A stretch of 64,000 bases of DNA from assembly GCA_028825445.1 (NCBI GenBank), contig JAPKAD010000007.1, forward strand, positions 1 to 64,000, in the 5' to 3' direction. Source of the DNA: Octadecabacter sp. (GTDB taxonomy: Bacteria; Pseudomonadota; Alphaproteobacteria; Rhodobacterales; Rhodobacteraceae). The translations under genes and the position numbers were made by a program. The notes beneath the pieces are model-generated. The model was not told where the DNA came from and made no database searches. It was given only the letters and a program-made list of their open reading frames with translations. Within the stretch, counting starts at the first letter, position 1; every line of letters begins with the position of its first letter. Shown here piece after piece: positions 1 through 64,000 of this stretch.

Positions 1-152
1 GATAGGTTCGACAGGATTGTAAGGGTTTCAGGCTGCTCTAGCGTTGACAATGTTGCTGGGTGTGCAGCGATCAATGCGATAAGAACTGCTGGCTGCTCGG
101 GGGGGGCTAGATGCGTAATCTGGGTTAGAATAGTTCGGATTTGTACTGGTGT
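1..152. repeat. Exact in-frame repeat, copy 2 (cut by window edge)
   Basis: These 152 bases are identical to 478-629. The offset is 477 bp, exactly 159 codons, so both copies encode the same ~50-residue stretch (beginning TPVQIRTILTQI) of the tape-measure protein. The copy reaches position 1, so its true left end is unknown. It includes an 8-G run. Confidence 0.95.
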
Positions 153-2267
153 TAGCGCGCTGGTGGGCTGTGCTGCAAGACTTGGGATGTCTATGTCAGG
201 TGACACAGGCGAAATAAGAGCCGCGACTGTTGGCTCTCTTTGCCCATTCGCTATCATTTCCAGCACTGAATCGATTTGTTCTGCCGAATTTTGTTGTGCG
301 GGTCTAGCCTTATGATTGTCGGATGCTCGCTGGTTCATTTCAAGGGTTTGCAAAAGCCGCACTATTTCGTTTGAAGCATTATGGCTAAATGGCAAGGCAT
401 TCCAGCGGTCGAGTAATGCGCGGCGGTCAGACTCTGTTACGGCACTAAATTGGGCAATTGTGGCTTGTAACTCAGGGGATAGGTTCGACAGGATTGTAAG
501 GGTTTCAGGCTGCTCTAGCGTTGACAATGTTGCTGGGTGTGCAGCGATCAATGCGATAAGAACTGCTGGCTGCTCGGGGGGGGCTAGATGCGTAATCTGG
601 GTTAGAATAGTTCGGATTTGTACTGGTGTAATTGTTGGCAAAAGGTTGCGATCAGCATCTGATGATGCTTTCCTTTTAACCTTGGCTTGCTGTGCTTCTG
701 GAAGACTTTCAGGGTCTGGTGAGGCGCTGAACACACGGTGCAGGACGTCTGAAAGTTCTGCAACAGTGTGTGTGCCTACGTCATGTTTCTCCAGGATTAA
801 AGTACTCGATTTTTCTTTGAAATGGCGTAGAAGTCCCCAAATGTGCCTAGATACTGACCTGTCTAGGCATAATTTTGGGCTATCTTTAGGTCTCAAAATT
901 GGTGTTTCTGATGGATATGTAATCTGCAGGTTACTCTGATTGGCAGTCCCGTCATTTAGTATCAATTTAGGGGGAATTTGTCCGTTATTTATTTTGCCTA
1001 CCGGCGCTGGGGATTGCGCCGATGCGGTGTACTGCTGTGCGGTTTCAAGTGCGTGTCGCAAAGAGGCTGCAAGTTGTGTCTTGTCTAGAGTGGTGTCGTG
1101 CTGTCCCAGCAATGCCAAGGCCGCTGGGTCGGTAGCGATCAATTTAAGAAGGTAGGCAAATTGTTTTGGTGGGGAGAGGCCTGCCAGTGCTGAAAGGGTT
1201 AATTGAACGTTAAGGTGTGTTGCGAATGTGACTTGTACAATGGTGGCTGCATTCAGCGAGTGGTGCAGCTTGTCCAGTGCGGTCGTCATGTAGAGCAACA
1301 GCGTGTCAATATCTTTGATTTGAGGTGAAAATATGCGCTTTGGAAGTGATATATCGGCGATTAAAGCGACTAGTGTATTGGTCAGAGCAGGGTATTGGGA
1401 CAGAAATTTGCGTACGATTTGCAGACTTTTTGGATGCGTCGGTATTTGCGCGAGCAGTTTCTTCGCTAGTACGCGTGTTTGGTTATGTAAAAAGCGGCTT
1501 TGGGCTGCAATGGTGTTTAACGTGGCTGGGTTTTCTGCAACTTTAGTCAAAAGTTGTTCAAGAGTGCCGTACTGTGCAATTAAACCAGGTTGCAAACGTG
1601 CGGCTGCTAAAAGGCCTGCCATTTGTGACGGGGTATCCACCAAGGCTTGCATTAGGTCCGGCAATGTCACTGGGTTGGCGGCGACGTAGGCCAGAAGCGT
1701 TGCAAGCTGATGATTGGGCGCGTATGAGTCAATGCTTTCCAACAAAACACGCACCGTGAATTTAGATAGTAATGTGGCGAGTTTTGGGTTGGCCATTGCT
1801 TGAGCACGTAATGATGAGTCATCGCGCAGTGCAGCGTTCAAAGCGCCGGTCTGATCGGCGGGCGCCTTGGCTAAAATATAAGCAAAAATCTCGTGTCCCT
1901 TAAAAGTCCGAGATGCCTGTAGGGCGGGTACCGTTTGTACGACCAGTTGAGGAGTTTTTTGCAAATGAGGGTCAAGGATTGCACGCAATTTCTGGGTTAG
2001 TACATGGCGGACATCCGGCCAGTTGGGATCATCAGGCCATCTGCCCAAATCGATCTCAACGTGAGCGAGTGTGAGAACCAGTTCTGAATAGGGAGGACTT
2101 TCTAACAAGTCAGATAAGGCAGGTAATATCTGTGATCGCGTTATGGCCAAAAGTAGTTCAGGCGCGGAAAGTTTGCCTTGGGCCGCTGTTACATTAAAAT
2201 TAGCCTGCACGGTATTGATCCGTGCGGCTGGTGGTGGCACGTGGGGCAGGTGCGCAGGTGTGCTCAT
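1..2267 (-). CDS. eCIS tape-measure protein (CIS_TMP family), 3' end beyond window
   Basis: An open frame of 755 codons runs from an ATG at 2267 to the left edge with no stop. The N-terminus (residues 1-110) fits the contractile-injection-system tape-measure family: a short Pro-rich leader, then a helical segment 'ILPALSDLLES' followed by 'VEIDLG', matching the usual pattern of 'LPALEEL...IDRLELDLG'. In this family the protein is thought to set particle length inside the tube (Afp14/Pvc14 role). The rest is Ala/Leu-rich and helical, with a recurring motif of the form xxxPxTLxxL (near residues 205, 255, 305, 445, 575), suggesting a solenoid-like or coiled repeat. Residues 547-597 recur exactly at 706-755. 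The start overlaps the stop of the Pvc12-like gene as ATGA, so translation is probably coupled. The family assignment is by pattern recognition; the start is well supported. Confidence 0.82.
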   Translation of the reverse strand, partial: MSTPAHLPHVPPPAARINTVQANFNVTAAQGKLSAPELLLAITRSQILPALSDLLESPPYSELVLTLAHVEIDLGRWPDDPNWPDVRHVLTQKLRAILDPHLQKTPQLVVQTVPALQASRTFKGHEIFAYILAKAPADQTGALNAALRDDSSLRAQAMANPKLATLLSKFTVRVLLESIDSYAPNHQLATLLAYVAANPVTLPDLMQALVDTPSQMAGLLAAARLQPGLIAQYGTLEQLLTKVAENPATLNTIAAQSRFLHNQTRVLAKKLLAQIPTHPKSLQIVRKFLSQYPALTNTLVALIADISLPKRIFSPQIKDIDTLLLYMTTALDKLHHSLNAATIVQVTFATHLNVQLTLSALAGLSPPKQFAYLLKLIATDPAALALLGQHDTTLDKTQLAASLRHALETAQQYTASAQSPAPVGKINNGQIPPKLILNDGTANQSNLQITYPSETPILRPKDSPKLCLDRSVSRHIWGLLRHFKEKSSTLILEKHDVGTHTVAELSDVLHRVFSASPDPESLPEAQQAKVKRKASSDADRNLLPTITPVQIRTILTQITHLAPPEQPAVLIALIAAHPATLSTLEQPETLTILSNLSPELQATIAQFSAVTESDRRALLDRWNALPFSHNASNEIVRLLQTLEMNQRASDNHKARPAQQNSAEQIDSVLEMIANGQREPTVAALISPVSPDIDIPSLAAQPTSALTPVQIRTILTQITHLAPPEQPAVLIALIAAHPATLSTLEQPETLTILSNL
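478..629. repeat. Exact in-frame repeat, copy 1
   Basis: This is the upstream (in coding sense) copy of the 152-bp repeat found again at 1-152. Sequence diverges immediately after 629/152 on the coding 5' side, while the other boundary cannot be judged because copy 2 is cut off. Base-perfect identity inside a diverged helical gene points to a recent duplication or gene conversion. Confidence 0.95.
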
Positions 2268-4486
2268 AGCGTGGAGACAGCTGTGTGGTTTAGGAATATG
2301 TGCAGGTCGAGTGATGTCGCCCTGTTGTCTATAAGTGCCTGAAAGGCTGCAGTTTGATCAACGGACAGCCAATGTAGTTTGAACATAAGATGGGCGGGTG
2401 CATGGTCCTCCATCTGGGATTGTACGTAGTTGCGATAGTTTTCCAAAGCACATCGAGCGGTCCAATTTGGTAGCACCAGATCGGCTGAATAAGCCGGGTA
2501 GGGATCGTTGCCCGCGGACAACACTGGTTCAATAAGGTGCAGGCTCTCAGATCCGCGATTTAGCATGCGCCACGTTGTACGCAAACGCGCAGCACATCTG
2601 CGCGCGTCTTCATGTGGGTCGTTTAAAGTGTTGGGGTCGCGGGAAAATGCGGTGATGTACCAAAGAGGCGCGTTATTGCCCAAATCCGCGACGACCTGCC
2701 ATTTGCCCTCTTTTGCAGGGAGTATAAAGAAGCAATCTGGATCTGATAGCCTGCGTAGCAGCTTTGATGTAATTGTATTGTTGCTCACAAATGGTGAATA
2801 GTTTTCCAGTTGAGCGGCGTCGAACGGTTTGGCGCTGGGGATCTCAATTGGGACTAGATCTAGTAAATTATAAGTGCGAATTGGAACAATTTTGATTCCT
2901 GTCGGCATCGTTTTTAAAGGTGCGTTGGGTGCCACTTTCAACCCATAGGATTTGAGCGTTGGGGTGGTGTGTGGTACCGTCGCCAGATCTAGATCGCACA
3001 TGAGCGACAGCATTGATAAGAATCCGCCATGCTCTTTCAAGTTTGGGCTTGGTCCTATGCCGCGTGCAGATTGTGCGCGTGGCAATATGTCGAGAGCATT
3101 TAATCGCCACTGAATTTCGAACCGGTGTATCGAGGATGTGCATCGGTAACAATGAATGCCTGTGTGGAAGTTGTTTGGCATCTCGACCCCTTGCAGCGCG
3201 ATTAGATAATTTAAAAGGGCTATACGTTCACGGTGGACGACGGGGTCCGAAAAGTCTGCTACGCGGTTCGCCTGAAACGTGTCTGGCAAATCTGTCAGCG
3301 CAGCGTTAATACTTTCCAGAACGCAGTTGATTGCTTGCCGGTACTGCGAAATTGTTGAACCGAGCTCGTCAGGTTCGTATCCTGTGGAGCGATAAATGTT
3401 GGGCAAAAGACTGTCGACATGGCTTTGTGAACTGACGCGTGGTCTGCCAGGCTTCATCACGTCCCAATCGCTTGCCAAAATGGGATGATGGGTGTGGGCC
3501 AAACGTTCAGCGTGGATGCGAACGTATTCTTCGTGGATAATAGTTGAATCTAGAGGTAGGTTTACGCCATTGAGGGTCAGCTCTAGCTGCAAAAGTTGTC
3601 GCGCTGCCGTTTCTAAACGATTAAGGTTTACATCGCCTATTTCGAGTTCGTCAGGCAAGGCGCAGTGAAAAAAGTACGCGTTAGCGGGCAGCGGCTTGGA
3701 CCCGTCGGGAAGCCTCAGTTCCAAATGGTAGATTTCAAGAACGCCTGACAGCTGGCGAATAGCGGAAAGTTCGTTTGCGAGGCTCAACGTTTGCAGTTTC
3801 GCATTGTGGTTTAGGTTTGAAAGCCGCTCAGGTGCATCATAGACTTGCCGCCGAGTTGCGCCGGTCTGCGTTTGTGCCTCGCTATCTAGCCCAGCCAGCA
3901 TGTCGAAGACAACATGGTAGATATGCGCCGCAACTGTTTCCGGTAAAGTTCCGGGAGTAATTTCTATTTGGCCGGCGAGCGTTACATTGACGCGCTGAGC
4001 AATGTGAACAGCGTTCAAGGCGGTACATAGTGGACGTCTGCGTGCGAATGCGATGCGTACAATATTTGTGAGTTCTTCATGCTGCATCGAAGTGTAATGT
4101 GTGGGAAAGACCGTGATGTCATATTGCCCTGGAAAGGGCGCACCACGCGGGGTCAATTTTACACTTTCAATATCGTCGCAGTCGCTGATCCACGATTCGA
4201 TATCGCTGTGCGTAACAGGCTGGCCTTCCAACACTTTGCGTGGGTGAAACATGCCGATTTCACGAAACAAAAAACTGTGACGCGGCGTCGTCAAGAGGTC
4301 ACGGATCGGCAGAGCACTTTGATAAGCCAGTTGACTGAGTGCAAAGCAGGTTTGTTCCAGTAACGTCACACCAGGATCATGGACGTTATAATCGCTCCAT
4401 TGCTCGCGCGATGCGTCTTGCGCATACTGAATGGCAATGCGGCGCAAATCGCTAAATTCAATTAGTGGAGCAACAGTTTTTGTCAC
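2264..4486 (-). CDS. eCIS baseplate protein, Pvc12/Afp12-like
   Basis: A 740-aa protein. Residues 8-60 carry the hallmark of the Afp12/Pvc12 baseplate family: a helix then 'WSDYNVHDPGVTLLEQTCFALSQLAY', whose core DYNxHDPGVTLLE is highly conserved in eCIS loci. In characterised particles this protein forms part of the hexameric baseplate wedge with Pvc11 and helps attach the tail fibres. It starts inside the stop of the fibre-like gene (ATGA at 4486) and ends inside the start of the tape-measure gene (ATGA at 2267), so the three genes are probably translationally coupled. Length is in the usual range for the family. No signal peptide or membrane segment. Confidence 0.85.
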   Translation of the reverse strand: MTKTVAPLIEFSDLRRIAIQYAQDASREQWSDYNVHDPGVTLLEQTCFALSQLAYQSALPIRDLLTTPRHSFLFREIGMFHPRKVLEGQPVTHSDIESWISDCDDIESVKLTPRGAPFPGQYDITVFPTHYTSMQHEELTNIVRIAFARRRPLCTALNAVHIAQRVNVTLAGQIEITPGTLPETVAAHIYHVVFDMLAGLDSEAQTQTGATRRQVYDAPERLSNLNHNAKLQTLSLANELSAIRQLSGVLEIYHLELRLPDGSKPLPANAYFFHCALPDELEIGDVNLNRLETAARQLLQLELTLNGVNLPLDSTIIHEEYVRIHAERLAHTHHPILASDWDVMKPGRPRVSSQSHVDSLLPNIYRSTGYEPDELGSTISQYRQAINCVLESINAALTDLPDTFQANRVADFSDPVVHRERIALLNYLIALQGVEMPNNFHTGIHCYRCTSSIHRFEIQWRLNALDILPRAQSARGIGPSPNLKEHGGFLSMLSLMCDLDLATVPHTTPTLKSYGLKVAPNAPLKTMPTGIKIVPIRTYNLLDLVPIEIPSAKPFDAAQLENYSPFVSNNTITSKLLRRLSDPDCFFILPAKEGKWQVVADLGNNAPLWYITAFSRDPNTLNDPHEDARRCAARLRTTWRMLNRGSESLHLIEPVLSAGNDPYPAYSADLVLPNWTARCALENYRNYVQSQMEDHAPAHLMFKLHWLSVDQTAAFQALIDNRATSLDLHIFLNHTAVSTL

Positions 4487-5409
4487 AGCACACCCTTATC
4501 CCTATCATTTGAGAATTGGTCATTCATTATTGTAGAGCCGGCCATTTGTTCATCAAACCAGAGCTGCGTAATGGAATAGCGGATGAATTGGGTGTCAGTC
4601 CGCCCTGAACGATCCGGTAAAAGTCGGTTAAAATTGGCGTTGGTGCAGACTTCTAAGATGTATGAGTGCTGGTCTGGTCCATAGACCCAACGTAGACGAA
4701 GTCTGTCAGCGTAACTGTCATACATTGCCGTCTGGATTTTTATTGAGCGCCGGCGAAACCACCAGTTCAAAATTGGATTGCGTGGCTGATAGGCATTCAT
4801 TGCAATGGCATGCATTAGGGAATAACGCCCGTCGCCGGGGTGGCCACCTGCACCAGCGGTGACCTCAAGAATGTGACAGCCGGTCATGGGTTGGGTAATC
4901 GCATGCCAACCTCCATCCGCTTTAACATAAGGAATGTCATAGCTGGTGACGCCGATCCGGCCCTGCATTCGTGCTACGCCGCCTACATCTAATCGCCACT
5001 TGGGATCGTCTTGGTTGACACCTACGCACCCTTTCTTGGTCAAGGTTAGGTTGGGGGCGTATAATTCGGGTTTTTTTGGGCTTACCGTTTTAGCCATTTC
5101 AGTTTTTTCGACGCCAGATTTCGTTAAGGCTGCTTTGCCAATGTCTGGGCGGATGTGCAGTGATTCATCGGACTTATCACCATGATCAAACACCCAAGAC
5201 GGTTTGGCAGTGCCCAGTCCCTCGTAAATACTCAGGATCCGAAGTGATCCGCCGCTGGACGCCAGTTGGATCCCATCTTCACTGGTTTTAGCAAAACCGT
5301 CATCTTTAATGTTAACGGTACTTTCGATCAAATCGCTGTATTCTTCCTCAGATGGTAACGCGCCGTGACGGAAGAAGGCCTTCAGCGTTGTACGGTCTTG
5401 TTTCGTCAT
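4483..5409 (-). CDS. Putative eCIS tail-fibre / adhesin-like protein
   Basis: A 308-aa protein in the fibre slot of the operon. The N-terminus (residues 1-50: 'TTLKAFFRHGALPSEEEY') looks like a baseplate-docking segment seen in fibre-like proteins of other eCIS clusters. The middle (about 118-150) has a stretch 'GCVGVNQDDPKWRLDVGGVA', which resembles the 'VGIGT..P..KLDVGG' repeat of phage fibres. The C-terminal ~150 residues ('GCHILEVTAGAGG', then aromatic-rich strands) resemble a compact receptor-binding tip. It could decide which surface the particle binds. It is much shorter than Afp13-type fibres and has no adenovirus-knob-like repeat region. Function is inferred mainly from position and the fibre-like motif. 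Confidence 0.6.
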   Translation of the reverse strand: MTKQDRTTLKAFFRHGALPSEEEYSDLIESTVNIKDDGFAKTSEDGIQLASSGGSLRILSIYEGLGTAKPSWVFDHGDKSDESLHIRPDIGKAALTKSGVEKTEMAKTVSPKKPELYAPNLTLTKKGCVGVNQDDPKWRLDVGGVARMQGRIGVTSYDIPYVKADGGWHAITQPMTGCHILEVTAGAGGHPGDGRYSLMHAIAMNAYQPRNPILNWWFRRRSIKIQTAMYDSYADRLRLRWVYGPDQHSYILEVCTNANFNRLLPDRSGRTDTQFIRYSITQLWFDEQMAGSTIMNDQFSNDRDKGVL

Positions 5410-8400
5410 GTAAGAGTCCTTTGGCCTACGATAAGCATGTCGCCCACGCCCAAACTGCCGATGCCAGCAGGAGTTGGGCTCTCGTCCGTAAGAGTGTCTA
5501 CGAGTTTAAGAATATGATCAGCAGCGGAAAGTGGCAGACTCCATGGGAAGCGCGGGCGCAAAATAGGTCCGTGCTGACCGCGCGGATCTGTTTCGTTTTG
5601 TGCTGTATCCAGCAGTTCAAACCGAGCGGCGTCGTTACCAGAAAAGTGAAGCATAGAAAAATCACTAACGTCTTTTACATAATCGAGTTGCATGAGGTGG
5701 GCGCGCAGCATTTGTTTGTTGAGCTGCCAGCCAAACCGACCCAGTGAACGTGGTGCGGTCCAGACCGATAGGTATTTAGCGATTTCAGTTTTTAACATTT
5801 TTGCCATAACACCATCTTCTGTTTGCGATTTAATCGCAATTTTGGCGCGCATTTGAAGCCGTTCAAACGTCGGGTTTACAACCTCAATTTTGGCAAACTC
5901 AGATGCGTGATCACGGAGAAAAAATCTCATTTTTTCAAGGGTGGCAACATCAAATAAGTGTGGCGCGTAATGCGGGACATCTGTGCCTGGCGCGGGTGCG
6001 CGCAAAACAATGACGGTAAGATGTCCAGGCGCTGGGGTGGGATGTGAGCTTGACAGATGTGGCATGCATTTGACTAACCATATTTCTGTAAAATTCTGTA
6101 AAAGCAGGCGTTCAATGTCCCAAGGTGTAACTGCGCGTTTGCGATGCCTGAGTCGTTCGCTGACCCGCGCTGTAAACGTATCCTGAAGCTCATGTGGACG
6201 CGCTGGTTTTGGTATGACCATTTCGCGAATTGTCGTGATACCTTTTTGCGCTGGCGAGAATGACCAACTGCGTGCTGTTTGTTGTGCGCGCAACGTGTTG
6301 TCGGTGCGTATGGCCCATACGCCACCGACCTTGATCTGATGTAGCTCGGGGAAGATATCGAGGCGCGGCCGCGTTGCGACTGCGGCAATCCAGACACCAC
6401 CGGGTGGCATTTCAGAGGAATGATCAATTGCATCAGCAGGCAAATCAAGTAACAAAAGACCTGAATTCATCAAGCCACCTGTCGTGTCAGAGGTAAACGC
6501 GGTATCAGGCAATGCGCACCATCCATCTGCTGATAAATAATGCCATTTGATCGGGTTGTTTGTTGGTACAGTTCGAAGGTGCCCTGATTGCGTAGTTGCG
6601 AAGGCCAGCGCTATTGGACCTGCAGTATGAGATCCTTTAATTTGAATGTATAATTCTCCAAATCCGAGCCGTTTGGGAAACAAACGCGCCTGACGCAGCT
6701 TACGGTTTGGATAAATCTCTATTTTTCCAAAAGGACCCACTTGCGTGACACAGTCGCCACTATTTGCAGCACTTGGGGCCATCAGTTCGATCGTGGCGCT
6801 AGCGCAGTAATTGAGAGAGAATTGCGCAACCGTTGGTACAAAAGGCGCCTTTGGCATTGGTTTTTTAGGCAAAGGTAAATAACCAGGCCTCATCGCTTTG
6901 ACTAATGCCAGTGGATACAGATCTGCGTTAAACCCATCACCAGTCCCACTCAGCGTCATGCGAATTGCACCCGCGCGCATAGATTGGCGCGACTTGAATT
7001 CTTTCGCGCTGACAGTGCCAGCTGCGGATATAGAATGCCCCGTAACACGGCCGTTAAAAGTCCAGTTCGCGAGAAGCTTGCCCGTCACTCCATTGGAATT
7101 AAATAGTGGCTTTAGGGTTCTGCTGACAGGCCGCCAGCCATCCCCGCTGAGGTAGTCAATAGAAAGCTGTGGATTAGGAATTTGGGCAGCCTTCGTATAT
7201 GAGGCGTAGTGAGCTTTGAAACCTCCAATCTCGGGGGGCATATCTGTCCAGTCAATTGAGACGCCGACAGCCGTTACTGGCTTGCGTGCCATTTCGGGGC
7301 TGCCAGCTATAAAGGTGGCCCCATCCTTTGGGCGTGGGCCAAACGGTTGAAACTTTTGGTCTGTGACGACAGGTGCATCATCGGAAAAAGCAGCTAACGT
7401 TTTTAGCCCTGTGACATCCACGTCAATGCCGATGCTTGAGATTGAGTAGCGTTCAAAAAATGACACTGGGCAAACGCGTGGGGTCTTTGCATAACGCAAT
7501 TCTAGCAAAGGCGCATCTGGTATGTCTTGTCCAACAAGTGCGGGTGAGCTGGCGTTAAACAACATGCTAACGACAATGCCACTGGTCTTTTCACTGTCCT
7601 GCAGTGGCATGATTTGAACTATATCAGGTTTGCGCGGTCCTTCTTGCGTGCTGATAGTCAGGTCAAGCGCTTCGCCAAGAAGGCTTTGGAACAAGTCCTC
7701 TGGAGTATCGGTGGGTTTGTCGTTGGGGCTTTTGATGAAAGCTGCGTAGATCATCGATTTATCGTTATTTTTGAAAAGTTTATGGTTGTGAATTAAGCTT
7801 TGAATGTGTGCTGAGTAAGGGCCAGAAGGTAACGGAATGTTTTCCAACATCGATATCGTCAGGATGCGCCTCAAAATCAGGCGCAATTGTGCATCTGTTT
7901 TTACCATGCGAGAAAGGTATTCGTACACCAAACTCAAGGATAATGTTTTGTCACTGGCAGCCGCATAATGCCCAATTTCACGCGAATGATGTAGTGCTGT
8001 TTGTGATGTGTCGTTACCGAAAAAGGCGAGTATTAGCTCAGGATCACTAAATAGGGCCTGACGCAAATCGGGGTCAACATAGGTCTGGTCTTGCAACACA
8101 TCTTTGGGCTTTTGCGCCTTGTGTCCGGCGTGGGACCAATGCGCTGCTAAGTCTTTGGGTGGACTTTTCGTTATCCATTCAGAAACTGCTGGCAGATTGG
8201 ACGCGCGTGTCATGTTTAGCTTCAGGTCGATGCGCCGCTTACCCTGTGCCAGTGAGAACATCCGCGAGACGATATCGAGTCCCATACGCAGAGGTTGTTT
8301 TTGGCCCGATGAAAATACTGGCTGTGATTGATTTAATGCACCAATGGAAACCTGTGCTGCGCGCACCCCAGTGATCCCGTCCAGCGCTGTATTAAGGGAT

Positions 8401-9386
8401 ATTTTATCATCGGTTTGATAGTTTAATAATTTGATATCGCAGACCTTAGCTGGAGTTAGTGGGACTGCCCCTCTTGTCGCAAAATGTTGCACTGTGCCAT
8501 CGGACAACAGGGCTTCTAAGTTGGCACCGTGCGGAATATGGCCCGGCAAAGCTGCATGGCCAAGATCAAGCAATACGCGCTCAGTGCTGGCGGGGGCGGC
8601 CTCTTGGCCAATGATATCTTGGTAATAGTGTTTGGTGTGACGCAAGGGCAATTCATTGAGGTGTGCTTCCACGTGCGCGCAAGTGCGTAGTTCTGCGATC
8701 AATAAGCCAAGACCTGGATCCATTTTGCCGGATAGGATTCGCGCGTCAAAGGCCATTTGCGCCTGCGGTTTTAGCGTTGTGACCGCATTGCGCAATGTGG
8801 TGTGGGACGCGCGCAGAGCCTCGCGAGTTGCGCGAGCCACGCCCATCACATCGGCGGAGGTGATAGACATCTGTTTCAGGGCAATTTTTTCCGCTATCGC
8901 AAGTGTGGTACGTACGTCTGCGTTAGCAAAATCTTTCAACATTTGAGTTAACTTTGACTTACTGTCAAGTTTCTGAAATTGCTTTGAGAAAAGTCTGTTG
9001 TGGTCATTTTCGATCCGTTTTTTCCAGCCCTGCAAATTTGCGGCCAACTGGGCTAATTGTATGCATGCGACTTGAGGGCGGCGATCCAGCGCCTCAGTAA
9101 ATGAAAACGCCACATCTTCGGTTTTAAACGAAAGTAGTTCTGACAAAAGATAAGCGGGTTCATTTTGAAAAACGTGTGCCCAGATTGTAGCACCACTGTC
9201 GATCTGCGCCACTGCGACATCTGCAGCGCCCAATCGATGCCCTGCGCTACAAAATGCTTCTGCAAGTGTCTGTGGACGTATCAAAATACGCGGATTGGCT
9301 AAGGGCTGCGGCAAACGATCTGTTGCGCGGGTGCCAGGTCTGCCTATCCAGTTAGCCCACTCATTTTTTTCACGGCTGCTACCCAT
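5406..9386 (-). CDS. eCIS large baseplate protein, Pvc11/Afp11-like
   Basis: A 1326-aa protein, the largest complete gene of the cluster and long for the family (about 900-1000 residues is usual). Diagnostic stretches are in the middle (about 685-780: 'FQPFGPRPKDGATFIAGSPE', followed by a Trp-rich strand) and at the C-terminus (about 1090-1290: 'RVSERLRHRKRAVTPWDIERLL' region, then 'VKCMPHL'), which match the baseplate-J-like wedge protein of eCIS. The N-terminal ~450 residues are helical and less conserved and account for the extra length. It should form the baseplate wedge with the Pvc12-like protein encoded two genes downstream. It starts 3 nt after the lipoprotein gene and its TGA overlaps the fibre gene's ATG. 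Confidence 0.83.
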   Translation of the reverse strand: MGSSREKNEWANWIGRPGTRATDRLPQPLANPRILIRPQTLAEAFCSAGHRLGAADVAVAQIDSGATIWAHVFQNEPAYLLSELLSFKTEDVAFSFTEALDRRPQVACIQLAQLAANLQGWKKRIENDHNRLFSKQFQKLDSKSKLTQMLKDFANADVRTTLAIAEKIALKQMSITSADVMGVARATREALRASHTTLRNAVTTLKPQAQMAFDARILSGKMDPGLGLLIAELRTCAHVEAHLNELPLRHTKHYYQDIIGQEAAPASTERVLLDLGHAALPGHIPHGANLEALLSDGTVQHFATRGAVPLTPAKVCDIKLLNYQTDDKISLNTALDGITGVRAAQVSIGALNQSQPVFSSGQKQPLRMGLDIVSRMFSLAQGKRRIDLKLNMTRASNLPAVSEWITKSPPKDLAAHWSHAGHKAQKPKDVLQDQTYVDPDLRQALFSDPELILAFFGNDTSQTALHHSREIGHYAAASDKTLSLSLVYEYLSRMVKTDAQLRLILRRILTISMLENIPLPSGPYSAHIQSLIHNHKLFKNNDKSMIYAAFIKSPNDKPTDTPEDLFQSLLGEALDLTISTQEGPRKPDIVQIMPLQDSEKTSGIVVSMLFNASSPALVGQDIPDAPLLELRYAKTPRVCPVSFFERYSISSIGIDVDVTGLKTLAAFSDDAPVVTDQKFQPFGPRPKDGATFIAGSPEMARKPVTAVGVSIDWTDMPPEIGGFKAHYASYTKAAQIPNPQLSIDYLSGDGWRPVSRTLKPLFNSNGVTGKLLANWTFNGRVTGHSISAAGTVSAKEFKSRQSMRAGAIRMTLSGTGDGFNADLYPLALVKAMRPGYLPLPKKPMPKAPFVPTVAQFSLNYCASATIELMAPSAANSGDCVTQVGPFGKIEIYPNRKLRQARLFPKRLGFGELYIQIKGSHTAGPIALAFATTQSGHLRTVPTNNPIKWHYLSADGWCALPDTAFTSDTTGGLMNSGLLLLDLPADAIDHSSEMPPGGVWIAAVATRPRLDIFPELHQIKVGGVWAIRTDNTLRAQQTARSWSFSPAQKGITTIREMVIPKPARPHELQDTFTARVSERLRHRKRAVTPWDIERLLLQNFTEIWLVKCMPHLSSSHPTPAPGHLTVIVLRAPAPGTDVPHYAPHLFDVATLEKMRFFLRDHASEFAKIEVVNPTFERLQMRAKIAIKSQTEDGVMAKMLKTEIAKYLSVWTAPRSLGRFGWQLNKQMLRAHLMQLDYVKDVSDFSMLHFSGNDAARFELLDTAQNETDPRGQHGPILRPRFPWSLPLSAADHILKLVDTLTDESPTPAGIGSLGVGDMLIVGQRTLT

Positions 9387-9389
9387 GGT

Positions 9390-10322
9390 CTACGTCCCTG
9401 CCACATCTGAAAGAAACACGCCTGTTATTGTGCCAACATCACTTTGTATCACAAAAGTCCCACCAACTTTTTCAGGTAATGCAGGGCGTGTGGCAGGCGC
9501 AAACAGCGAGGATTCAAACATTGAATTTAGAGGTACAGGTGTCTGATCTGTTTGAAATGGCGGTGTTGCTGCGTTGCTCTCTGATTTTGTAGTAACCCTG
9601 CCTTCGCCACTGCTGACCAAACGCGCACCACACTGATACAAGTTGGTCCAGCTAAGTGATTCAAATGGCAAATCTGCGCCAAGGCCTGATACCGTGAAAT
9701 GAGCGCGTTTTTCTCCATACCCTGTGGACATTTCAAACGTCCCCGTGCTGGTTGCGGAAAGTGGAGAGCCATCTGGAGATTGAGTAAAAAGTGATACGTC
9801 GATGCGCCCAGCAAAGGTCTGCGAGCCTGAGGTCGGAATTTCAAACTCCGCCATGGTTGGTCCAACAACAAGCGGTCCCGTATATTCAATTTTGTTGGCA
9901 CGGTAAGCAAGTGCATAGACGTTTGGCAATGTGCTTTCAGGGGCAAAGCCCGCATGTAGTGTTGCAGTTGAGCGGTGAGATCCTGTCAGAGTGTCGTCTT
10001 CGTTGCGGTCTTTAAGGCGGCGTAATGCAGTATCATCAATGATAAGGGAACGCGGCAAACCTGCCCGACTTTCGCGGCCATTGATGAACAAAAGATCAAA
10101 CCCAAGTGGAGCAATTATAGGTCGACGCAGATAGGCACCGGCCAGTCTGCGTCCTTCGCGCGATGTTAACGTGCAAGGTTGATCCAGCACTAAGCCTAAA
10201 ATCTGTGCTGTTTCATTGCCTTTAACTGCATCTACGATACCTTCGCAGGCAATTAAAAGTGTCACCATACCCAGTAAAATGAGCTTTTTACCAAATTGCC
10301 CGATGATCCCTAAATCTTGCAT
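9390..10322 (-). CDS. Predicted lipoprotein embedded in the eCIS operon
   Basis: A 310-aa protein with a type II signal peptide: positive residues Lys12-Lys13, a hydrophobic stretch 14-25, and the lipobox L-I-A-C with Cys26 as the predicted lipidated residue. The mature part is rich in short beta strands with Gly/Thr/Ser. The segment around 155-225 ('TFAGRIDVSLF', 'GTFEMSTGYGEKRAHFTVSGLG') resembles the beta-barrel of transferrin-binding-protein-B-like surface lipoproteins, but this is a weak resemblance. It lies between the gp25 gene (5 nt gap) and the Pvc11-like gene (3 nt gap) on the same strand, so it should be co-expressed with the particle. I know of no standard Afp/PVC component of this kind. 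It could anchor the particle to a membrane, protect the producer, or be an accessory insert. Confidence 0.7.
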   Translation of the reverse strand: MQDLGIIGQFGKKLILLGMVTLLIACEGIVDAVKGNETAQILGLVLDQPCTLTSREGRRLAGAYLRRPIIAPLGFDLLFINGRESRAGLPRSLIIDDTALRRLKDRNEDDTLTGSHRSTATLHAGFAPESTLPNVYALAYRANKIEYTGPLVVGPTMAEFEIPTSGSQTFAGRIDVSLFTQSPDGSPLSATSTGTFEMSTGYGEKRAHFTVSGLGADLPFESLSWTNLYQCGARLVSSGEGRVTTKSESNAATPPFQTDQTPVPLNSMFESSLFAPATRPALPEKVGGTFVIQSDVGTITGVFLSDVAGT

Positions 10323-10327
10323 ATGTG

Positions 10328-10765
10328 TTAGACCGCCAGCACGGGCGTATCAGACACTAGGGTGCCTTCGTTGATATAGAAGGGAAATACCATGTTTGAG
10401 CGCGCGTTAGTCTGATCAATGGTATATTCCAACTGTACAGATATGCGCCCGTCTAGCCAGTCAACCACGTTGGCGCTGACCTCGATAAGAGTGATCCGCG
10501 ACTCATAATATAAGATTGCCTGTCTAATTGCCGTTTCGATAGCGGCGCGAGTGGTGCCATTTATAACTTCAAATACAAAATCTTGCAGGCGGCAGCCATA
10601 GCCAGGGTGCATGATCCGTTCACCTGGTCTTGTGGACATTAAAATGCGAAGGCTCTCAATAATATCTAGGTCATTTTGAACCAAGTTCGCTTTGCCATTG
10701 TTGGAATCAAAGCGAGGCGGGAAGGCCCACCCTCGCCCCTGGAAACCTGCGTCTTCAGCGTTCAT
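10328..10765 (-). CDS. eCIS baseplate protein, gp25/Afp9-like
   Basis: A 145-aa protein of the T4 gp25-like family (gpW/gp25 lysozyme-fold domain, not enzymatic in this role). The family pattern is clear: 'GWAFPPRF' near residue 12, 'IIESLRILMSTRPGERIMHPGYG' at about 35-57 and 'AIRQAILYYESRI' at about 78-92. In contractile tails this protein joins baseplate wedge to sheath and nucleates sheath assembly. It follows the PAAR gene by 3 nt, reversing the Afp9-Afp10 order of the Serratia locus. Confidence 0.92.
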   Translation of the reverse strand: MNAEDAGFQGRGWAFPPRFDSNNGKANLVQNDLDIIESLRILMSTRPGERIMHPGYGCRLQDFVFEVINGTTRAAIETAIRQAILYYESRITLIEVSANVVDWLDGRISVQLEYTIDQTNARSNMVFPFYINEGTLVSDTPVLAV

Positions 10766-10768
10766 ACG

Positions 10769-11059
10769 CTAACCTCCAATCATCACGTTTGGCGCGCCGA
10801 GGGCGATGATGCCGCCATGCGCCGTTGAGTCACCCATGCGGGCTGCAGGTTTGCCGCCAATCATCACCGTAGTAGAGCCATTGGCGATAGTTGTTGGTGG
10901 CCCCACGCAGATGCAATTGTCTCCCACAATAGCGGCGGGTAATTTCGCTATCAATACTGTTGCTTCCCCCGGTCCGAGGATCGGTCCCCCAACATGTGGT
11001 ACAGGTCCAGTACTCATTGGGCAAAATTGCATGTCTGTTAGTCTGGCTGCTGGTGGCAT
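10769..11059 (-). CDS. PAAR-domain spike tip protein
   Basis: A 96-aa protein that is essentially one PAAR domain: 'MPPAARLTD' at the start, then 'PHVGGPILG', 'VGDNCICVGP', 'IANGSTTVMIGGKPAARMGDSTAHGG' and a closing 'PNVMIGG'. His and Cys residues typical of the metal site at the needle tip are present. It should cap the VgrG-like spike encoded immediately upstream (21 nt gap) and may carry cargo. A good ribosome binding site (GGGGAGGG) precedes the ATG. No C-terminal toxin extension is present, so this is a plain tip. Confidence 0.95.
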   Translation of the reverse strand: MPPAARLTDMQFCPMSTGPVPHVGGPILGPGEATVLIAKLPAAIVGDNCICVGPPTTIANGSTTVMIGGKPAARMGDSTAHGGIIALGAPNVMIGG

Positions 11060-11080
11060 AATTTACCCTCCCCTTCGTTT

Positions 11081-12847
11081 CTAATTTATCATCACCATGG
11101 CGCCTTTGATGGTGGTTTGTCCCGAGGCAGATACTTCGGCAGTGGCGCCACCTTTACCTGTAAATGCCTCAGCGCCATCGCAGGTAACATTCGCACCTGT
11201 TATGCTTGCGTCTTGCCCTGCGGTTACATCAATTTTGCCGCTCGCATTTAATGTGATGTCGCTAGTGGAGTCCAAGGTAATGCCCTTATCGTCCAATGTG
11301 ATTGTGTTGCCATTGCTGTCGGTTAATTTAATTGCGGTTCCGTCATCGTCCAGCACAATGCTGTGGCCACCGGGTGTTTCCAGCGACAGGATTTTCTTTT
11401 CATCGTCAAATTCAATCTTTAGTTTTTCTGGTGTTATAATCATTTTTATAAAGTTGTCTTCTGTCGCCTCCAACGGTCGCGCGGCCGTGGCGTTGTGAAG
11501 TGATCCAAGAATTACTGGTGCATTGGGATCGTCGTGCAGAAAACCTACCAGAACCTCATCGTTTATCTCAGGCAAAAACTGGATGCCGGCGTCGCTTGTC
11601 GCATATGGCGTGCCCATTCTGGCCCAGACCAGTGTTTCGGGATCATCACTCAGCAATGGCAGTTTGATCTGAATGCGGTCTTTGTTGTCAGGGTCCTCGT
11701 GGCGTTTAACAACTACTCCAATCTGTAACCCTGGCACTGGTGTGGCAATTCCTGATGCTTGAGGTCTGGCCAGTCGAGGCGTGTCTGACACCCAGTCAAG
11801 GGGCAGCCCCATCCGGACTCGCGTGGTCCAGCTTCCACCTTCAATCTGATTAGTTAGGCCTGACACAAAGGCTACGCCGCTAAAACGATCGCTTGCGTTT
11901 TTGATTTCAAGCATATCTCCAGGAGCAATTGCACCAGATCCTATAAAACTACAACTGCCGTAGATCGCATCCAAGCCAGCGCGCATCATGCGCGCTTTGG
12001 CGAAAGATTTTAGCGCCGCATCAGAGGTATCTGCACCAATGGGGGTGGTCATTTCTCGTGGGCCGAGTACGCCAGCAATGATGCTGGCAGCTGTGTTTCC
12101 TATAGATGGGTCAGTCATTTGCGCCTCAGCACCTGTGACTACGGTTTGTGTCGTGGAATTCCATGCAATGTAAGTTGCACGTTCAATCATGCGTTGGCTG
12201 TCGATAGTCGCATCGTAGGTGATAATATCAACCCCAAGTGTTACCGTTAGTGCGGCTTTCTTCGAGAGGTCGGGAGCATTCACAGTAATTTTACCCGCAT
12301 CAACTTTGACCAGAAGACCGTTACGATCAGCCAGAAGACGCAAAAAATCCCAGTCAGATGAGTCAACCCTTAGCTGATCCCATGTCAACGTTGTGGGTTC
12401 TACAACAGACTGAAGTCCAGCATCATCGATAATCGCAGTTATGATGTCGCTATCTTTTTTTTCATTATATTTGACAGATTTGCGGACTTCGGTTAATTTC
12501 ATCGACTTGTCGCGGCAAAACAGTTCCAGCGACGTACCACGTTGGCTGTCCATCCGCAGACGTGTGTTCACAACGATGCCTTTAAAAACCATAGCTTCGG
12601 TTTCGTCGCCATAATACGTGGCAATTTCTATATCGCTACCAATTTTGAATTCATCAGAGTCAACCTCTGCGAATTCTTCAATCTCCACACCTTCTGACTG
12701 GATGGCAACCATGGCTTCAGGAATCCGGCCTATATCTTTATCGATCCGTACAGATGTGATCATCGTGTTTTCCGGTATCAAGGAGCCGTTCAATTTGATG
12801 GACAAGCCAAGGGGTCCAGTCGCACCGGCATCTGGACTGTTAGACAT
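11081..12847 (-). CDS. eCIS spike protein, VgrG / gpV-like (Afp8/Pvc8)
   Basis: A 588-aa protein. I choose the ATG at 12847, 8-9 nt after AAAGGAG, over an in-frame ATG 18 codons upstream with no such site. Residues 1-370 have the gp27-like hub pattern (phage late control gene D protein), including 'SSDWDFLRLLADRNGLLV'. Residues ~375-460 form the gp5 OB-fold ('QIGVVVKRHEDPDNKDRIQIKLPLL', 'EVLVGFLHDDPNAPVILGSL'). The rest is a repetitive beta-helix needle ('DSNGNTITLDDKGITLDSTSDITL'). It forms the central spike and receives the PAAR tip. Its start overlaps the end of the LysM gene by 8 nt. Confidence 0.93.
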   Translation of the reverse strand: MSNSPDAGATGPLGLSIKLNGSLIPENTMITSVRIDKDIGRIPEAMVAIQSEGVEIEEFAEVDSDEFKIGSDIEIATYYGDETEAMVFKGIVVNTRLRMDSQRGTSLELFCRDKSMKLTEVRKSVKYNEKKDSDIITAIIDDAGLQSVVEPTTLTWDQLRVDSSDWDFLRLLADRNGLLVKVDAGKITVNAPDLSKKAALTVTLGVDIITYDATIDSQRMIERATYIAWNSTTQTVVTGAEAQMTDPSIGNTAASIIAGVLGPREMTTPIGADTSDAALKSFAKARMMRAGLDAIYGSCSFIGSGAIAPGDMLEIKNASDRFSGVAFVSGLTNQIEGGSWTTRVRMGLPLDWVSDTPRLARPQASGIATPVPGLQIGVVVKRHEDPDNKDRIQIKLPLLSDDPETLVWARMGTPYATSDAGIQFLPEINDEVLVGFLHDDPNAPVILGSLHNATAARPLEATEDNFIKMIITPEKLKIEFDDEKKILSLETPGGHSIVLDDDGTAIKLTDSNGNTITLDDKGITLDSTSDITLNASGKIDVTAGQDASITGANVTCDGAEAFTGKGGATAEVSASGQTTIKGAMVMIN

Positions 12848-13547
12848 TTTGGGCTCCTTTGCCACGCATTGGTGGGAACCGCAGCAGTGTGTTAGGTTCA
12901 AGGTCGCGGAAATTATCTAGATCGTTGTGGCGCGCAATCGCGAGGTATTTGCCCGCGTCTTTATAGATCCTGTGGCACAGCATCGGAAGAGTATCACCAG
13001 TCTGCACGCGAACGACATGAGTCAAATCTGGCGAGCTTCGCTTAGCTTCTAATGCTTCTTGTGCAGCCGTTACAGCCTGAATGAAACTCAGCTGGATTTT
13101 AGCACGAAGCGCGGCTCCTTCTGGGTGAAATAAAGTATATTCCACGTTCATTGACGTTAGCCTACCAAAAAATTCTTTAAGCCCATCGCCCCAGACAATT
13201 TTCACTGCTGTTGGTTCATGTGCCTCTCCGTCGTAATCATAGGCAATCTTGCGAAGTTTTTCGATCTGCTGGGCTACTGTTTGATCCGCACTGTCGGGGA
13301 CCACTCCTGTACCATCGACGATCAACGTGAATGAGACTTTCTCTGGATCGGCCATAGAATATTTTGGAATGGGCGCAGACTTTCCCACGGGTGTGTCCCT
13401 GTCACCATTTGTGCCAGTATATTGGAGCGCATAGTCATGCTTGTAGCTTTCGGGGTTAATCGTAGCCTCAAAGGTATTCGCGGTCCCGCCTTTTGGCACG
13501 ATTTTATCTATCTGCATTGAGCAGCGGTATAACGTTAATTTAGCCAT
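12840..13547 (-). CDS. eCIS LysM baseplate/tube-adaptor protein (Afp7/Pvc7-like)
   Basis: A 235-aa protein starting at the ATG at 13547, which follows GAGGTGAAG and begins 'MAKLTLYRC'. A longer in-frame reading up to 13718 overlaps the upstream small gene and has non-protein-like sequence. Residues 20-150 match the N-terminal domain of the T4 gp53-/Pvc7-like family ('GGTANTFEATINPESYKHDYALQY' region, 'KVSFTLIVDGTG'). The C-terminal ~50 residues are a LysM domain ('VVRVQTGDTLPMLCHRIY ... NTLLRFPP'). In contractile tails it connects the spike hub to the wedges and tube. Confidence 0.92.
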   Translation of the reverse strand: MAKLTLYRCSMQIDKIVPKGGTANTFEATINPESYKHDYALQYTGTNGDRDTPVGKSAPIPKYSMADPEKVSFTLIVDGTGVVPDSADQTVAQQIEKLRKIAYDYDGEAHEPTAVKIVWGDGLKEFFGRLTSMNVEYTLFHPEGAALRAKIQLSFIQAVTAAQEALEAKRSSPDLTHVVRVQTGDTLPMLCHRIYKDAGKYLAIARHNDLDNFRDLEPNTLLRFPPMRGKGAQNV

Positions 13548-13551
13548 AACT

Positions 13552-13725
13552 TCACCTCTCGCGCGCGCGGCGGTCAGATTCAGCCAGTATGTCGTCAATT
13601 TCGCGAAGCAACATACGGCGAAACAAGTCCAGTTCAGTTTGTAATTCTTTTGTATTGTTGTGCATAGGCGCGCTTGTTGGCCCGAACTGGCCGCGAAGAA
13701 CCAAGGTCCCGATCTCAACCGCCAT
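13552..13725 (-). CDS. Small DUF5908-family eCIS protein (Afp6/Pvc6-like position)
   Basis: A 57-aa gene starting at ATG 13725 and ending TGA 13552, between the second tube gene and the LysM gene. It reads 'MAVEIGTLVLRGQF', a variable middle, then an amphipathic helix 'ELDLFRRMLLREIDDIL' ending in charged residues. This layout (short 'xxIEIxxLVIR' strand followed by one helix) and the location are those of DUF5908 proteins found beside LysM genes in eCIS clusters. It sits 3 nt after the tube gene stop. Its role in the particle is not established. Confidence 0.82.
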   Translation of the reverse strand: MAVEIGTLVLRGQFGPTSAPMHNNTKELQTELDLFRRMLLREIDDILAESDRRARER

Positions 13726-13728
13726 GTT

Positions 13729-14193
13729 TTAGGTCCTTATTATTTGATTGCAGGCTAATTCTATTGTTTCGATAACCAGTTCGTTTTTCATCGCGTCAAA
13801 CGTTGTTACGTCCCATTTGATTGGCCACGCGTTTTGCACATTAAATTCGCGCTGCGTGTCGCCTTCACGGTCTAACAGTTTGATTATAAGATCCATGGGC
13901 TCAATCTTTTTAACTAAACCTCCCTCGATGGTGTCCTTGCACCATTCCATAAGGTCATCTCTTGCTGGTTCCAGGCCGCGCTTTAATTTTAGTGTACCTT
14001 GCTTAACAGATGTTGGAAGGCGGTGTTGAAAGTCGTTCACACCACCTTCCAACACCGTTTCCACATCGATTGAACTGTCTAACCCGGAGACTTCTTGAAA
14101 CGCCGCCGCACTAACTGAACGTGACTTCCCTGAGAATGTCACCTCAAATCTGAACGCGGTGGGAATGTCCCAAAGATCCTCTGGATTAGGCAT
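13729..14193 (-). CDS. eCIS inner tube protein 2 (gp19-like, Afp5/Pvc5 position)
   Basis: A 154-aa T4 gp19-type tail-tube protein. I choose ATG 14193 (MPNPEDLW) because the alternative ATG 33 nt upstream lies deeper within the preceding gene; even so the start overlaps the first tube gene by 8 nt. The family pattern is visible: 'FRFEVTFSG', 'AFQEVSGLDSSIDVETVLEGG', 'LKLKRGL', and a closing 'VIETIELACNQI'. The N-terminal alpha/beta tube fold should form the baseplate-proximal tube layer as Afp5 does, with the upstream paralogue making the bulk tube. The two proteins are clearly paralogous. Confidence 0.9.
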   Translation of the reverse strand: MPNPEDLWDIPTAFRFEVTFSGKSRSVSAAAFQEVSGLDSSIDVETVLEGGVNDFQHRLPTSVKQGTLKLKRGLEPARDDLMEWCKDTIEGGLVKKIEPMDLIIKLLDREGDTQREFNVQNAWPIKWDVTTFDAMKNELVIETIELACNQIIRT

Positions 14194-14635
14194 TTTCGAC
14201 GACGAACCCTTCATGCGCCAGCTCAATAGTTTCCACCGCGACTTCGTTGCCTTCGGCCTTTAGTTCGGTACCGGTAATTTTGGTAGGGAAGACATTGACA
14301 AACTTCCAAACCATTGTTGGTGCGCCTTCTTGATCGAGTAGCGATATCACCATGTCTTTGCGTTCAATGGTGTTCATTTTAATTGTACTAAACCAATCAA
14401 ACAATTTGTTATCTTTAGCAAAAATACCCTTTTTTAGCGTTACATTGGATGATTTTAACATCCCGGGCATCTTGATGCTTGAAAAGACCTTGCTGTTGCC
14501 TGCACGGTATTCAATAACTTCTGTTTCGATATCAAGTCCGGACACTTCTTGACATGCCATTGCTTCGCCGCCAATTTCGACGTTGAAGCTGAACTTCGGA
14601 AGGGGCCAGATGTCGTCTTGAGCTTCGCCTGCCAT
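14186..14635 (-). CDS. eCIS inner tube protein 1 (gp19-like, Afp1/Pvc1-like)
   Basis: A 149-aa gp19-type tube protein with the family landmarks 'FSFNVEIGG', 'ACQEVSGLDIETEVIEYRAGN', 'VTLKKGIF', 'WKFVNVFPTKITGTELKAEGNEVAVETIELAHEGF'. Hexameric rings of this protein would stack to form the lumen through which cargo moves. It lies 21 nt downstream of the sheath gene. Here the order is sheath-tube-tube, with no tube gene ahead of the sheath as in the Serratia Afp locus. Confidence 0.93.
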   Translation of the reverse strand: MAGEAQDDIWPLPKFSFNVEIGGEAMACQEVSGLDIETEVIEYRAGNSKVFSSIKMPGMLKSSNVTLKKGIFAKDNKLFDWFSTIKMNTIERKDMVISLLDQEGAPTMVWKFVNVFPTKITGTELKAEGNEVAVETIELAHEGFVVENA

Positions 14636-14656
14636 CAGGGAATCTCCTTTCTAAAT

Positions 14657-16990
14657 TCAGGATTTTTGCATTTGCTGTTGGAACGTGATTTCGATGAATT
14701 CTGCTGGGCGGACGATGGCCACTAGAACAGTGATCAACAGTTTACCTTCGAGGATATCCACTGGAGTCATCGTGCTGCCGAGACCCACGTGAACGCTGAA
14801 CGCATCTTCGGGTATTGACCCAGCTAAACCTCCTGCTTTCCAAACTCCAGTTAGGAAGTTTTCAATCATTGCTTTGAGATTTACCCAAGTATTTGCGGTG
14901 TTGGGTTCAAAGACATAGGCCTTAGATGCAAGTTTGATCGATTCCTGCAACATGATCATTGTGCGACGAACGTTGACGTAACGCCAATCGAGGCTGTTGC
15001 CATCTAGGGTTCGTGCGCCCCAGACCAGTGTGCCTTCGCCTACAAAGGGACGTATGGCATTGATTGATTTGCCAGTTGTCGAAACGTTAAGATCTTCTTG
15101 TTGTCTGTGATCAATATTTACCATTGGTCCCGTGACCGCACTGACTGAAACATTTGCCGGTGCTTTCCACACGCCACGGCTATTATCTGTCGCCGAATAT
15201 ATACCTGCCATCGCCGCTGCAGGTGGCATCGTATTCATGTATTTTGTGACTGCATTCATTACATCAGTATATAATGGCACAATCGCGCGCATCGTTTTAT
15301 CAATTGTTTTGGCCATGTCATCGGGCGTGTCATCTGTCGACACAACTTCGTCCACAAGGATCTTGAGATCGTTGCGCTTCGAAGCGACTTCTCCCTTTGA
15401 CGTAATATATTGGACCGCAACTTCAGCCCCTTTGAAGGTTGGATTTGCGGCAAACGTGACTTTGTCTCCCGCTGCAGTCCAAGTCCCGATTCCGGGAAGA
15501 CTGCGTGTTTTACCCTCAACTGATATAACAGCTTTTACCTGCGCGTCGGTCACCGCTTTTTTAAGTTCTGGCGTTGAAGAAGGTGCGTCTGTTAGCGCCT
15601 TTTGTGCGGTCTGGACGTCAGGGTCATCTTTATAAACTGCAGATTTGTCTATAGGGTCAGCATCCACGAACTTGACGGAGCCCGGATCCATATCGTCAGT
15701 TAAAGTAAGCGAGATTTCTGCACCAGCCTCTATTGACGCCTTGGCAATAACACTGTTGCCAACCACAACTGAGATTTTCTTTTCACCAGTCTGCACGTCT
15801 TCGTTGTCTGTCACAATGACACCGAATGAGCCTTGCATTTCTCCATCAACACTATGGATAAAGCTGATCGTACCGTCGTCAATTTCAGCTTGACTGAATG
15901 TATAAATAGGCTTGGTTTTCGCAGCACCACGAACCAATGTACCAGCCATTGCCCCCGTCAGCATCGCGCGATCATCTTCATTCATATTGTCTGATGCGCC
16001 GACGACTTTATAGATCAAATCGATAGCGTCAGCTTGGTCATCTTCTGCTTTGAGGTCCTTAGGTAGGAGCTTGACAGTTCCACCAGCCGTCACTGAAATG
16101 GTCAAATCACCTTTGACCTCGGCCTTGCCAACTTTCAAGATTTCGGGTGTGATTTCCTTGTCCATTGATACAGAGCGTTTTAAAAGTGAAATTAAAAGTT
16201 TACGACTGGTAATTTCGACATTTTCAAATGTAAAATCACGGTTTTGAAAAACAGCACTGTCCAGCCAAGGGTAGTAGGCTGCCCCGTAATCCAATGCTTT
16301 GGTGCCAACATCACCGCGGAAACATTTAACCGGCTTACCCCTTGGTCCATCCAGTTCCAAATAGCCACCGTGTACATCTAGAATTGAGAAACGGTTTCGC
16401 ATTTCTGCGCCGCAATGCGCGAGCATCGCCTGCTGGACCTTTGCGGCGTTTTGACGGTTCAGCCGAGTAGTCTCGGGAATGACGACCATCGTGACTTCAG
16501 GTTCCTTCTCAAGTCCTTTTATTCCCCTAAGCATGGCTTCGCTATCGATTGGGGCTGTGTAATCTCCGATCGCCGTAATGTAGCATGTTCCGCCTCCATT
16601 GAGGAAAAACATCCGCATCGCCGAATACAGTGAGTAGGCTGTGTTAGTTTGAATTAGTTCGTACTTTTCGGGGCCACGTGGACCAATGACAGTGAACTCA
16701 GCCTGCGGAAGCATTGCGGCAGCGGCTGGATCTGCACCATCGGCGTAGGGGTTTTTCGTACGCTCTTTGAACGGTTTAAGATCAAATATAGGCCGTGGCG
16801 CACCACCAAATTTTGCTGCATAATCTGAAAATGTGGTGATGCGGTGTGGCGTGTTCCAGAGCGGTACGTTGCCGTTCATCGCCTTTTCAGTATAGCCAAT
16901 AAATGCGGGAACTGCGGTGGCAACCTGTACCACCGAATTGGGGAACGCGCTTTTCTCTACAATGTAGACGCCAGGGGTTTTCATGGCCAT
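14657..16990 (-). CDS. eCIS contractile sheath protein with large inserted beta-domain region
   Basis: A 777-aa tail-sheath protein, far longer than ordinary eCIS sheaths (about 350-500). Residues 1-270 are the sheath N-terminus ('KTPGVYIVEKSAFPNSV', 'VPAFIGYTEKA', 'NGGGTCYI', 'DVHG'), and residues ~565-777 are the sheath C-terminus ('GVWKAPAN', 'IRPFVGEGTLVWGARTLDG', 'WRYVNVRRTMIMLQESI', 'IVRPAEFIEITFQQQMQ'). Between them residues ~285-560 are an insertion not needed for the sheath fold. It contains a strand pattern like chondroitin-sulfate-proteoglycan repeats (361-397, 'YTFSQAEIDDGTISFIH') and one like CshA-type fibril repeats (501-535, 'GTWTAAGDKVTFAANPTFKG'). It is the only sheath gene in the window. 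Confidence 0.93.
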   Translation of the reverse strand: MAMKTPGVYIVEKSAFPNSVVQVATAVPAFIGYTEKAMNGNVPLWNTPHRITTFSDYAAKFGGAPRPIFDLKPFKERTKNPYADGADPAAAAMLPQAEFTVIGPRGPEKYELIQTNTAYSLYSAMRMFFLNGGGTCYITAIGDYTAPIDSEAMLRGIKGLEKEPEVTMVVIPETTRLNRQNAAKVQQAMLAHCGAEMRNRFSILDVHGGYLELDGPRGKPVKCFRGDVGTKALDYGAAYYPWLDSAVFQNRDFTFENVEITSRKLLISLLKRSVSMDKEITPEILKVGKAEVKGDLTISVTAGGTVKLLPKDLKAEDDQADAIDLIYKVVGASDNMNEDDRAMLTGAMAGTLVRGAAKTKPIYTFSQAEIDDGTISFIHSVDGEMQGSFGVIVTDNEDVQTGEKKISVVVGNSVIAKASIEAGAEISLTLTDDMDPGSVKFVDADPIDKSAVYKDDPDVQTAQKALTDAPSSTPELKKAVTDAQVKAVISVEGKTRSLPGIGTWTAAGDKVTFAANPTFKGAEVAVQYITSKGEVASKRNDLKILVDEVVSTDDTPDDMAKTIDKTMRAIVPLYTDVMNAVTKYMNTMPPAAAMAGIYSATDNSRGVWKAPANVSVSAVTGPMVNIDHRQQEDLNVSTTGKSINAIRPFVGEGTLVWGARTLDGNSLDWRYVNVRRTMIMLQESIKLASKAYVFEPNTANTWVNLKAMIENFLTGVWKAGGLAGSIPEDAFSVHVGLGSTMTPVDILEGKLLITVLVAIVRPAEFIEITFQQQMQKS

Positions 16991-17005
16991 TTCTAGGATA
17001 CTCCT

Positions 17006-17734
17006 TTAAAAAATCGAGATAAAAATGTCAGATTGAACGAAAGTCTGTGAGGATCCCGGCACAGGAACTGACACAAATTCGTGTCCCGCTGCAGGAAGCA
17101 CTGGGACGAGTGTTTTTGATCCAAATAAGCTGGGGGTCTTGAGCGCAAAGCGCTGTGTCGCCCTAGCGCGTGCTGGAAGGGCCGTGCGAGATCGCAAAAC
17201 ATGAGCGAGGCGACCATCGGGAAGTGGGACTGGGTCAATTTGATCGAAGAATATTTCTTCTTCCGGGTCTTCAATAATCGCAGATTTACTGCCGGGGCCA
17301 ATAACGTGATAAGCCCAGAAAGAAGTTACAGCGTCAAAGCTGATTGTAACGCGTCGACCTTGAGTTTGTGGTGCGACCCGCAAAAGTGCCAGCACCAAGT
17401 CACCCATTTTTTGCACCCCTGATGTCCCCGATAGTGGATTGAAATCCACGTCATTTTTACTATCAGGTACAGTGATAACTGGACATTCAAGCCAATCCGC
17501 GCCTTTGGTCACTGCTATTACACTTAGATCGGTTGGCTTTATCGCGAATTCGAGTACTGAAGGCACCTCTGTTGCGTCGGCGATGACAAGTACATCCTCG
17601 CCCTGACGGCGAATAAGAAGTCCCTGTGCAGCAAATGCAACAGCATCGTTGGGAACAATATTTATGGGAATTGGATTCGCTTGATAATAGCTGTGCCGCA
17701 CTTTTAAGCGCAGAATTTCACGGTATGTTCCCAC
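17006..17734 (-). CDS. Unknown protein of the eCIS operon, between DUF4255 and sheath genes
   Basis: A 242-aa protein starting with GTG at 17734, which shares one base with the TAG stop of the DUF4255 gene (TAGTG). I do not recognise a named domain. The N-terminus 'YREILRLKVRHSYYQANPIPINIVPND' followed by 'LLIRRQGEDVLVIAD' is strand-rich, and the C-terminal half has Pro/Ala-rich segments and ends in hydrophobic 'SDIFISIF'. No signal peptide, membrane segment or catalytic motif is evident. I recall proteins of similar N-terminal flavour beside sheath/cap genes in other eCIS loci, so it is probably a structural or assembly factor. The gap to the sheath start is 15 nt. Confidence 0.6.
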   Translation of the reverse strand: MGTYREILRLKVRHSYYQANPIPINIVPNDAVAFAAQGLLIRRQGEDVLVIADATEVPSVLEFAIKPTDLSVIAVTKGADWLECPVITVPDSKNDVDFNPLSGTSGVQKMGDLVLALLRVAPQTQGRRVTISFDAVTSFWAYHVIGPGSKSAIIEDPEEEIFFDQIDPVPLPDGRLAHVLRSRTALPARARATQRFALKTPSLFGSKTLVPVLPAAGHEFVSVPVPGSSQTFVQSDIFISIF

Positions 17735-18309
17735 TATACATCCTGCCTTGGTCGTGTGGTGTCTTCGGGCGTGCGGATGAGCGGCGTAATGTGAGATACG
17801 GCACCAGCATCAATTATTACTGAGCGCATTTTGAACATCACCGAAGGGACATACCGCCGCTCTAAAGCCCCCCACATCTGACTGACTTCCTCAGTGCGCA
17901 GATTTGCTATTTCAAAGGTTAGATTGGATAAGCCTGTGGGCATTTCAGGAAAACGTTCGGGGGTCATTACCGCGTTCGCTTGAAAAAACATCAATGCCGT
18001 TGAAATTAGTTTCAGTCCTTCGCTATAACCTTTTGGATCGTGTCCTGACGCGAGCATGAAATAAACATCGAGATGCATTGGTCTTCGGCCGCCTAATGGC
18101 CCACGCGCAGATTTTGGTTTAGCCCTAGAAACAGTGTCTTCGGTCAGATTTGTCATGAACAGCGCCAAACGATTATGGGTTTTGGCAGTGGGGCGACCTT
18201 CGGAGTCGCTGAGGGGTGCAAGGACAACAAGATCTTCTTGAACCGAGTAAATAGCGGACAAATGCGAATTTAATCTGCTGCAAACTAAATTTAGTGCAAG
18301 ATCAATCAT
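17734..18309 (-). CDS. eCIS tube-terminator / cap protein, DUF4255 (Afp16/Pvc16 N-terminal domain)
   Basis: A 191-aa protein of the Pvc16 N-terminal-domain family (DUF4255). Typical features are 'IDLALNLVCSRLN' at the start, 'TKTHNRLALFMTNLTEDTV' like the usual 'N.I.LSLVNIEE', 'PMHLDVYFMLAS' (usual 'PL.LDLYYLLTAY'), 'YSEGLKLISTALMFFQANAVMTPERFP' and 'LTFEIANLRTEEVSQMWGAL'. In Afp and PVC this protein caps the sheath-tube and fixes particle length. It is the first gene of the operon; no obvious ribosome binding site stands close to its ATG. Confidence 0.9.
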   Translation of the reverse strand: MIDLALNLVCSRLNSHLSAIYSVQEDLVVLAPLSDSEGRPTAKTHNRLALFMTNLTEDTVSRAKPKSARGPLGGRRPMHLDVYFMLASGHDPKGYSEGLKLISTALMFFQANAVMTPERFPEMPTGLSNLTFEIANLRTEEVSQMWGALERRYVPSVMFKMRSVIIDAGAVSHITPLIRTPEDTTRPRQDV

Positions 18310-19579
18310 GGTTTGCTGTTAAGTGCATTGGTCATCCTGTTAGGGCCGTAAGTCTGTCAAATTTAATTTTATGAGGCCCTCAAAAAGCCAATCTAAAATA
18401 CTGCGATCACTATATTAATTAAATAGCTTAAGTATTTGTCTTAACGTGTCCTTAGGAAATTACAAGCGATGTGTTTGTCATATTTAAAATACCCAATAGT
18501 TGAAGTTCCAAACTCAGCATCGACCAAGAGGATCAAACGTTATGTTTATCGAGAGATATACTTTAATTTATCTCCAAATAACACTTTAGCAAAAATAAAC
18601 TAAAAATAAGAAAACCTATAAATTGGTGATGTCAAACTGTTGTTGCCAGATTGCATAATTAAGGCATCTGCGTGGCCCGCAATCTCACCCGCTATGATGA
18701 CAGAGGCTTATGTCGGAGCCATGATGATTAAAAAAGTACTGCAGCCAACAACTTAAAAACGTCGCTGGTAGTATTCTGTCATTGACGCTCATAGTTTAAA
18801 GCTTGGCCTGTCGTGAACTCAATTATGATGAAAAAAGAGGCAGATTTTGGCACTCAAACCGCCCCACTTTGGCCCACTTTTGCGATGCGTGTCGGGGGCC
18901 AACATCACAATGAATAGTGTTTCTGCCATCATTGAAACAACTAAGATGAGAAAGCTAGTTGTAAAATCATGCGCCAAAAATTAAAACTGTGTGATAAGAT
19001 TTTGTGAAAACCCAGTTGATAGCACGCACCAAAAAATTAAAGAAATAGTAACCCGTTCATCAAGGTCAAGGTGTCAACGTTCTGGTCAGCTAAAATTCAG
19101 AAAACGCAATGAACAGTGCTGTGGTTTTGGGACGGTCTGTAGGCTTGCATAAATAAAAAGTGGTTCGAAATCCATGTGGTAAATGTTGGTACCCTTGTAG
19201 TCTGCATTTATTCGATTTAACTAAATACGCCTAAGCCAATTCTGCAGCATTTCACAAAAGCCTCTTTAGAGCATCAACAGTAGAGTGAAAATTTGATATC
19301 AATTAATAATTTTTTTGTAAAATGAAATTGAGAATCGAAATTTGCAAACGTTAAATTATTCATTTAACGCAATCCAAATTTTAGCACGCTTTATTTGCAA
19401 TGAGATGTCTAAATTGGCATCAGATTAACTGTATTGCGCCCAAAATTTTAAGTCGATGGCACCTAACCCGTATTTTTGCTTAAATCACACCGATTTTAGC
19501 TTTAAAATATTAAAAATTTGTAAAAACCTTCTTTGCAGGTGTTCGCAAACTTATGCTGCATTGGCATCATAATGTGAGA
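18310..19579. other. 1.27-kb AT-rich gap upstream of the eCIS operon
   Basis: No coding gene or recognisable RNA was found. The region should contain the promoter of the minus-strand eCIS operon close to 18310-18450, where the sequence is very AT-rich (for example a run near 18410-18440), but I cannot point to a convincing -35/-10 pair. A GC-richer island at 18660-18730 and another at 18840-18900 have codon-like texture with stops in all frames, so they may be decayed coding sequence of unknown origin. Confidence 0.5.
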
Positions 19580-19656
19580 TGGTGAGCCCTGGAAGATTCG
19601 AACTTCCGGCCTATCCCTTAGGAGGGGATCGCTCTATCCAGCTGAGCTAAGGGCCC
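19580..19656 (-). tRNA. tRNA-Arg (anticodon CCT)
   Basis: A full cloverleaf is readable on the minus strand. The acceptor stem GGGCCCT pairs with AGGGCTC (one G-T pair), the D arm is GCTC-AGCTGGATA-GAGC, the anticodon stem ATCCC/GGGAT encloses the loop CTCCTAA giving anticodon CCT, and the T arm contains GTTCGAATC with stem CCGGA/TTCCAGG region. Discriminator A is followed by an encoded CCA. It reads the rare Arg codon AGG. The 3' end faces the eCIS locus. Confidence 0.96.
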
Positions 19657-20105
19657 ACGATTTAGTCAGAAAGATTGACGTTAATCGTAAGTATATTTGC
19701 TTCGTATATATTATAACTTCCATATGCAAACACTCGCGTAATCCAAATTGTTCACACAATTAAGATAATTCTTATCACTATTACTTAAAAATTAGTAGTT
19801 CGAGTATTAATGTCATTTGACTGGTTTTAAGTCGTATTTTTTTAATAATATAAATCTATTGTCCGTAAAATACTTTTTCTCGTGGGGTCAAAATTTTTTA
19901 TCTAAGTTATTATTGTCTAAAATAGGGCAATTGAAAGCCTCTTCTTGGAATGAAGCGAGCGCATCAATGAACACTACCCCCTCTTCGTCGCCTGTATTTA
20001 AGGAACACAAAGTCGGAATTGTCTGAGTTTATTTATTTTAATTATTAACATAATTTTAATCGTAAACTTTATATTTAGGAAAGAAATACATTATTCAAAA
20101 TGACA
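19657..20105. other. Gap between tRNA-Arg and regulator gene
   Basis: A very AT-rich 450-bp stretch. It would hold the tRNA promoter near 19660-19720 and the downstream region of the regulator gene. A minus-strand frame from about 20024 to 19885 is open and protein-like for about 45 codons, but has no start codon or recognisable family, so I do not call it a gene. Confidence 0.4.
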
Positions 20106-20810
20106 TCACACTATGCGAATTACGTCTTTATCAATTGCGAGCATGTAGCCGCGCCGCGCAATGTTGCGCACCAACAATTCAGATATCATTTGGTTTCCCA
20201 AGGTGTCGCGTAACCGCTTTATCCTTGTGGCACCGGCAGCTTCTTCGCAGTCTGATGACGGCCTACCAGATATGACGCCTTCGATTTCGGCACCAGACAA
20301 AACTTCATTATCCATGCGTGCTTCAGCAAGAACGCTCAGCGTTTCAATCGCCGCATCGGTAAGTTTAAATTCAAAACCGTTGAGGTAAACCATATTTTGT
20401 TCGCGTGAGATTAGCAGTGAGTTTACCTCAATTCCCTTACGTTCGATTTTACCCATCCAGCGGTTCATCGTAATCAGCGTCACAAGGAACATCACCGATG
20501 CAATTAATAAAGCGGTCGCGAAGACCAGCAATACGAAGATGACAAATCGGTAGCTGTCTAAGGTCGCAGAAAACGCGGTGCCAGACTGTGCCAAAATCTC
20601 CAGCAGCTTAATTTCAGCTTGGCCAGTTAATGACGCATTTTCGACAAACAGCTGTTCTACATGCGCATTAAATATGTTGGCATCAGGCAGGTTAGAAAAT
20701 AGCAATATTGCGACTGTCGTCAATATTACAACGATCGCTACAATCCCACTCACAACAACTTTGTTGCCTGTCTGACGTGTTTCAATAGCGGAGGTAATTT
20801 TCGCCTGCAT
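20106..20810 (-). CDS. Membrane-anchored winged-helix (OmpR/CadC-type) transcriptional regulator
   Basis: A 234-aa protein with two N-terminal membrane segments (about 18-41 and 86-112) enclosing a ~45-residue loop likely to be periplasmic, and a cytoplasmic C-terminal winged-helix domain (about 130-228). The DNA-binding part is recognisable from 'FKLTDAAIETLSVLAEA', 'RIKRLRDTLGNQMISELLVRNIARRGYML', which fits the trans_reg_C fold (recognition helix plus wing ending in GYxL). There is no receiver domain, so sensing probably goes through the membrane part. The start ATG 20810 follows GAGG by about 9 nt and lies 29 nt inside the upstream secreted-protein gene, so the two are coupled. Targets are unknown; the eCIS operon is a nearby candidate only by location. 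Confidence 0.75.
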   Translation of the reverse strand: MQAKITSAIETRQTGNKVVVSGIVAIVVILTTVAILLFSNLPDANIFNAHVEQLFVENASLTGQAEIKLLEILAQSGTAFSATLDSYRFVIFVLLVFATALLIASVMFLVTLITMNRWMGKIERKGIEVNSLLISREQNMVYLNGFEFKLTDAAIETLSVLAEARMDNEVLSGAEIEGVISGRPSSDCEEAAGATRIKRLRDTLGNQMISELLVRNIARRGYMLAIDKDVIRIV

Positions 20811-21063
20811 TAACTAGCCTCTTCCCAAGTCCGTCGTCGTTAAAAACGCTCAATATGTTCAATAGTTGCCAATCTTCAGCAGCAAGGCGCGGCGTGAGTT
20901 CGACAAGCGCGTCTTCTAACAAACACGTACCAATGATCTCAGCGACACCGTAGTGCAACTGAAGCGGGTCGTCACGCTTGGCTTTATAATCGACGAAACA
21001 AGCAGCTTGCGCTGTCGATGACACCACTAAAATTGCGAAAGTAATATGTATTAAATTTTTCAT
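20782..21063 (-). CDS. Small secreted protein, co-transcribed with membrane regulator
   Basis: A 93-aa protein starting at ATG 21063. It has a clear signal peptide (Lys2, hydrophobic 5-18, cleavage after 'AQA'), leaving a mature ~72-residue protein 'ACFVDYKAKRDDPLQLHYGV...' with two cysteines (one right after cleavage and one in 'IIGTCLL') that could form a disulfide. I recall similar small proteins in other Rhodobacteraceae but no function. The 29-nt overlap with the regulator gene suggests that the pair works together, perhaps as a periplasmic co-sensor for the regulator's loop. Confidence 0.7.
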   Translation of the reverse strand: MKNLIHITFAILVVSSTAQAACFVDYKAKRDDPLQLHYGVAEIIGTCLLEDALVELTPRLAAEDWQLLNILSVFNDDGLGKRLVNAGENYLRY

Positions 21064-21688
21064 TCCCAAAACATGCCTATGGGGCCAATGTTATTCAACA
21101 TCTGTTGAGCGTCTTCGCATTGAAAGTAATTAGTACTGTACAGTAATTTGATCAACATCCGTGTTCACCCCCATGTTTGGTTCATGCCAAGCTGGATCGC
21201 TGCCAAGCAGTATCCAAAATAAGCATGTAATTTTTTCTTAATTATACATTAAGATCCTCAGTGCTGATGTTACGTCCTCTACACTGGCGTTAACAGATAT
21301 TATTCCAGCAACCGTGTTGGTGCAGATTTCAGATGAAGATGCTATTACAAGTATTCTGCCTGCGGACTGACGAAGTAATTTGAGACCCACCGTGGCAACA
21401 CCGTTCGAATTTTACCCCAGCTCTGATCGTCAGGAATACCTCGCACGTTGCTTGATAAACGTAGGATTTAGCACAATCAAATGTTAACGCTGACGTGGAG
21501 TAGAACGACTGCCCAAAGTGGCCGTTCGATTTGGGGCCGTTGGGTTAACATCGGCCTCTGCTGCTTTGCTGGGCAAGACTAAAATGCTGTTTGCGTTCTG
21601 CGCATGGCGGGAATGCGTAATTAGCCTCTAACGATATGGGTCAGAGACCTTTATTGAAATGAGAATATTAAGTTTGAAAGAGTAGAAC
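21064..21688. other. 625-bp gap with no identified gene
   Basis: No gene is supported. It should hold the promoter of the minus-strand secreted-protein/regulator pair. A minus-strand stretch around 21250-21380 reads as about 45 uninterrupted protein-like codons ending at a stop, but lacks a plausible start and I recognise no family; it may be a coding remnant. Confidence 0.4.
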
Positions 21689-21847
21689 ATGATTCAGGAT
21701 CGCTTAACTGCAAAATTTTTGACCGCTCAGTCTGTTAAGCGGGACAAAAAAAAGCCATTTGTCGCTGTTGTACCCAAAATTAGCAAAGCTCCCGTGACAG
21801 ATATTTACACACGTGGCCGCAGCCTTTTGGGAACATTTTGGCTCTAA
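21689..21847 (+). CDS. Possible small basic protein upstream of rnhB
   Basis: An ATG-to-TAA frame of 52 codons ending 38 bp before rnhB. The product is basic and Lys/Arg-rich ('SVKRDKKKPFVAVVPK' in the middle, ending 'GTFWL'). The upstream sequence GAAAGAGTAG could act as a ribosome binding site. I recognise no family. It may be a real small gene, a leader peptide, or chance. Confidence 0.3.
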   Translation: MIQDRLTAKFLTAQSVKRDKKKPFVAVVPKISKAPVTDIYTRGRSLLGTFWL

Positions 21848-21885
21848 GCCTTGCGACCTGTGGCTCGGTTTGAAACACAGAAAAT

Positions 21886-22506
21886 ATGACTATAATAAAT
21901 CTGTCTCGCCCTAACTTCATATTTGAAGAAGCTCTTGTCGCCTGTGGGGTGATGCGCATAGCAGGCGTTGACGAAGTTGGGCGCGGCCCGCTGGCTGGTC
22001 CCGTAACTGCAGCTGCTGTGATCCTTGATCCGAACAATATTCCCGATGGATTAAATGATAGTAAAGCCCTTAGCCGTAAAAAGCGCGAGGCGTTAGAGCC
22101 GCTAATCTTTGCCAGCGCAGAAGTCTCCATTGCCCACGCGACCGTCGAGGAGATTGACGAAATCAATATATTACGCGCCAGCCACCTTGCCATGGAACGT
22201 GCAATTGCCAGTTTGGGCCGCGTTGATCACGCATTAATTGATGGAAACATGATCCCGCGCGGCCTGACCATTCCTGCAACCACAATCATCAAAGGCGATA
22301 CACGATCTTTGTCGATTGCGGCAGCCTCAATCGTAGCAAAAATATGTCGTGATCGGATTATGAAGGTGCTGTCTCAGCAATATCCTGGTTACGGATGGGA
22401 GACAAATTCTGGATACGGGTCGAAAAGCCACATATTTGCACTTCAAAATCTTGGGGTGACCCCACACCATAGACGATCATTCAAACCCGTACACAACATG
22501 TTGTGA
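21886..22506 (+). CDS. rnhB: Ribonuclease HII
   Basis: A 206-aa type 2 RNase H, which nicks RNA in RNA-DNA hybrids, including single ribonucleotides left in DNA. The active site is intact: Asp29-Glu30 in 'GVDEVGRGPLAGPV', Asp119 in 'ALIDGN', and Asp156 in 'KICRDRIM'. The typical C-terminal 'YGWETNSGYGSKSH...LGVTPHHRRSF' is present. Length is normal. It lies just ahead of ccrM on the same strand, an arrangement common in Rhodobacterales, with 111 bp between them that contain a separate likely ccrM promoter. No strong ribosome binding site precedes the chosen ATG; Met23 is an alternative start. Confidence 0.96.
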   Translation: MTIINLSRPNFIFEEALVACGVMRIAGVDEVGRGPLAGPVTAAAVILDPNNIPDGLNDSKALSRKKREALEPLIFASAEVSIAHATVEEIDEINILRASHLAMERAIASLGRVDHALIDGNMIPRGLTIPATTIIKGDTRSLSIAAASIVAKICRDRIMKVLSQQYPGYGWETNSGYGSKSHIFALQNLGVTPHHRRSFKPVHNML

Positions 22507-22528
22507 CAAGAATAAATTGTAACCCTTT

Positions 22529-22567
22529 GATTCAATAAAGCTTTTGACTGCGAATCATCTTTGACTC
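22529..22567 (+). promoter_or_regulatory. Cluster of three GANTC methylation sites in the ccrM upstream region
   Basis: Three CcrM recognition sites lie within 39 bp: GATTC at 22529-22533, GAATC at 22552-22556 and GACTC at 22563-22567, 51-89 bp before the ccrM start codon. In Caulobacter, methylation state of GANTC sites in the ccrM promoter controls its timing in the cell cycle. The same type of feedback is inferred here from the position and density of the sites. Confidence 0.6.
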
Positions 22568-22596
22568 ACATTGGCCACAACCAATGAGCGGAATAA

Positions 22597-23739
<1,143 letters not shown>

Positions 23740-24114
23740 AGTTTTTGCCTCCACAATAGCATACCGTAAATAGCCCTTCGTGTTTGACCAAGGCTAATAC
23801 AAGGACCAATCGTTCCTGAATAAAGTTGAAGGCGAATTTGATCCATAACAAGTTTACCGCCTGTACTTGGCCCCTAATTGCCGCTGCGCCACTTATCCCT
23901 CGTCGGTCCCCAAGACCTGACGAGGGTTTTTTGCCATGGGAAATATTTTGATACTAACTGGCTTCTAATGTTCGTGGCTTCCCCTTTGATCGAACATAAA
24001 ATACGAGGATTGATATCACAGAAGGCTCCCAAATCGCTATAATCCCCCGTGATCTTAGCATAATGAAAGGCCGTCTTACCTTTTATCAAGACTGGGAAAT
24101 TAACGAGGTTCAAC
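23740..24114. other. Intergenic region ccrM-galE
   Basis: A 375-bp stretch carrying the terminator at 23897-23932 and, downstream of it, the probable galE promoter. No additional gene is supported. Confidence 0.5.
23897..23932 (+). terminator. Rho-independent terminator after ccrM
   Basis: An 8-bp stem CCCTCGTC / GACGAGGG with a short loop is followed directly by TTTTTT. It lies about 160 bp after the ccrM stop and before galE, so it would end transcripts coming from ccrM. Confidence 0.85.
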
Positions 24115-25119
24115 ATGACAAAAATTCTTCTTACGGGTGGTGCTGGATACATTGGATCGCATACCTATCTAGCTCTGATCCAATCTGGTTTTGAGGTTGT
24201 AATTCTAGATAATTTTTCAAATTCAAAGTCAGATGTACCACGCCGGTTGCAAGATATTTCTGGTAAAATGGTCTATTGTTTTAATGGAGACGTTCTAGAT
24301 CGTACAGATTTAGACAACGTATTTGCGGCCCACAAAATTGATGGTGTTGTGCATTTTGCAGCCAAAAAAGCTGTCAGCGAAAGTGTCGTAAAGCCTCTCG
24401 ACTATATGCATAACAACATTGGTGGATTGTTAAATCTTCTTGCTGCGATGGACGCGGCAGACGTGCGCAACATTGTGTTTTCATCCTCAGCAACAGTCTA
24501 TGGCGATACAGATGTTCAACCAATCCCAGAAGATCATCCGCGCACCTACACGTCGCCATATGCGTTTACCAAAATCGCAGGTGAACAAATTTTAGAACAA
24601 CTGCCTAACACTTGGGTCGTGGGTATCCTGCGCTATTTTAATCCTGCGGGCGCCCATAAATCTGCGATGATTGGTGAAGATTCGGAAGATATTCCAAATA
24701 ATCTTTTACCTTACATTGCTAAGGTCGCTGTGGGTGAACTTGCAGAACTCGTCGTATTTGGCGATGACTATGACACGCCGGATGGGACTGGCGTGCGCGA
24801 CTATATCCACGTTGAAGACCTTGCTGATGGGCATGTGCTGTCGCTAAAGTCATTGTTGGAAACGGGCGAAAGCCACACTGTCAACCTTGGGACAGGCGAA
24901 GGATCGTCTGTGTTGGATGTAGTAGCAGCTTATTCAGAGGCGTGTGGCAAAGACCTTGCGCACACGATCGCTCCACGCCGTGACGGTGACGTTGCTGTGC
25001 TGACGGGCCTCCCAGAACAAGCTAAAGCACGTTTGGGTTTTGAGGCGAAGCGATCCCTAGGGGACATGTGTAAATCAAGTTGGGCGTGGGTCAGTGGACA
25101 GCGACGCAATAAACGTTAG
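24115..25119 (+). CDS. galE: UDP-glucose 4-epimerase
   Basis: A 334-aa extended short-chain dehydrogenase that interconverts UDP-glucose and UDP-galactose for surface polysaccharide synthesis. The NAD-binding motif GGAGYIGSH is at residues 8-16, the catalytic Tyr149-xxx-Lys153 lies in 'YAFTK', and Ser124 sits in 'SSSATVYG'. The later motifs 'RYFNPAGA' and 'GTGVRDYIHVEDLA' are those of GalE rather than other sugar epimerases. It is transcribed alone; its stop overlaps the stop of the convergent alkB gene by three to four bases. Confidence 0.95.
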   Translation: MTKILLTGGAGYIGSHTYLALIQSGFEVVILDNFSNSKSDVPRRLQDISGKMVYCFNGDVLDRTDLDNVFAAHKIDGVVHFAAKKAVSESVVKPLDYMHNNIGGLLNLLAAMDAADVRNIVFSSSATVYGDTDVQPIPEDHPRTYTSPYAFTKIAGEQILEQLPNTWVVGILRYFNPAGAHKSAMIGEDSEDIPNNLLPYIAKVAVGELAELVVFGDDYDTPDGTGVRDYIHVEDLADGHVLSLKSLLETGESHTVNLGTGEGSSVLDVVAAYSEACGKDLAHTIAPRRDGDVAVLTGLPEQAKARLGFEAKRSLGDMCKSSWAWVSGQRRNKR

Positions 25120-26264
25120 CGGGGCAATGGATTTGTTGCGTTGTTGTATGGCATCCAATCCGTAATCTCGGAATAATGCTTCTGACGCCATGCCCTCACA
25201 CGCGGATTCATTACCCGCCGCCAGATAGGGGGAAGCATCGCGAAAGTTGTCATGATCGGATAACCGTAAGGCAACTGCGGTGCCGTATCACCATCGTATG
25301 TCTGTAGCATGGGAAATCTGCGATCAGGTTTGTAGTGGTGGTCGCTGTGGCGTTGCAAATTAATAAGCAGCCAGTTTGATGCCAGTTGTGATGCGTTCCA
25401 TGAATGGCGTGGTAGCACATGTTCGTATTTGCCGTCTCCTAGGTGTTTGCGCGTTAGGCCAAAGTGTTGGACATAGTTGACCAGTTCAAGTTGCCACATA
25501 GCGATGAATGCCTGCACAAGGAACAGGCCTAACCCGGCCCAGCCGCCGATCCCCATGGAGAGAATAAGAAAAGTCGTCTGCAACAAGGCGTAGCGCCAAA
25601 TTGGGTTGCTTCGGTGATGCCAAGAGAGATTTTTGCGGGCAAGCATCGCAGCTTCTGCCTTAAACGCAGATACCGGTTGCTGGAGCAGGACACGAGGAAA
25701 GTATCGATGAAAACCTTCGTTATAGCGTGCAGTCACAGGGTCTTTTGGGGTGCCAACGTAGCGGTGATGCACCAGCAAATGCTCACTACGAAAATGGGAG
25801 TATAGCGACATAGCTAGCAGAATATCGCCCAACCAGCGTTCGAATTTGGGCTTTTGGTGCGCAAGCTCATGCGCATAAGTAATGCCGATGGTGCCCGACA
25901 TGACCCCAATACTGAAGAACAGCGCAATCTTTTCAATTGTGCCAAGATGCCCTGTCGCGGTGACATACCAAAGCACACCGAACAATGTGATGAATTGCAA
26001 TGGCGCCCAGATGAAGGTTATGAGGCGATACCAAAAAAGTTCATCTTCGCTGGTTTCAAGGTCGGCGACTTCTTCATAGGTTCCTGCAAGTGCGTCGATT
26101 GCCGAAAACAAATACCACGTAGCAATGGGCATCAAGACCACAGTCCAGCCGCCAAAGACTGCCCCAATCCACGCAAGCGGTATCAACGCCACTGATAACC
26201 AGAATGGTGCTGCGCGGGCGATTCTGGCCATGTTGGTGGGGGACACGACTGGAAAGGTTGTCAT
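25116..26264 (-). CDS. alkB: Alkane 1-monooxygenase (AlkB-type membrane di-iron hydroxylase)
   Basis: A 382-aa integral membrane protein with about six hydrophobic segments and the histidine boxes of alkane hydroxylases: HELAHQ (132-137), EHLLVHH (161-167) and LQRHSDHH (303-310), plus the family signature 'NYVQHFGL' (263-270). The 'TPKDP' after box 2 also matches AlkB. The enzyme would hydroxylate the terminal carbon of alkanes using electrons from rubredoxin. No rubredoxin or rubredoxin reductase gene is in the window and none is fused to it, so the redox partner must be elsewhere. AGGAG lies 6 nt before the start. A fatty-acid-type substrate cannot be excluded. Confidence 0.88.
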   Translation of the reverse strand: MTTFPVVSPTNMARIARAAPFWLSVALIPLAWIGAVFGGWTVVLMPIATWYLFSAIDALAGTYEEVADLETSEDELFWYRLITFIWAPLQFITLFGVLWYVTATGHLGTIEKIALFFSIGVMSGTIGITYAHELAHQKPKFERWLGDILLAMSLYSHFRSEHLLVHHRYVGTPKDPVTARYNEGFHRYFPRVLLQQPVSAFKAEAAMLARKNLSWHHRSNPIWRYALLQTTFLILSMGIGGWAGLGLFLVQAFIAMWQLELVNYVQHFGLTRKHLGDGKYEHVLPRHSWNASQLASNWLLINLQRHSDHHYKPDRRFPMLQTYDGDTAPQLPYGYPIMTTFAMLPPIWRRVMNPRVRAWRQKHYSEITDWMPYNNATNPLPR

Positions 26265-26309
26265 TGTGATCTCCTATTTGCAGGTAACATAGCAGTTTGT
26301 GCCGTTCGC

Positions 26310-27362
26310 TCAAACATTTTGTAATGTCGCAACTGCTATGCTGTAAGCTTTTTGCATTACGGTTGGCATCGCATTAGGGCTAAAAATGTCAGCAGGGATA
26401 AATTGTCCACGATCAGGCAGTGTATCGTAAGGTAGCCATACTGTTTGGACACGCAGAATTAAATGAAAATGGGTGAAAGCATGGCGTGCCTGTGTATCAA
26501 GTTCCTGCCAATCAGCCAAAACAGGCTCTTGATCCGTTGGCAAATCGTTCCAGTCTGTCGTTGGCCACCCGAGCATTCCTCCCAACAACCCTTTGTTGGG
26601 CCGTGTTTCCAACAGCCATGCGCCATCATCTCGCCGTGCGATATAAGCGATACCATGGCGCGTTGGCTTTGGTTTTTTAGGAGTCTTTTTTGGTAGCTCA
26701 CCTTGTGTACCAGCCGTGTGTGCTTCGCACGCGCCGCGCACTGGGCAAATCCCGCAGGCAGGTTTCTTGGGCATACAAATTGTAGCCCCTAAATCCATTA
26801 CGGCCTGCGCATAATCTCCTGGTCGTTGTAGGGATGTGTGTCGCTTGGCATACTCCATTAACACAGGTTTTGCTGCTGGCAGAGGTGTGTGATCGTCATA
26901 TAGACGTGACATGACTCGTTCGACATTCCCGTCCAAAACTGTTGACGCCTCATCAAACGCAATGGCGGAAATGGCAGCTGCAGTGTAAGGACCAATACCG
27001 GGCAATTTGATTAATGCGTTATAGGTTTGGGGGAACTCTCCGTTGTGAAAAGCCACCACTGCGCGCGCGCACTTCAAAAGGTTACGAGCTCGTGCATAAT
27101 AACCTAACCCTGCCCAAGCTGCCATGACATCTGCATCCTTGGCTGCTGCCAATGCGCCAACTGTGGGCCACAGCGCTGTGAATTTAATGTGATATGCCCG
27201 TACGGCAGCCACAGTAGTCTGTTGCAGCATTACCTCTGACAGCCAAATGCCATAAGGGTCAGGCAAATGCCTCGCTTTGCGCATTGCAGGCATCACGCGC
27301 CAAGGCATTTCTCGAGCGTGGACGTCGTACCAATCTAATAAGGTTTCTGTGATGTCACGCAA
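26310..27362 (-). CDS. mutY: A/G-specific adenine DNA glycosylase
   Basis: A 350-aa MutY, which removes adenine mispaired with 8-oxoguanine. The helix-hairpin-helix 'LPGIGPYTAAAI' is at about 120-131, catalytic Asp144 lies in 'VLDGNVERV', catalytic Glu43 in 'SEVMLQQT', and the iron-sulfur cysteines are Cys196, Cys203, Cys206 and Cys212 (C-x6-C-x2-C-x5-C). The C-terminal MutT-like domain ('WLLETRPNKGLLGGMLGWPT', 'HAFTHFHLIL') reads 8-oxoG. The start codon appears to be TTG at 27362, about 12 nt after AAGGAC. Divergent from the DUF721 gene. Confidence 0.96.
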   Translation of the reverse strand: MRDITETLLDWYDVHAREMPWRVMPAMRKARHLPDPYGIWLSEVMLQQTTVAAVRAYHIKFTALWPTVGALAAAKDADVMAAWAGLGYYARARNLLKCARAVVAFHNGEFPQTYNALIKLPGIGPYTAAAISAIAFDEASTVLDGNVERVMSRLYDDHTPLPAAKPVLMEYAKRHTSLQRPGDYAQAVMDLGATICMPKKPACGICPVRGACEAHTAGTQGELPKKTPKKPKPTRHGIAYIARRDDGAWLLETRPNKGLLGGMLGWPTTDWNDLPTDQEPVLADWQELDTQARHAFTHFHLILRVQTVWLPYDTLPDRGQFIPADIFSPNAMPTVMQKAYSIAVATLQNV

Positions 27363-27427
27363 TTTTTATGAGTCCTTAACAGTGGTTTTACTGGCTTTAA
27401 CACTTCAGAGGTTTAGAATAGCTCATA

Positions 27428-27946
27428 ATGATGAAACAACCACGCCCTCATAGCACAACGCGCGGATTTTCTCGTGCTAATACGCTGATGCAAAAACGCA
27501 TTCGTGAAGCAACCGAAACGCGCGGTTTTGCGCAAAGTCGTGTATTGACTCACTGGGCTGAAATCGTTGGCGAAGCGACCGCAAAAATCGCGCATCCTGT
27601 TGATGTGGGCTATGCCCGTGGTGGAATGGGCGCGACGCTGACTGTGCTGACGTCTGGTGCGCAGGCCCCGATGCTAGAGATGCAAAAAGAACAAATTCGC
27701 ACTAAGGTAAATGCGTGCTACGGCTTTAACGCTATCGCCCGCATCCGCATTACGCAAACGGCAGCGACTGGCTTTTCTGAAGGGCGAATGGCGTTCGATG
27801 ATGGCAATGTGGCTCCGCGCGGCCCGAAAGCTGAAGCACAATCTGCGGCACAAGACCTCGCTGCACCCGTAAAGAGTGACAACCTGCGCGCAGCCCTTGA
27901 GGCCTTGGGCGCAAATGTCATAAGCAAACGTCCCTCCGGTTCTTAA
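27428..27946 (+). CDS. DUF721 family protein (DciA-like)
   Basis: A 172-aa protein with the DUF721 domain at residues ~18-105 ('LTHWAEIVGEATAKIAHPVDV', 'LTVLTSGAQAPMLEMQKEQIRTKVNACYGFNAIARIRI'). DUF721 includes DciA, the ancestral replicative helicase loader, so a role in loading DnaB is possible; alphaproteobacterial versions are less well studied. The C-terminal ~60 residues are low-complexity and probably disordered. Two consecutive ATGs begin the gene, so the start may be 27428 or 27431. The dsbA-like gene follows 24 bp later on the same strand, a conserved pairing in this order. Confidence 0.85.
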   Translation: MMKQPRPHSTTRGFSRANTLMQKRIREATETRGFAQSRVLTHWAEIVGEATAKIAHPVDVGYARGGMGATLTVLTSGAQAPMLEMQKEQIRTKVNACYGFNAIARIRITQTAATGFSEGRMAFDDGNVAPRGPKAEAQSAAQDLAAPVKSDNLRAALEALGANVISKRPSGS

Positions 27947-27970
27947 ATTGGAAACTAGAAAGTAGACCTG

Positions 27971-28639
27971 ATGAATAAATCTATTCTATCCACCGTCGCT
28001 ATTGTTGCAATTGCTGCTGCCGCTGGTGGCGCGTGGTTCATGAATCGCTCCCCTGTGTCTGCACAAACAAATGGGGCCGCAGAAACTTTGGAAGCCGTCC
28101 AGTTCAACGTTGTTGAGATGATTCAAGGTAACCCAGATTCAGTGGTTCAAGTCTTTGAATATGCGTCTTTTACATGCCCACATTGCGCGGACTTTCACGC
28201 TGATCAATATCCGCAGATCAAGGCGAACTACATCGACACTGGTTTAATTGGTTTTACTTACCGCGAAGTTTATTTTGACGCCCCCGGTCTTTGGGCGTCG
28301 ATGATTGCACGCTGTGGTGGGGAAATGCGTTTCTTCGGCATGTCAACTTTGTTGTATCAGAACCAACAAGATTGGGCGCGTGGTGAAAATGGTGAAGAGA
28401 TTATAACATCTCTGCGTAATATAGGAAAAGTTGCGGGTTTGACAGACACTGAGCTCGATGTGTGTATGTCTGATGAGGCGAAGGCACAGGAGTTAACAGG
28501 TTGGTACCGGTTTAACGCAGATGTGGATGATGTTCAGGGCACGCCGACATTTTTGATCAACGGTGAAAAATATTCCAACATGAATTATGCTGATTTCGCA
28601 GAAGTGTTGGATGAAAAGTTAGCAGAAGCTTACGAATGA
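27971..28639 (+). CDS. DsbA-family thiol:disulfide oxidoreductase
   Basis: A 222-aa periplasmic thioredoxin-fold protein. An N-terminal signal or anchor helix (about 5-21) is followed by the active site Cys69-Pro-His-Cys72 in 'YASFTCPHCADFH', and the cis-Pro loop is in 'VQGTPTFLING' near 187-195. CPHC and the inserted helical domain are those of the DsbA/thioredoxin_4 group, so it probably introduces disulfides into exported proteins. The stop overlaps the start of the CoA-transferase gene as ATGA, suggesting co-translation, although the two functions are not obviously linked. Confidence 0.9.
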   Translation: MNKSILSTVAIVAIAAAAGGAWFMNRSPVSAQTNGAAETLEAVQFNVVEMIQGNPDSVVQVFEYASFTCPHCADFHADQYPQIKANYIDTGLIGFTYREVYFDAPGLWASMIARCGGEMRFFGMSTLLYQNQQDWARGENGEEIITSLRNIGKVAGLTDTELDVCMSDEAKAQELTGWYRFNADVDDVQGTPTFLINGEKYSNMNYADFAEVLDEKLAEAYE

Positions 28640-29760
28640 CCCCACTTTCAGGACTGAAAGTTATTGAATTAGCCCGAATTTTGGCGGGGCCGTGGGCAGG
28701 GCAATTGCTTGCCGATATGGGCGCCGAGGTCATCAAGGTGGAAGCCCCGGAAGGTGACGATACCCGCACATGGGGCCCACCGTTCGTCGAGCACAGTGGC
28801 GAACGCTCAGCTGCGTATTTTCATGGTTGCAATCGGGGCAAGAAATCTGTCGTTATTGATTTCAGTAATGAAGACGGAAAAGCTGCTTTGATGCGGCTTT
28901 TGGCAGATGCAGATGTATTGATTGAGAATTTTAAAGTTGGTGGGCTTGCTAAATATGGGCTGGATTATGCGAGCCTGCAAACCACTCATCCGCGCCTTAT
29001 CTACTGTTCTATCACGGGTTTTGGCCAAGATGGGCCCTATTCGTTGCGCGCTGGATACGACTACATTATCCAAGGTATGTCAGGATTGATGTCTGTTACT
29101 GGAGATCCAGATGGCCAGCCGCAAAAAGTTGGTGTTGCTGTCACAGATATTTTTACTGGCCTGTACGCGAGCAACGCAATCCTTGCTGCTGTTCATCAAC
29201 GTCACAGCACTGGAAGTGGGCAGCACATTGATCTGGCGCTGCTCGATGTTGCGGTGGCGACGACAGCAAACCAAGCTATGAATTACTTGGCAACCGGCAA
29301 ATCACCCGAACGTCTTGGTAATTCCCACCCGAATATTGTGCCCTATCAAGTGTTCGAATGTAGTAATGGGCACGTTATTATTGCCGTAGGTAACGATAAT
29401 CAGTTTCGTAAATTTTGTTCAATTCTTGACCTGCATATGTTGGGCGTTGACCCACGTTTTGCAAACAATCCTAAGCGTCTTGAAAACCGTGCAACATTGG
29501 TACCACTGCTGGCAGAAAAGATGCTTGAATGGACGAAAGCTGACATCCTTTTGACTTGCGAATCCAAAGGTGTACCTGCTGGACCAATCAACACTTTTGA
29601 GGATGTTTTTGCTGATCCGCAGGTGATTGCAAGAGGGCTAAAGCTCGATATTGATGGGGTTTTGTCTGTGCGGCCTCCGATGCGGTTTTCAAACGCTGAC
29701 CTTGAGTTAAATCGGCCCGCACCATTGCTTGGTCAGGATCAGGATATTATCGGTGAGTGA
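28636..29760 (+). CDS. CaiB/BaiF-family CoA-transferase (type III)
   Basis: A 374-aa class III CoA-transferase. The family N-terminus 'LSGLKVIELARILAGPWAGQLLADMGAEVIKVE' is exact in style, 'LDLSNEDGKAA'-like sequence follows, and the catalytic Asp171 is in 'VGVAVTDIFTG'. It would move CoA between carboxylic acids; the substrate cannot be told from sequence, since family members act on oxalate, carnitine, succinate/itaconate and others. It overlaps the dsbA-like gene by 4 nt and converges on lpxK, overlapping its 3' end by 14 bp. Confidence 0.88.
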   Translation: MTPLSGLKVIELARILAGPWAGQLLADMGAEVIKVEAPEGDDTRTWGPPFVEHSGERSAAYFHGCNRGKKSVVIDFSNEDGKAALMRLLADADVLIENFKVGGLAKYGLDYASLQTTHPRLIYCSITGFGQDGPYSLRAGYDYIIQGMSGLMSVTGDPDGQPQKVGVAVTDIFTGLYASNAILAAVHQRHSTGSGQHIDLALLDVAVATTANQAMNYLATGKSPERLGNSHPNIVPYQVFECSNGHVIIAVGNDNQFRKFCSILDLHMLGVDPRFANNPKRLENRATLVPLLAEKMLEWTKADILLTCESKGVPAGPINTFEDVFADPQVIARGLKLDIDGVLSVRPPMRFSNADLELNRPAPLLGQDQDIIGE

Positions 29761-30733
29761 TTCCAAGGAGTGCTAACTTTGCATCAATTGGCCGCCAATC
29801 CAAAAGTGACAACCGCACGGGAAGCACCGTGACCTTTGAGCGGAAAGTGTCAGGTAGCCGCGTAGCGTCTTTTTCGGTCGTGACCATGATAAGACCGCGC
29901 GACTTTGCTTCTGTTTCTAGCCGCATTAGCAGAGTGTTAGTGAACGGTTGGTGATCATCCAGCCCCTCACTGCGGACAACATCAGCGCCAAGGTCTCTGA
30001 GTGTTGTAAAAAATTTTTCAGGGTGACCGATTCCCGCAAATGCTAATACACGTAACCTGTCCCAGGGCATTCCTGTGGGAAGCGCATCCAGTTGGCCGTT
30101 CACGCGCGCACAGTGTGTCGGTAAATCCGGCGTAAACGCAGCTCTTGCTTCATCAGTTCCAATCGCTAACACGGAGTCAGCCCGTGCAAAGCCAGCTTTG
30201 GTTGGTTCGCGCAAAGGGCCCGCTGGAATTACGCGGCCATTGCCAAAACCTTTGATGGCATCCACCACAACGATGTTCAGATCCTTGTACACACTTGGAT
30301 TTTGAAACCCATCATCAAGTAAGATGACCGTCGCACCGGCAGCCTCAGCTGACTTAACGCCTTTCGCGCGATCTTTGGATACCCATGTGGGCGCAAATGC
30401 CGCAAGTAAAAGTGGTTCGTCTCCCATCTCTTGGGCATTTTGCGTATTAGGCTCGACCTGCATCGGGCCACCTACAGATCCTCCGTAGCCACGACTAACG
30501 ATGTGTGGTGTTTGCCCGAATTCGATAAGACGCTGGGTTAGCGCTATTACTGTTGGGGTTTTACCGGTTCCACCAGCGTTGATATTGCCAATACAAATGA
30601 CAGGGACTGTCGCGCGGTAGGTCGGGTTTTGGCGTAGGCGCCAAGCTGTCGCTGCGCCGTAAAGGAACCCCAACGGTGACAACAACGCTCCGATGATGCT
30701 TAGGTCTTGATACCAAAATAGTGGTGGCTTCAT
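29747..30733 (-). CDS. lpxK: Tetraacyldisaccharide 4'-kinase
   Basis: A 328-aa LpxK, the inner-membrane kinase that phosphorylates the lipid A disaccharide. I take ATG 30733, which overlaps the waaA stop as ATGA, over an in-frame start 14 codons upstream. An N-terminal hydrophobic segment (about 12-27) anchors it; the P-loop is 'GNINAGGTGKTP' at 49-60, followed by 'HIVSRGYGG', 'ILLDDGFQN' and 'VVDAIKGFGNGRVIPAGPLREP'. It acts after waaA's neighbours in the lipid A/Kdo pathway, and the waaA-lpxK order is conserved. Confidence 0.95.
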   Translation of the reverse strand: MKPPLFWYQDLSIIGALLSPLGFLYGAATAWRLRQNPTYRATVPVICIGNINAGGTGKTPTVIALTQRLIEFGQTPHIVSRGYGGSVGGPMQVEPNTQNAQEMGDEPLLLAAFAPTWVSKDRAKGVKSAEAAGATVILLDDGFQNPSVYKDLNIVVVDAIKGFGNGRVIPAGPLREPTKAGFARADSVLAIGTDEARAAFTPDLPTHCARVNGQLDALPTGMPWDRLRVLAFAGIGHPEKFFTTLRDLGADVVRSEGLDDHQPFTNTLLMRLETEAKSRGLIMVTTEKDATRLPDTFRSKVTVLPVRLSLLDWRPIDAKLALLGITHR

Positions 30734-31845
30734 CGTGTGACCTCTGTGCTTTGTACAGCATCCAATATGAGCCAATTTATTGCCTCAGCGTTCTGAGTAA
30801 TTTCAGACCATCCAGCTAATGCCATCCGTGCGGTTTGTTCTGGTGAGACAAGCACACCGACTGCTATTCCTAGTTCCACTGCTGAGCGTATTTGACGGCT
30901 AGCATCTGCCTGTTCAAGCCGCGCAAACTGTGTTGCATGTGTGGACTTACGGGGACCATGAATTACGGCAGACCCCAGTGCGATTGGTTCAAATGGAGAG
31001 ATTGCGCCACCGGCAGCCAAAGTACCACCAATAAATGTGAGTGGCGAAATCCGGTACCATAACCCAAGTTCATTGACCAAGTCTGCTACATAGGCCTGAT
31101 GTTCTGGTTCGGGATTATCACCTTCTGACCGTACACCAACCTTGAAACCGGCTTCGCGTAAGGCCTGTGCAACGCGCGGGCTACTGTCGATATCACGCGG
31201 ATTGATAATAAGGAGAAGTCGATGATTTTTACGGCTTGCTGCCAGATGAGCCTCAATAATATGGATAATTTCTGGTGTGGTGACACTGGCGGCAAACCAA
31301 AGGGGGCGAGCCCTTAATGTTTCAATTATGAGGGTAAGCTCGTTTGCGTCGTATGGCAGCGTGATGGGTTCTTCCAAAACTGGACCGGTCGCCACGACCT
31401 TTTTGCGAGGCGCTCCACCATGGATCAAACGGGTTGCTGTTGCGCCATCTGCTGTTAGTACGCGTTTAAACGGTAGGACTGCATTGCGTGATGCCCCCGG
31501 TAACCATCGCGATTTACCAGTAAAAAGTGTAGAGTTACGGGCATTGATCATGGTCGCGTTAAAGCCAATTTTTTTAATGTAACGCAATAAAATGCGGCGC
31601 ACCGGACCACCATTCCAGATCAGATATTGTGGTTCCCATTCTTCGAAAAACTCCCGCACTTTGACGTGCGTATCTGTCGGTATGGCGACAACCTGTACCC
31701 CATCTGGAATCAGCTTTAAAAGTGGTAAGATTTCAGTGTTAGCGGTGACAAGAATGCTAATAGCATTGCCGTGTCCATGCAGACGTATGGCCAAGGAAAG
31801 AGTTGTCGTGACTTCATCCTGATTGCCGCAATGAACCCAAATCAA
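30730..31845 (-). CDS. waaA: 3-deoxy-D-manno-octulosonic acid (Kdo) transferase, short N-terminus
   Basis: A 371-aa KdtA/WaaA, a GT30-family enzyme that adds Kdo to lipid IVA. Recognisable parts are 'IWVHCGNQDEV' at the very start (usually 'HAVSVGE', with the conserved catalytic Glu kept), 'LIWNGGPVRR', 'INARNSTLF', 'LTADGATATRLI', 'VVATGPV' and the C-terminal 'FIGGTLAAGGAISPFEPIALGSAVIHGP'. The usual N-terminal membrane helix and ~45 residues are absent, because the reading begins at a TTG only 15 bp after the DUF4170 stop; an open frame continues upstream without ATG. It is thus shorter than the typical ~420 residues. Confidence 0.85.
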   Translation of the reverse strand: MIWVHCGNQDEVTTTLSLAIRLHGHGNAISILVTANTEILPLLKLIPDGVQVVAIPTDTHVKVREFFEEWEPQYLIWNGGPVRRILLRYIKKIGFNATMINARNSTLFTGKSRWLPGASRNAVLPFKRVLTADGATATRLIHGGAPRKKVVATGPVLEEPITLPYDANELTLIIETLRARPLWFAASVTTPEIIHIIEAHLAASRKNHRLLLIINPRDIDSSPRVAQALREAGFKVGVRSEGDNPEPEHQAYVADLVNELGLWYRISPLTFIGGTLAAGGAISPFEPIALGSAVIHGPRKSTHATQFARLEQADASRQIRSAVELGIAVGVLVSPEQTARMALAGWSEITQNAEAINWLILDAVQSTEVTR

Positions 31846-31859
31846 CGACCCAACCGCGC

Positions 31860-32102
31860 TTAGCTCAGTTCTTTGGTGGTGGATGTTTCCGTTTTTTCAT
31901 CGCGCAGGCGGTGAATATGAGAGATAAAATAGCGCATATGAGCGTTGTCTACCGTCTTTTGTGCTTCTGATTTCCAAGCATTAAGCGCTGAGTCATAATC
32001 AGGGAACATGCCAACGATATGGATGTCATTAACATCCTTGAACGTGTTTTTGCTCGGGTCGATGAGTTCGCCACCAAAGACGAGATGAAGACGCTGAGAC
32101 AT
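31860..32102 (-). CDS. DUF4170 family protein
   Basis: An 80-aa soluble protein of the DUF4170 type ('RLHLVFGGELIDPSKNTFKDVNDIHIVGMFPDYDSALNAWKSEAQ' pattern and 'AHMRYFISHIHRLRDE'). It has a compact alpha/beta dodecin-like size, no signal peptide. It lies directly upstream of waaA and lpxK on the same strand, as in many Rhodobacterales, so it may help lipid A-Kdo synthesis, but no function is established. Confidence 0.85.
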   Translation of the reverse strand: MSQRLHLVFGGELIDPSKNTFKDVNDIHIVGMFPDYDSALNAWKSEAQKTVDNAHMRYFISHIHRLRDEKTETSTTKELS

Positions 32103-32191
32103 GGGGCACCTATAAGTTGAGAATGAGGAGTAGATATTATTAATTCAATCCTATGGCGTTGGCTAGACAGGGTAAAGTAGGGTAACCAAGT

Positions 32192-32983
32192 TCAGACTAG
32201 GGCGGCAACCAGTTTAGAGTGAATCCCGCCCGCGGCGACCATGCCGTTGATCTGCGGGTGTGGGTTGTTGAATAAAGGCGTTACGCCTTTTTGGTCACAC
32301 ACACTACCGCCTGCTTCTGTCACGATTAATGCCCCTGCTGCAACGTCCCATTCCCAAGTAGGGCGCAATGTGAGCATACCGTCGAACCGTCCTTCGGCAA
32401 CTAGCGCAAGACGGTAAGCCAATGATGACCGGAATGCGCGCTTGAACGGGGGCACTGCGCCACCCCAATATTTTGGATCAATGTTTGGCTTGGAAGACAA
32501 TACCGTCGCGATTTCGAGGGGTTTTTCAGGAAGAGCTTTGATTGGTATGCCATTTAAAGCCGCACCTTGCCCTAATGCAGCCGTGTACATCGCGTTGTGC
32601 ATGGGTAAATAGATTACTGCTGAAACGATAACACCATTCTTGGCAATAGCAATCGAATGCGCCCAATCCTTGCTACCCTCTATGTAAGCACGTGTGCCAT
32701 CGATTGGATCGATAATGAACTGGTACTCGGTTGAAAGCCGCGCTGCGCTGTCTTCGGTTTCTTCAGACAGCCAACCATAGGAAGGTCGCGCGGACTGAAG
32801 GTCTGCAGATAATTGCCTATTTACGTGCAGGTCAGCTTCAGTCACGGGACCTTGATCGTCGGATTTTTCCCAGATTTTGGGTGAAGCGTTAAAATAACCA
32901 CATGCGATATCACCTGCAGTTTGCGCTGCTAAAATTAAGAGATCAAGGTCTCTACGCCCTGAATAAAGCTCAGAACTAAGCAC
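32192..32983 (-). CDS. cysQ: 3'(2'),5'-bisphosphate nucleotidase / inositol monophosphatase family
   Basis: A 263-aa lithium-sensitive-type phosphatase. The metal-binding motifs are present: 'SEE' near Glu74-Glu75, 'DPIDGT' at 92-97, and 'WEWDVAAGALIVTEAGG' near the C-terminus. In this subgroup the expected substrate is 3'-phosphoadenosine 5'-phosphate (sulfate assimilation), though inositol phosphate or another sugar phosphate is possible, so the symbol is tentative. The start lies 8 nt inside the end of the pmbA gene, indicating co-translation. Confidence 0.82.
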   Translation of the reverse strand: MLSSELYSGRRDLDLLILAAQTAGDIACGYFNASPKIWEKSDDQGPVTEADLHVNRQLSADLQSARPSYGWLSEETEDSAARLSTEYQFIIDPIDGTRAYIEGSKDWAHSIAIAKNGVIVSAVIYLPMHNAMYTAALGQGAALNGIPIKALPEKPLEIATVLSSKPNIDPKYWGGAVPPFKRAFRSSLAYRLALVAEGRFDGMLTLRPTWEWDVAAGALIVTEAGGSVCDQKGVTPLFNNPHPQINGMVAAGGIHSKLVAALV

Positions 32984-34322
32984 CGGCGAGCGTCATTGCG
33001 TCAATCATCAAACTTGGGATGACGCCGCTGATGTGTTTTCGCGCATCGTTAGCAGGAATGATACGCGCAAGCATATCATGTAGATTCCCAGCGACTGTAC
33101 ATTCGTTAACTGGATAGGCAATTTCACCATTTTCGATCCATAATCCGGATGCGCCGCGTGAATAATCACCTGTGTTGGGGTTGATGGTGGACCCGATCAT
33201 AGACGTGATTAGCAGGCCAGTACCCATTTCGCGGATTATTTCGAAAGGTGATTGCATGCCTTGTGTCAGCGTCACGTGAGACACTGACGGCGATGGTGGT
33301 CCTGATGTGCCACGAGATGCACTTCCAGTGCTTTCTAGTCCCAGCTTGCGTGCAGCGGCGAGGTCGAGCGTCCAACCAGTTAGGATCCCGTCTTCGATGA
33401 TTTTACGTTCCGAAGTTGGGAGTCCTTCGCCGTCAAACAGCCGCGATCCAGATACGCGAGCGCGATGTGGTGTTTCGATTAGGTCCATGCCTTTGGGCAA
33501 AATTCGTTTGCCCATGCTTTCGCGCAACCACGATGACCCTCGTGCAATCATCGCACCATTGCTGGCAGATAGCAGATGCCCAATCAATGAACTTGCTATA
33601 CGTTCATCAAACAAAACAGGATAGGTTCCAGTTTTGGGCTTGCGCGCGCCGTGTCTCGCAACCGCGCGCTCACCTGCTATGCGACCAATTTCAGTAGCGT
33701 CGCGCATGTCAGAAAGATGGATACGACTATCGTAGTCATAATCACGTTCCATACCTGTTCCAGCTCCAGATATGGCGACTGAACTTAGCGAATGGCTTGT
33801 GCTTTCGTAGCCGCCTGAAAACCCGTTCGTAGCTGCAAGGTGGACCTGATGGCGACCATATCCAGCGGATGTTGACTGGACCTGTGCAACACCTTTAACG
33901 GTCTGCGCAGCGGCCTCCGCGATACGCGCTTGATCTTCGAGCCAAGCGGGATTGGGTTCAGGTCCGTCGTCAACTAAATCTAGTCGTGAGGGATCAAGAT
34001 CAGTGGCTAACTGCGTAGCGTCAGCAATTCCAGCATGCGGGTCTTTGGGGGCTTCGTTTGCCATGGCAACGGCGCGCGCAGCCATTTCTTCGATGGTGCG
34101 GTTGGAAGTATCGGATGCTGACACATTAGCAGATTTGTGGCCCACAAAAACCCGTAATCCGATGTCTGTTCCTTCTGACCGTTCGGCCTGTTCCAGAACT
34201 GAATTACGCACATCAATAGACACAGAGGTACCTGCGACGGCTACGGCATCAGCGCTGTCAGCACCTGCGGCTTTAGCTGCATCAATTAATCGATGGGTCA
34301 GGTCTGCAAGGGACTGTGTCAT
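32976..34322 (-). CDS. pmbA: TldD/PmbA family metalloprotease component (TldE)
   Basis: A 448-aa protein starting at ATG 34322, 6 nt after AAAGGA; a longer in-frame start 7 codons upstream lacks a ribosome binding site. It fits PmbA/TldE: 'SADAVAVAGTSVSIDVRNSVLEQAERSEG', 'GLRVFVGHKSANVSASD', 'GTYPVLFDERIASSLIGHLLSA', 'GSASRGTSGPPSPSVSH', and the C-terminal 'GLWIENGEIAYPVNECTVAGNL'. The HExxxH zinc motif of the catalytic TldD subunit is absent, as expected for TldE. The pair processes small peptides such as antitoxins and peptide modification precursors; TldD must be encoded elsewhere. It overlaps cysQ. Confidence 0.92.
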   Translation of the reverse strand: MTQSLADLTHRLIDAAKAAGADSADAVAVAGTSVSIDVRNSVLEQAERSEGTDIGLRVFVGHKSANVSASDTSNRTIEEMAARAVAMANEAPKDPHAGIADATQLATDLDPSRLDLVDDGPEPNPAWLEDQARIAEAAAQTVKGVAQVQSTSAGYGRHQVHLAATNGFSGGYESTSHSLSSVAISGAGTGMERDYDYDSRIHLSDMRDATEIGRIAGERAVARHGARKPKTGTYPVLFDERIASSLIGHLLSASNGAMIARGSSWLRESMGKRILPKGMDLIETPHRARVSGSRLFDGEGLPTSERKIIEDGILTGWTLDLAAARKLGLESTGSASRGTSGPPSPSVSHVTLTQGMQSPFEIIREMGTGLLITSMIGSTINPNTGDYSRGASGLWIENGEIAYPVNECTVAGNLHDMLARIIPANDARKHISGVIPSLMIDAMTLAGA

Positions 34323-34680
34323 GGGAATTCCTTTAGGCGCCACATTTGCGACGTAGGCGAGTTGAATGTTTTATCGAAGTAGTCACAGTTGGGGCGGCCT
34401 GCAAGTGCGAGCCACCTCAAATAGGCGCTATTGCAAGCGCTGACCATTTGCCAAAATATGATCTCCACTGCTAGTTTCCAGCACACTTTCTAGTATGTCT
34501 TAACCAACGAGGATGGTGAACATGCTCATCTACAAGTCTTCTTGAGAGAGCAGAGCCATCAAGACCAGCAAAACCATTAACCTGTTGGTAACGATCAAGT
34601 TGACTGTGATCGCACCTTTGAGGCGGAAAATGTCCACAATGGTCTGAAAGTCAGCTCAATCAATCATCATATTGCCTTTC
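34323..34680. other. Upstream region of pmbA with no identified gene
   Basis: This 358-bp gap should contain the pmbA promoter. Minus-strand frames in 34500-34640 look faintly protein-like with interrupting stops, which suggests coding debris, but no family can be named. Confidence 0.4.
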
Positions 34681-35016
34681 TCAGTTGCCTTGGCACAGTA
34701 TGTTGAAATCCACAGGTTTTCGTTCTTTAATTTGTCGATCTGGATTGGTGGTGGGCCGAATAACTTCGGTAATGTGCAAAGCCAATAGGTCTATGTCGTT
34801 GTTGCTTATACCCCTCACACCTAACGAATTCTCTGCTGGATCAAGGGGCAATTCGCCCACTATATCAAACATATTCCAGATCTCATCGCTGATGGTTATG
34901 CTAGACAGCCCAGTCAAGACGTAGAAATTTAGTTGCGCATCATATGCATTTTGCAGCATCACAGATGGCTCGTGAAACAATGCCGCAGATAAGTTTATAA
35001 CAGTAGGCCCACTCAC
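34681..35016 (-). CDS. Hypothetical protein, possibly a gene remnant
   Basis: A 111-codon frame opening with GTG at 35016 and remaining open upstream to 35058 without an ATG. The product begins 'SGPTVINLSAALFHEPSV' and is acidic overall with no signal peptide, membrane segment or known motif. It is flanked on both sides by sequence without genes. It may be the 3' part of a decayed larger gene. Low confidence that it is expressed. Confidence 0.3.
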   Translation of the reverse strand: MSGPTVINLSAALFHEPSVMLQNAYDAQLNFYVLTGLSSITISDEIWNMFDIVGELPLDPAENSLGVRGISNNDIDLLALHITEVIRPTTNPDRQIKERKPVDFNILCQGN

Positions 35017-35563
35017 TGTCAGCGTTACTGTCGATGACAGGCAATAAAGGTAAAGTTATTTGCTTGCTTTAAAATGAACGTTAACGCTACCGATGGTGAA
35101 GCAAGCATTCAAAGTGTTATTTTTTGTCGAACACGCGTAGGCATTCTATTTGGCTTGCATGGCCCTTTTCGTGCACGTCTAGTGTTAAAAAGTTAACTGG
35201 GATCCTAAACTGTGGAATCATTATGGATAATGAGATAAAATTTTATCCTCAGATTTATAAAAAATGTTACCTAGTCCACTGGATGCTGTGCCGATCGTGG
35301 CTGTCGCTCTAAAGTTGTTTTCGCCCTTGGCGGCGCCGGCAACCAAAATTGTCATTGGTGAGGGGTGATTTATTATGACCGCGCTGTTGCTGTTATAGTC
35401 GGGCTATTGGCCTTGACCTATAACTGGCGATGCTTTGTTATAATATTAAGATAATTCCAAGATTTTGCAGCTGGTCGCCAAACGGTGCGCCAAGTTATAG
35501 CTAATAGCAGATGAGCGGCTCCCGAACGATTCAGGCGCCGCAGATAGATAATCTAATTTAAGA
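35017..35563. other. 547-bp gap with no identified gene
   Basis: AT-rich sequence between the hypothetical frame and the 3' end of the DUF2125 gene. I see no RNA gene, strong hairpin terminator or coding frame worth calling. Confidence 0.45.
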
Positions 35564-37069
35564 TCAGCGAAGTCTTTGTCCATTGGCAAGGACGTGGCCT
35601 TCGGCATTAAATTCAATCGTTGATTTCAACATGTCGTCACCAACAGGTGTTGCGAACATACCCAACATCATGCGGGGCATCATCGCCTGATCCGCTGGAA
35701 TGAGTCCTATCTTGATCAATTTTTCGACCAAACCGTTGATGCCATTAATTGCAAAGCTGGCTTGACCTTCGGGTCGTGGAAAACCATCAAAAGTTATCAG
35801 ATCAGTGTAGTCAAACGTGAAAGCGCCGTTACCTGTGATTTCAGCACCCGCACCACTCACAGTTAGTTCAGAGATTTGAACGCCATTAACATTACCGGGA
35901 ATGTTGGACATCATTGCAGCTTCTTTCTGAGTGGGGTCAAGGAAATCAAAAGATGGTGTGACTTGTGCATCAACCCCAAACGTGACTGTCACTGGATCAC
36001 GAGGCAGTATTGATGATGGGTCTATTATATTCCACAAAAGTTCGCTGATCGAAAGATCAGTTAGGTTGAAGGCTAGGCGCGCGTCGCGCGGACCATCTTC
36101 GCCTTGGCTTAGTGGGACTAAAACCTGGAAGCCGTATTTGGCTATCGACGCCTGCAGCGGAATTGGAATTTCATTAAGAATTGATAAGTTTACATCAATA
36201 CCATAAGTTTCGGTTTTGTACTCTGCCTGATCCATATCAAATGAAAATTCAAGACCACCACCTTCTATAGATGCAGAGCCGGAGCCCGTGTCATCTACAA
36301 AATCATAGTTAAATGAATAGGCCGTTTCTCCAAATGAATAACCACCTTCCATCGCAAGACCATCACCAAATGGCGGCATTTCGGCGTTTAAGTCCACATC
36401 CATTGGGACGACAATGTTGGTAAACATTGAAAGGTTAGCAATATCCGCATTTGCTTGAACAATGCCGCCTTGATCAGTTTCGTTTAAATGGGCGTTAATA
36501 TCTAAGGCACCAACATTGAAAAAATATGCGATGCGGGTCAAGGCGGCTTCGTTGACTGAAAAGGTACCTGACAGATCAAGCATCGTAATCGCAACGTCCA
36601 CTAATTCCACAGATTGATCGCCATCAATGCTGTCAACGTGTATTCCGTAGCTGTCGGCGGAGATATCGTAGATCATAGCGTCTGGTACGCCAGATACTTT
36701 TAATATCATATTTGATTGTAACACTGTAATGTTTATCGTTACTGGATCGCCGATTTGAGGCGTTAAATCGACCTTAATTGGGTAGCTGGTGCCTATTGTA
36801 ATTTTCACTGTGCCGTCGCCGTTTTCGGTTAGGGCAATATCGCCAAGCTCTGCCGCTATGGATGCTTCTGCATCTAACATTTGTATTTTTAGGCCTGAAA
36901 CTGTCAATGTGTTGCCTGACAACTCTTCGCCGCTGGTTGTGAATTCTTGACCGTAAACGGCCATTTGGTCGGTCCAATTGTTCCAAACTTGCTGGGCTGT
37001 GACGTCGGCGTGAGATATCGTGCCGCAAAATATGCCGGCGGCAATAGCTAAATGACGAATGCTCTTCAT
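35564..37069 (-). CDS. DUF2125 domain-containing secreted protein
   Basis: A 501-aa exported protein beginning at ATG 37069, which follows AGGAG by 8 nt. A signal peptide occupies residues 1-20 (Lys2, Arg5, hydrophobic core, cleavage at 'SHA'). The mature protein is a long series of beta strands rich in Gly, Asp and Thr ('NTLTVSGLKIQM', 'LTENGDGTVKITIGTSY', 'ADIANLSMFTNIVVPMDVD'), the pattern of DUF2125 proteins of Rhodobacterales, which are probably periplasmic or outer-membrane associated and resemble AsmA-type repeats. Function is unknown. Divergent from the SDR gene. Confidence 0.8.
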   Translation of the reverse strand: MKSIRHLAIAAGIFCGTISHADVTAQQVWNNWTDQMAVYGQEFTTSGEELSGNTLTVSGLKIQMLDAEASIAAELGDIALTENGDGTVKITIGTSYPIKVDLTPQIGDPVTINITVLQSNMILKVSGVPDAMIYDISADSYGIHVDSIDGDQSVELVDVAITMLDLSGTFSVNEAALTRIAYFFNVGALDINAHLNETDQGGIVQANADIANLSMFTNIVVPMDVDLNAEMPPFGDGLAMEGGYSFGETAYSFNYDFVDDTGSGSASIEGGGLEFSFDMDQAEYKTETYGIDVNLSILNEIPIPLQASIAKYGFQVLVPLSQGEDGPRDARLAFNLTDLSISELLWNIIDPSSILPRDPVTVTFGVDAQVTPSFDFLDPTQKEAAMMSNIPGNVNGVQISELTVSGAGAEITGNGAFTFDYTDLITFDGFPRPEGQASFAINGINGLVEKLIKIGLIPADQAMMPRMMLGMFATPVGDDMLKSTIEFNAEGHVLANGQRLR

Positions 37070-37193
37070 TATAAGATGCTCCTGCAAAAAAATACTCAAT
37101 AGAGCTTTTCAAGTCTTTGTGCGGCGGTCAAGGTCAGGAAAACGCGATGGTGTCAGAAAACCTGCCCCACGATGTTTTTTGAAAGGGTAACGG

Positions 37194-37943
37194 ATGGATT
37201 TGAAAAACAAAGTAGTTTTAATAACGGGGGCAAGCCGGGGCATTGGGGCTGCCAGTGCGCGAATTTTCGCTAGTGTAGGGGCAAAAGTGGCATTGGTAGC
37301 GCGAACAACAGCTCAGATCGAAACATTGGCCGCAGACATAGGCCCCAACGCTATCGCAATTTCATGTGATGTGTCGTTGTATGAAGATGTAGTTGCCGCA
37401 ATTGCAAGGACCGAAGAGACATTTGGGCCGCTGGATGTGCTCATCGGAAATGCAGGGTCACTGGATCCAATCAGTCATATGGCTGATGCCGATCCTGACA
37501 TGTGGGGTAAAACCATCGATGTGAATCTTAAAGGTGTTTTTAACGGAATGCGCGCGGCCATGCCCGACATGATCAAGCGTGGCAAAGGCACTATAATTAC
37601 TGTTTCATCAGGCGCGGCGCATGGTCCGGTTGAGGCCTGGTCTTCCTACTGTGCATCCAAAGCTGGTGCCTACATGATGACAAGGTGTGCTGACTTGGAA
37701 GCTCGGGAAAAGGGTCTGCGAATTATGGGTCTGTCTCCGGGAACTGTCGCTACAGACATGCAGCGTGAGATCAAGGCGTCTGGTATAAACCCTGTCAGTA
37801 AACTTGAATGGTCCGATCACATCCCCCCTGAATGGCCCGCACAAACGCTTGTTTGGATGTGCAGCGCCGATGCTGATGAATTTCGTGGTCTGGATGTTTC
37901 ATTGCGGGAAAGCGACATTCGTAAACGTGTTGGCCTGATATGA
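37194..37943 (+). CDS. Short-chain dehydrogenase/reductase
   Basis: A 249-aa classical SDR. The cofactor motif 'TGASRGIG' is at 11-18, 'GNAG' at 85-88 (in place of NNAG), Ser139 in 'VSSGAA', and the catalytic Tyr152-xxx-Lys156 in 'SYCASK'. It should oxidise or reduce an alcohol/ketone with NAD(P). The stop overlaps the start of the crotonase-family gene as ATGA, so both probably act in one acyl-CoA-type pathway. The substrate cannot be told. Confidence 0.9.
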   Translation: MDLKNKVVLITGASRGIGAASARIFASVGAKVALVARTTAQIETLAADIGPNAIAISCDVSLYEDVVAAIARTEETFGPLDVLIGNAGSLDPISHMADADPDMWGKTIDVNLKGVFNGMRAAMPDMIKRGKGTIITVSSGAAHGPVEAWSSYCASKAGAYMMTRCADLEAREKGLRIMGLSPGTVATDMQREIKASGINPVSKLEWSDHIPPEWPAQTLVWMCSADADEFRGLDVSLRESDIRKRVGLI

Positions 37944-38545
37944 TCGTGTTCGACACAAACGACGGACAACTTACTCTGAAAATTAATCGTCCAGAAAAGG
38001 CCAATGCGCTTACAGAGCTTATGTTGGGTGAAATGGCTGACATGGTTACTAACACAGATGCCCGCGTGCTGGTTCTCACGGGTATAGGCAATGTATTTAG
38101 CGCTGGTGCTGACTTTGACGATGTTAGGGATGGCACCCTTGCTACATCGCCTGAATGGGAACGCTTATCGACTGCTGTGGCCAATTTTTTAGGTCTCAGC
38201 ATTGCTGCGTTAAACGGGTCGTGTGCAGGTGGAGCGCTGGGCATGGTGCTGGCATGTGACCTGCGTATTTCTGTACCAAACGCTAAATTTTTTTACCCAA
38301 TTATTAAAATGGGTGTCTTGCCGCAGCCATCTGACCCAGTCCGCCTGCACAATCTTATCGGACCATCTGCCACCAAGCTTATTTTGCTCACTGGCGCGCA
38401 GATCACCGCAGTTGAGGCACTGAGGCTTGGTCTTATTGACCGGATTAGTCCTCTAGATCTCATGTCTGATGTTCAAGCATTGACAGCGCCCGCCCGCGGT
38501 GCAGATCCGGCGCAGATTTGTGCAATTAAAGCACTTATTAAATGA
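37940..38545 (+). CDS. Short enoyl-CoA hydratase/isomerase (crotonase) family protein
   Basis: A 201-aa crotonase-fold protein, about 55 residues shorter than usual and lacking the C-terminal helical region. CoA-binding and oxyanion-hole features are kept: 'RPEKANALTELM', 'FSAGADFDD' and 'ALNGSCAGGALGMVLACDLRI'. The two glutamates of true hydratases appear to be replaced: the usual PE in 'PEIxxGxxP' reads 'PIIKMGVLP', and the second Glu in the 'GKSLAME' position reads 'GPSATKL'. So hydration of a double bond is doubtful; another crotonase-type reaction or a binding role is possible. Coupled to the SDR gene. Confidence 0.82.
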   Translation: MIVFDTNDGQLTLKINRPEKANALTELMLGEMADMVTNTDARVLVLTGIGNVFSAGADFDDVRDGTLATSPEWERLSTAVANFLGLSIAALNGSCAGGALGMVLACDLRISVPNAKFFYPIIKMGVLPQPSDPVRLHNLIGPSATKLILLTGAQITAVEALRLGLIDRISPLDLMSDVQALTAPARGADPAQICAIKALIK

Positions 38546-39397
38546 AGAAAGTTCATTGTTGGCAAAACGTGTTGTAACGTAAAGTATAGTTGACTTTTTG
38601 ACACCTCGCTTGGATTTATAATCACTGCCTATGATGTTGCATTTTAAATGGTGGTAACGATAATGATCTGGCTAGGGTGTTGGTCTAACGACGAAAGCAC
38701 GTCGATTTTTGGCAAACATAAAATGCGCATGGCCAACCCGCAACTAGTCGTTAAAGTGGTAAAATTTGTGATTTATAGCACTATGTTTTTTGTAAGATGA
38801 ATATCAAAGTTGTTCCGCAGACGTCACTGGCAGTTTTGACAGGTGTTGGTATTTGGCATTATAAAAATTGAAAGCAATTTTGTATTTAGCGTGATTTTTC
38901 CCTTCAGAACAAACAACTGTCAGGGGCTATTTTGGCTTCGAAATATGTGGGGTGGTAACCATTTTCAATACGATTTACTGGGCTGCGATTTTGGATAAAT
39001 TTAATGGAAAATAGACTGTTGTTCCAAATGAAGCATTTATCGTGAAACGAGTGACTACCTAATCTGATTTTGGCTTTGCGAACCGTTATGATGTGACCCT
39101 TTAAGTCAGTTACGATACTGATATTAACGTAGTAATTATCTTCCTTACCTGTTGCTATAGTATTGAATTTTATTGTGAAATACCTGATATCTGCCAGGAA
39201 TTGTATGAAATAATTTTGGTGATATAGCATTAATTTTATTGTAGATTTTTGGGTGAAAAGCATTGACGATAGACGTTCTAATGATAGGAAAAAATATGCT
39301 ATGTAGCTTGGAATACACTTAAAGATGCTAGCATTAAAATTCTATTCCTGCATCATGTTGTCTAAATTAAAAGTGGGTTTTCCGCAGGAGTGAGCAA
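38546..39397. other. 850-bp AT-rich gap, one doubtful frame inside
   Basis: Sequence is AT-rich and lacks recognisable genes or RNAs. A 119-codon frame on the minus strand (38904-39263) is the only long one and is listed separately with low confidence. The last ~40 bp contain the ribosome binding site GCAGGAG of the flavoprotein gene. Confidence 0.4.
38904..39263 (-). CDS. Doubtful hypothetical protein in AT-rich gap
   Basis: A 119-codon frame whose product is rich in Ile, Phe, Asn and Lys ('FIQFLADIRYFTIKFN'), consistent with an AT-rich non-coding strand as much as with a gene. No motif, signal peptide or neighbour argues for function. Codon use is unlike that of surrounding genes. Either a recently acquired orphan or chance. 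Confidence 0.15.
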   Translation of the reverse strand: MLFTQKSTIKLMLYHQNYFIQFLADIRYFTIKFNTIATGKEDNYYVNISIVTDLKGHIITVRKAKIRLGSHSFHDKCFIWNNSLFSIKFIQNRSPVNRIENGYHPTYFEAKIAPDSCLF

Positions 39398-40600
39398 ATG
39401 ATTGATGCCTTAATTATTGGTGGTGGTCCGGCAGGACTGATGGCTGCAGAAGTACTTTCAGCGGCAGGAAATAGTGTAATTATTACCGAAGCGATGCCGA
39501 CCGTGGGGCGTAAGTTCCTAATGGCTGGAAAGTCCGGTTTGAACCTTACTAAAGCAGAAGACTTTTGGGCTTTTCAAGCGGCCTATGGCGCATCTAACGC
39601 GTCTTTAAAGCCTATCTTATCCGAATTTGGTCCAACAGACGTAACCGAATGGGCGAAAGGCCTGGGGCAACTGGTCTTCACAGGCACTACAGGTCGCGTT
39701 TTTCCAACAAAGATGAAGTCGTCACCAATTTTGCGGGCATGGCTTGCACGGCTGAATGACCAGGGCGTCATGGTCCGAACGCGCTGGCGTTGGACGGGTT
39801 GGGCCAGAGAGGAATCGGGCGATGTGGCAACGTTTGATACACCAAATGGCCCTAAAACGATTTCTGCGAAAACCACTGTGCTCGCCATGGGCGGTGCCAG
39901 TTGGAGGCGGTTGGGGTCGGATGGGCAGTGGGCAGGGAATTTACTAGATGCCGTCGCGCCATTCCAACCTGCCAACGTAGGCTTCAGCGTTTTGTGGTCG
40001 CATCACATGACACAGCATTTCGGATCTGCCGTGAAAGGGTGTGAAATAACTGCTGGCGACTTGACTTCACGGGGGGAATTTGTCGTGTCAGCTAATGGTA
40101 TCGAGGGTGGTGGTATCTACACCGTGTCAGCAGCAATCCGTGACGGTGCACCGATGGTATTGGATTTGTTGCCTGACATGTCTGTTGAAGACATTACTGC
40201 GAGATTGCGTGATCCCAAAGGTAAACAATCTACAGCAAATACTTTACGAAAGTTGTTGAAGTTAAGTCCAGTAAAACGTGCGTTACTAAATGAGTTTGGC
40301 AATAACAGTGATCGGTCCTTACCTGAGAAAATCAAAGCATTGCCATTTTCATCTTTGACGCCACGCCCCATTGATGAAGCGATATCAACTGCTGGTGGCG
40401 TGCGGTTTGATGCACTAACTGATGATTTAATGTTGAAATCCCGGGTTGGGGTCTATTGCGCCGGCGAAATGCTGGACTGGGAAGCCCCGACAGGCGGCTA
40501 TCTAATTACTGCATGTCTTGCGACGGGCCGTTATGCGGGACTTGCAGCTGCACATTTTCTTCGAACGGACCCAGCCCTAGATATTTTGTACACGTCGTAA
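39398..40600 (+). CDS. TIGR03862-type flavoprotein (BaiN/HI0933-like NAD(P)/FAD oxidoreductase)
   Basis: A 400-aa flavoprotein. The FAD-binding 'IGGGPAGLMAAEVL' opens the protein (residues 7-20), 'GRKFLMAGKSGLNLT' near 38-52 is diagnostic of the HI0933/BaiN family, and 'GRVFPTKMKSSPILRAWL' plus the C-terminal 'GVYCAGEMLDWEAPTGGYLITACLATG' place it in the TIGR03862 subgroup. Family members are two-Rossmann-fold reductases whose physiological substrate is generally unknown. Preceded by GCAGGAG. Transcribed alone. Confidence 0.88.
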   Translation: MIDALIIGGGPAGLMAAEVLSAAGNSVIITEAMPTVGRKFLMAGKSGLNLTKAEDFWAFQAAYGASNASLKPILSEFGPTDVTEWAKGLGQLVFTGTTGRVFPTKMKSSPILRAWLARLNDQGVMVRTRWRWTGWAREESGDVATFDTPNGPKTISAKTTVLAMGGASWRRLGSDGQWAGNLLDAVAPFQPANVGFSVLWSHHMTQHFGSAVKGCEITAGDLTSRGEFVVSANGIEGGGIYTVSAAIRDGAPMVLDLLPDMSVEDITARLRDPKGKQSTANTLRKLLKLSPVKRALLNEFGNNSDRSLPEKIKALPFSSLTPRPIDEAISTAGGVRFDALTDDLMLKSRVGVYCAGEMLDWEAPTGGYLITACLATGRYAGLAAAHFLRTDPALDILYTS

Positions 40601-41005
40601 TAAACACAGTTCCGATAGACAAAGGCTCTTTCATTGACTGTATTATCCGTCTTTTGCGGGTAGAGGTTTATTCTTACAACAGCTCGCCCCTTGTCTTTTT
40701 TCTGAAGAAATCAACAGTTTGAATAGGCATAATTTTTAGTGAATTTATCAATTAAGATTAAAGCACTTCCATGAAAATTTAGTTTTTTTACTGCAGTAAT
40801 AGCCACATGTATATCCATAATGCAAAAAGTCTAAAGTGTGGTTACACTTACAGGTGACATATTTAGTGTTTGAAATTAAGGCTGTAGCCTAAACTATGAA
40901 AGGTTATAATTGATAAACGGGAATGCTGAATTTAGGCACTTACTTTTAGCCCTTGGCGCTATTTTCTGCTCTGCTCTGCGCAACTGCATCAGCCAGGAGT
41001 TCAGA
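40601..41005. other. 405-bp convergent gap between flavoprotein and holA
   Basis: This lies between two convergent 3' ends. It is AT-rich, with no coding frame of interest. I see no clear rho-independent terminator for either gene. Confidence 0.45.
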
Positions 41006-42034
41006 CTAAGATCGACCACGACCCAACATAGCTAGACGTATAAACATGCGTTCCACCAACGCACGATCGGGCGCTGTGTTTGCAGATCGCAACGTCAAGT
41101 CTACGTCAGTAATCGTCCCAAGTGCGCGTTCCAGCTTAAACCGCCCCCAAGTGCTGGCCTGACGTACAATTCGGTCACGGCGTGGCCCAAATACAGGCGG
41201 ACGTAGACGACTAATGCCCGCTGATGGTCCACCTGGATCAGATGCCACAATGTGTAATTGCCGAAAGTGGCGCATCGCGCCAATGCACAGTGCCACGGGT
41301 TGAGTGCCTTGGGCGTACAAACGATTTAGGATTGGGTCAACCTCAGTCACCTTAAGATCTGCAACGGCGTTTAAAATATCATCAAGATCGGCTTCACTGG
41401 ACAGGGGCGCGCAGGCTTCAACATCTGTGACAGTCACGTCTGACTTTTCATTTACCATATAAAGGCTGAGTTTTTCAATGGTCTGACGCAAGTCACCAGG
41501 TGCCATCTCACACGACAGGGCATTGATTAGATCCACAGCATCGCTGGCAATATTATGAAGACCTGCTTCACGCAGAGCGGTTTTGATCTCGTCGTGCGTG
41601 GGCGGGTCATCATAAATGCCAGCAGAATAAGCTGAGGGGTGGCTTTCGAAAAGCTTGCGTAAGGACGATTTTGCGGTTAGTTGCCCTGATGTTACAACGA
41701 TCTGTGCGTCTCCGGAAACCCAATTTTTCAGGGCAGGGATTATTATCTTTGCCGCCAAATCGGTAACTTCTTCCACGAAAACCACACGTGGCCCGGGGAA
41801 AAATCCCTGTGACTTGATAGCGTCCCCGAGCAGCGAAAGATCTTTGCGTAGATCTGCTCCTGACATTCGTGTCAGCCGCATTTCTTCTTCGCCTTTGGGT
41901 CCGACAAGTGCTTTGATCACATCTTGGCGTTTTAGCGCGACCCGCATCAGGTCGCCTCCATATATCAAAATACCCGCACCATTTGGGTCAGGTTTTTTAA
42001 AATATGAATTTGCGTCACGGACGGACAGCTTCAT
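41006..42034 (-). CDS. holA: DNA polymerase III delta subunit
   Basis: A 342-aa HolA, which opens the beta sliding clamp as part of the clamp loader. Family features are the 'GGDLMRVALKRQDVIKALVG' region, 'FPGPRVVFVEEVTDL', the 'IVVTSGQLTAKSSLRKLFESHP' segment and the C-terminal helical collar ('LNAVADLKVTEVDPILNRLYAQGTQPVALCIGAMRHFRQLH'). It is the last gene of a leuS-lptE-holA run on the minus strand, 3 nt after lptE. Confidence 0.92.
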   Translation of the reverse strand: MKLSVRDANSYFKKPDPNGAGILIYGGDLMRVALKRQDVIKALVGPKGEEEMRLTRMSGADLRKDLSLLGDAIKSQGFFPGPRVVFVEEVTDLAAKIIIPALKNWVSGDAQIVVTSGQLTAKSSLRKLFESHPSAYSAGIYDDPPTHDEIKTALREAGLHNIASDAVDLINALSCEMAPGDLRQTIEKLSLYMVNEKSDVTVTDVEACAPLSSEADLDDILNAVADLKVTEVDPILNRLYAQGTQPVALCIGAMRHFRQLHIVASDPGGPSAGISRLRPPVFGPRRDRIVRQASTWGRFKLERALGTITDVDLTLRSANTAPDRALVERMFIRLAMLGRGRS

Positions 42035-42037
42035 TGA

Positions 42038-42538
42038 CTAAAGGCCCACAGACGCAACAATGATGTCTGTCACAATCAAATCTGCAAGGGTCACTGCCAA
42101 GCGGTCCCGTGCGTCGTCTTGTGCTTCGCGCGTGGCGACAATCGTGCCAAAAGCGGAATAGGCCGTGAAAGTCTGAGCTATGCCTGATGCGAGCGGCGTG
42201 TCATCTCCCGTTTCTGTCAGAATCCAATTCGCCTTTCCTGGTAAATTGAAACGGTTAATATCCTGTGCAGAACTGATAACAATTGCATCCTTTTGTATTT
42301 CAAGTTGCACAGTGAGCAAATAATCTCCGAGTTCAACACGGCCCAATCGATCTTCGAGCCGCGTGCGCAGACGAAAGCCTTCGGGGGTGTTGGGTGCGCG
42401 ATAAGCAATGCGGCCGCGCAAAGTTTTGCCAGCTCCGTGAGTGCCATAGACGGGTGTAAACCCGCAGCTTGCTATGAGGCCTAAGATGGGGAAGGCTGCA
42501 AAGTGCGTTAAAAAAGTGCGTCTGTTAGATGACAACAT
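42038..42538 (-). CDS. lptE: LPS-assembly lipoprotein LptE
   Basis: A 166-aa outer-membrane lipoprotein that plugs the LptD channel. I take ATG 42538, which follows AGGA by 8 nt and lies 14 nt inside the leuS end. The N-terminus has Arg-Arg, a hydrophobic stretch, the lipobox I-A-S-C and then 'GFTPVYG', the typical LptE start ('CGFxPLYG'). 'LRTRLEDRL' and '[27 protein letters not shown]' further support it. Neighbours leuS and holA are its usual partners. Confidence 0.9.
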
Positions 42539-45080
42539 TGATGATCCTGCCTGGTACAACAATCAGCTTTTTGGGCTGTCCACCCTCCAAAGCTTTAATC
42601 ACAGCCTCATCTGTGAGCGCGACTTTTTCAACATCTTCTTTGCTCATTTCTTTTGGCACGGTGATTTCTGACCTTCGTTTGCCGTTAATCTGAATAGGAA
42701 GCGTGATCGTGTCCTCAATCATCATTGTCTCAATCGCAATGGGCCAAGGGGCGTTGGCTATCAATTTCTTTTCACCCAACATGTTCCAGATATCTTCGGC
42801 TAAGTGTGGCGTGATCGGGGACATGAGCTGCGCAAGGATTTTTATTGCTATTCGTTTAGCGTCGCCGCCCGCCTTGGATTTAGCAATCGTGTTGGTGAAC
42901 CCATATAGTTTGGCGATTGAGGCGTTGAAGCCAAAGGACTCCACACCCTGCGTAACTTCAAAGATAGCCTTGTGCATGTCGCGCAGCAGCGGTTCATCTT
43001 GTTGGTTTGCGGCGTCTGTGTTTTCCACGATATCACAGGCGATGCGGTGTACGCGGGACAGGTGTTTGAACGTCGCTTCTGCGCCGGACGCTGTCCATTC
43101 AACGTCACGTTCTGGTGGAGAGTCGGACAAGACGAACCAGCGCGCAGTGTCCGCACCGTATTGATTAATAATCGCAACGGGATCGACGACGTTGTTTTTG
43201 GATTTCGACATTTTGGCAGAAGGGATGATGGCGACTTGTGTGCCATCTTTCAGGAAGCCGCCACCGTCACGTAAGTCCACCTCTTCTGGATAATGATAGA
43301 TGGGACGTCCGTCTGTAGTTTCAGTCTTGAAGATAGCGTGCGTGACCATTCCTTGGGTGAACAACGCATTAAAAGGTTCGATTGCAGACTCGGGTAAGTG
43401 GCTTGTCTTGTGCATCGCACGCGCAAAGAAACGTGAATAGAGGAGGTGCAGAATCGCGTGTTCGACCCCGCCGATGTATTGATCGACGTTCATCCAGTAA
43501 GCTGCATCGGCAGCTTCGGTAGGCGTTTTTGTGTGGGGAGCAGTAAAGCGAGCGAAATACCAGCTTGAATCCACAAACGTGTCCATCGTGTCGGTTTCAC
43601 GCAGCGCAGCTTTACCGCACGCAGGACAAAGCGTATTGCGCCACGTTGGGTGTCGATCAAGCGGGTTGCCGGGAATTTCGAAGCTGACATCATAGGGCAG
43701 CTCAATCGGCAAGTTTTCCTTTTTCTCGGGAACCACACCGCAGGAATTACAATGTACTACTGGAATTGGTGCACCCCAGTATCGCTGGCGTGATAGGCCC
43801 CAATCACGCAGGCGGAATTTGGTAACGCCCATACCAACGCCGTTGGCTTCGCAGAAATCGATTGCCTTATTTATGGCGTCCGTACCATTTGTATTGGGAC
43901 TCCAAGCAAACGGCGCTACCCAGTGAACCATGTCAGTTTTGGTGGGCACGAAAGCTTCTGTTAACTCGGCTTCGCTATCTTCGGACGGGAGAAACGTCGG
44001 GATGATTGGCAGGCCGTATTTCTTGGCGAAGTCAAAGTCGCGCTGGTCGTGTGCAGGGCAGCCAAAAATCGCGCCAGTTCCATAATCCATCATAACGAAA
44101 TTGGCGACGTAGATAGGCAGCTCCCATAATGTGTCGAACGGGTGGTGAACGCAAAGTCCTGTATCAAAACCCATCTTTTCAGCCTTTTCCAAGGCTTCGG
44201 CGGTCGTACCACCTTTGCGGCATTTGGCATTGAAGGCGGCGAGGTCAGCGTTGTTCTGTTCCAGTTCTTTGGCGAGTGGATGATCTGGCGAGATGCCAAC
44301 AAACGAAGCACCCATCAACGTGTCCGGTCGGGTTGTGTAAACCTCAACACTATTATGCGCACCGATCCCTTTGACTAGTGAAAACGCAAATTGCAGTCCG
44401 CGCGACTTTCCGATCCAGTTAGCTTGCATCAGCTTTACTTTTGCGGGCCAGTTATCCAGACTATCTAGTGCTTCAAGAAGCTCATCGGCATAGTCTGAGA
44501 TCTTGAAAAACCACTGCGTCAGATCTTTGCGTTCAACCTCAGCACCTGAACGCCAGCCTTTGCCGTCGATGACTTGTTCGTTGGCCAACACAGTCATGTC
44601 GACTGGGTCCCAGTTTACTGTCGCATTTTTACGATCAATCATACCGGCGTCCAACATATCGATGAACAGTGATTGCTGCTGGCCGTAGTATTCTGGATCG
44701 CAGGTTGCAAACATGCGGGACCAGTCAATACCGAGGCCAAGCGGTTTCATTTGTGCAACCATGTCGTCTATATTTTGGTAGGTGTAATCCTTAGGGTGAA
44801 TGCCTGTTTGCATCGCTGCGTTTTCAGCGGGCATTCCAAAAGCATCAAAGCCCATGGGGTGCAGGACGTTGTGGCCTGTTGCCAGTTTGTAGCGCGCGAT
44901 TACGTCGCCCATTGTGTAGTTTCGCACGTGGCCGATGTGGATACGTCCTGATGGATAGGGGAACATTTCAAGCACATAGTACTTCGGCTTATCATCGCTG
45001 CGTGTAGCTTTAAATGTCTCCGCTTTGTCCCAAGCGGCTTGCCATTTGGCTTCAATTTCTGATGGGGCGTAGGGAGTCAT
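42525..45080 (-). CDS. leuS: Leucyl-tRNA synthetase
   Basis: An 851-aa class I synthetase of normal length. The HIGH motif is at 48-51 ('[16 protein letters not shown]'), the KMSKS motif near residue 623 ('AKMSKSKNN'), and the editing domain is recognisable from '[21 protein letters not shown]'. '[14 protein letters not shown]' and '[17 protein letters not shown]' are LeuS signatures. AAGGAC precedes the ATG by 6 nt. It is followed without a gap by lptE. Confidence 0.98.
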
Positions 45081-45099
45081 TTTTTGTCCTTGAAAAGCA

Positions 45100-45124
45100 A
45101 ACGCCGGATGCTGGACCCGGCGTT
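45100..45124 (-). terminator. Hairpin between DUF3576 gene and leuS
   Basis: An 8-bp perfect stem AACGCCGG / CCGGCGTT with a 9-nt loop lies in the 84-bp gap. On the minus strand it is followed by TGCTTTTC, so it may be a weak terminator or attenuator between the lipoprotein gene and leuS. Confidence 0.5.
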
Positions 45125-45164
45125 GAAATACTATGGGTTTTGGAGAGTTCTTCAGTGCCAGATT

Positions 45165-45638
45165 TTATAGAGCGCTGTCTGCGATGCGTAACTGGCGCGC
45201 ACGCGTTAGAATGGCGTCTTCAATGGCGCGGGTAGTTTCCGCGGTGGCGGGGCCAGAGCGCGTTAGTAGGGCCACATTTAAAGATCGCGCATCAAGTGCT
45301 GGATCGGTAATAAAGACTGTCGCACGGTAACTGCGGCTGCCACCGGGTGGTGTACCGTAGCCCATAATAATAATCCCAGTAAACGGATCAACAGCTTCAA
45401 CAGGTAAAAATCTCATAATATCCAGTGATGCTGCCCAGAGATAGCGGTTTACAGCGACATTCTCTGCACCGCGAGTCCGCGTAGCTTGCAGTGTTGCAGC
45501 GTTACCTCCTCTGCCAAGTACTCCACCCAAGCTGCCGATTGATCCGACAGGGTTGGTGTCAACATTGCCACAGGCAGATAATGTAGCCACAAGGCCCAGC
45601 CCAAAGGTCAGGCGGATAATTTTGGTAAATCCAGTCAC
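45165..45638 (-). CDS. DUF3576 lipoprotein
   Basis: A 157-aa lipoprotein with Lys6/Arg9, a hydrophobic stretch and the lipobox L-S-A-C (Cys23). The mature protein matches DUF3576: 'NRYLWAASLDIMRFLPVEAVDPFTGIIIMGYGTPPGG' followed by 'YRATVFITDPALDARSLNVALLTR'. The family is confined largely to alphaproteobacteria and lies next to leuS in many; function unknown, presumably envelope-related. Confidence 0.9.
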   Translation of the reverse strand: MTGFTKIIRLTFGLGLVATLSACGNVDTNPVGSIGSLGGVLGRGGNAATLQATRTRGAENVAVNRYLWAASLDIMRFLPVEAVDPFTGIIIMGYGTPPGGSRSYRATVFITDPALDARSLNVALLTRSGPATAETTRAIEDAILTRARQLRIADSAL

Positions 45639-45737
45639 GTGTCGATCTTCCCATCATTTGCTTAACAAATGTGTAGCGAATGGGCGTAGATGTAACAAGA
45701 CCTCTGCGCACCGTTGGCTAAGAATTGGGTGCTACAA

Positions 45738-45768
45738 AGGAAAAGGGCGGCCCCCGAAGGAGCCGCCC
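45738..45768 (-). terminator. Rho-independent terminator of the porin gene (UUCG tetraloop)
   Basis: On the minus strand a 10-bp GC-rich stem (GGGCGGCTCC / GGGGCCGCCC, one T-G pair) is closed by a TTCG loop and followed by TTTTCC. It starts about 26 bp past the porin stop. Confidence 0.92.
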
Positions 45769-45794
45769 AAGCATTAAGCTATTAATCGGTTTGA

Positions 45795-46865
45795 TTAGAA
45801 CTTGAAGGAAACTTCAACAGTTGTACCTTGCTGGTAGTCACCAGCACCGGTTTCATCACCATCAACGTCATCTTTGTCTTCTGCATAAGACATGCCCAAG
45901 GAAGCTCCGGAGCCAAGGTCATAAGTACCGGCGACGTAGAAGCGGTCGTCTTTTGCATCTTTGGTCAAATAACCAGCGTAAGCCATTATGCCGTTGCCAA
46001 TATCATATGAACCTTCGAGACCTGTTAAAGAAGTACCCTGGTCGTCTTGGATGTCGAGGGCTACTGCTAGTGGGCCACTAGAGTAGCTCAGATTGATACC
46101 CGTGTTGTCTTTGCCAACAGACTCACTCACAACATACGCAGTTGCTGTAACTGGGCCAAATGGATAGGCAACTTTAAGACCGGTTGAGTCGGAGTTGTTA
46201 TCTTCAGCATATGCTAAACGGACATCGGCTCCAGCAAAGGACGTGCCTAATGAAAGACCGAATACGTCATTTTTGTTGAAGTCACCATTGCCGGTGTAAC
46301 CACCTTCATTTGTATTTTCCTGGTAGGCCATCTTAACGTTGACATTTCCAAGATCAGTAGAAGCGCCAATCGAAAGCTGTGTCAGATCGTCGAGTGTATT
46401 TGTTACATTATCTGAATCTATCAAAGCATAGGAGATGGATGCGTCAACGGTACCAACTTTAACGTCACCACGAAGAGCAACATCGCCGTCAGCTTCGGAA
46501 AAACCATCAGATTCCATATCGCCTGCACCAGTCCAGTGTGTTTGTGCAGCGAAATCAGTGTCTCCGTAGAACAAACCAGCTGTTTCAGATGACAAAGACA
46601 AGGAGTAATCCTTACCATCGTCGGTATTACCGGAGTCCAAGTTGTCCAGATTCAAGGATGCAGCAGCTGTAAGGCCATTGTCGAGTTCAGCAGCAAAACC
46701 TGCAGATATGTCGAGGTCGGAGTAGAAGCCGTCATTGTCGCCGCGTACTTCGTCATTGTAGCCTAAATTTGCAGAACCACTAAAGGAGATGCCAGTGTGG
46801 CCTTCAGCGAAAGCGGCACCAGCGAAGGCGACAAGTGCTGTAGAAGCGAGTAGAATATTTTTCAT
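45795..46865 (-). CDS. Outer-membrane porin
   Basis: A 356-aa gram-negative porin. I take ATG 46865 because it gives a perfect leader 'MKNILLASTALVAFAGAAFA' and mature 'EGHTGISFSGSANLGYNDEV'. The body is alternating amphipathic strands with Asp/Gly-rich turns, and it ends in the aromatic 'VEVSFKF' needed for BAM recognition. The acidic loops ('DDVDGDETGAGD') are typical of marine alphaproteobacterial porins. It has its own strong terminator and is likely highly expressed. Monocistronic. Confidence 0.93.
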   Translation of the reverse strand: MKNILLASTALVAFAGAAFAEGHTGISFSGSANLGYNDEVRGDNDGFYSDLDISAGFAAELDNGLTAAASLNLDNLDSGNTDDGKDYSLSLSSETAGLFYGDTDFAAQTHWTGAGDMESDGFSEADGDVALRGDVKVGTVDASISYALIDSDNVTNTLDDLTQLSIGASTDLGNVNVKMAYQENTNEGGYTGNGDFNKNDVFGLSLGTSFAGADVRLAYAEDNNSDSTGLKVAYPFGPVTATAYVVSESVGKDNTGINLSYSSGPLAVALDIQDDQGTSLTGLEGSYDIGNGIMAYAGYLTKDAKDDRFYVAGTYDLGSGASLGMSYAEDKDDVDGDETGAGDYQQGTTVEVSFKF

Positions 46866-47100
46866 TGGATAGTTCCTCGTGTTTGCATTCTTTGAGAATG
46901 CCAGTTCAACTAGCATTATTGAACTGTGTGGCCCTAAAGTAGTACACACTCAAGGAAATTGCCCGCCAACTTTAGAGCTGCTGTAAAAATGATGCAGACA
47001 GGACACACACTAAATAGGTGCATTCCGGCCGTGGCAGTCTGCTGATAACAGCCTAAGTAAGCATAATGTACTAATAGAACCAACTATTCAGGAGGTTGCA

Positions 47101-47754
47101 GTGTCTCTGCTCGAAATTAAAAAACGTATAAAGATTGCAGAAGCGAAGTCGGGGCGTAGCGATGGATCTACCAAACTGATTGCCGTTTCTAAAGTACAGC
47201 CAAACGAACGGGTTCAAATGATTCTTGAACAAGGCCATCACATTTATGGTGAGAATCGTGTGCAAGAGGCCACAGCTAAATGGCCAGCGTTCCGCGAACA
47301 GTTCGACGGAATTGAATTGCACATCATCGGACCTCTGCAAACTAACAAGGCAAGGGCTGCAATGGAATTAGCGCAGGCCATTCATACGTTGGACCGCATC
47401 AAGCTAGCCCACACTTTTGCGCGTTTGGCACAAGAGATGGGCGCGTGTCCGGACATTTACATACAAGTAAACACTGGCGCGGAGCCACAGAAGGCTGGCG
47501 TGTTACCTGCTAATGCGGATGCATTTATCACCGAGGCTGTCTCGTTAGATCTTCCAGTGGCCGGATTAATGTGTATCCCGCCCGCTAATGAAGACCCATC
47601 GCGGCATTTTAAAATGCTCAACAACATTGCGTCGCGCAATGGGGTGAATGGCTTGTCGATGGGCATGTCGGGGGATTTTGAAACGGCTATAGCCAATGGC
47701 GCTACGCATGTGCGTGTTGGATCGGCAATATTTGGAGGCCGCGTCCCAACCTGA
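47101..47754 (+). CDS. yggS: YggS-family pyridoxal-phosphate homeostasis protein
   Basis: A 217-aa protein starting with GTG at 47101, 5 nt after a perfect AGGAGG. The PLP lysine is Lys31 in 'KLIAVSKVQP'; other family marks are 'YGENRVQEATAKW', 'HIIGPLQTNK', 'VNTGAEPQKAG', 'LPVAGLMCIPP' and 'LSMGMSGDFETAIANGATHVRVGSAIFG'. It has a single alanine-racemase-type barrel without the second domain and buffers free PLP. Confidence 0.95.
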   Translation: MSLLEIKKRIKIAEAKSGRSDGSTKLIAVSKVQPNERVQMILEQGHHIYGENRVQEATAKWPAFREQFDGIELHIIGPLQTNKARAAMELAQAIHTLDRIKLAHTFARLAQEMGACPDIYIQVNTGAEPQKAGVLPANADAFITEAVSLDLPVAGLMCIPPANEDPSRHFKMLNNIASRNGVNGLSMGMSGDFETAIANGATHVRVGSAIFGGRVPT

Positions 47755-47762
47755 TGCCTAAC

Positions 47763-48257
47763 TTATAAAACTATTAGACGTGTTGAATACTGGATGCGAG
47801 GGGCAATCCATGCCAGGTGAGCGACATGCAGCCCGATGCAGCCTTCTGTGGGATGTCTTACTTTACGCCAACGGTGAATGAAAATCGCCGATCCACGGCC
47901 TTTAACAGGGTAGGGCCAGTTCCAATCCGTCAGAATGATAAGATCATATAGTGGGTCTGCGCGGCACAGTTTTTCGTGACTATATGTGTAGGGCGCGCGC
48001 ACCATCATATTATAATCTTCGTGCGTTTGGTCATCGGACCACAGATCACCAGGGTGGATTGGCCGTGCCCAATCGGTGGGCTTTTCCATCCGATCCGGCC
48101 TGTAAAGCATCCCAACAATGCGATGCGTTCCGCGCGGTGTTGCGCCGTCACCTTCGGTTTTGTGGCTCCTGATCCCACCCTTGCCGATCGAGCGCGGAAA
48201 TTTACGATTCATAAACCGTAGATGGTACGGAGATATAACAAGATCGTGGGCTTTCAT
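47763..48257 (-). CDS. YkuD-domain (L,D-transpeptidase family) protein without signal peptide
   Basis: A 164-aa protein from ATG 48257. The catalytic signature is 'IFIHRWRKVRHPTEGCIGLH' with His128 and Cys140, as in L,D-transpeptidases of the DUF/YkuD type. The N-terminus 'MKAHDLVISPYHLRFMNRKFPRSIGKGGI' resembles small YkuD proteins where 'G.GGI...K.EGDG.TP.G' follows (here 'HKTEGDGATPRGTHRI'). No signal peptide or membrane segment is seen, so how it reaches peptidoglycan, if it does, is unclear. Convergent with yggS (8 bp) and divergent from the EamA gene. Confidence 0.87.
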   Translation of the reverse strand: MKAHDLVISPYHLRFMNRKFPRSIGKGGIRSHKTEGDGATPRGTHRIVGMLYRPDRMEKPTDWARPIHPGDLWSDDQTHEDYNMMVRAPYTYSHEKLCRADPLYDLIILTDWNWPYPVKGRGSAIFIHRWRKVRHPTEGCIGLHVAHLAWIAPRIQYSTRLIVL

Positions 48258-48335
48258 GACGCAAATATGACCAGAAGTGTACAGGTTGTTCAAGTATCCT
48301 TTCTGGGCCTAAGCTACGTTAAAGAGTGGTGGTTA

Positions 48336-49181
48336 ATGCCAACAATTGTTATTGCCACGACATTATGCGCGGCTTTGCTTCATGCCTGTTGGAATGCACT
48401 GGCGAAAGGTGCGGCTGACAAACATCTAAGCATGGCGGGGGTTATCATTGGCCATTTGCCGTTTGCCATTATTGGCCTGATGTTCGTGCCGATGCCAGAT
48501 TTGGCGTGCTGGCCGTATTTGCTTGGCAGTATGGTGTTTCATTTTGGCTACCAAGTGTTTTTACTGAACTCTTACCGCATTGGTGATTTGACACAGGTCT
48601 ACCCCGTTGCACGGGGCATTACGCCACTGATTGTCGCAATGGTGTCTGTATCGTTCCTTAACGTTTTATTGGATTGGCAAGAAGTTGTAGCCATTGCGCT
48701 GATTGGGACTGGTCTGTTGTTGCTGGGTCTTGTGCGTGGACATGGTGGAGCTCGAAATCCTAAGGCCGCCATGTTAGCGGCGATCACGGGATGTTTTATT
48801 GCCGGCTATTCGCTGGTCGACGGTTTGGGCGCGAGGGTCGCAGGAACTGCCATCGGCTTTTATGGAGGGTCAGCCATCGGCAATGCGCTTATTTTCGCAG
48901 CGTTCATGCGGCTCAGCAAGCCGGACACGCTGGGGCGGCTATGTTCCGAAGGACTGTTCGTTTTGATCTTCGGTGGTGCGGCATCTTATACGGCTTATGC
49001 TTTAGTTGTATGGGGCTTCCTGCAAGCGCCAATAGCCTTGGTGACTGCGTTGCGTGAAACATCGATCATCTTTGCATTATTTATTGGTGTGTTTTTAATG
49101 AAGAAAAGGTTGGATCTTTTTAAGGTTGGATCAACTTTTCTGACATTGGTTGGTGCGATCCTGATGCGCTTTGCACACTAA
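48336..49181 (+). CDS. EamA-family (DMT superfamily) transporter
   Basis: A 281-aa membrane protein starting at ATG 48336 ('MPTIVIATTLCAALLHACWNALAK'), chosen over an upstream in-frame start because it begins exactly at the first membrane helix. About ten hydrophobic helices in two five-helix halves are visible, the layout of drug/metabolite transporters. 'VYPVARGITPLIVA' and 'LRETSIIFALFIGVFLMKKRL' are typical of the family. Substrate unknown. Its end overlaps the convergent ribA end by 4 nt. Confidence 0.88.
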   Translation: MPTIVIATTLCAALLHACWNALAKGAADKHLSMAGVIIGHLPFAIIGLMFVPMPDLACWPYLLGSMVFHFGYQVFLLNSYRIGDLTQVYPVARGITPLIVAMVSVSFLNVLLDWQEVVAIALIGTGLLLLGLVRGHGGARNPKAAMLAAITGCFIAGYSLVDGLGARVAGTAIGFYGGSAIGNALIFAAFMRLSKPDTLGRLCSEGLFVLIFGGAASYTAYALVVWGFLQAPIALVTALRETSIIFALFIGVFLMKKRLDLFKVGSTFLTLVGAILMRFAH

Positions 49182-50272
49182 AGGATATGACCCGATTTGG
49201 TCGCCTTGGTCGCGAGGTATGCTGCATTATGGCGGTTTTCACCGACCTTTAAGGGCACCTGTTCTGTCACCTTCAGGCCGCTGCTTTCGAGCTTTGCCAC
49301 CTTTGCGGGATTATTTGTTAGCAGGCGAACCTGCGAGAAACCTAGTTTATGTAGTATTTCAGCACCGATGCGGAAATCACGTTCGTCGTCAGCAAAGCCA
49401 AGGCGGTGATTTGCCTCAACGGTATCGAACCCCTGATCTTGCAAAGAATAGGCGCGCATTTTGTTGGTGAGCCCAATGCCGCGGCCCTCTTGGTTGAGAT
49501 AAACAAGGACGCCTGCTCCTTCGGCCCCCATTTGCGCCATTGCATTGCGTAATTGCGGACCGCAGTCGCATTTTAGGCTACCAAGTAAGTCGCCTGTGAA
49601 ACAAGCTGAATGAAGTCGGGTCAGGACGGATGCTGCGCGGCTAGGTGCGCCGATTTCAACAGCGTAATGTTCTTCGCCCCCATCTTTTGGGCGGAAAATA
49701 TGCAGACGACCTGCCTCTGATACGTCCAGTGGCAGCTTTGCCGAGATAATTGGGTCCAGTTGGGAAAGGTCTGTCGCTAGTGCGGCATCTGCGTCAAGCT
49801 GGGTAAGGTCATGTTTTACAGCGAACGCAGGGCCATCGTCCAATGCGACCACAATACAAGCAGGCAAAAGACGTGCCGCCTTGGTAAGCGCGATGCCAGC
49901 GCGGTGCACTTTAGCCGAACTATCGCGCGCCGTCTTGAACGGGCCTTTCATTGGGTTTCGCAGGTCGCCCGCAGGGTCAGCCATAGCCCGAACCCAAGCG
50001 ATGTTAGCGCCTTTAGGTAGGATCACACGTGCAAGATCACCGTCGTAAGCAGTGACTTTCAACGTCGCTGCGCGGTGATTAGTGATTGCCAGAACTGCGT
50101 GGGTGCCTGAAAGGCTTGCCAATCTTTCAGATGTCAGCACCTCAGCCGCGCAGACAAGTCCTGCAGTTTTGCCGTCACAAACCACAATCGCAACGCCCAT
50201 GCGCAGGTCTGCGCGGGCGCGGGCGATGCGTTCTGTAAGATCGGGCTTAAAAGAATCTGTGGAGAATGTCAT
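49178..50272 (-). CDS. ribA: GTP cyclohydrolase II
   Basis: A 364-aa protein. The C-terminal ~200 residues are a GTP cyclohydrolase II domain, first step of riboflavin synthesis: zinc site Cys-x10-Cys-x-Cys in 'CFTGDLLGSLKCDCGPQL', 'LNQEGRGIGLTNKMRAYSLQ', 'ANHRLGFADDERDF' and 'VRLLTNNPAKV'. The N-terminal ~150 residues resemble a degenerate DHBP-synthase-like domain ('ARADLRMGVAIVVCD'), as in alphaproteobacterial RibA where this part may not be active. No FMN riboswitch is evident upstream. Confidence 0.92.
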   Translation of the reverse strand: MTFSTDSFKPDLTERIARARADLRMGVAIVVCDGKTAGLVCAAEVLTSERLASLSGTHAVLAITNHRAATLKVTAYDGDLARVILPKGANIAWVRAMADPAGDLRNPMKGPFKTARDSSAKVHRAGIALTKAARLLPACIVVALDDGPAFAVKHDLTQLDADAALATDLSQLDPIISAKLPLDVSEAGRLHIFRPKDGGEEHYAVEIGAPSRAASVLTRLHSACFTGDLLGSLKCDCGPQLRNAMAQMGAEGAGVLVYLNQEGRGIGLTNKMRAYSLQDQGFDTVEANHRLGFADDERDFRIGAEILHKLGFSQVRLLTNNPAKVAKLESSGLKVTEQVPLKVGENRHNAAYLATKATKSGHIL

Positions 50273-50425
50273 GATTGTGCTTTCTTTGTCCCCTTCCGAT
50301 ACCTGTTAGTTTGAGGAATTGAAACATTTACCCTTTTGATGACACGTCGCCGTGAGTCGCTGCCATTAATGTTGCGCCATCACGTAACTAAATTCATCTT
50401 TGATTTAACAAAGGAGATAAGCGTA

Positions 50426-51112
50426 ATGGCACAACTGAAGAAAATTCTACTTGTTGATGATGATGAGGACCTGCGCGAAGCGCTGGGTGAACAATTGTTA
50501 ATGACTGAAGACTTCGATGTTTTCGAGGCAAGCAATGGCGCGGAAGCGATGATCAAGGCCAAGGAAGGTCTCTATGATCTCGTAATCCTCGATGTGGGAC
50601 TGCCTGATACTGATGGACGTGAACTATGCCGTTTGATGCGCAAACAGGGTGTTAAATGCCCGATTGTAATGCTAACGGGTCATGACGGTGACAGCGATAC
50701 AATTCTGGGTCTTGATGCAGGCGCAAATGATTATGTCACCAAACCTTTTAAATTCCCAGTGCTTTTAGCACGTATTCGCGCGCAACTTCGCACACATGAG
50801 CAATCAGAAGATGCCGTTTTTACGCTTGGGCCGTATACATTCCAGCCTGCACAAAAAATACTTTTGACTGAGGAAGACAAAAAGATTCGCTTGACTGAGA
50901 AAGAAACGAATATTTTAAAGTTCTTGTATCGTTCGACCGATGGTGTCGTCGCGCGCGAGGTGCTGCTCCACGAGGTTTGGGGCTACAACGCAGGTGTCAC
51001 GACTCACACGCTTGAGACTCATATCTATCGTTTGCGCCAAAAGATTGAACCAGACCCTAGCAACGCACGTTTGCTGGTGACCGAAAGTGGGGGCTACCGT
51101 TTGATGGGCTAA
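50426..51112 (+). CDS. OmpR-family response regulator (CenR/PetR-like)
   Basis: A 228-aa regulator from ATG 50426, 8 nt after AAAGGAGA. The receiver domain (1-120) has the acidic cluster Asp11-13, phosphoacceptor Asp56 in 'VILDVGLPD' and Lys106 in 'YVTKPFKF'. The C-terminal winged helix (about 130-226) has 'LTEKETNILKFLYR', 'LLHEVWGYNAGVTTHTLETHIYRLRQKIEP' and 'LVTESGGYRLMG'. It closely resembles an alphaproteobacterial regulator called PetR or CenR, linked to cell-envelope homeostasis; I cannot separate these names by eye. No sensor kinase lies next to it. Confidence 0.9.
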   Translation: MAQLKKILLVDDDEDLREALGEQLLMTEDFDVFEASNGAEAMIKAKEGLYDLVILDVGLPDTDGRELCRLMRKQGVKCPIVMLTGHDGDSDTILGLDAGANDYVTKPFKFPVLLARIRAQLRTHEQSEDAVFTLGPYTFQPAQKILLTEEDKKIRLTEKETNILKFLYRSTDGVVAREVLLHEVWGYNAGVTTHTLETHIYRLRQKIEPDPSNARLLVTESGGYRLMG

Positions 51113-51123
51113 GATATCCCTTG

Positions 51124-51147
51124 GAGATGGGGTTATCACCCCATCTC
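51124..51147 (+). terminator. Hairpin after the response regulator gene
   Basis: A 9-bp perfect stem GAGATGGGG / CCCCATCTC lies 11 bp after the stop. A T run follows only about 20 bp later (51166-51174), so it may be a terminator of non-standard spacing or an mRNA-stabilising 3' structure. Confidence 0.55.
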
Positions 51148-51333
51148 ACTGTTAGATTCACCCCTAATTTTTTTGTTAAGTATTTAATATCATATCAATT
51201 TTAGGTTCGCCAAGGCTTTACCCTACGAATTCTGGTGAGTTTTAAAAAAAGATAAATATGAATAATAAGAACCGTGGGGCTGGACGCCTCGAAGCGGCGC
51301 TGTTCAAATGGAGTTCAATAAGGAGAGTTCCCC

Positions 51334-52449
51334 GTGAAAATAAAGCCGTTTGGAGTTGAGCAGTGGATGAACGCTTGGGAAACCAAGTGTGAGTTGAACT
51401 TGGCAGAGACCTGCGTTGCGTCTTTGACACTTGCTGAGCTAATGCAAATTGCGGGGACAACACAACAAATGCCTGCTGATTTAGCGGCCATGCAGATGAC
51501 TTATGGGGAAATTCGTGGATCAACCCGATTGCGTGGGTTGGTTGCCGGTATGTTTGAGGGGCAGGGCGCTGAGAATGTACTGATTACCCACGGTACAATT
51601 GGAGCGAATCATATGGTTTATCAGGCGCTGGTTGGTAACAACGACCATGTGGTCGCCATTACCCCCACATATCAACAACATACTGCGATCCCGCGGTCCC
51701 TTGGAGCTGAGGTGACGGAGGTGGCGCTGTCAGAGGATCAGAACTGGCTGCCTAATTGGGATGTTGTTGCGGCGGCGGTGACGCCTGCAACAAACGTAAT
51801 TGCGCTGACGAATCCGAACAACCCAACGGGGGCTTTGATTGGCCGGGAAGGGTTAGAGCGGATTACTGAAATTGCACGCAGTGTTGATGCGTGGGTGTTG
51901 TGTGATGAGGTTTATCGTGGCACCGAACAGGGTGGACCAGTGCCGTCGATTGTTGACATGTATGACAAAGGCATCTCAACTGGGTCCACATCCAAGGCAT
52001 TTTCACTGGCAGGGCTGCGGTTGGGTTGGATTATTGGGCGAGAAAGCCTGTTGGATGCGTGTGAAATACACCGTGACTACACGACTATTAGTGTTGGTAT
52101 GGTGGACGATTATTTTGCTGCGATGGCGATTGAGGTAAAAACAGAAGTGCTAGGCAGGTCGCGTAAAATAACGCGAGGCAATCTTGCGCTGCTTGATGAC
52201 TGGGTGAAGCAAGAACCAAAGGCGCGTTACGTTAAGCCACAGGCAGGGACGACGGCTTTTGTGGCCCTTGATGTAGCAATGGCATCCTACGATCAATGTG
52301 TGGCGTTGTTACAGGAGACTGGCGTTATGTTTACGCCCGGCTCAGCATTAGGCTTTGAAGGCTACGTTCGGATCGGATTTGCATGTTATCCTGATGTTCT
52401 TAAAGAAGGGTTGGCTCGGGTGTCTGTGTGGCTGGCAAAGCAGTCCTGA
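51334..52449 (+). CDS. PLP-dependent aminotransferase, fold type I
   Basis: A 371-aa class I/II aminotransferase starting with GTG at 51334, 7 nt after AAGGAG. The PLP lysine is Lys221 in 'STSKAFSLAGLRLGW', preceded by 'LTNPNNPTGALI' and 'WVLCDEVYRG'. The protein resembles the capreomycidine-synthase/aspartate aminotransferase-like subgroup by overall pattern, but the substrate cannot be inferred. It is followed 37 bp later by xthA on the same strand. Confidence 0.88.
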   Translation: MKIKPFGVEQWMNAWETKCELNLAETCVASLTLAELMQIAGTTQQMPADLAAMQMTYGEIRGSTRLRGLVAGMFEGQGAENVLITHGTIGANHMVYQALVGNNDHVVAITPTYQQHTAIPRSLGAEVTEVALSEDQNWLPNWDVVAAAVTPATNVIALTNPNNPTGALIGREGLERITEIARSVDAWVLCDEVYRGTEQGGPVPSIVDMYDKGISTGSTSKAFSLAGLRLGWIIGRESLLDACEIHRDYTTISVGMVDDYFAAMAIEVKTEVLGRSRKITRGNLALLDDWVKQEPKARYVKPQAGTTAFVALDVAMASYDQCVALLQETGVMFTPGSALGFEGYVRIGFACYPDVLKEGLARVSVWLAKQS

Positions 52450-52486
52450 CATTGCTAAAGTTGTTCCGAATTTAGGGGAGATCTAC

Positions 52487-53275
52487 ATGTCATTCACGTT
52501 GGCCACTTGGAACATTAATTCGGTGCGTTTGCGCGAAGAACTTGTCGTGCGTTTGATGTCTGAAGAAGCTCCCGATGTGCTGTGCTTGCAGGAGTGTAAG
52601 AGCCCAGTTGATTTAATCCCGCTGGAGCAATTTCAGGCGCTTGGGTATCACCACATGGTGGCGCGCGGGCAAAAAGGATATAACGGTGTTGCAATCTTTT
52701 CAAAGATGGCAATCGAAGAAGTCGCAGCTGAGGATTTTGCATCGCTTGGCCACGCCCGCCACATCGCTGGCAAGCTTGAAAATGGCGTGATTATTCACAA
52801 TTTTTACGTGCCTGCGGGGGGTGACAAGCCAAGCCGAGATGTGAACGAAAAGTTTGGACAAAAGCTCGACTACCTGACTGAAATGCGGGACTACTTTAGA
52901 GCGAATGCGCCCAAGAAATCAATTCTTGTTGGGGATCTGAATATTGCTCCACGTGAAGACGATGTTTGGAACCACAAGAAGTTGATAAAAGTTGTCAGTC
53001 ATACGCCGATTGAGATTAAACATTTAGCCGATGTGCAGGACTCTGGCGATTGGGTCGATATAATCCGAGCCGATATTCCAGATGGCGATTTATACAGTTG
53101 GTGGAGTTATCGCGCAGCTGATTGGGACACTGCCGATAAAGGTCGCCGGCTGGACCATGTTTGGGCAACGCTGGATATCGCTAATTCAGCCCATTCGAGC
53201 CGCGTAATTCGTGCTGTTCGCGGGTGGAATAAACCCAGTGACCATGCACCAGTCTTTGCAACGTTTGATTTGTAA
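52487..53275 (+). CDS. xthA: Exodeoxyribonuclease III
   Basis: A 262-aa AP endonuclease/3'-exonuclease for base-excision repair. I use ATG 52487, which follows GGGGAG by 6 nt; a longer in-frame reading overlaps the aminotransferase. 'ATWNINSVRLR', the metal ligand Glu36 in 'LCLQECK', 'YNGVAIFSKM', 'LVGDLNIAP' and the C-terminal 'GRRLDHVWAT ... KPSDHAPVFATF' are diagnostic. It may act with MutY, encoded elsewhere in the window. Confidence 0.95.
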   Translation: MSFTLATWNINSVRLREELVVRLMSEEAPDVLCLQECKSPVDLIPLEQFQALGYHHMVARGQKGYNGVAIFSKMAIEEVAAEDFASLGHARHIAGKLENGVIIHNFYVPAGGDKPSRDVNEKFGQKLDYLTEMRDYFRANAPKKSILVGDLNIAPREDDVWNHKKLIKVVSHTPIEIKHLADVQDSGDWVDIIRADIPDGDLYSWWSYRAADWDTADKGRRLDHVWATLDIANSAHSSRVIRAVRGWNKPSDHAPVFATFDL

Positions 53276-53419
53276 TATGGCGTGGCCTGCAGCGCGTAAC
53301 AACTGTGCACAGCGTGTACGGCATAAAATTCATTGGAATTGATGAACCGGACCCCCTTGGCCTTTGGTGCAGGCTTGCCCATATAGATGTCAAATAGAAT
53401 GTACTAATCGGAGGCGAAG

Positions 53420-54331
53420 ATGCTTGAACTCGGTGGACAACAACCCGCAGTGGCGGATGATTTGATAAAAGACAGTGGCGATGCTGCATTTGTACAAGAT
53501 GTGGTCGAGATGTCCAAAACTGTGCCGGTAATTGTAGACTTCTGGGCGCCGTGGTGTGGCCCATGCAAAACGTTGGGTCCGGCGCTGGAAGACGCAGTAA
53601 AGAAGTTAGGTGGCCGTGTAAAAATGGTCAAGATCGATGTGGATCAAAACCAAGGTATAGCAACACAGCTAAAAGTGCAGTCTATCCCAATGGTTTATGC
53701 GTTCTTTAATGGCCAGCCCGTTGATGGGTTTCAAGGAGCTTTGCCACCGAGTGAGATTGAAGCGTTTGTCACCAAGATTGCTAATCTGGGTGGTGAGCCG
53801 GACAATGGGCTGGACGATGCGTTTGATGCAGCAGAGACAATGTTCACGGATGGTGAATTTACCGATGCAGCAGAGACGTTTTTGGCTATTCTGGAAGAAG
53901 ATCCCAATCATGCCGGTGCGTTTGGTGGATTGGCGCGCTGCCATGTCGCGCAAGATCAAATGGATGAAGCGGAGGCTGTGCTGAATGGCGCGCCGGCGGA
54001 AATTTCCGATACGACCCCAATTGAAGCTGCGCGTGCGGCAATTGAGTTGGCGAGACTGGCGGCAAATGCTGGCCCAGTAGTTGAATTGCAGGCTACGATT
54101 GATGATGATGAAAATGACCATCAAGCACGTCTCGATCTGGCCGTGGCACTGCATGCGTCAGGTGATAGTGAGGGGGCCGTCGATCAGCTGCTCGATTTAT
54201 TTCGTCGTGATCGAGAGTGGAACGACAGTGCGGCGAAAAAACAATTATTCACTGTCTTTGATGCAATGAAGCCAACGGACCCTGTAGTCCTGAATGGTCG
54301 GCGAAAACTTTCGTCAATGATATTTGCCTGA
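53420..54331 (+). CDS. cnoX: Thioredoxin-TPR protein, CnoX/YbbN-like
   Basis: A 303-aa protein with an N-terminal thioredoxin domain (1-115; Cys46-Gly-Pro-Cys49 in 'FWAPWCGPCK', cis-Pro in 'VQSIPMVYAF') and a C-terminal TPR region (about 128-290; 'AAETFLAILEEDPNHAGAFGGLAR', 'HQARLDLAVALHASGD'). This is the CnoX/YbbN layout, a chaperone-redox protein that protects clients under oxidative stress with GroEL. The CGPC pair is complete, unlike E. coli CnoX (SQHC), so it may retain oxidoreductase activity. First of a LON-Trm112 run. Confidence 0.9.
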   Translation: MLELGGQQPAVADDLIKDSGDAAFVQDVVEMSKTVPVIVDFWAPWCGPCKTLGPALEDAVKKLGGRVKMVKIDVDQNQGIATQLKVQSIPMVYAFFNGQPVDGFQGALPPSEIEAFVTKIANLGGEPDNGLDDAFDAAETMFTDGEFTDAAETFLAILEEDPNHAGAFGGLARCHVAQDQMDEAEAVLNGAPAEISDTTPIEAARAAIELARLAANAGPVVELQATIDDDENDHQARLDLAVALHASGDSEGAVDQLLDLFRRDREWNDSAAKKQLFTVFDAMKPTDPVVLNGRRKLSSMIFA

Positions 54332-54357
54332 TCGGGCGAGCGGGCTAGCTATTGAAC

Positions 54358-54999
54358 ATGAAACAAAAACTTGATCTTCCCGATGTCATTCCAATCTTTC
54401 CGTTACCCGGCGCGCTGTTGTTGCCGCGTTCTCGATTGCCGCTGCAATTGTTCGAGCCGCGTTTTCTTGCGATGTTAAATGATACTCTGAAAACCGATGG
54501 GCGACTGATCGGAATGGTCCAGCCTTATACAGCGGCTGACGGTTCAAAAAAACTGCATTCTATTGGTTGTTCTGGGCGCGTGACGGCGATGTCTGAAACA
54601 GAAGATGGGCGATATATGATCACTCTGTCAGGCATGTCGCGGTTTCGCATGCTGGATGAAGTTGAAGGTTTTTCGCCCTATCGCCGAGCGCGCGTGAATT
54701 GGGATGGGTTTGATGCAGATTTGGGCGGTGAAGAAACGGACCCAGGTTTAGATCGTGACGCTTTGATGGATTTGCTTCAGCGATTTTTTGAAGACAGAGG
54801 ATTAAATACTGATTGGGATTCGATGTCAGATGCGGAACCTGAATTGTTGATCAATTCATTGTCGATGCTCTGCCCGTTTGAAGCAGAGGAACGCCAAGCG
54901 TTGTTGGAAGCGCCATCATTGGTGACCCGACGCGAAACCCTTGTGACGCTAATCGAATACGCGCTTCATGGTGGTGATGATTCCAAGATGCTGCAATGA
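54358..54999 (+). CDS. LON substrate-binding-domain protein
   Basis: A 213-aa stand-alone LON N-terminal domain ('[29 protein letters not shown]', '[27 protein letters not shown]', '[23 protein letters not shown]'). There is no ATPase or protease part. Such proteins may bind peptide or protein substrates, but function is not known. I use ATG 54358; a TTG two codons earlier is possible. Its end overlaps the Trm112-like gene as ATGA. Confidence 0.9.
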
Positions 55000-55190
55000 C
55001 AGGAGCAGATGAGCGCAAGTTTGACCCCAAGATGCTGGAGGCATTGGTCTGTCCACAATGTCAGGGGCGGTTATCTTATGATGCAGTAGCACAAGAACTG
55101 ACCAGTAAAGCTGCACATCTAGCCTATCCCATCAGAGCTGGAATTCCAGTATTATTGATTGATGAAGCTCGCGTGATACTCAAAGATTAA
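54996..55190 (+). CDS. Trm112-family small zinc-finger-like protein
   Basis: A 64-aa UPF0434/Trm112-type protein ('[17 protein letters not shown]', '[25 protein letters not shown]'). Two Cys in CPxC are present; the distal pair of a full zinc site is absent, as in many bacterial members. Eukaryotic Trm112 activates methyltransferases; a partner here is not known. Last gene of the thioredoxin-LON-Trm112 unit, 10 bp from the convergent ubiH-type gene. Confidence 0.9.
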
Positions 55191-55200
55191 CTTGTAGTTG

Positions 55201-56397
55201 CTATGTCCGCATTAGGCTGGGTAGATCGCCTGTAAGTCCTGCGGCTTCACGGATAAACTGTCGGCGCAGACTAGGTGCTGCGTTGATAAGGCCCATCCCA
55301 GCATCACGAACAGCGCGTAGTAGGGAGTTATCGTTTGAAAATAATTTATTAAACATATCAGTTGCGGTGGCAAGTGTAGCGGTGTCAAATCGGCGCCATT
55401 GTTCATAACGGGTTAAAACTGATAGGCTGCCAATGTCTTCGCCGCGCATTTTGGCACTAGATAGGACATCAAATAGGGCCGCAATATCGCGGAGCCCTGC
55501 ATTTAGGCCTTGGCCAGCAATAGGGTGAACGCCATGTGCTGCGTCACCGATTAATGCAACGCGATCTGCGATAAAACGATTGGCGAGAGTCAGGCCAAGT
55601 GGGTAGCTAAAGCGTTTTCCCGTTAATGAAATTCCACCTAAAAAATCACCAAATGCTGGACGTAATGCATCAATGAAATTTACATCGTCCATTGCCATAA
55701 TTTCGGCAGCACGGGCGGTGGATTCGGACCAGACAATCGAACATCGGTTATCTGGAAGGGGAAGAATTGCTAGTGGGCCCGCTGGCATAAAAAATTGGTG
55801 CGCAATTCCGTCATGGTTTTTTTCGTGCGAAACGGCACAGACAATTGCGGTTTGGCCATAGCTCCAACCAGTGCGTTTGATGCCTGCGCGGGTGGCGGTG
55901 CCGCTGGTACGTCCGTCAGCCCCGATGATTAGTTTGGCGTAGAGTGTTTGACCCGAGGCCAGCGTCACGCACCCCTCGCCTTGTGTTATGACGGCTTCAT
56001 CAGACAATTGCGTAATATATTTATTGGCATCCATAGCAGCCAGCAAGGCACTGCGTAGATGCCGGTCTTGACACATGAAACCCATGGGACCTTCTTCGAT
56101 TTCAGCATGGTCGAAATGGAGCATCCAAGGTGCTGGACCCTCACCTGCGCGGCCATCTGTAACTTTTATTTCTAACATTGGTTGGGTGTGGTCTGCCACA
56201 TCATTCCAAATGCTGATGTTGCGCATAAGGCGCATTGAGGCGTGAGCCAAGGCGTATGAGCGGCCATCGAAATCACGTAATCCACGCGTTGGGCTGGGAA
56301 GCATATCAATAATTGTGGAGCGCAAACCAATTTTGGCGAGAGCGAGAGCAAGAGTTGGGCCATTTAATCCACCACCAACTATAATTACATCGGTCAT
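55201..56397 (-). CDS. ubiH: UbiH/UbiF/COQ6-family FAD-dependent hydroxylase
   Basis: A 398-aa flavin monooxygenase of ubiquinone biosynthesis. From ATG 56397 it begins 'MTDVIIVGGGLNGPTLALALA' (FAD Rossmann motif), has the middle 'LIGADGRTS' motif and the 'RVALIGDAAHGVHPIAGQGLNAGLRD' motif near 270-300. The ring position hydroxylated cannot be told from sequence, so UbiH is a tentative name among UbiH, UbiF, UbiI and UbiL. An in-frame ATG 7 codons upstream is possible. Divergent from the amidase gene. Confidence 0.88.
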   Translation of the reverse strand: MTDVIIVGGGLNGPTLALALAKIGLRSTIIDMLPSPTRGLRDFDGRSYALAHASMRLMRNISIWNDVADHTQPMLEIKVTDGRAGEGPAPWMLHFDHAEIEEGPMGFMCQDRHLRSALLAAMDANKYITQLSDEAVITQGEGCVTLASGQTLYAKLIIGADGRTSGTATRAGIKRTGWSYGQTAIVCAVSHEKNHDGIAHQFFMPAGPLAILPLPDNRCSIVWSESTARAAEIMAMDDVNFIDALRPAFGDFLGGISLTGKRFSYPLGLTLANRFIADRVALIGDAAHGVHPIAGQGLNAGLRDIAALFDVLSSAKMRGEDIGSLSVLTRYEQWRRFDTATLATATDMFNKLFSNDNSLLRAVRDAGMGLINAAPSLRRQFIREAAGLTGDLPSLMRT

Positions 56398-56497
56398 ATT
56401 ATTTTTGTATGCTTTCATAATGATAATTTTGCGCTTTTTGTCGGGATTGTCCATGTGCAGGATGGTCGCTACCGTTAATGCCAACAGGGAGAACACG

Positions 56498-57838
56498 ATG
56501 CAAGAATGGCTTTGGGCAACAGCGGCAGATTTGGGACGTAGGATTGATTTGGGTGAGATTGATCCAGTTGATTTGTGCGAGATGTATCTGACGGCGATTG
56601 CGGCGCATCCAATGCGAGATCGGATTTACGCGCGGGTTACAGTGGGCCGCGCACGTAGTGAAGCCGCTGCCGCCAGCGTGCGGGCGAAGGCAGGCCAGCG
56701 ATTGTCGCCCTTGGACGGTGTTCCCATCAGTTGGAAGGACTTGTTCGACACGGCTGGTGTTGCAACTGAAGCGGGGACTAAATTGATGACGGGCCGTGTG
56801 CCGACGACGGACGCTGAGGTTCTATGTAGGGCAACGGGCATGGGGCTGGTGTGTCTTGGAAAAACCCATATGTCCGAAATTGCGTTTTCGGGCTTGGGGT
56901 ATAATCCGATGACGGCAACACCGCCTTGTGTGAATGATCCAAATGCGGTTCCTGGTGGGTCATCGTCTGGCGCTGCGGCGTCTGTTGCATTCGGACTTGC
57001 GGCGGCGGCTGTCGGGTCTGACACAGGTGGATCGGTTCGAGTGCCGTCTGTTTGGAATGACCTAGTGGGGTTAAAAACGACGTTTGGGCGATTGCCAGTG
57101 AAGGGATCGGTTGCGCTGTGTACTGAGTTTGATACCGTAGGACCGCTGTGCCGATCCGTTGAAGACGCAGCCTTAATGCTGGCGGCACTGGACGGTGGCC
57201 AATCGGCCGATTTGAAAGGTACATCTTTAATTGGAATGCGATTTGCGGCGTTAAAATCGGTTGTGATGAACGATGTCGCGGATGCGTCGATGGCAGGCTA
57301 TACTTCAGCGTTGGCGAAGCTGGAGGCGGCGGGCGCTGATATTGTATTTCTTGAGGTGCCCGCTTTAGAACGCGCCTTTGCGATATCTTTGCCGCTTTAC
57401 ACTGCAGATGCATACGCCAATTGGCGTGATCTGGTTGAAGGGGATCCAGACAAAATGTATCCTCAGATTTTGCAGCGTGTGCGTGGGGGCAAGGATGTCC
57501 TCGCCCATGACTATTTGTCGCTTTGGGCCGAATTGCGCAATATTCGGGTCGTTTACGCTGAAGCGACTGTGGGATTTGATGCTGTGCTGTGCCCTGGTGC
57601 CGCCAATATGCCACCGAATTTAAAACGACTGGTGACGGATACTGATTATTATATAAAAGAGAATCTGCTGACTTTGCGCAATACACGGGTTGCGAATTTG
57701 ATGGGGTTAGCGTCGCTGGCATTGCCCACTGGGGTGCCGTCTGTAGGGATTATGCTAAACGTTGCGGCGGGCCGTGATGAAGGCTTATTAAGAATTGGTG
57801 CAGCGGTTGAGGCTACTTTGTCGTCGACCACGACGTAA
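56498..57838 (+). CDS. Amidase (amidase-signature family)
   Basis: A 446-aa amidase from ATG 56498, 6 nt after AGGGAG. The catalytic triad is intact with canonical spacing: Lys80 in 'ISWKDLF', cis-Ser155 in 'GGSSSG', and nucleophile Ser179 in 'GSDTGGSVR'. The absence of the GatA-specific C-terminal motifs suggests a free-standing amide hydrolase rather than the Gln-amidotransferase subunit. Substrate unknown. Confidence 0.9.
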   Translation: MQEWLWATAADLGRRIDLGEIDPVDLCEMYLTAIAAHPMRDRIYARVTVGRARSEAAAASVRAKAGQRLSPLDGVPISWKDLFDTAGVATEAGTKLMTGRVPTTDAEVLCRATGMGLVCLGKTHMSEIAFSGLGYNPMTATPPCVNDPNAVPGGSSSGAAASVAFGLAAAAVGSDTGGSVRVPSVWNDLVGLKTTFGRLPVKGSVALCTEFDTVGPLCRSVEDAALMLAALDGGQSADLKGTSLIGMRFAALKSVVMNDVADASMAGYTSALAKLEAAGADIVFLEVPALERAFAISLPLYTADAYANWRDLVEGDPDKMYPQILQRVRGGKDVLAHDYLSLWAELRNIRVVYAEATVGFDAVLCPGAANMPPNLKRLVTDTDYYIKENLLTLRNTRVANLMGLASLALPTGVPSVGIMLNVAAGRDEGLLRIGAAVEATLSSTTT

Positions 57839-57949
57839 AAGCCACACAAGCCGCCGAAGCAGCATGCTTTTTCTGGACTTGGCAGGGTCGCCTAAGCTAC
57901 TTTAGTAATAAGCGGTCCATAAATGAGGCCGCAGTTTGAGGCAGTAATG

Positions 57950-59125
57950 ATGTACCCTGAGCGGTTTTCGAACCTACCCCCCTATGCGTGGCCACGCTTA
58001 CGGGCTTTACTTGACGTCCATGGAGCGGGTGGCGATTCTATAAATATGACAATCGGTGAGCCGCAGCATCCCTTCCCTGCGTTTGTGCCGGATGTTTTGG
58101 CGCAGTCAGTTAGCGAGTTCAGCAAGTACCCAACAAATGAGGGTGCGCCTGACTTGTTGATGGCAATCTGTGGTTGGATCAAACGGCGATATACCGTTGA
58201 TTTAACACGAGATCGTTTAATGGTTTTGAACGGTACACGTGAGGGTTTGTACAACGCAGCGATGGCGCTGTGCCCGGAGTTCAAGAATGGCAAGCAGCCC
58301 GTCGTATTGTTACCGAATCCGTTTTATCAGGTCTATGCAATTGCTGCTTTGTCTGTGAAAGCAGAACCCGTCATGGTGCCTGCCACCGCTTTGACAGGTT
58401 ATTTACCAGATTATGCGTCGCTGCCGGTGGATGTTCTGGATCGCACGACGATTGCTTATATCTGCTCGCCTGCTAATCCGCAGGGCGCTGTGGCATCGCG
58501 TGAGTACTGGTCGACATTAATTGCATTAGCTGAAAAGCACGATTTCAAAATTTTTGCAGATGAGTGTTATTCAGAGATTTATCGTGATAAACCGCCCATG
58601 GGTGCACTGGAGGCTGCGGCTGCGGAAGGCTGTGACCCAGAACGGATTGTGGTATTCCATTCTTTGTCAAAGCGGAGTAATTTGCCTGGATTACGGTCTG
58701 GCTTTGTCGCCAGTGGGCAGAAAAATATTAAAGAAATCCGTCAGTTGCGGGCTTATGCCGGTACGCCCGTGCCTATGCCAATTCAGCGTGTTTCTGAGCG
58801 AGTTTGGTCGGACGAACAGCACGTCATTGCCAATCGTGCGATGTATCAAGACAAATTTAAAGACGCCGATGTAATATTTGCAGGTGTAAACAACTATGCG
58901 TCACCGGAAGCGGGGTTTTTCTTGTGGCTTCCAGTTGAGGACGGTGAACAGGCAGCATCAAAGCTGTGGCAAAAGACTGGCGTTCGGGTTTTACCAGGCG
59001 CTTATCTCAGCAGACCCGACCCGGCTGGTGATCCTGGCATAGGTTATATACGAGTCGCACTTGTGGCTCCAAAAGATGAAACGCAGCGTGGTCTGACCCT
59101 GATCCATGACTGTTTGTACACGTGA
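57950..59125 (+). CDS. Class I/II aminotransferase, DapC-like
   Basis: A 391-aa aminotransferase. I take ATG 57950, 8 nt after GAGG, though ATG 57947 directly before it is equally open. It has the PLP lysine Lys241 in '[16 protein letters not shown]', '[12 protein letters not shown]' and '[14 protein letters not shown]'. The sequence style matches N-succinyldiaminopimelate or related aminotransferases found next to ftsK in Rhodobacterales, which would link it to lysine/peptidoglycan precursor synthesis; the substrate is inferred. It ends 11 bp before ftsK. Confidence 0.87.
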
Positions 59126-59136
59126 GGAATCGTAAA

Positions 59137-62100
59137 ATGGCATCTTATCAATCTCGACAAAGAGATCCCCTGCTTGATAGCGGCACCCAAGCTGCGATTG
59201 AAAAACGTGGCCGTGAGCTGTTAGGGATTTGCCTATTCTTTGTTGGCCTTTTGGTCGTGACGATGTTGTGGTCCTATGCTCCCAATGATCCAAATTTCAT
59301 GTCCGCGACGGATGCCCCTGTGCAAAACTGGCTGGGACGGTCGGGAGCGTCGTTCGCCGCTGCGCTGTTTCTGGTTGTTGGCTATGCAAGCTGGATGGTT
59401 CCGCTGGTATTGATGGCGTGGGGGCTGCGGTTTACGTCACATCGTGGGCAAGAACGTGTAGTTGGACGGGTAATTTTTGCTCCAATCGCAATTGCTGGAA
59501 CGGCAATATATGCTGCAACGCTGAATACTGGGGTCGGTTGGGAAGAAAGTTTTGGCCTTGGTGGTCATTTTGGCGATATGGTTTTATCGATCCTGCTAAC
59601 GGTATTGCCGTTCGGCACGACGTTTAGTGTGAAGCTGATGTCTTTAGTAATGGGGATAGGAGTCGTTTCGCTGATGGCGTTTGCACTTGGATTTACATTG
59701 TATGAGGTCAGACGTTTGGGTCGTTTTCTGTCCGTTGGCGTGATCGTCACCTATTCAGGAGTTTTTAAATTGCTCAGCCAGACGGTTTTAGCATTTTGTA
59801 AAGGAGCGAAGGCCTTGAATTCCAGAGTTCAGAAACGCCGTGAGCTATCTCGCCAAGAGACGTCTGATATTGAGGCTAAATTGGCTGCTGCACGGGCCAT
59901 TTCGACGCCTTCAATTATGCAAGAATCTGCCCGTGTCGCAGCTGTTGTTCGTGCTAACTCAACGATACCAACACGGTATGAAGATTTTGATCCCATAGAG
60001 GCACCCGAACTGCATACAAGTACACCATCTCCACTTTCAGCACCTGCACGTGTTACGGAGCCTGCGCAAAAAACTGGCCTGTTTGCGTCTTTGTTGAAAC
60101 GTGCTGATCCGATGCCAGAGCCTGAACTGATCGAAAATCTGGCCCTGCAAAGGGACGCGCCGGCTGTGGATACTGATCGTATTTCAGCACGCATCGCCAA
60201 TGCCGTGCGTAGACGTAGCAGTCAACCAAAAGAGGTCAATGTGGCCACAATATCTGGGGTAAATCCTGCGATCACCGCTGCAATCGCTAGCCGGATGGAG
60301 CCACAATCAGCCCGCGTTGAACCCACGGTGGGACGCCAGACTGGATTGCGCCCGCTGTTGTTAAACCGACAACAGAAGGCAGCCTTGGATCTGGCTGCGC
60401 CGAGTGACGCGCTAATGGCACCGAATTTTGAGGAATACACAAAGTCTGAAATAGAGGCTGCGCCAGTTGATGTTGTATCACTGGAAACGCCAACCGCCTC
60501 GTTCTCGCCTGCTCTGATCCGTGTACCTGAGGCAAAAGCGGTCGTTCAGCATCCAGCACGAAAATCAGTACAACCATCGCGTCAAGCCAAAGCAGAAGCG
60601 CAGCCCGCACTGAAGTTTGAGGACAAGCGCCCGGTCTATGAAACACCGCCGCTAAGCCTTTTATCGTCTCCCGAAAATATCACCCGCCATGTGTTGAGTG
60701 ATGAAGCATTAGAAGAAAACGCACGCATGTTGGAAAACGTGCTGGATGATTATGGAGTAAAAGGTGACATTGTGTCTGTGCGCCCTGGTCCGGTTGTCAC
60801 GATGTATGAACTTGAACCTGCACCCGGTTTGAAAGCATCCCGTGTTATTGGTTTGGCTGATGATATCGCCCGTTCCATGTCGGCATTGTCAGCTCGTGTG
60901 TCCACAGTTCCCGGTCGTACGGTAATTGGGATCGAATTGCCAAACGAAAATCGTGAAATGGTTGTTCTGCGCGAAATGTTATCTGCGCGTGATTTTGGCG
61001 ATAGCAATATGAAGCTACCATTGGCGTTGGGTAAAGACATTGGTGGTGAACCAATTATCGCAAACCTAGCCAAAATGCCCCACTTACTGATCGCGGGTAC
61101 CACCGGTTCTGGCAAATCTGTGGCGATCAACACCATGATTCTAAGCTTACTATATAAGCTAAGCCCTGAAGAATGCCGGATGATCATGATCGATCCAAAA
61201 ATGCTTGAATTGTCGGTCTATGACGGTATTCCACACTTGCTGAGCCCTGTTGTGACCGACCCCAAGAAGGCAGTTGTTGCCTTGAAATGGGTGGTTGGAG
61301 AAATGGAAGAACGCTATCGCAAGATGTCCAAAATGGGGGTGCGCAATATCGATGGCTATAATGGCCGCGTAAAAGATGCTCTTGGCAGGGATGAGTTATT
61401 TAGCCGCACGGTTCAAACTGGATTTGATGACGACACGGGTGATCCGGTATTTGAAACTGATGATTTTAAACCTGAAGTCTTACCATATATTGTTGTGATC
61501 GTGGATGAGATGGCCGACTTGATGATGGTCGCTGGCAAAGAGATTGAGGCCTGTATTCAGCGTCTGGCACAGATGGCGCGGGCTTCGGGCATCCATTTGA
61601 TTATGGCGACGCAACGTCCATCGGTTGATGTCATTACTGGCACGATCAAGGCTAACTTTCCGACAAGGATTTCATTTCAGGTGACCAGCAAAATTGACTC
61701 GCGTACGATCCTTGGTGAACAAGGTGCGGAGCAGCTTTTGGGCATGGGTGATATGCTCTATATGGCGGGTGGATCGAAGATTATGCGCGTTCATGGGCCG
61801 TTTTGTTCTGACGAAGAAGTTGAAGAAATTGTTACTTATTTAAAAGCCTACGGTCCGCCTGAATATTTCAGTGGAGTGGTCGAAGGGCCCGCTGATGATA
61901 ATGCCAGCAGCATTGACCAAGTCCTTGGTCTGGGTGGTAACACCGACGGTGAAGACGCGCTTTATGATACGGCAGTAGCGATTGTGGCCAAGGACAGGAA
62001 ATGTTCGACGTCCTATATTCAGCGCAAACTGGCTATAGGGTATAATAAGGCCGCTCGATTGGTTGAGCAGATGGAAGATGAAAATATCGTCAGCGCTGCC

Positions 62101-62148
62101 AATCATGTTGGCAAACGTGAGATTTTAATTCCAGAACGGCAGCAGTAA
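59137..62148 (+). CDS. ftsK: DNA translocase FtsK
   Basis: A 1003-aa FtsK beginning at ATG 59137 just after GTGAGGAA. Four membrane helices lie in residues ~25-215, then a long Pro/Ala/Glu-rich linker (about 220-500), then the motor: Walker A 'GTTGSGKS' at 654-661, Walker B 'VDEMADL' near 789-795, and '[19 protein letters not shown]'. The gamma domain that reads KOPS is at the end (about 935-1000; '[40 protein letters not shown]'). It coordinates chromosome dimer resolution with septation. A strong terminator follows. Confidence 0.97.
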
Positions 62149-62164
62149 TCTGGTAATGTTTATT

Positions 62165-62198
62165 AAAGGGGGCTCTGGTTATTTCGCAGCCCCCTTTT
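62165..62198 (+). terminator. Rho-independent terminator of ftsK
   Basis: A 7-bp GC-rich stem GGGGGCT / AGCCCCC, extended by A-T pairs (AAA/TTT), with a 13-nt loop and a TTTT tail, 17 bp after the ftsK stop. Confidence 0.9.
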
Positions 62199-62600
62199 CT
62201 ATGCCTGCTGTTCGAGTGAATATTGGCTAGATCTTTCCCAAAAGATCAGTTCTATAAATTTTGGCCATTGAGAAAATTTATATATGATCTGTCTAATGGG
62301 AGAATGTGTCTACTTGACCAGGCTGATCATGGGATGAACTCTAAGCTTGGAATGCCGACGGACCGCCTATTCGCAAAATGCTGAAGTAGGCTTTATGGAT
62401 CATGTCACAGTATTCAAAAAATAAGATAGTTTGTTAGCTATGAACTATTGTTTTCACAATAATGTAAACGTGCAGACGCGTGTGAGATATCTACATGACC
62501 ATCTCGGTAATCTAATCTTTGCCATCAACTTTCATAGTATGTAAAAATCTAGGGCGCGAGGCGTCACCGAAATAGGTAGGAAAGCTGATTGTTGGTGACC
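62199..62600. other. Gap between ftsK terminator and the Kef-type pseudogene
   Basis: AT-rich sequence with no gene. It may contain the fully degraded 3' part of the antiporter pseudogene, but no reading frame aligned convincingly. Confidence 0.35.
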
Positions 62601-62607
62601 ATGATGA

Positions 62608-63330
62608 TTTACGTTGATGCATAATTAATGACCGGTGTGCAATAACATGCGGACTGCTGTAAGCTGGGGACTAATTTAATATCGCGCCTGAGGCATAAAG
62701 CGACAATTTGGTTGCTTTCCTGAAGAGTAATTGTTGAATGGTAATAACCTACTTTAAAATGAGGCAAGATCATGGGGTCATAGAGTATAAACACTATTGA
62801 GATTAAAAGTACTAACAGTGCCGCAACTAGTAGAAGCTAATCTGAGATAAGTTGAGTGCGAACAGTCCATAATTACTAGCCTTAATTTTGAAGATCACCG
62901 TTTGAGTCAGAGGAATATTAATCTTAATTGCAATAAAACTGAGGGTGATGCCATTGATGAGTGTCAGGTTCGCCTCAAGCAGATCGGTATTGATCCTTGT
63001 GCTGGTGATCATAAAGAAAGGCGAATTAGCAGTCGCTTAAACGGGTTGACGTGGGTTTATAGTTTGTAACAATATTCCAAGTTTACCAAAGTTATTCCTG
63101 CTATAAACGTGCCAATGACTGGTGATGTTTCAACGAGCAACACTAACAGCGCGATGCCGATAAGCATAATCAGCGATGGCAACAAGTTGCCGTAAAAGAC
63201 AGCAGCAAAATGACCAATGCTTCAATCGTGATAAAACGGGAACGGAAATCATCCCCTCCACCAAAAATACGAATTTGAGCATTAAGATATTGGCCCCCCT
63301 TTCGCTCTGAATGCATCGACGCGCTCTCAA
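62608..63330 (-). pseudogene. Decayed KefB/KefC-type (CPA2) cation:proton antiporter
   Basis: Reading the minus strand in changing frames gives successive pieces of a Kef-type antiporter in the right order: a piece like 'FAVLLFQDIAVIP' ('FVFLVEGMISVPVLS', near 63280-63230), then 'LLPSLIMLIGIALLVLLVE' and 'VIGTFIAGITLVNLEY' (about 63185-63065; usual 'LGTFLAGVLLAESEY'), then 'NPFKRLL' (63045), then 'FFMITSTRINTDLLEANLTLI' (about 63018-62955; usual 'LFFISVGMSIDF'), 'GLFALNLSQ' (62870) and 'VFILYDPMILPHF' (about 62790-62755). At least two frameshifts and several stops separate them. No intact gene remains. Confidence 0.72.
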
Positions 63331-63433
63331 TTAATATCCGGCAGGATGTCGCTTAATGCGAGCAGATCACTAATGTGTGTGCAATTGATGAGGTGCAAAT
63401 GATGCACCGTCAGATTAGAGATAATGTATGTAC
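63331..63433. other. Upstream region of lolA
   Basis: About 100 bp between the decayed antiporter and lolA. The lolA ribosome binding site is weak (TTAGAGAT some 17 nt before the ATG). An ATG at 63424 opens a different, non-LolA frame. Confidence 0.4.
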
Positions 63434-64000
63434 ATGATTACCCGCCGTTTATGTCTTTTAGCCGTTTCCCTTACGTTTGCAGGGTTCGTGGCTTCGCCCT
63501 CACTGGCACAGAAATTATCATTGGGACAGGTGTCTGGCTATCTCAACTCATTTACCAGTGCAGAAGGTCAGTTTACACAGATCAATGCGGATGGCACGAT
63601 TTCGACTGGGACAATCTTTATAAAGCGACCTGGTCGTATACGGTTTGAATATAATCCACCGGAAGAATCACTGGTTGTTGCAGGTGGTGGTCAGGTTGCG
63701 ATCTTTGATCCACGCTCCAACGGAGGACCAGATCGCTACCCTTTGAGTCAGACCCCTTTGTCGATCATTCTAGAACGTAATATTAACTTTTTGCGTACTG
63801 ATATGGTTGCTGGGCATACCAGTGATGGGACTACCACGACCGTAACTGCGCAAGATCCTGATCATCCAGAATATGGCAGTATTCAGATGATCTATACGTC
63901 AAGTCCAGTTGAATTGCGCCAGTGGATAATCACAGACGACACAGGTCAGCAGACCAAGGTAATTTTGGGTAATTTGACCAAGGACGGCCGCGTGCCGAAT
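63434..64000 (+). CDS. lolA: Outer-membrane lipoprotein carrier protein LolA, 3' end beyond window
   Basis: The first 189 codons of a LolA-like gene from ATG 63434, open to the right edge. The protein has a signal peptide (Arg4-Arg5, hydrophobic 6-20, cleavage after 'SLA'), then the LolA pattern 'LGQVSGYLNSFTSAEGQFTQINADGTISTGTIFIKRPGRIRFEYNPP' in which the phrase around 'GTIFIKRPGRIRFEY' is diagnostic, and 'FDPRSNGGPDRYPLSQTPLSIIL'. It ferries lipoproteins across the periplasm and would serve the LptE, DUF3576 and eCIS-linked lipoproteins if they are outer-membrane. lolA after ftsK is the common order. Confidence 0.93.
   Translation, partial: MITRRLCLLAVSLTFAGFVASPSLAQKLSLGQVSGYLNSFTSAEGQFTQINADGTISTGTIFIKRPGRIRFEYNPPEESLVVAGGGQVAIFDPRSNGGPDRYPLSQTPLSIILERNINFLRTDMVAGHTSDGTTTTVTAQDPDHPEYGSIQMIYTSSPVELRQWIITDDTGQQTKVILGNLTKDGRVPN

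What the first reader, a model, noticed from the sequence alone, without database searches (positions are those of the whole stretch)
1..18309. Near-complete contractile injection system (eCIS) operon in a Rhodobacterales-like genome
Fifteen same-strand genes in tight order encode cap, sheath, tubes, DUF5908, LysM, VgrG, PAAR, gp25, Pvc11, fibre, Pvc12 and tape measure. There is one sheath (Afp has three), no tube gene before the sheath, and PAAR precedes gp25. No T6SS membrane proteins and no phage capsid genes are present. The AAA+ ATPase and any cargo must be to the left of position 1. The arrangement, plus an extra lipoprotein and a domain-decorated sheath, suggests a divergent subtype.
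Basis: partly seen in the sequence, partly recalled or inferred. Interest (0 to 1): 0.8.

Follow-up and report, generated by a model that had tools for sequence, protein, structure and literature searches.

The report
Membrane-linked contractile injection system operon
This marine-type bacterium carries the genes of a spring-loaded molecular syringe related to virus tails, and the gene set ends in a protein that appears to sit in the cell's own membrane, which suggests that the syringe docks to the cell envelope rather than simply floating away.

Summary
The operon is real: 15 minus-strand genes at 3-18309. Its nearest solved relatives are SalCis, tCIS and AlgoCIS (subtype Ib); one sheath, decorated, and a second cap protein are ordinary there. 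The window starts at a contig end. It follows the CIS ATPase in 58 of 61 loci, from Alpha-, Beta- and Gammaproteobacteria to Nitrospirota. In 390 genomes of the order it occurs in 17, the same 17 that hold the full-length lipoprotein; that slot is empty in the 10 beta/gamma/Nitrospira loci read there. An orthologue has a solved structure (9r9a), but I found no paper. Best reading: a CIS that docks at its own inner membrane and peptidoglycan, with a Rhodobacterales lipoprotein added, analogous to the T6SS membrane complex or CisA. Location and firing direction are inferred. No cargo gene was identified.

The parts
17734..18309 (-). Cap protein, Cis16A/Pvc16-like
   Evidence: Pfam Pvc16_N 3.8e-26
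17006..17734 (-). Second cap protein, cap adaptor Cis16B
   Evidence: profile match to PDB 9r9n_C, SalCis16b - cap, 5e-11
14657..16990 (-). Contractile sheath, 777 aa, with a cadherin-like insert at about residues 270-560 (about 15311-16183)
   Evidence: Pfam sheath and Cadherin_3; PHROG tail sheath; PDB 9r9h 8.9e-167; insert seen in alignment, absent in G369 and nearly so in G123
14186..14635 (-). Inner tube protein 1
   Evidence: Phage_T4_gp19 1.7e-48
13729..14226 (-). Inner tube protein 2 (start codon uncertain)
   Evidence: Phage_T4_gp19 6.9e-37
13552..13725 (-). Small 57-aa protein in the Cis6 slot
   Evidence: no Pfam hit; related small ORFs in 12 relatives
12840..13547 (-). CIS_tube protein with LysM-like end (Cis7)
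   Evidence: CIS_tube 3.1e-42; weak LysM 0.035
11081..12847 (-). VgrG-like spike (Cis8)
   Evidence: Phage_base_V 7.8e-21; VgrG families
10769..11059 (-). PAAR tip
   Evidence: PAAR_motif 1.5e-23
10328..10765 (-). gp25 baseplate protein
   Evidence: GPW_gp25 3.8e-22
9390..10322 (-). Lipoprotein, 310 aa, found full-length only with this CIS type in the order
   Evidence: lipobox Cys invariant in 14 of 14; full-length in 17 of 390 genomes
5406..9386 (-). Cis11 baseplate protein, 1,326 aa
   Evidence: PDB 9rce_A 7.7e-82, AlgoCIS 2.2e-57, tCIS 1.7e-35
4483..5409 (-). Short conserved fibre, Cis13-like
   Evidence: profile match of residues 1-41 to tCIS All3316, E 0.0034, weak
2264..4486 (-). Cis12 baseplate protein
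   Evidence: PDB 9rce_B SalCis12 8e-26
3..2267 (-). Tape-measure protein, first 755 aa, cut by the contig end; continues on contig C31 (4113-6011), followed there by the AAA+ ATPase (2783-4165) and the membrane protein (3-2798, rest on contig C28)
   Evidence: 55-nt exact overlap; CIS_TMP 4.7e-33 and AAA 1.1e-19 on C31; C28 piece

Best explanation
A subtype-Ib-like contractile injection system that assembles in the cytoplasm and docks on the producing cell's own envelope. The last gene of the operon encodes an inner-membrane protein. Its large periplasmic part holds a peptidoglycan-binding-like region and a catalytically dead GH18 barrel that probably grips peptidoglycan; its C-terminal tail would face the cytoplasm, where it could receive the baseplate. 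In Rhodobacterales a lipoprotein was added between gp25 and Cis11, perhaps the outer-membrane side of the same bridge. Firing would push the VgrG-PAAR spike through this site. Shown by computation: gene content, order, co-occurrence, GH18 fold of the model, loss of the catalytic motif. Inferred: topology, peptidoglycan binding, docking, firing direction and the place of the lipoprotein.
Against: No experiment shows docking or localisation; hydropathy alone gives the topology. Pfam sees a peptidoglycan-binding domain in only 2 of 27 members. Foldseek's best E-value for the barrel is only 2.8e-3. Some relatives have an eCIS_core gene near the operon, which fits a released toxin carrier. The residue after the lipobox cysteine varies (9 Gly, 4 Asp, 1 Glu of 14), so outer-membrane sorting is unsure. 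L166 holds the membrane protein without a CIS gene seen nearby. Matches in Dyella and Lysobacterales are weak (70-79 bits).
Confidence: 0.55

Rival explanations
1. A cytoplasmic CIS of the Streptomyces kind: under stress the membrane protein, as a CisA analogue, recruits it and it fires into the producer's own membrane, killing the cell.
For: CisA is a membrane protein needed for contraction and function in Streptomyces coelicolor (PMC12237407, abstract and one section). No cargo gene was identified here (for eCIS_core).
Against: CisA is bitopic with a cytoplasmic N-terminus, whereas this protein has an N-terminal secretion signal and C-terminal helices. An added lipoprotein is not needed for self-killing (inference).
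Confidence: 0.2
2. An ordinary released extracellular CIS; the membrane protein helps its release or its assembly.
For: All usual structural genes are present; a fibre is encoded; relatives have an eCIS_core gene near the operon.
Against: The GH18 domain lacks the catalytic motif in 27 of 27, so lysis by it is unlikely; the other CIS lineage in the order (G122, G141, G368) lacks the gene; the fibre is more conserved than the baseplate.
Confidence: 0.2
3. The membrane protein is an injected effector, not a machine part.
For: 68 predicted eCIS-associated toxins have a peptidoglycan-binding domain (PMC11297309, one passage); the gene is the last of the operon.
Against: Fixed position after the ATPase across phyla, secretion signal in most members and three C-terminal helices, no catalytic motif, a homologue solved with codes next to SalCis machine parts.
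Confidence: 0.05

Closest known systems
SalCIS (PDB 9r9h, 9r9i, 9r9n, 9rce and probably 9r9a; organism and paper not found)
   Same: Best PDB match of sheath, Cis11, Cis12 and cap adaptor; 9r9a_B is an orthologue of the membrane protein over most of its length.
   Different: SalCIS sheath is 519 aa against 777 here; no relative of the lipoprotein found in the PDB. That 9r9a belongs to the same set is inferred from the accession codes.
AlgoCIS, subtype Ib (PMC8894135, passages)
   Same: Single sheath with outward domains, cap plus cap adaptor; Cis11 2.2e-57.
   Different: Described there as released by lysis; the passages I saw name no such membrane protein or lipoprotein.
Thylakoid-anchored CIS of Anabaena (PMC8894136, abstract and passages)
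   Same: Related sheath and Cis11, fibre N-terminus weakly related to All3316; a CIS held in a membrane of the producer.
   Different: There the anchoring is by extensions of Cis12 and Cis13; here by a separate protein (inference).
CisA of Streptomyces CIS (PMC12237407, abstract and one section)
   Same: A membrane protein encoded with the CIS and proposed to bring it to the membrane.
   Different: CisA is single-pass with a cytoplasmic N-terminus; no sequence comparison was made.
T6SS membrane complex TssJLM
   Same: Lipoprotein plus inner-membrane protein with a large periplasmic part (recalled); an analogy only.
   Different: IcmF not found in the genome; TssJ and TssL were not searched for by profile.

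Membership tests
CIS of the AlgoCIS/tCIS branch (subtype Ib) | sheath and Cis11 closest to AlgoCIS, tCIS and relatives | tested here: met
   ranked above Pvc and Afp; no tree with the reference sequences was built
CIS of the AlgoCIS/tCIS branch (subtype Ib) | cap plus cap adaptor (Cis16A and Cis16B) | tested here: met
   Pvc16_N and SalCis16b, 5e-11
CIS of the AlgoCIS/tCIS branch (subtype Ib) | AAA+ ATPase and tape measure in the cluster | tested here: met
   on contig C31 with a 55-nt overlap
Extracellular CIS by mode of action | particles released from the producer | not testable with these tools
   needs microscopy
Type VI secretion system | IcmF/TssM present | tested here: not met
   none in the 88%-complete genome
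Prophage | capsid or terminase genes beside the tail genes | tested here: inconclusive
   none among ten flanking proteins scanned of 35; the flank on C28 was not profile-scanned; no phage record matches Cis11
GH18 hydrolase (domain of the membrane protein) | GH18 TIM-barrel fold | tested here: met
GH18 hydrolase (domain of the membrane protein) | catalytic DxxDxDxE motif (recalled) | tested here: not met
   absent in 27 of 27

The most novel reading that the evidence does not exclude
A cell-anchored class of CIS, spread over Proteobacteria and Nitrospirota, that evolved its own membrane complex independently of the T6SS: a peptidoglycan-gripping inner-membrane protein throughout, and in Rhodobacterales a lipoprotein completing a bridge through the whole envelope, so that the weapon fires outward from a living cell.
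Probability: 0.3. Interest if true: 0.85.

Novelty: new variant of a known kind. Interest (0 to 1): 0.6.

Why it matters
The described modes of CIS are extracellular release, the T6SS, thylakoid anchoring and cytoplasmic self-killing, and predictions of mode from sequence alone are said to be unreliable (PMC12998442, Introduction). A conserved gene that marks envelope docking would let many environmental CIS now filed as extracellular be re-sorted and tested, and would be a further, unrelated way of coupling a contractile tail to a two-membrane envelope.

Tried and rejected
Prophage: no support. T6SS: no IcmF. Plasmid-borne element: no match to the membrane protein or the lipoprotein in 72,556 plasmid records. 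IMG/VR scans: no relative of the lipoprotein or the membrane protein, one distant relative of Cis11 (26%, L196, not followed). Active wall hydrolase: thought unlikely because the motif is missing. Defence-system profiles: no hit for four proteins. A search for further conserved genes was first spoiled by antisense ORFs and repeated with a filter. The fibre model (pLDDT 57.5) was too poor to search. 9r9a is not among the 50 rows shown by either fold search, so I could not read its title. Paper searches for 9R9A, for 9R9H/9RCE/9R9N/9R9I, for SalCIS and for several Sal- genera found no such paper; a Cell Reports survey of eCIS was not held. A search restricted to Gammaproteobacteria could not be made. 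The window-level promoter and terminator scan found fewer sites than shuffles did, so it says nothing.
Full report
What is there. Positions 3-18309 hold 15 minus-strand genes in tight order. Profile searches confirm cap, sheath, two tube proteins, the CIS_tube protein, a VgrG-like spike, PAAR and gp25, and PDB sequence searches place the 1,326-aa and 740-aa proteins as Cis11 and Cis12. The 242-aa gene after the cap is the cap adaptor (SalCis16b, 5e-11). The sheath carries a cadherin-like insert (Cadherin_3 in 12 of 15 aligned sheaths). The 57-aa gene got no Pfam support for the name DUF5908.

The missing left part. The window is the first 64 kb of contig C135 of a 3.2-Mb, 135-contig assembly, 88% complete. 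It begins inside the tape-measure gene, at a 152-bp direct repeat (1-152 and 478-629, 100% identical). Contig C31 (6,013 bp) ends in the same repeat and shares exactly 55 nt with the window start, as a k=55 assembly graph would leave (inference). On C31 lie the C-terminal part of the tape measure (CIS_TMP, 4.7e-33), an AAA+ ATPase (1.1e-19) and most of a third gene. The C-terminal part of that gene is probably the piece at the end of contig C28, which shares only about 11 nt with C31. The contigs were not joined.

Linkage. A scan of genome contigs with this protein gave 61 loci. In 58 of 61 it follows the CIS ATPase, and 57 of 61 have another CIS gene. The three misses are L119 (gene cut by the contig end), L160 (a short contig with fragments) and L166 (no CIS gene seen nearby). 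The loci come from Rhodobacterales, Betaproteobacteria, Gammaproteobacteria, Nitrospira, Manganitrophaceae and others; matches in Dyella and Lysobacterales are weak (70-79 bits). In 390 genomes of the order 17 have the membrane protein. The lipoprotein profile hit 20 of 390, of which 17 are full-length and are the same 17 genomes; the other three, and a second hit in G350, are weak and partial. Of seven sampled genomes of the own genus, only the own one has the system. A sheath of some kind was found in 49 of 390; I read the surroundings of 20 of the 48 others. Thirteen of the 20 carry the lipoprotein: nine keep the operon in one order as far as the membrane protein, one runs off its contig, and three have it split or inverted. 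G122, G141 and G368 belong to another CIS lineage without either gene. G123, G130 and G026 show only a sheath, and G095 a sheath and tubes; G123's sheath is of the present type although nothing else is there. In 398 genomes of the phylum 6 have the membrane protein. Trees of VgrG and ATPase (25 rows each) put the carriers on one side of a branch (100/99 and 99/97); the sheath tree (29 rows) gives 81/99 and has long branches.

The lipoprotein. Its cysteine is invariant in 14 of 14; no Pfam family reaches significance and no PDB chain is a credible match. In the 10 beta, gamma and Nitrospira loci whose gp25-Cis11 junction was read, no gene lies there (the Nitrospira one has a 333-nt gap). The residue after the cysteine is Gly in 9, Asp in 4 and Glu in 1 of 14, so its sorting is uncertain.

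Known relatives. Sheath, Cis11, Cis12 and cap adaptor all match best to one PDB series, in which two chains bear the names SalCis12 and SalCis16b. Chain 9r9a_B, 'Uncharacterized protein', is an orthologue of the membrane protein: 1.2e-18 with the Rhodobacterales profile and 2.1e-49 with the wider one, with DGITL at the motif's place. That 9r9a belongs to the SalCis set is inferred from the accession codes. I found no paper on it. AlgoCIS shows that one sheath with extra domains and a cap adaptor are subtype Ib traits (PMC8894135, passages). tCIS is held in thylakoids by parts of Cis13 and Cis12 (PMC8894136, abstract and passages). CisA is a membrane protein needed for firing in Streptomyces (PMC12237407, abstract and one section). 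So a membrane link as such is not new to CIS. The passages of PMC8213781, PMC11297309, PMC12923769 and PMC12210884 do not mention such a component under the terms I searched.

How it probably works. The CIS assembles in the cytoplasm, docks through its baseplate to the cytoplasmic side of the membrane protein, which is tied to peptidoglycan, and fires through that site. The fibre is more conserved than the baseplate proteins (median identity 50% against 42% and 32%, 10 relatives), which fits a constant docking partner better than a changing prey receptor. Whether it fires outward or kills the producer is open. No eCIS_core protein was found in this genome, although ten of the loci read have a related gene near the operon, confirmed by Pfam in the two tested; this speaks for toxin delivery in those relatives.

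Verdict. Observation confirmed; interpretation partly supported. A new variant of a known kind: a subtype-Ib-like CIS with a dedicated envelope protein, shared with SalCIS, and a lipoprotein of its own lineage.

Noticed in passing
window 1-152 and 478-629: A 152-bp direct repeat, 100% identical, inside the tape-measure gene, at which the assembly breaks.
   Followed up: partly
L057:13493-17863 (minus strand), and the same module in 7 further relatives: Four genes upstream of the cap in 8 relatives (G034, G075, G218, G235, G263, G294, G347, G369): a solute-binding protein with a ligand-gated-channel-like match, a methyltransferase, a solute-binding protein with permease-like helices and a second membrane protein.
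   Followed up: partly
L057:18060-18686, L188:13213-13737: eCIS_core (DUF4157) genes near the operon, Pfam 3.2e-11 and 3e-26; related genes in ten of the loci read; none found in the own genome.
   Followed up: partly
L091-L094 (G141 and G368): In another CIS lineage of the order, very large proteins (1,823 and 1,730 aa) with hydrophobic segments lie between tape measure and ATPase.
   Followed up: no
L083 (G123): A sheath of the present type with no other CIS gene within the stretch read, perhaps a relic.
   Followed up: no
L166 (Nitrosomonas sp. MAG_20): The membrane protein with no CIS gene seen around it.
   Followed up: no
window 20106-20810: Minus-strand 234-aa protein with hydrophobic segments upstream of the operon, no Pfam hit; by eye its end looks like a winged helix, so it might be a regulator.
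   Followed up: no
L075:8001-12584 (G263): The CIS cluster seems to lack one tube gene, the LysM gene and part of VgrG, so it may be decaying.
   Followed up: no
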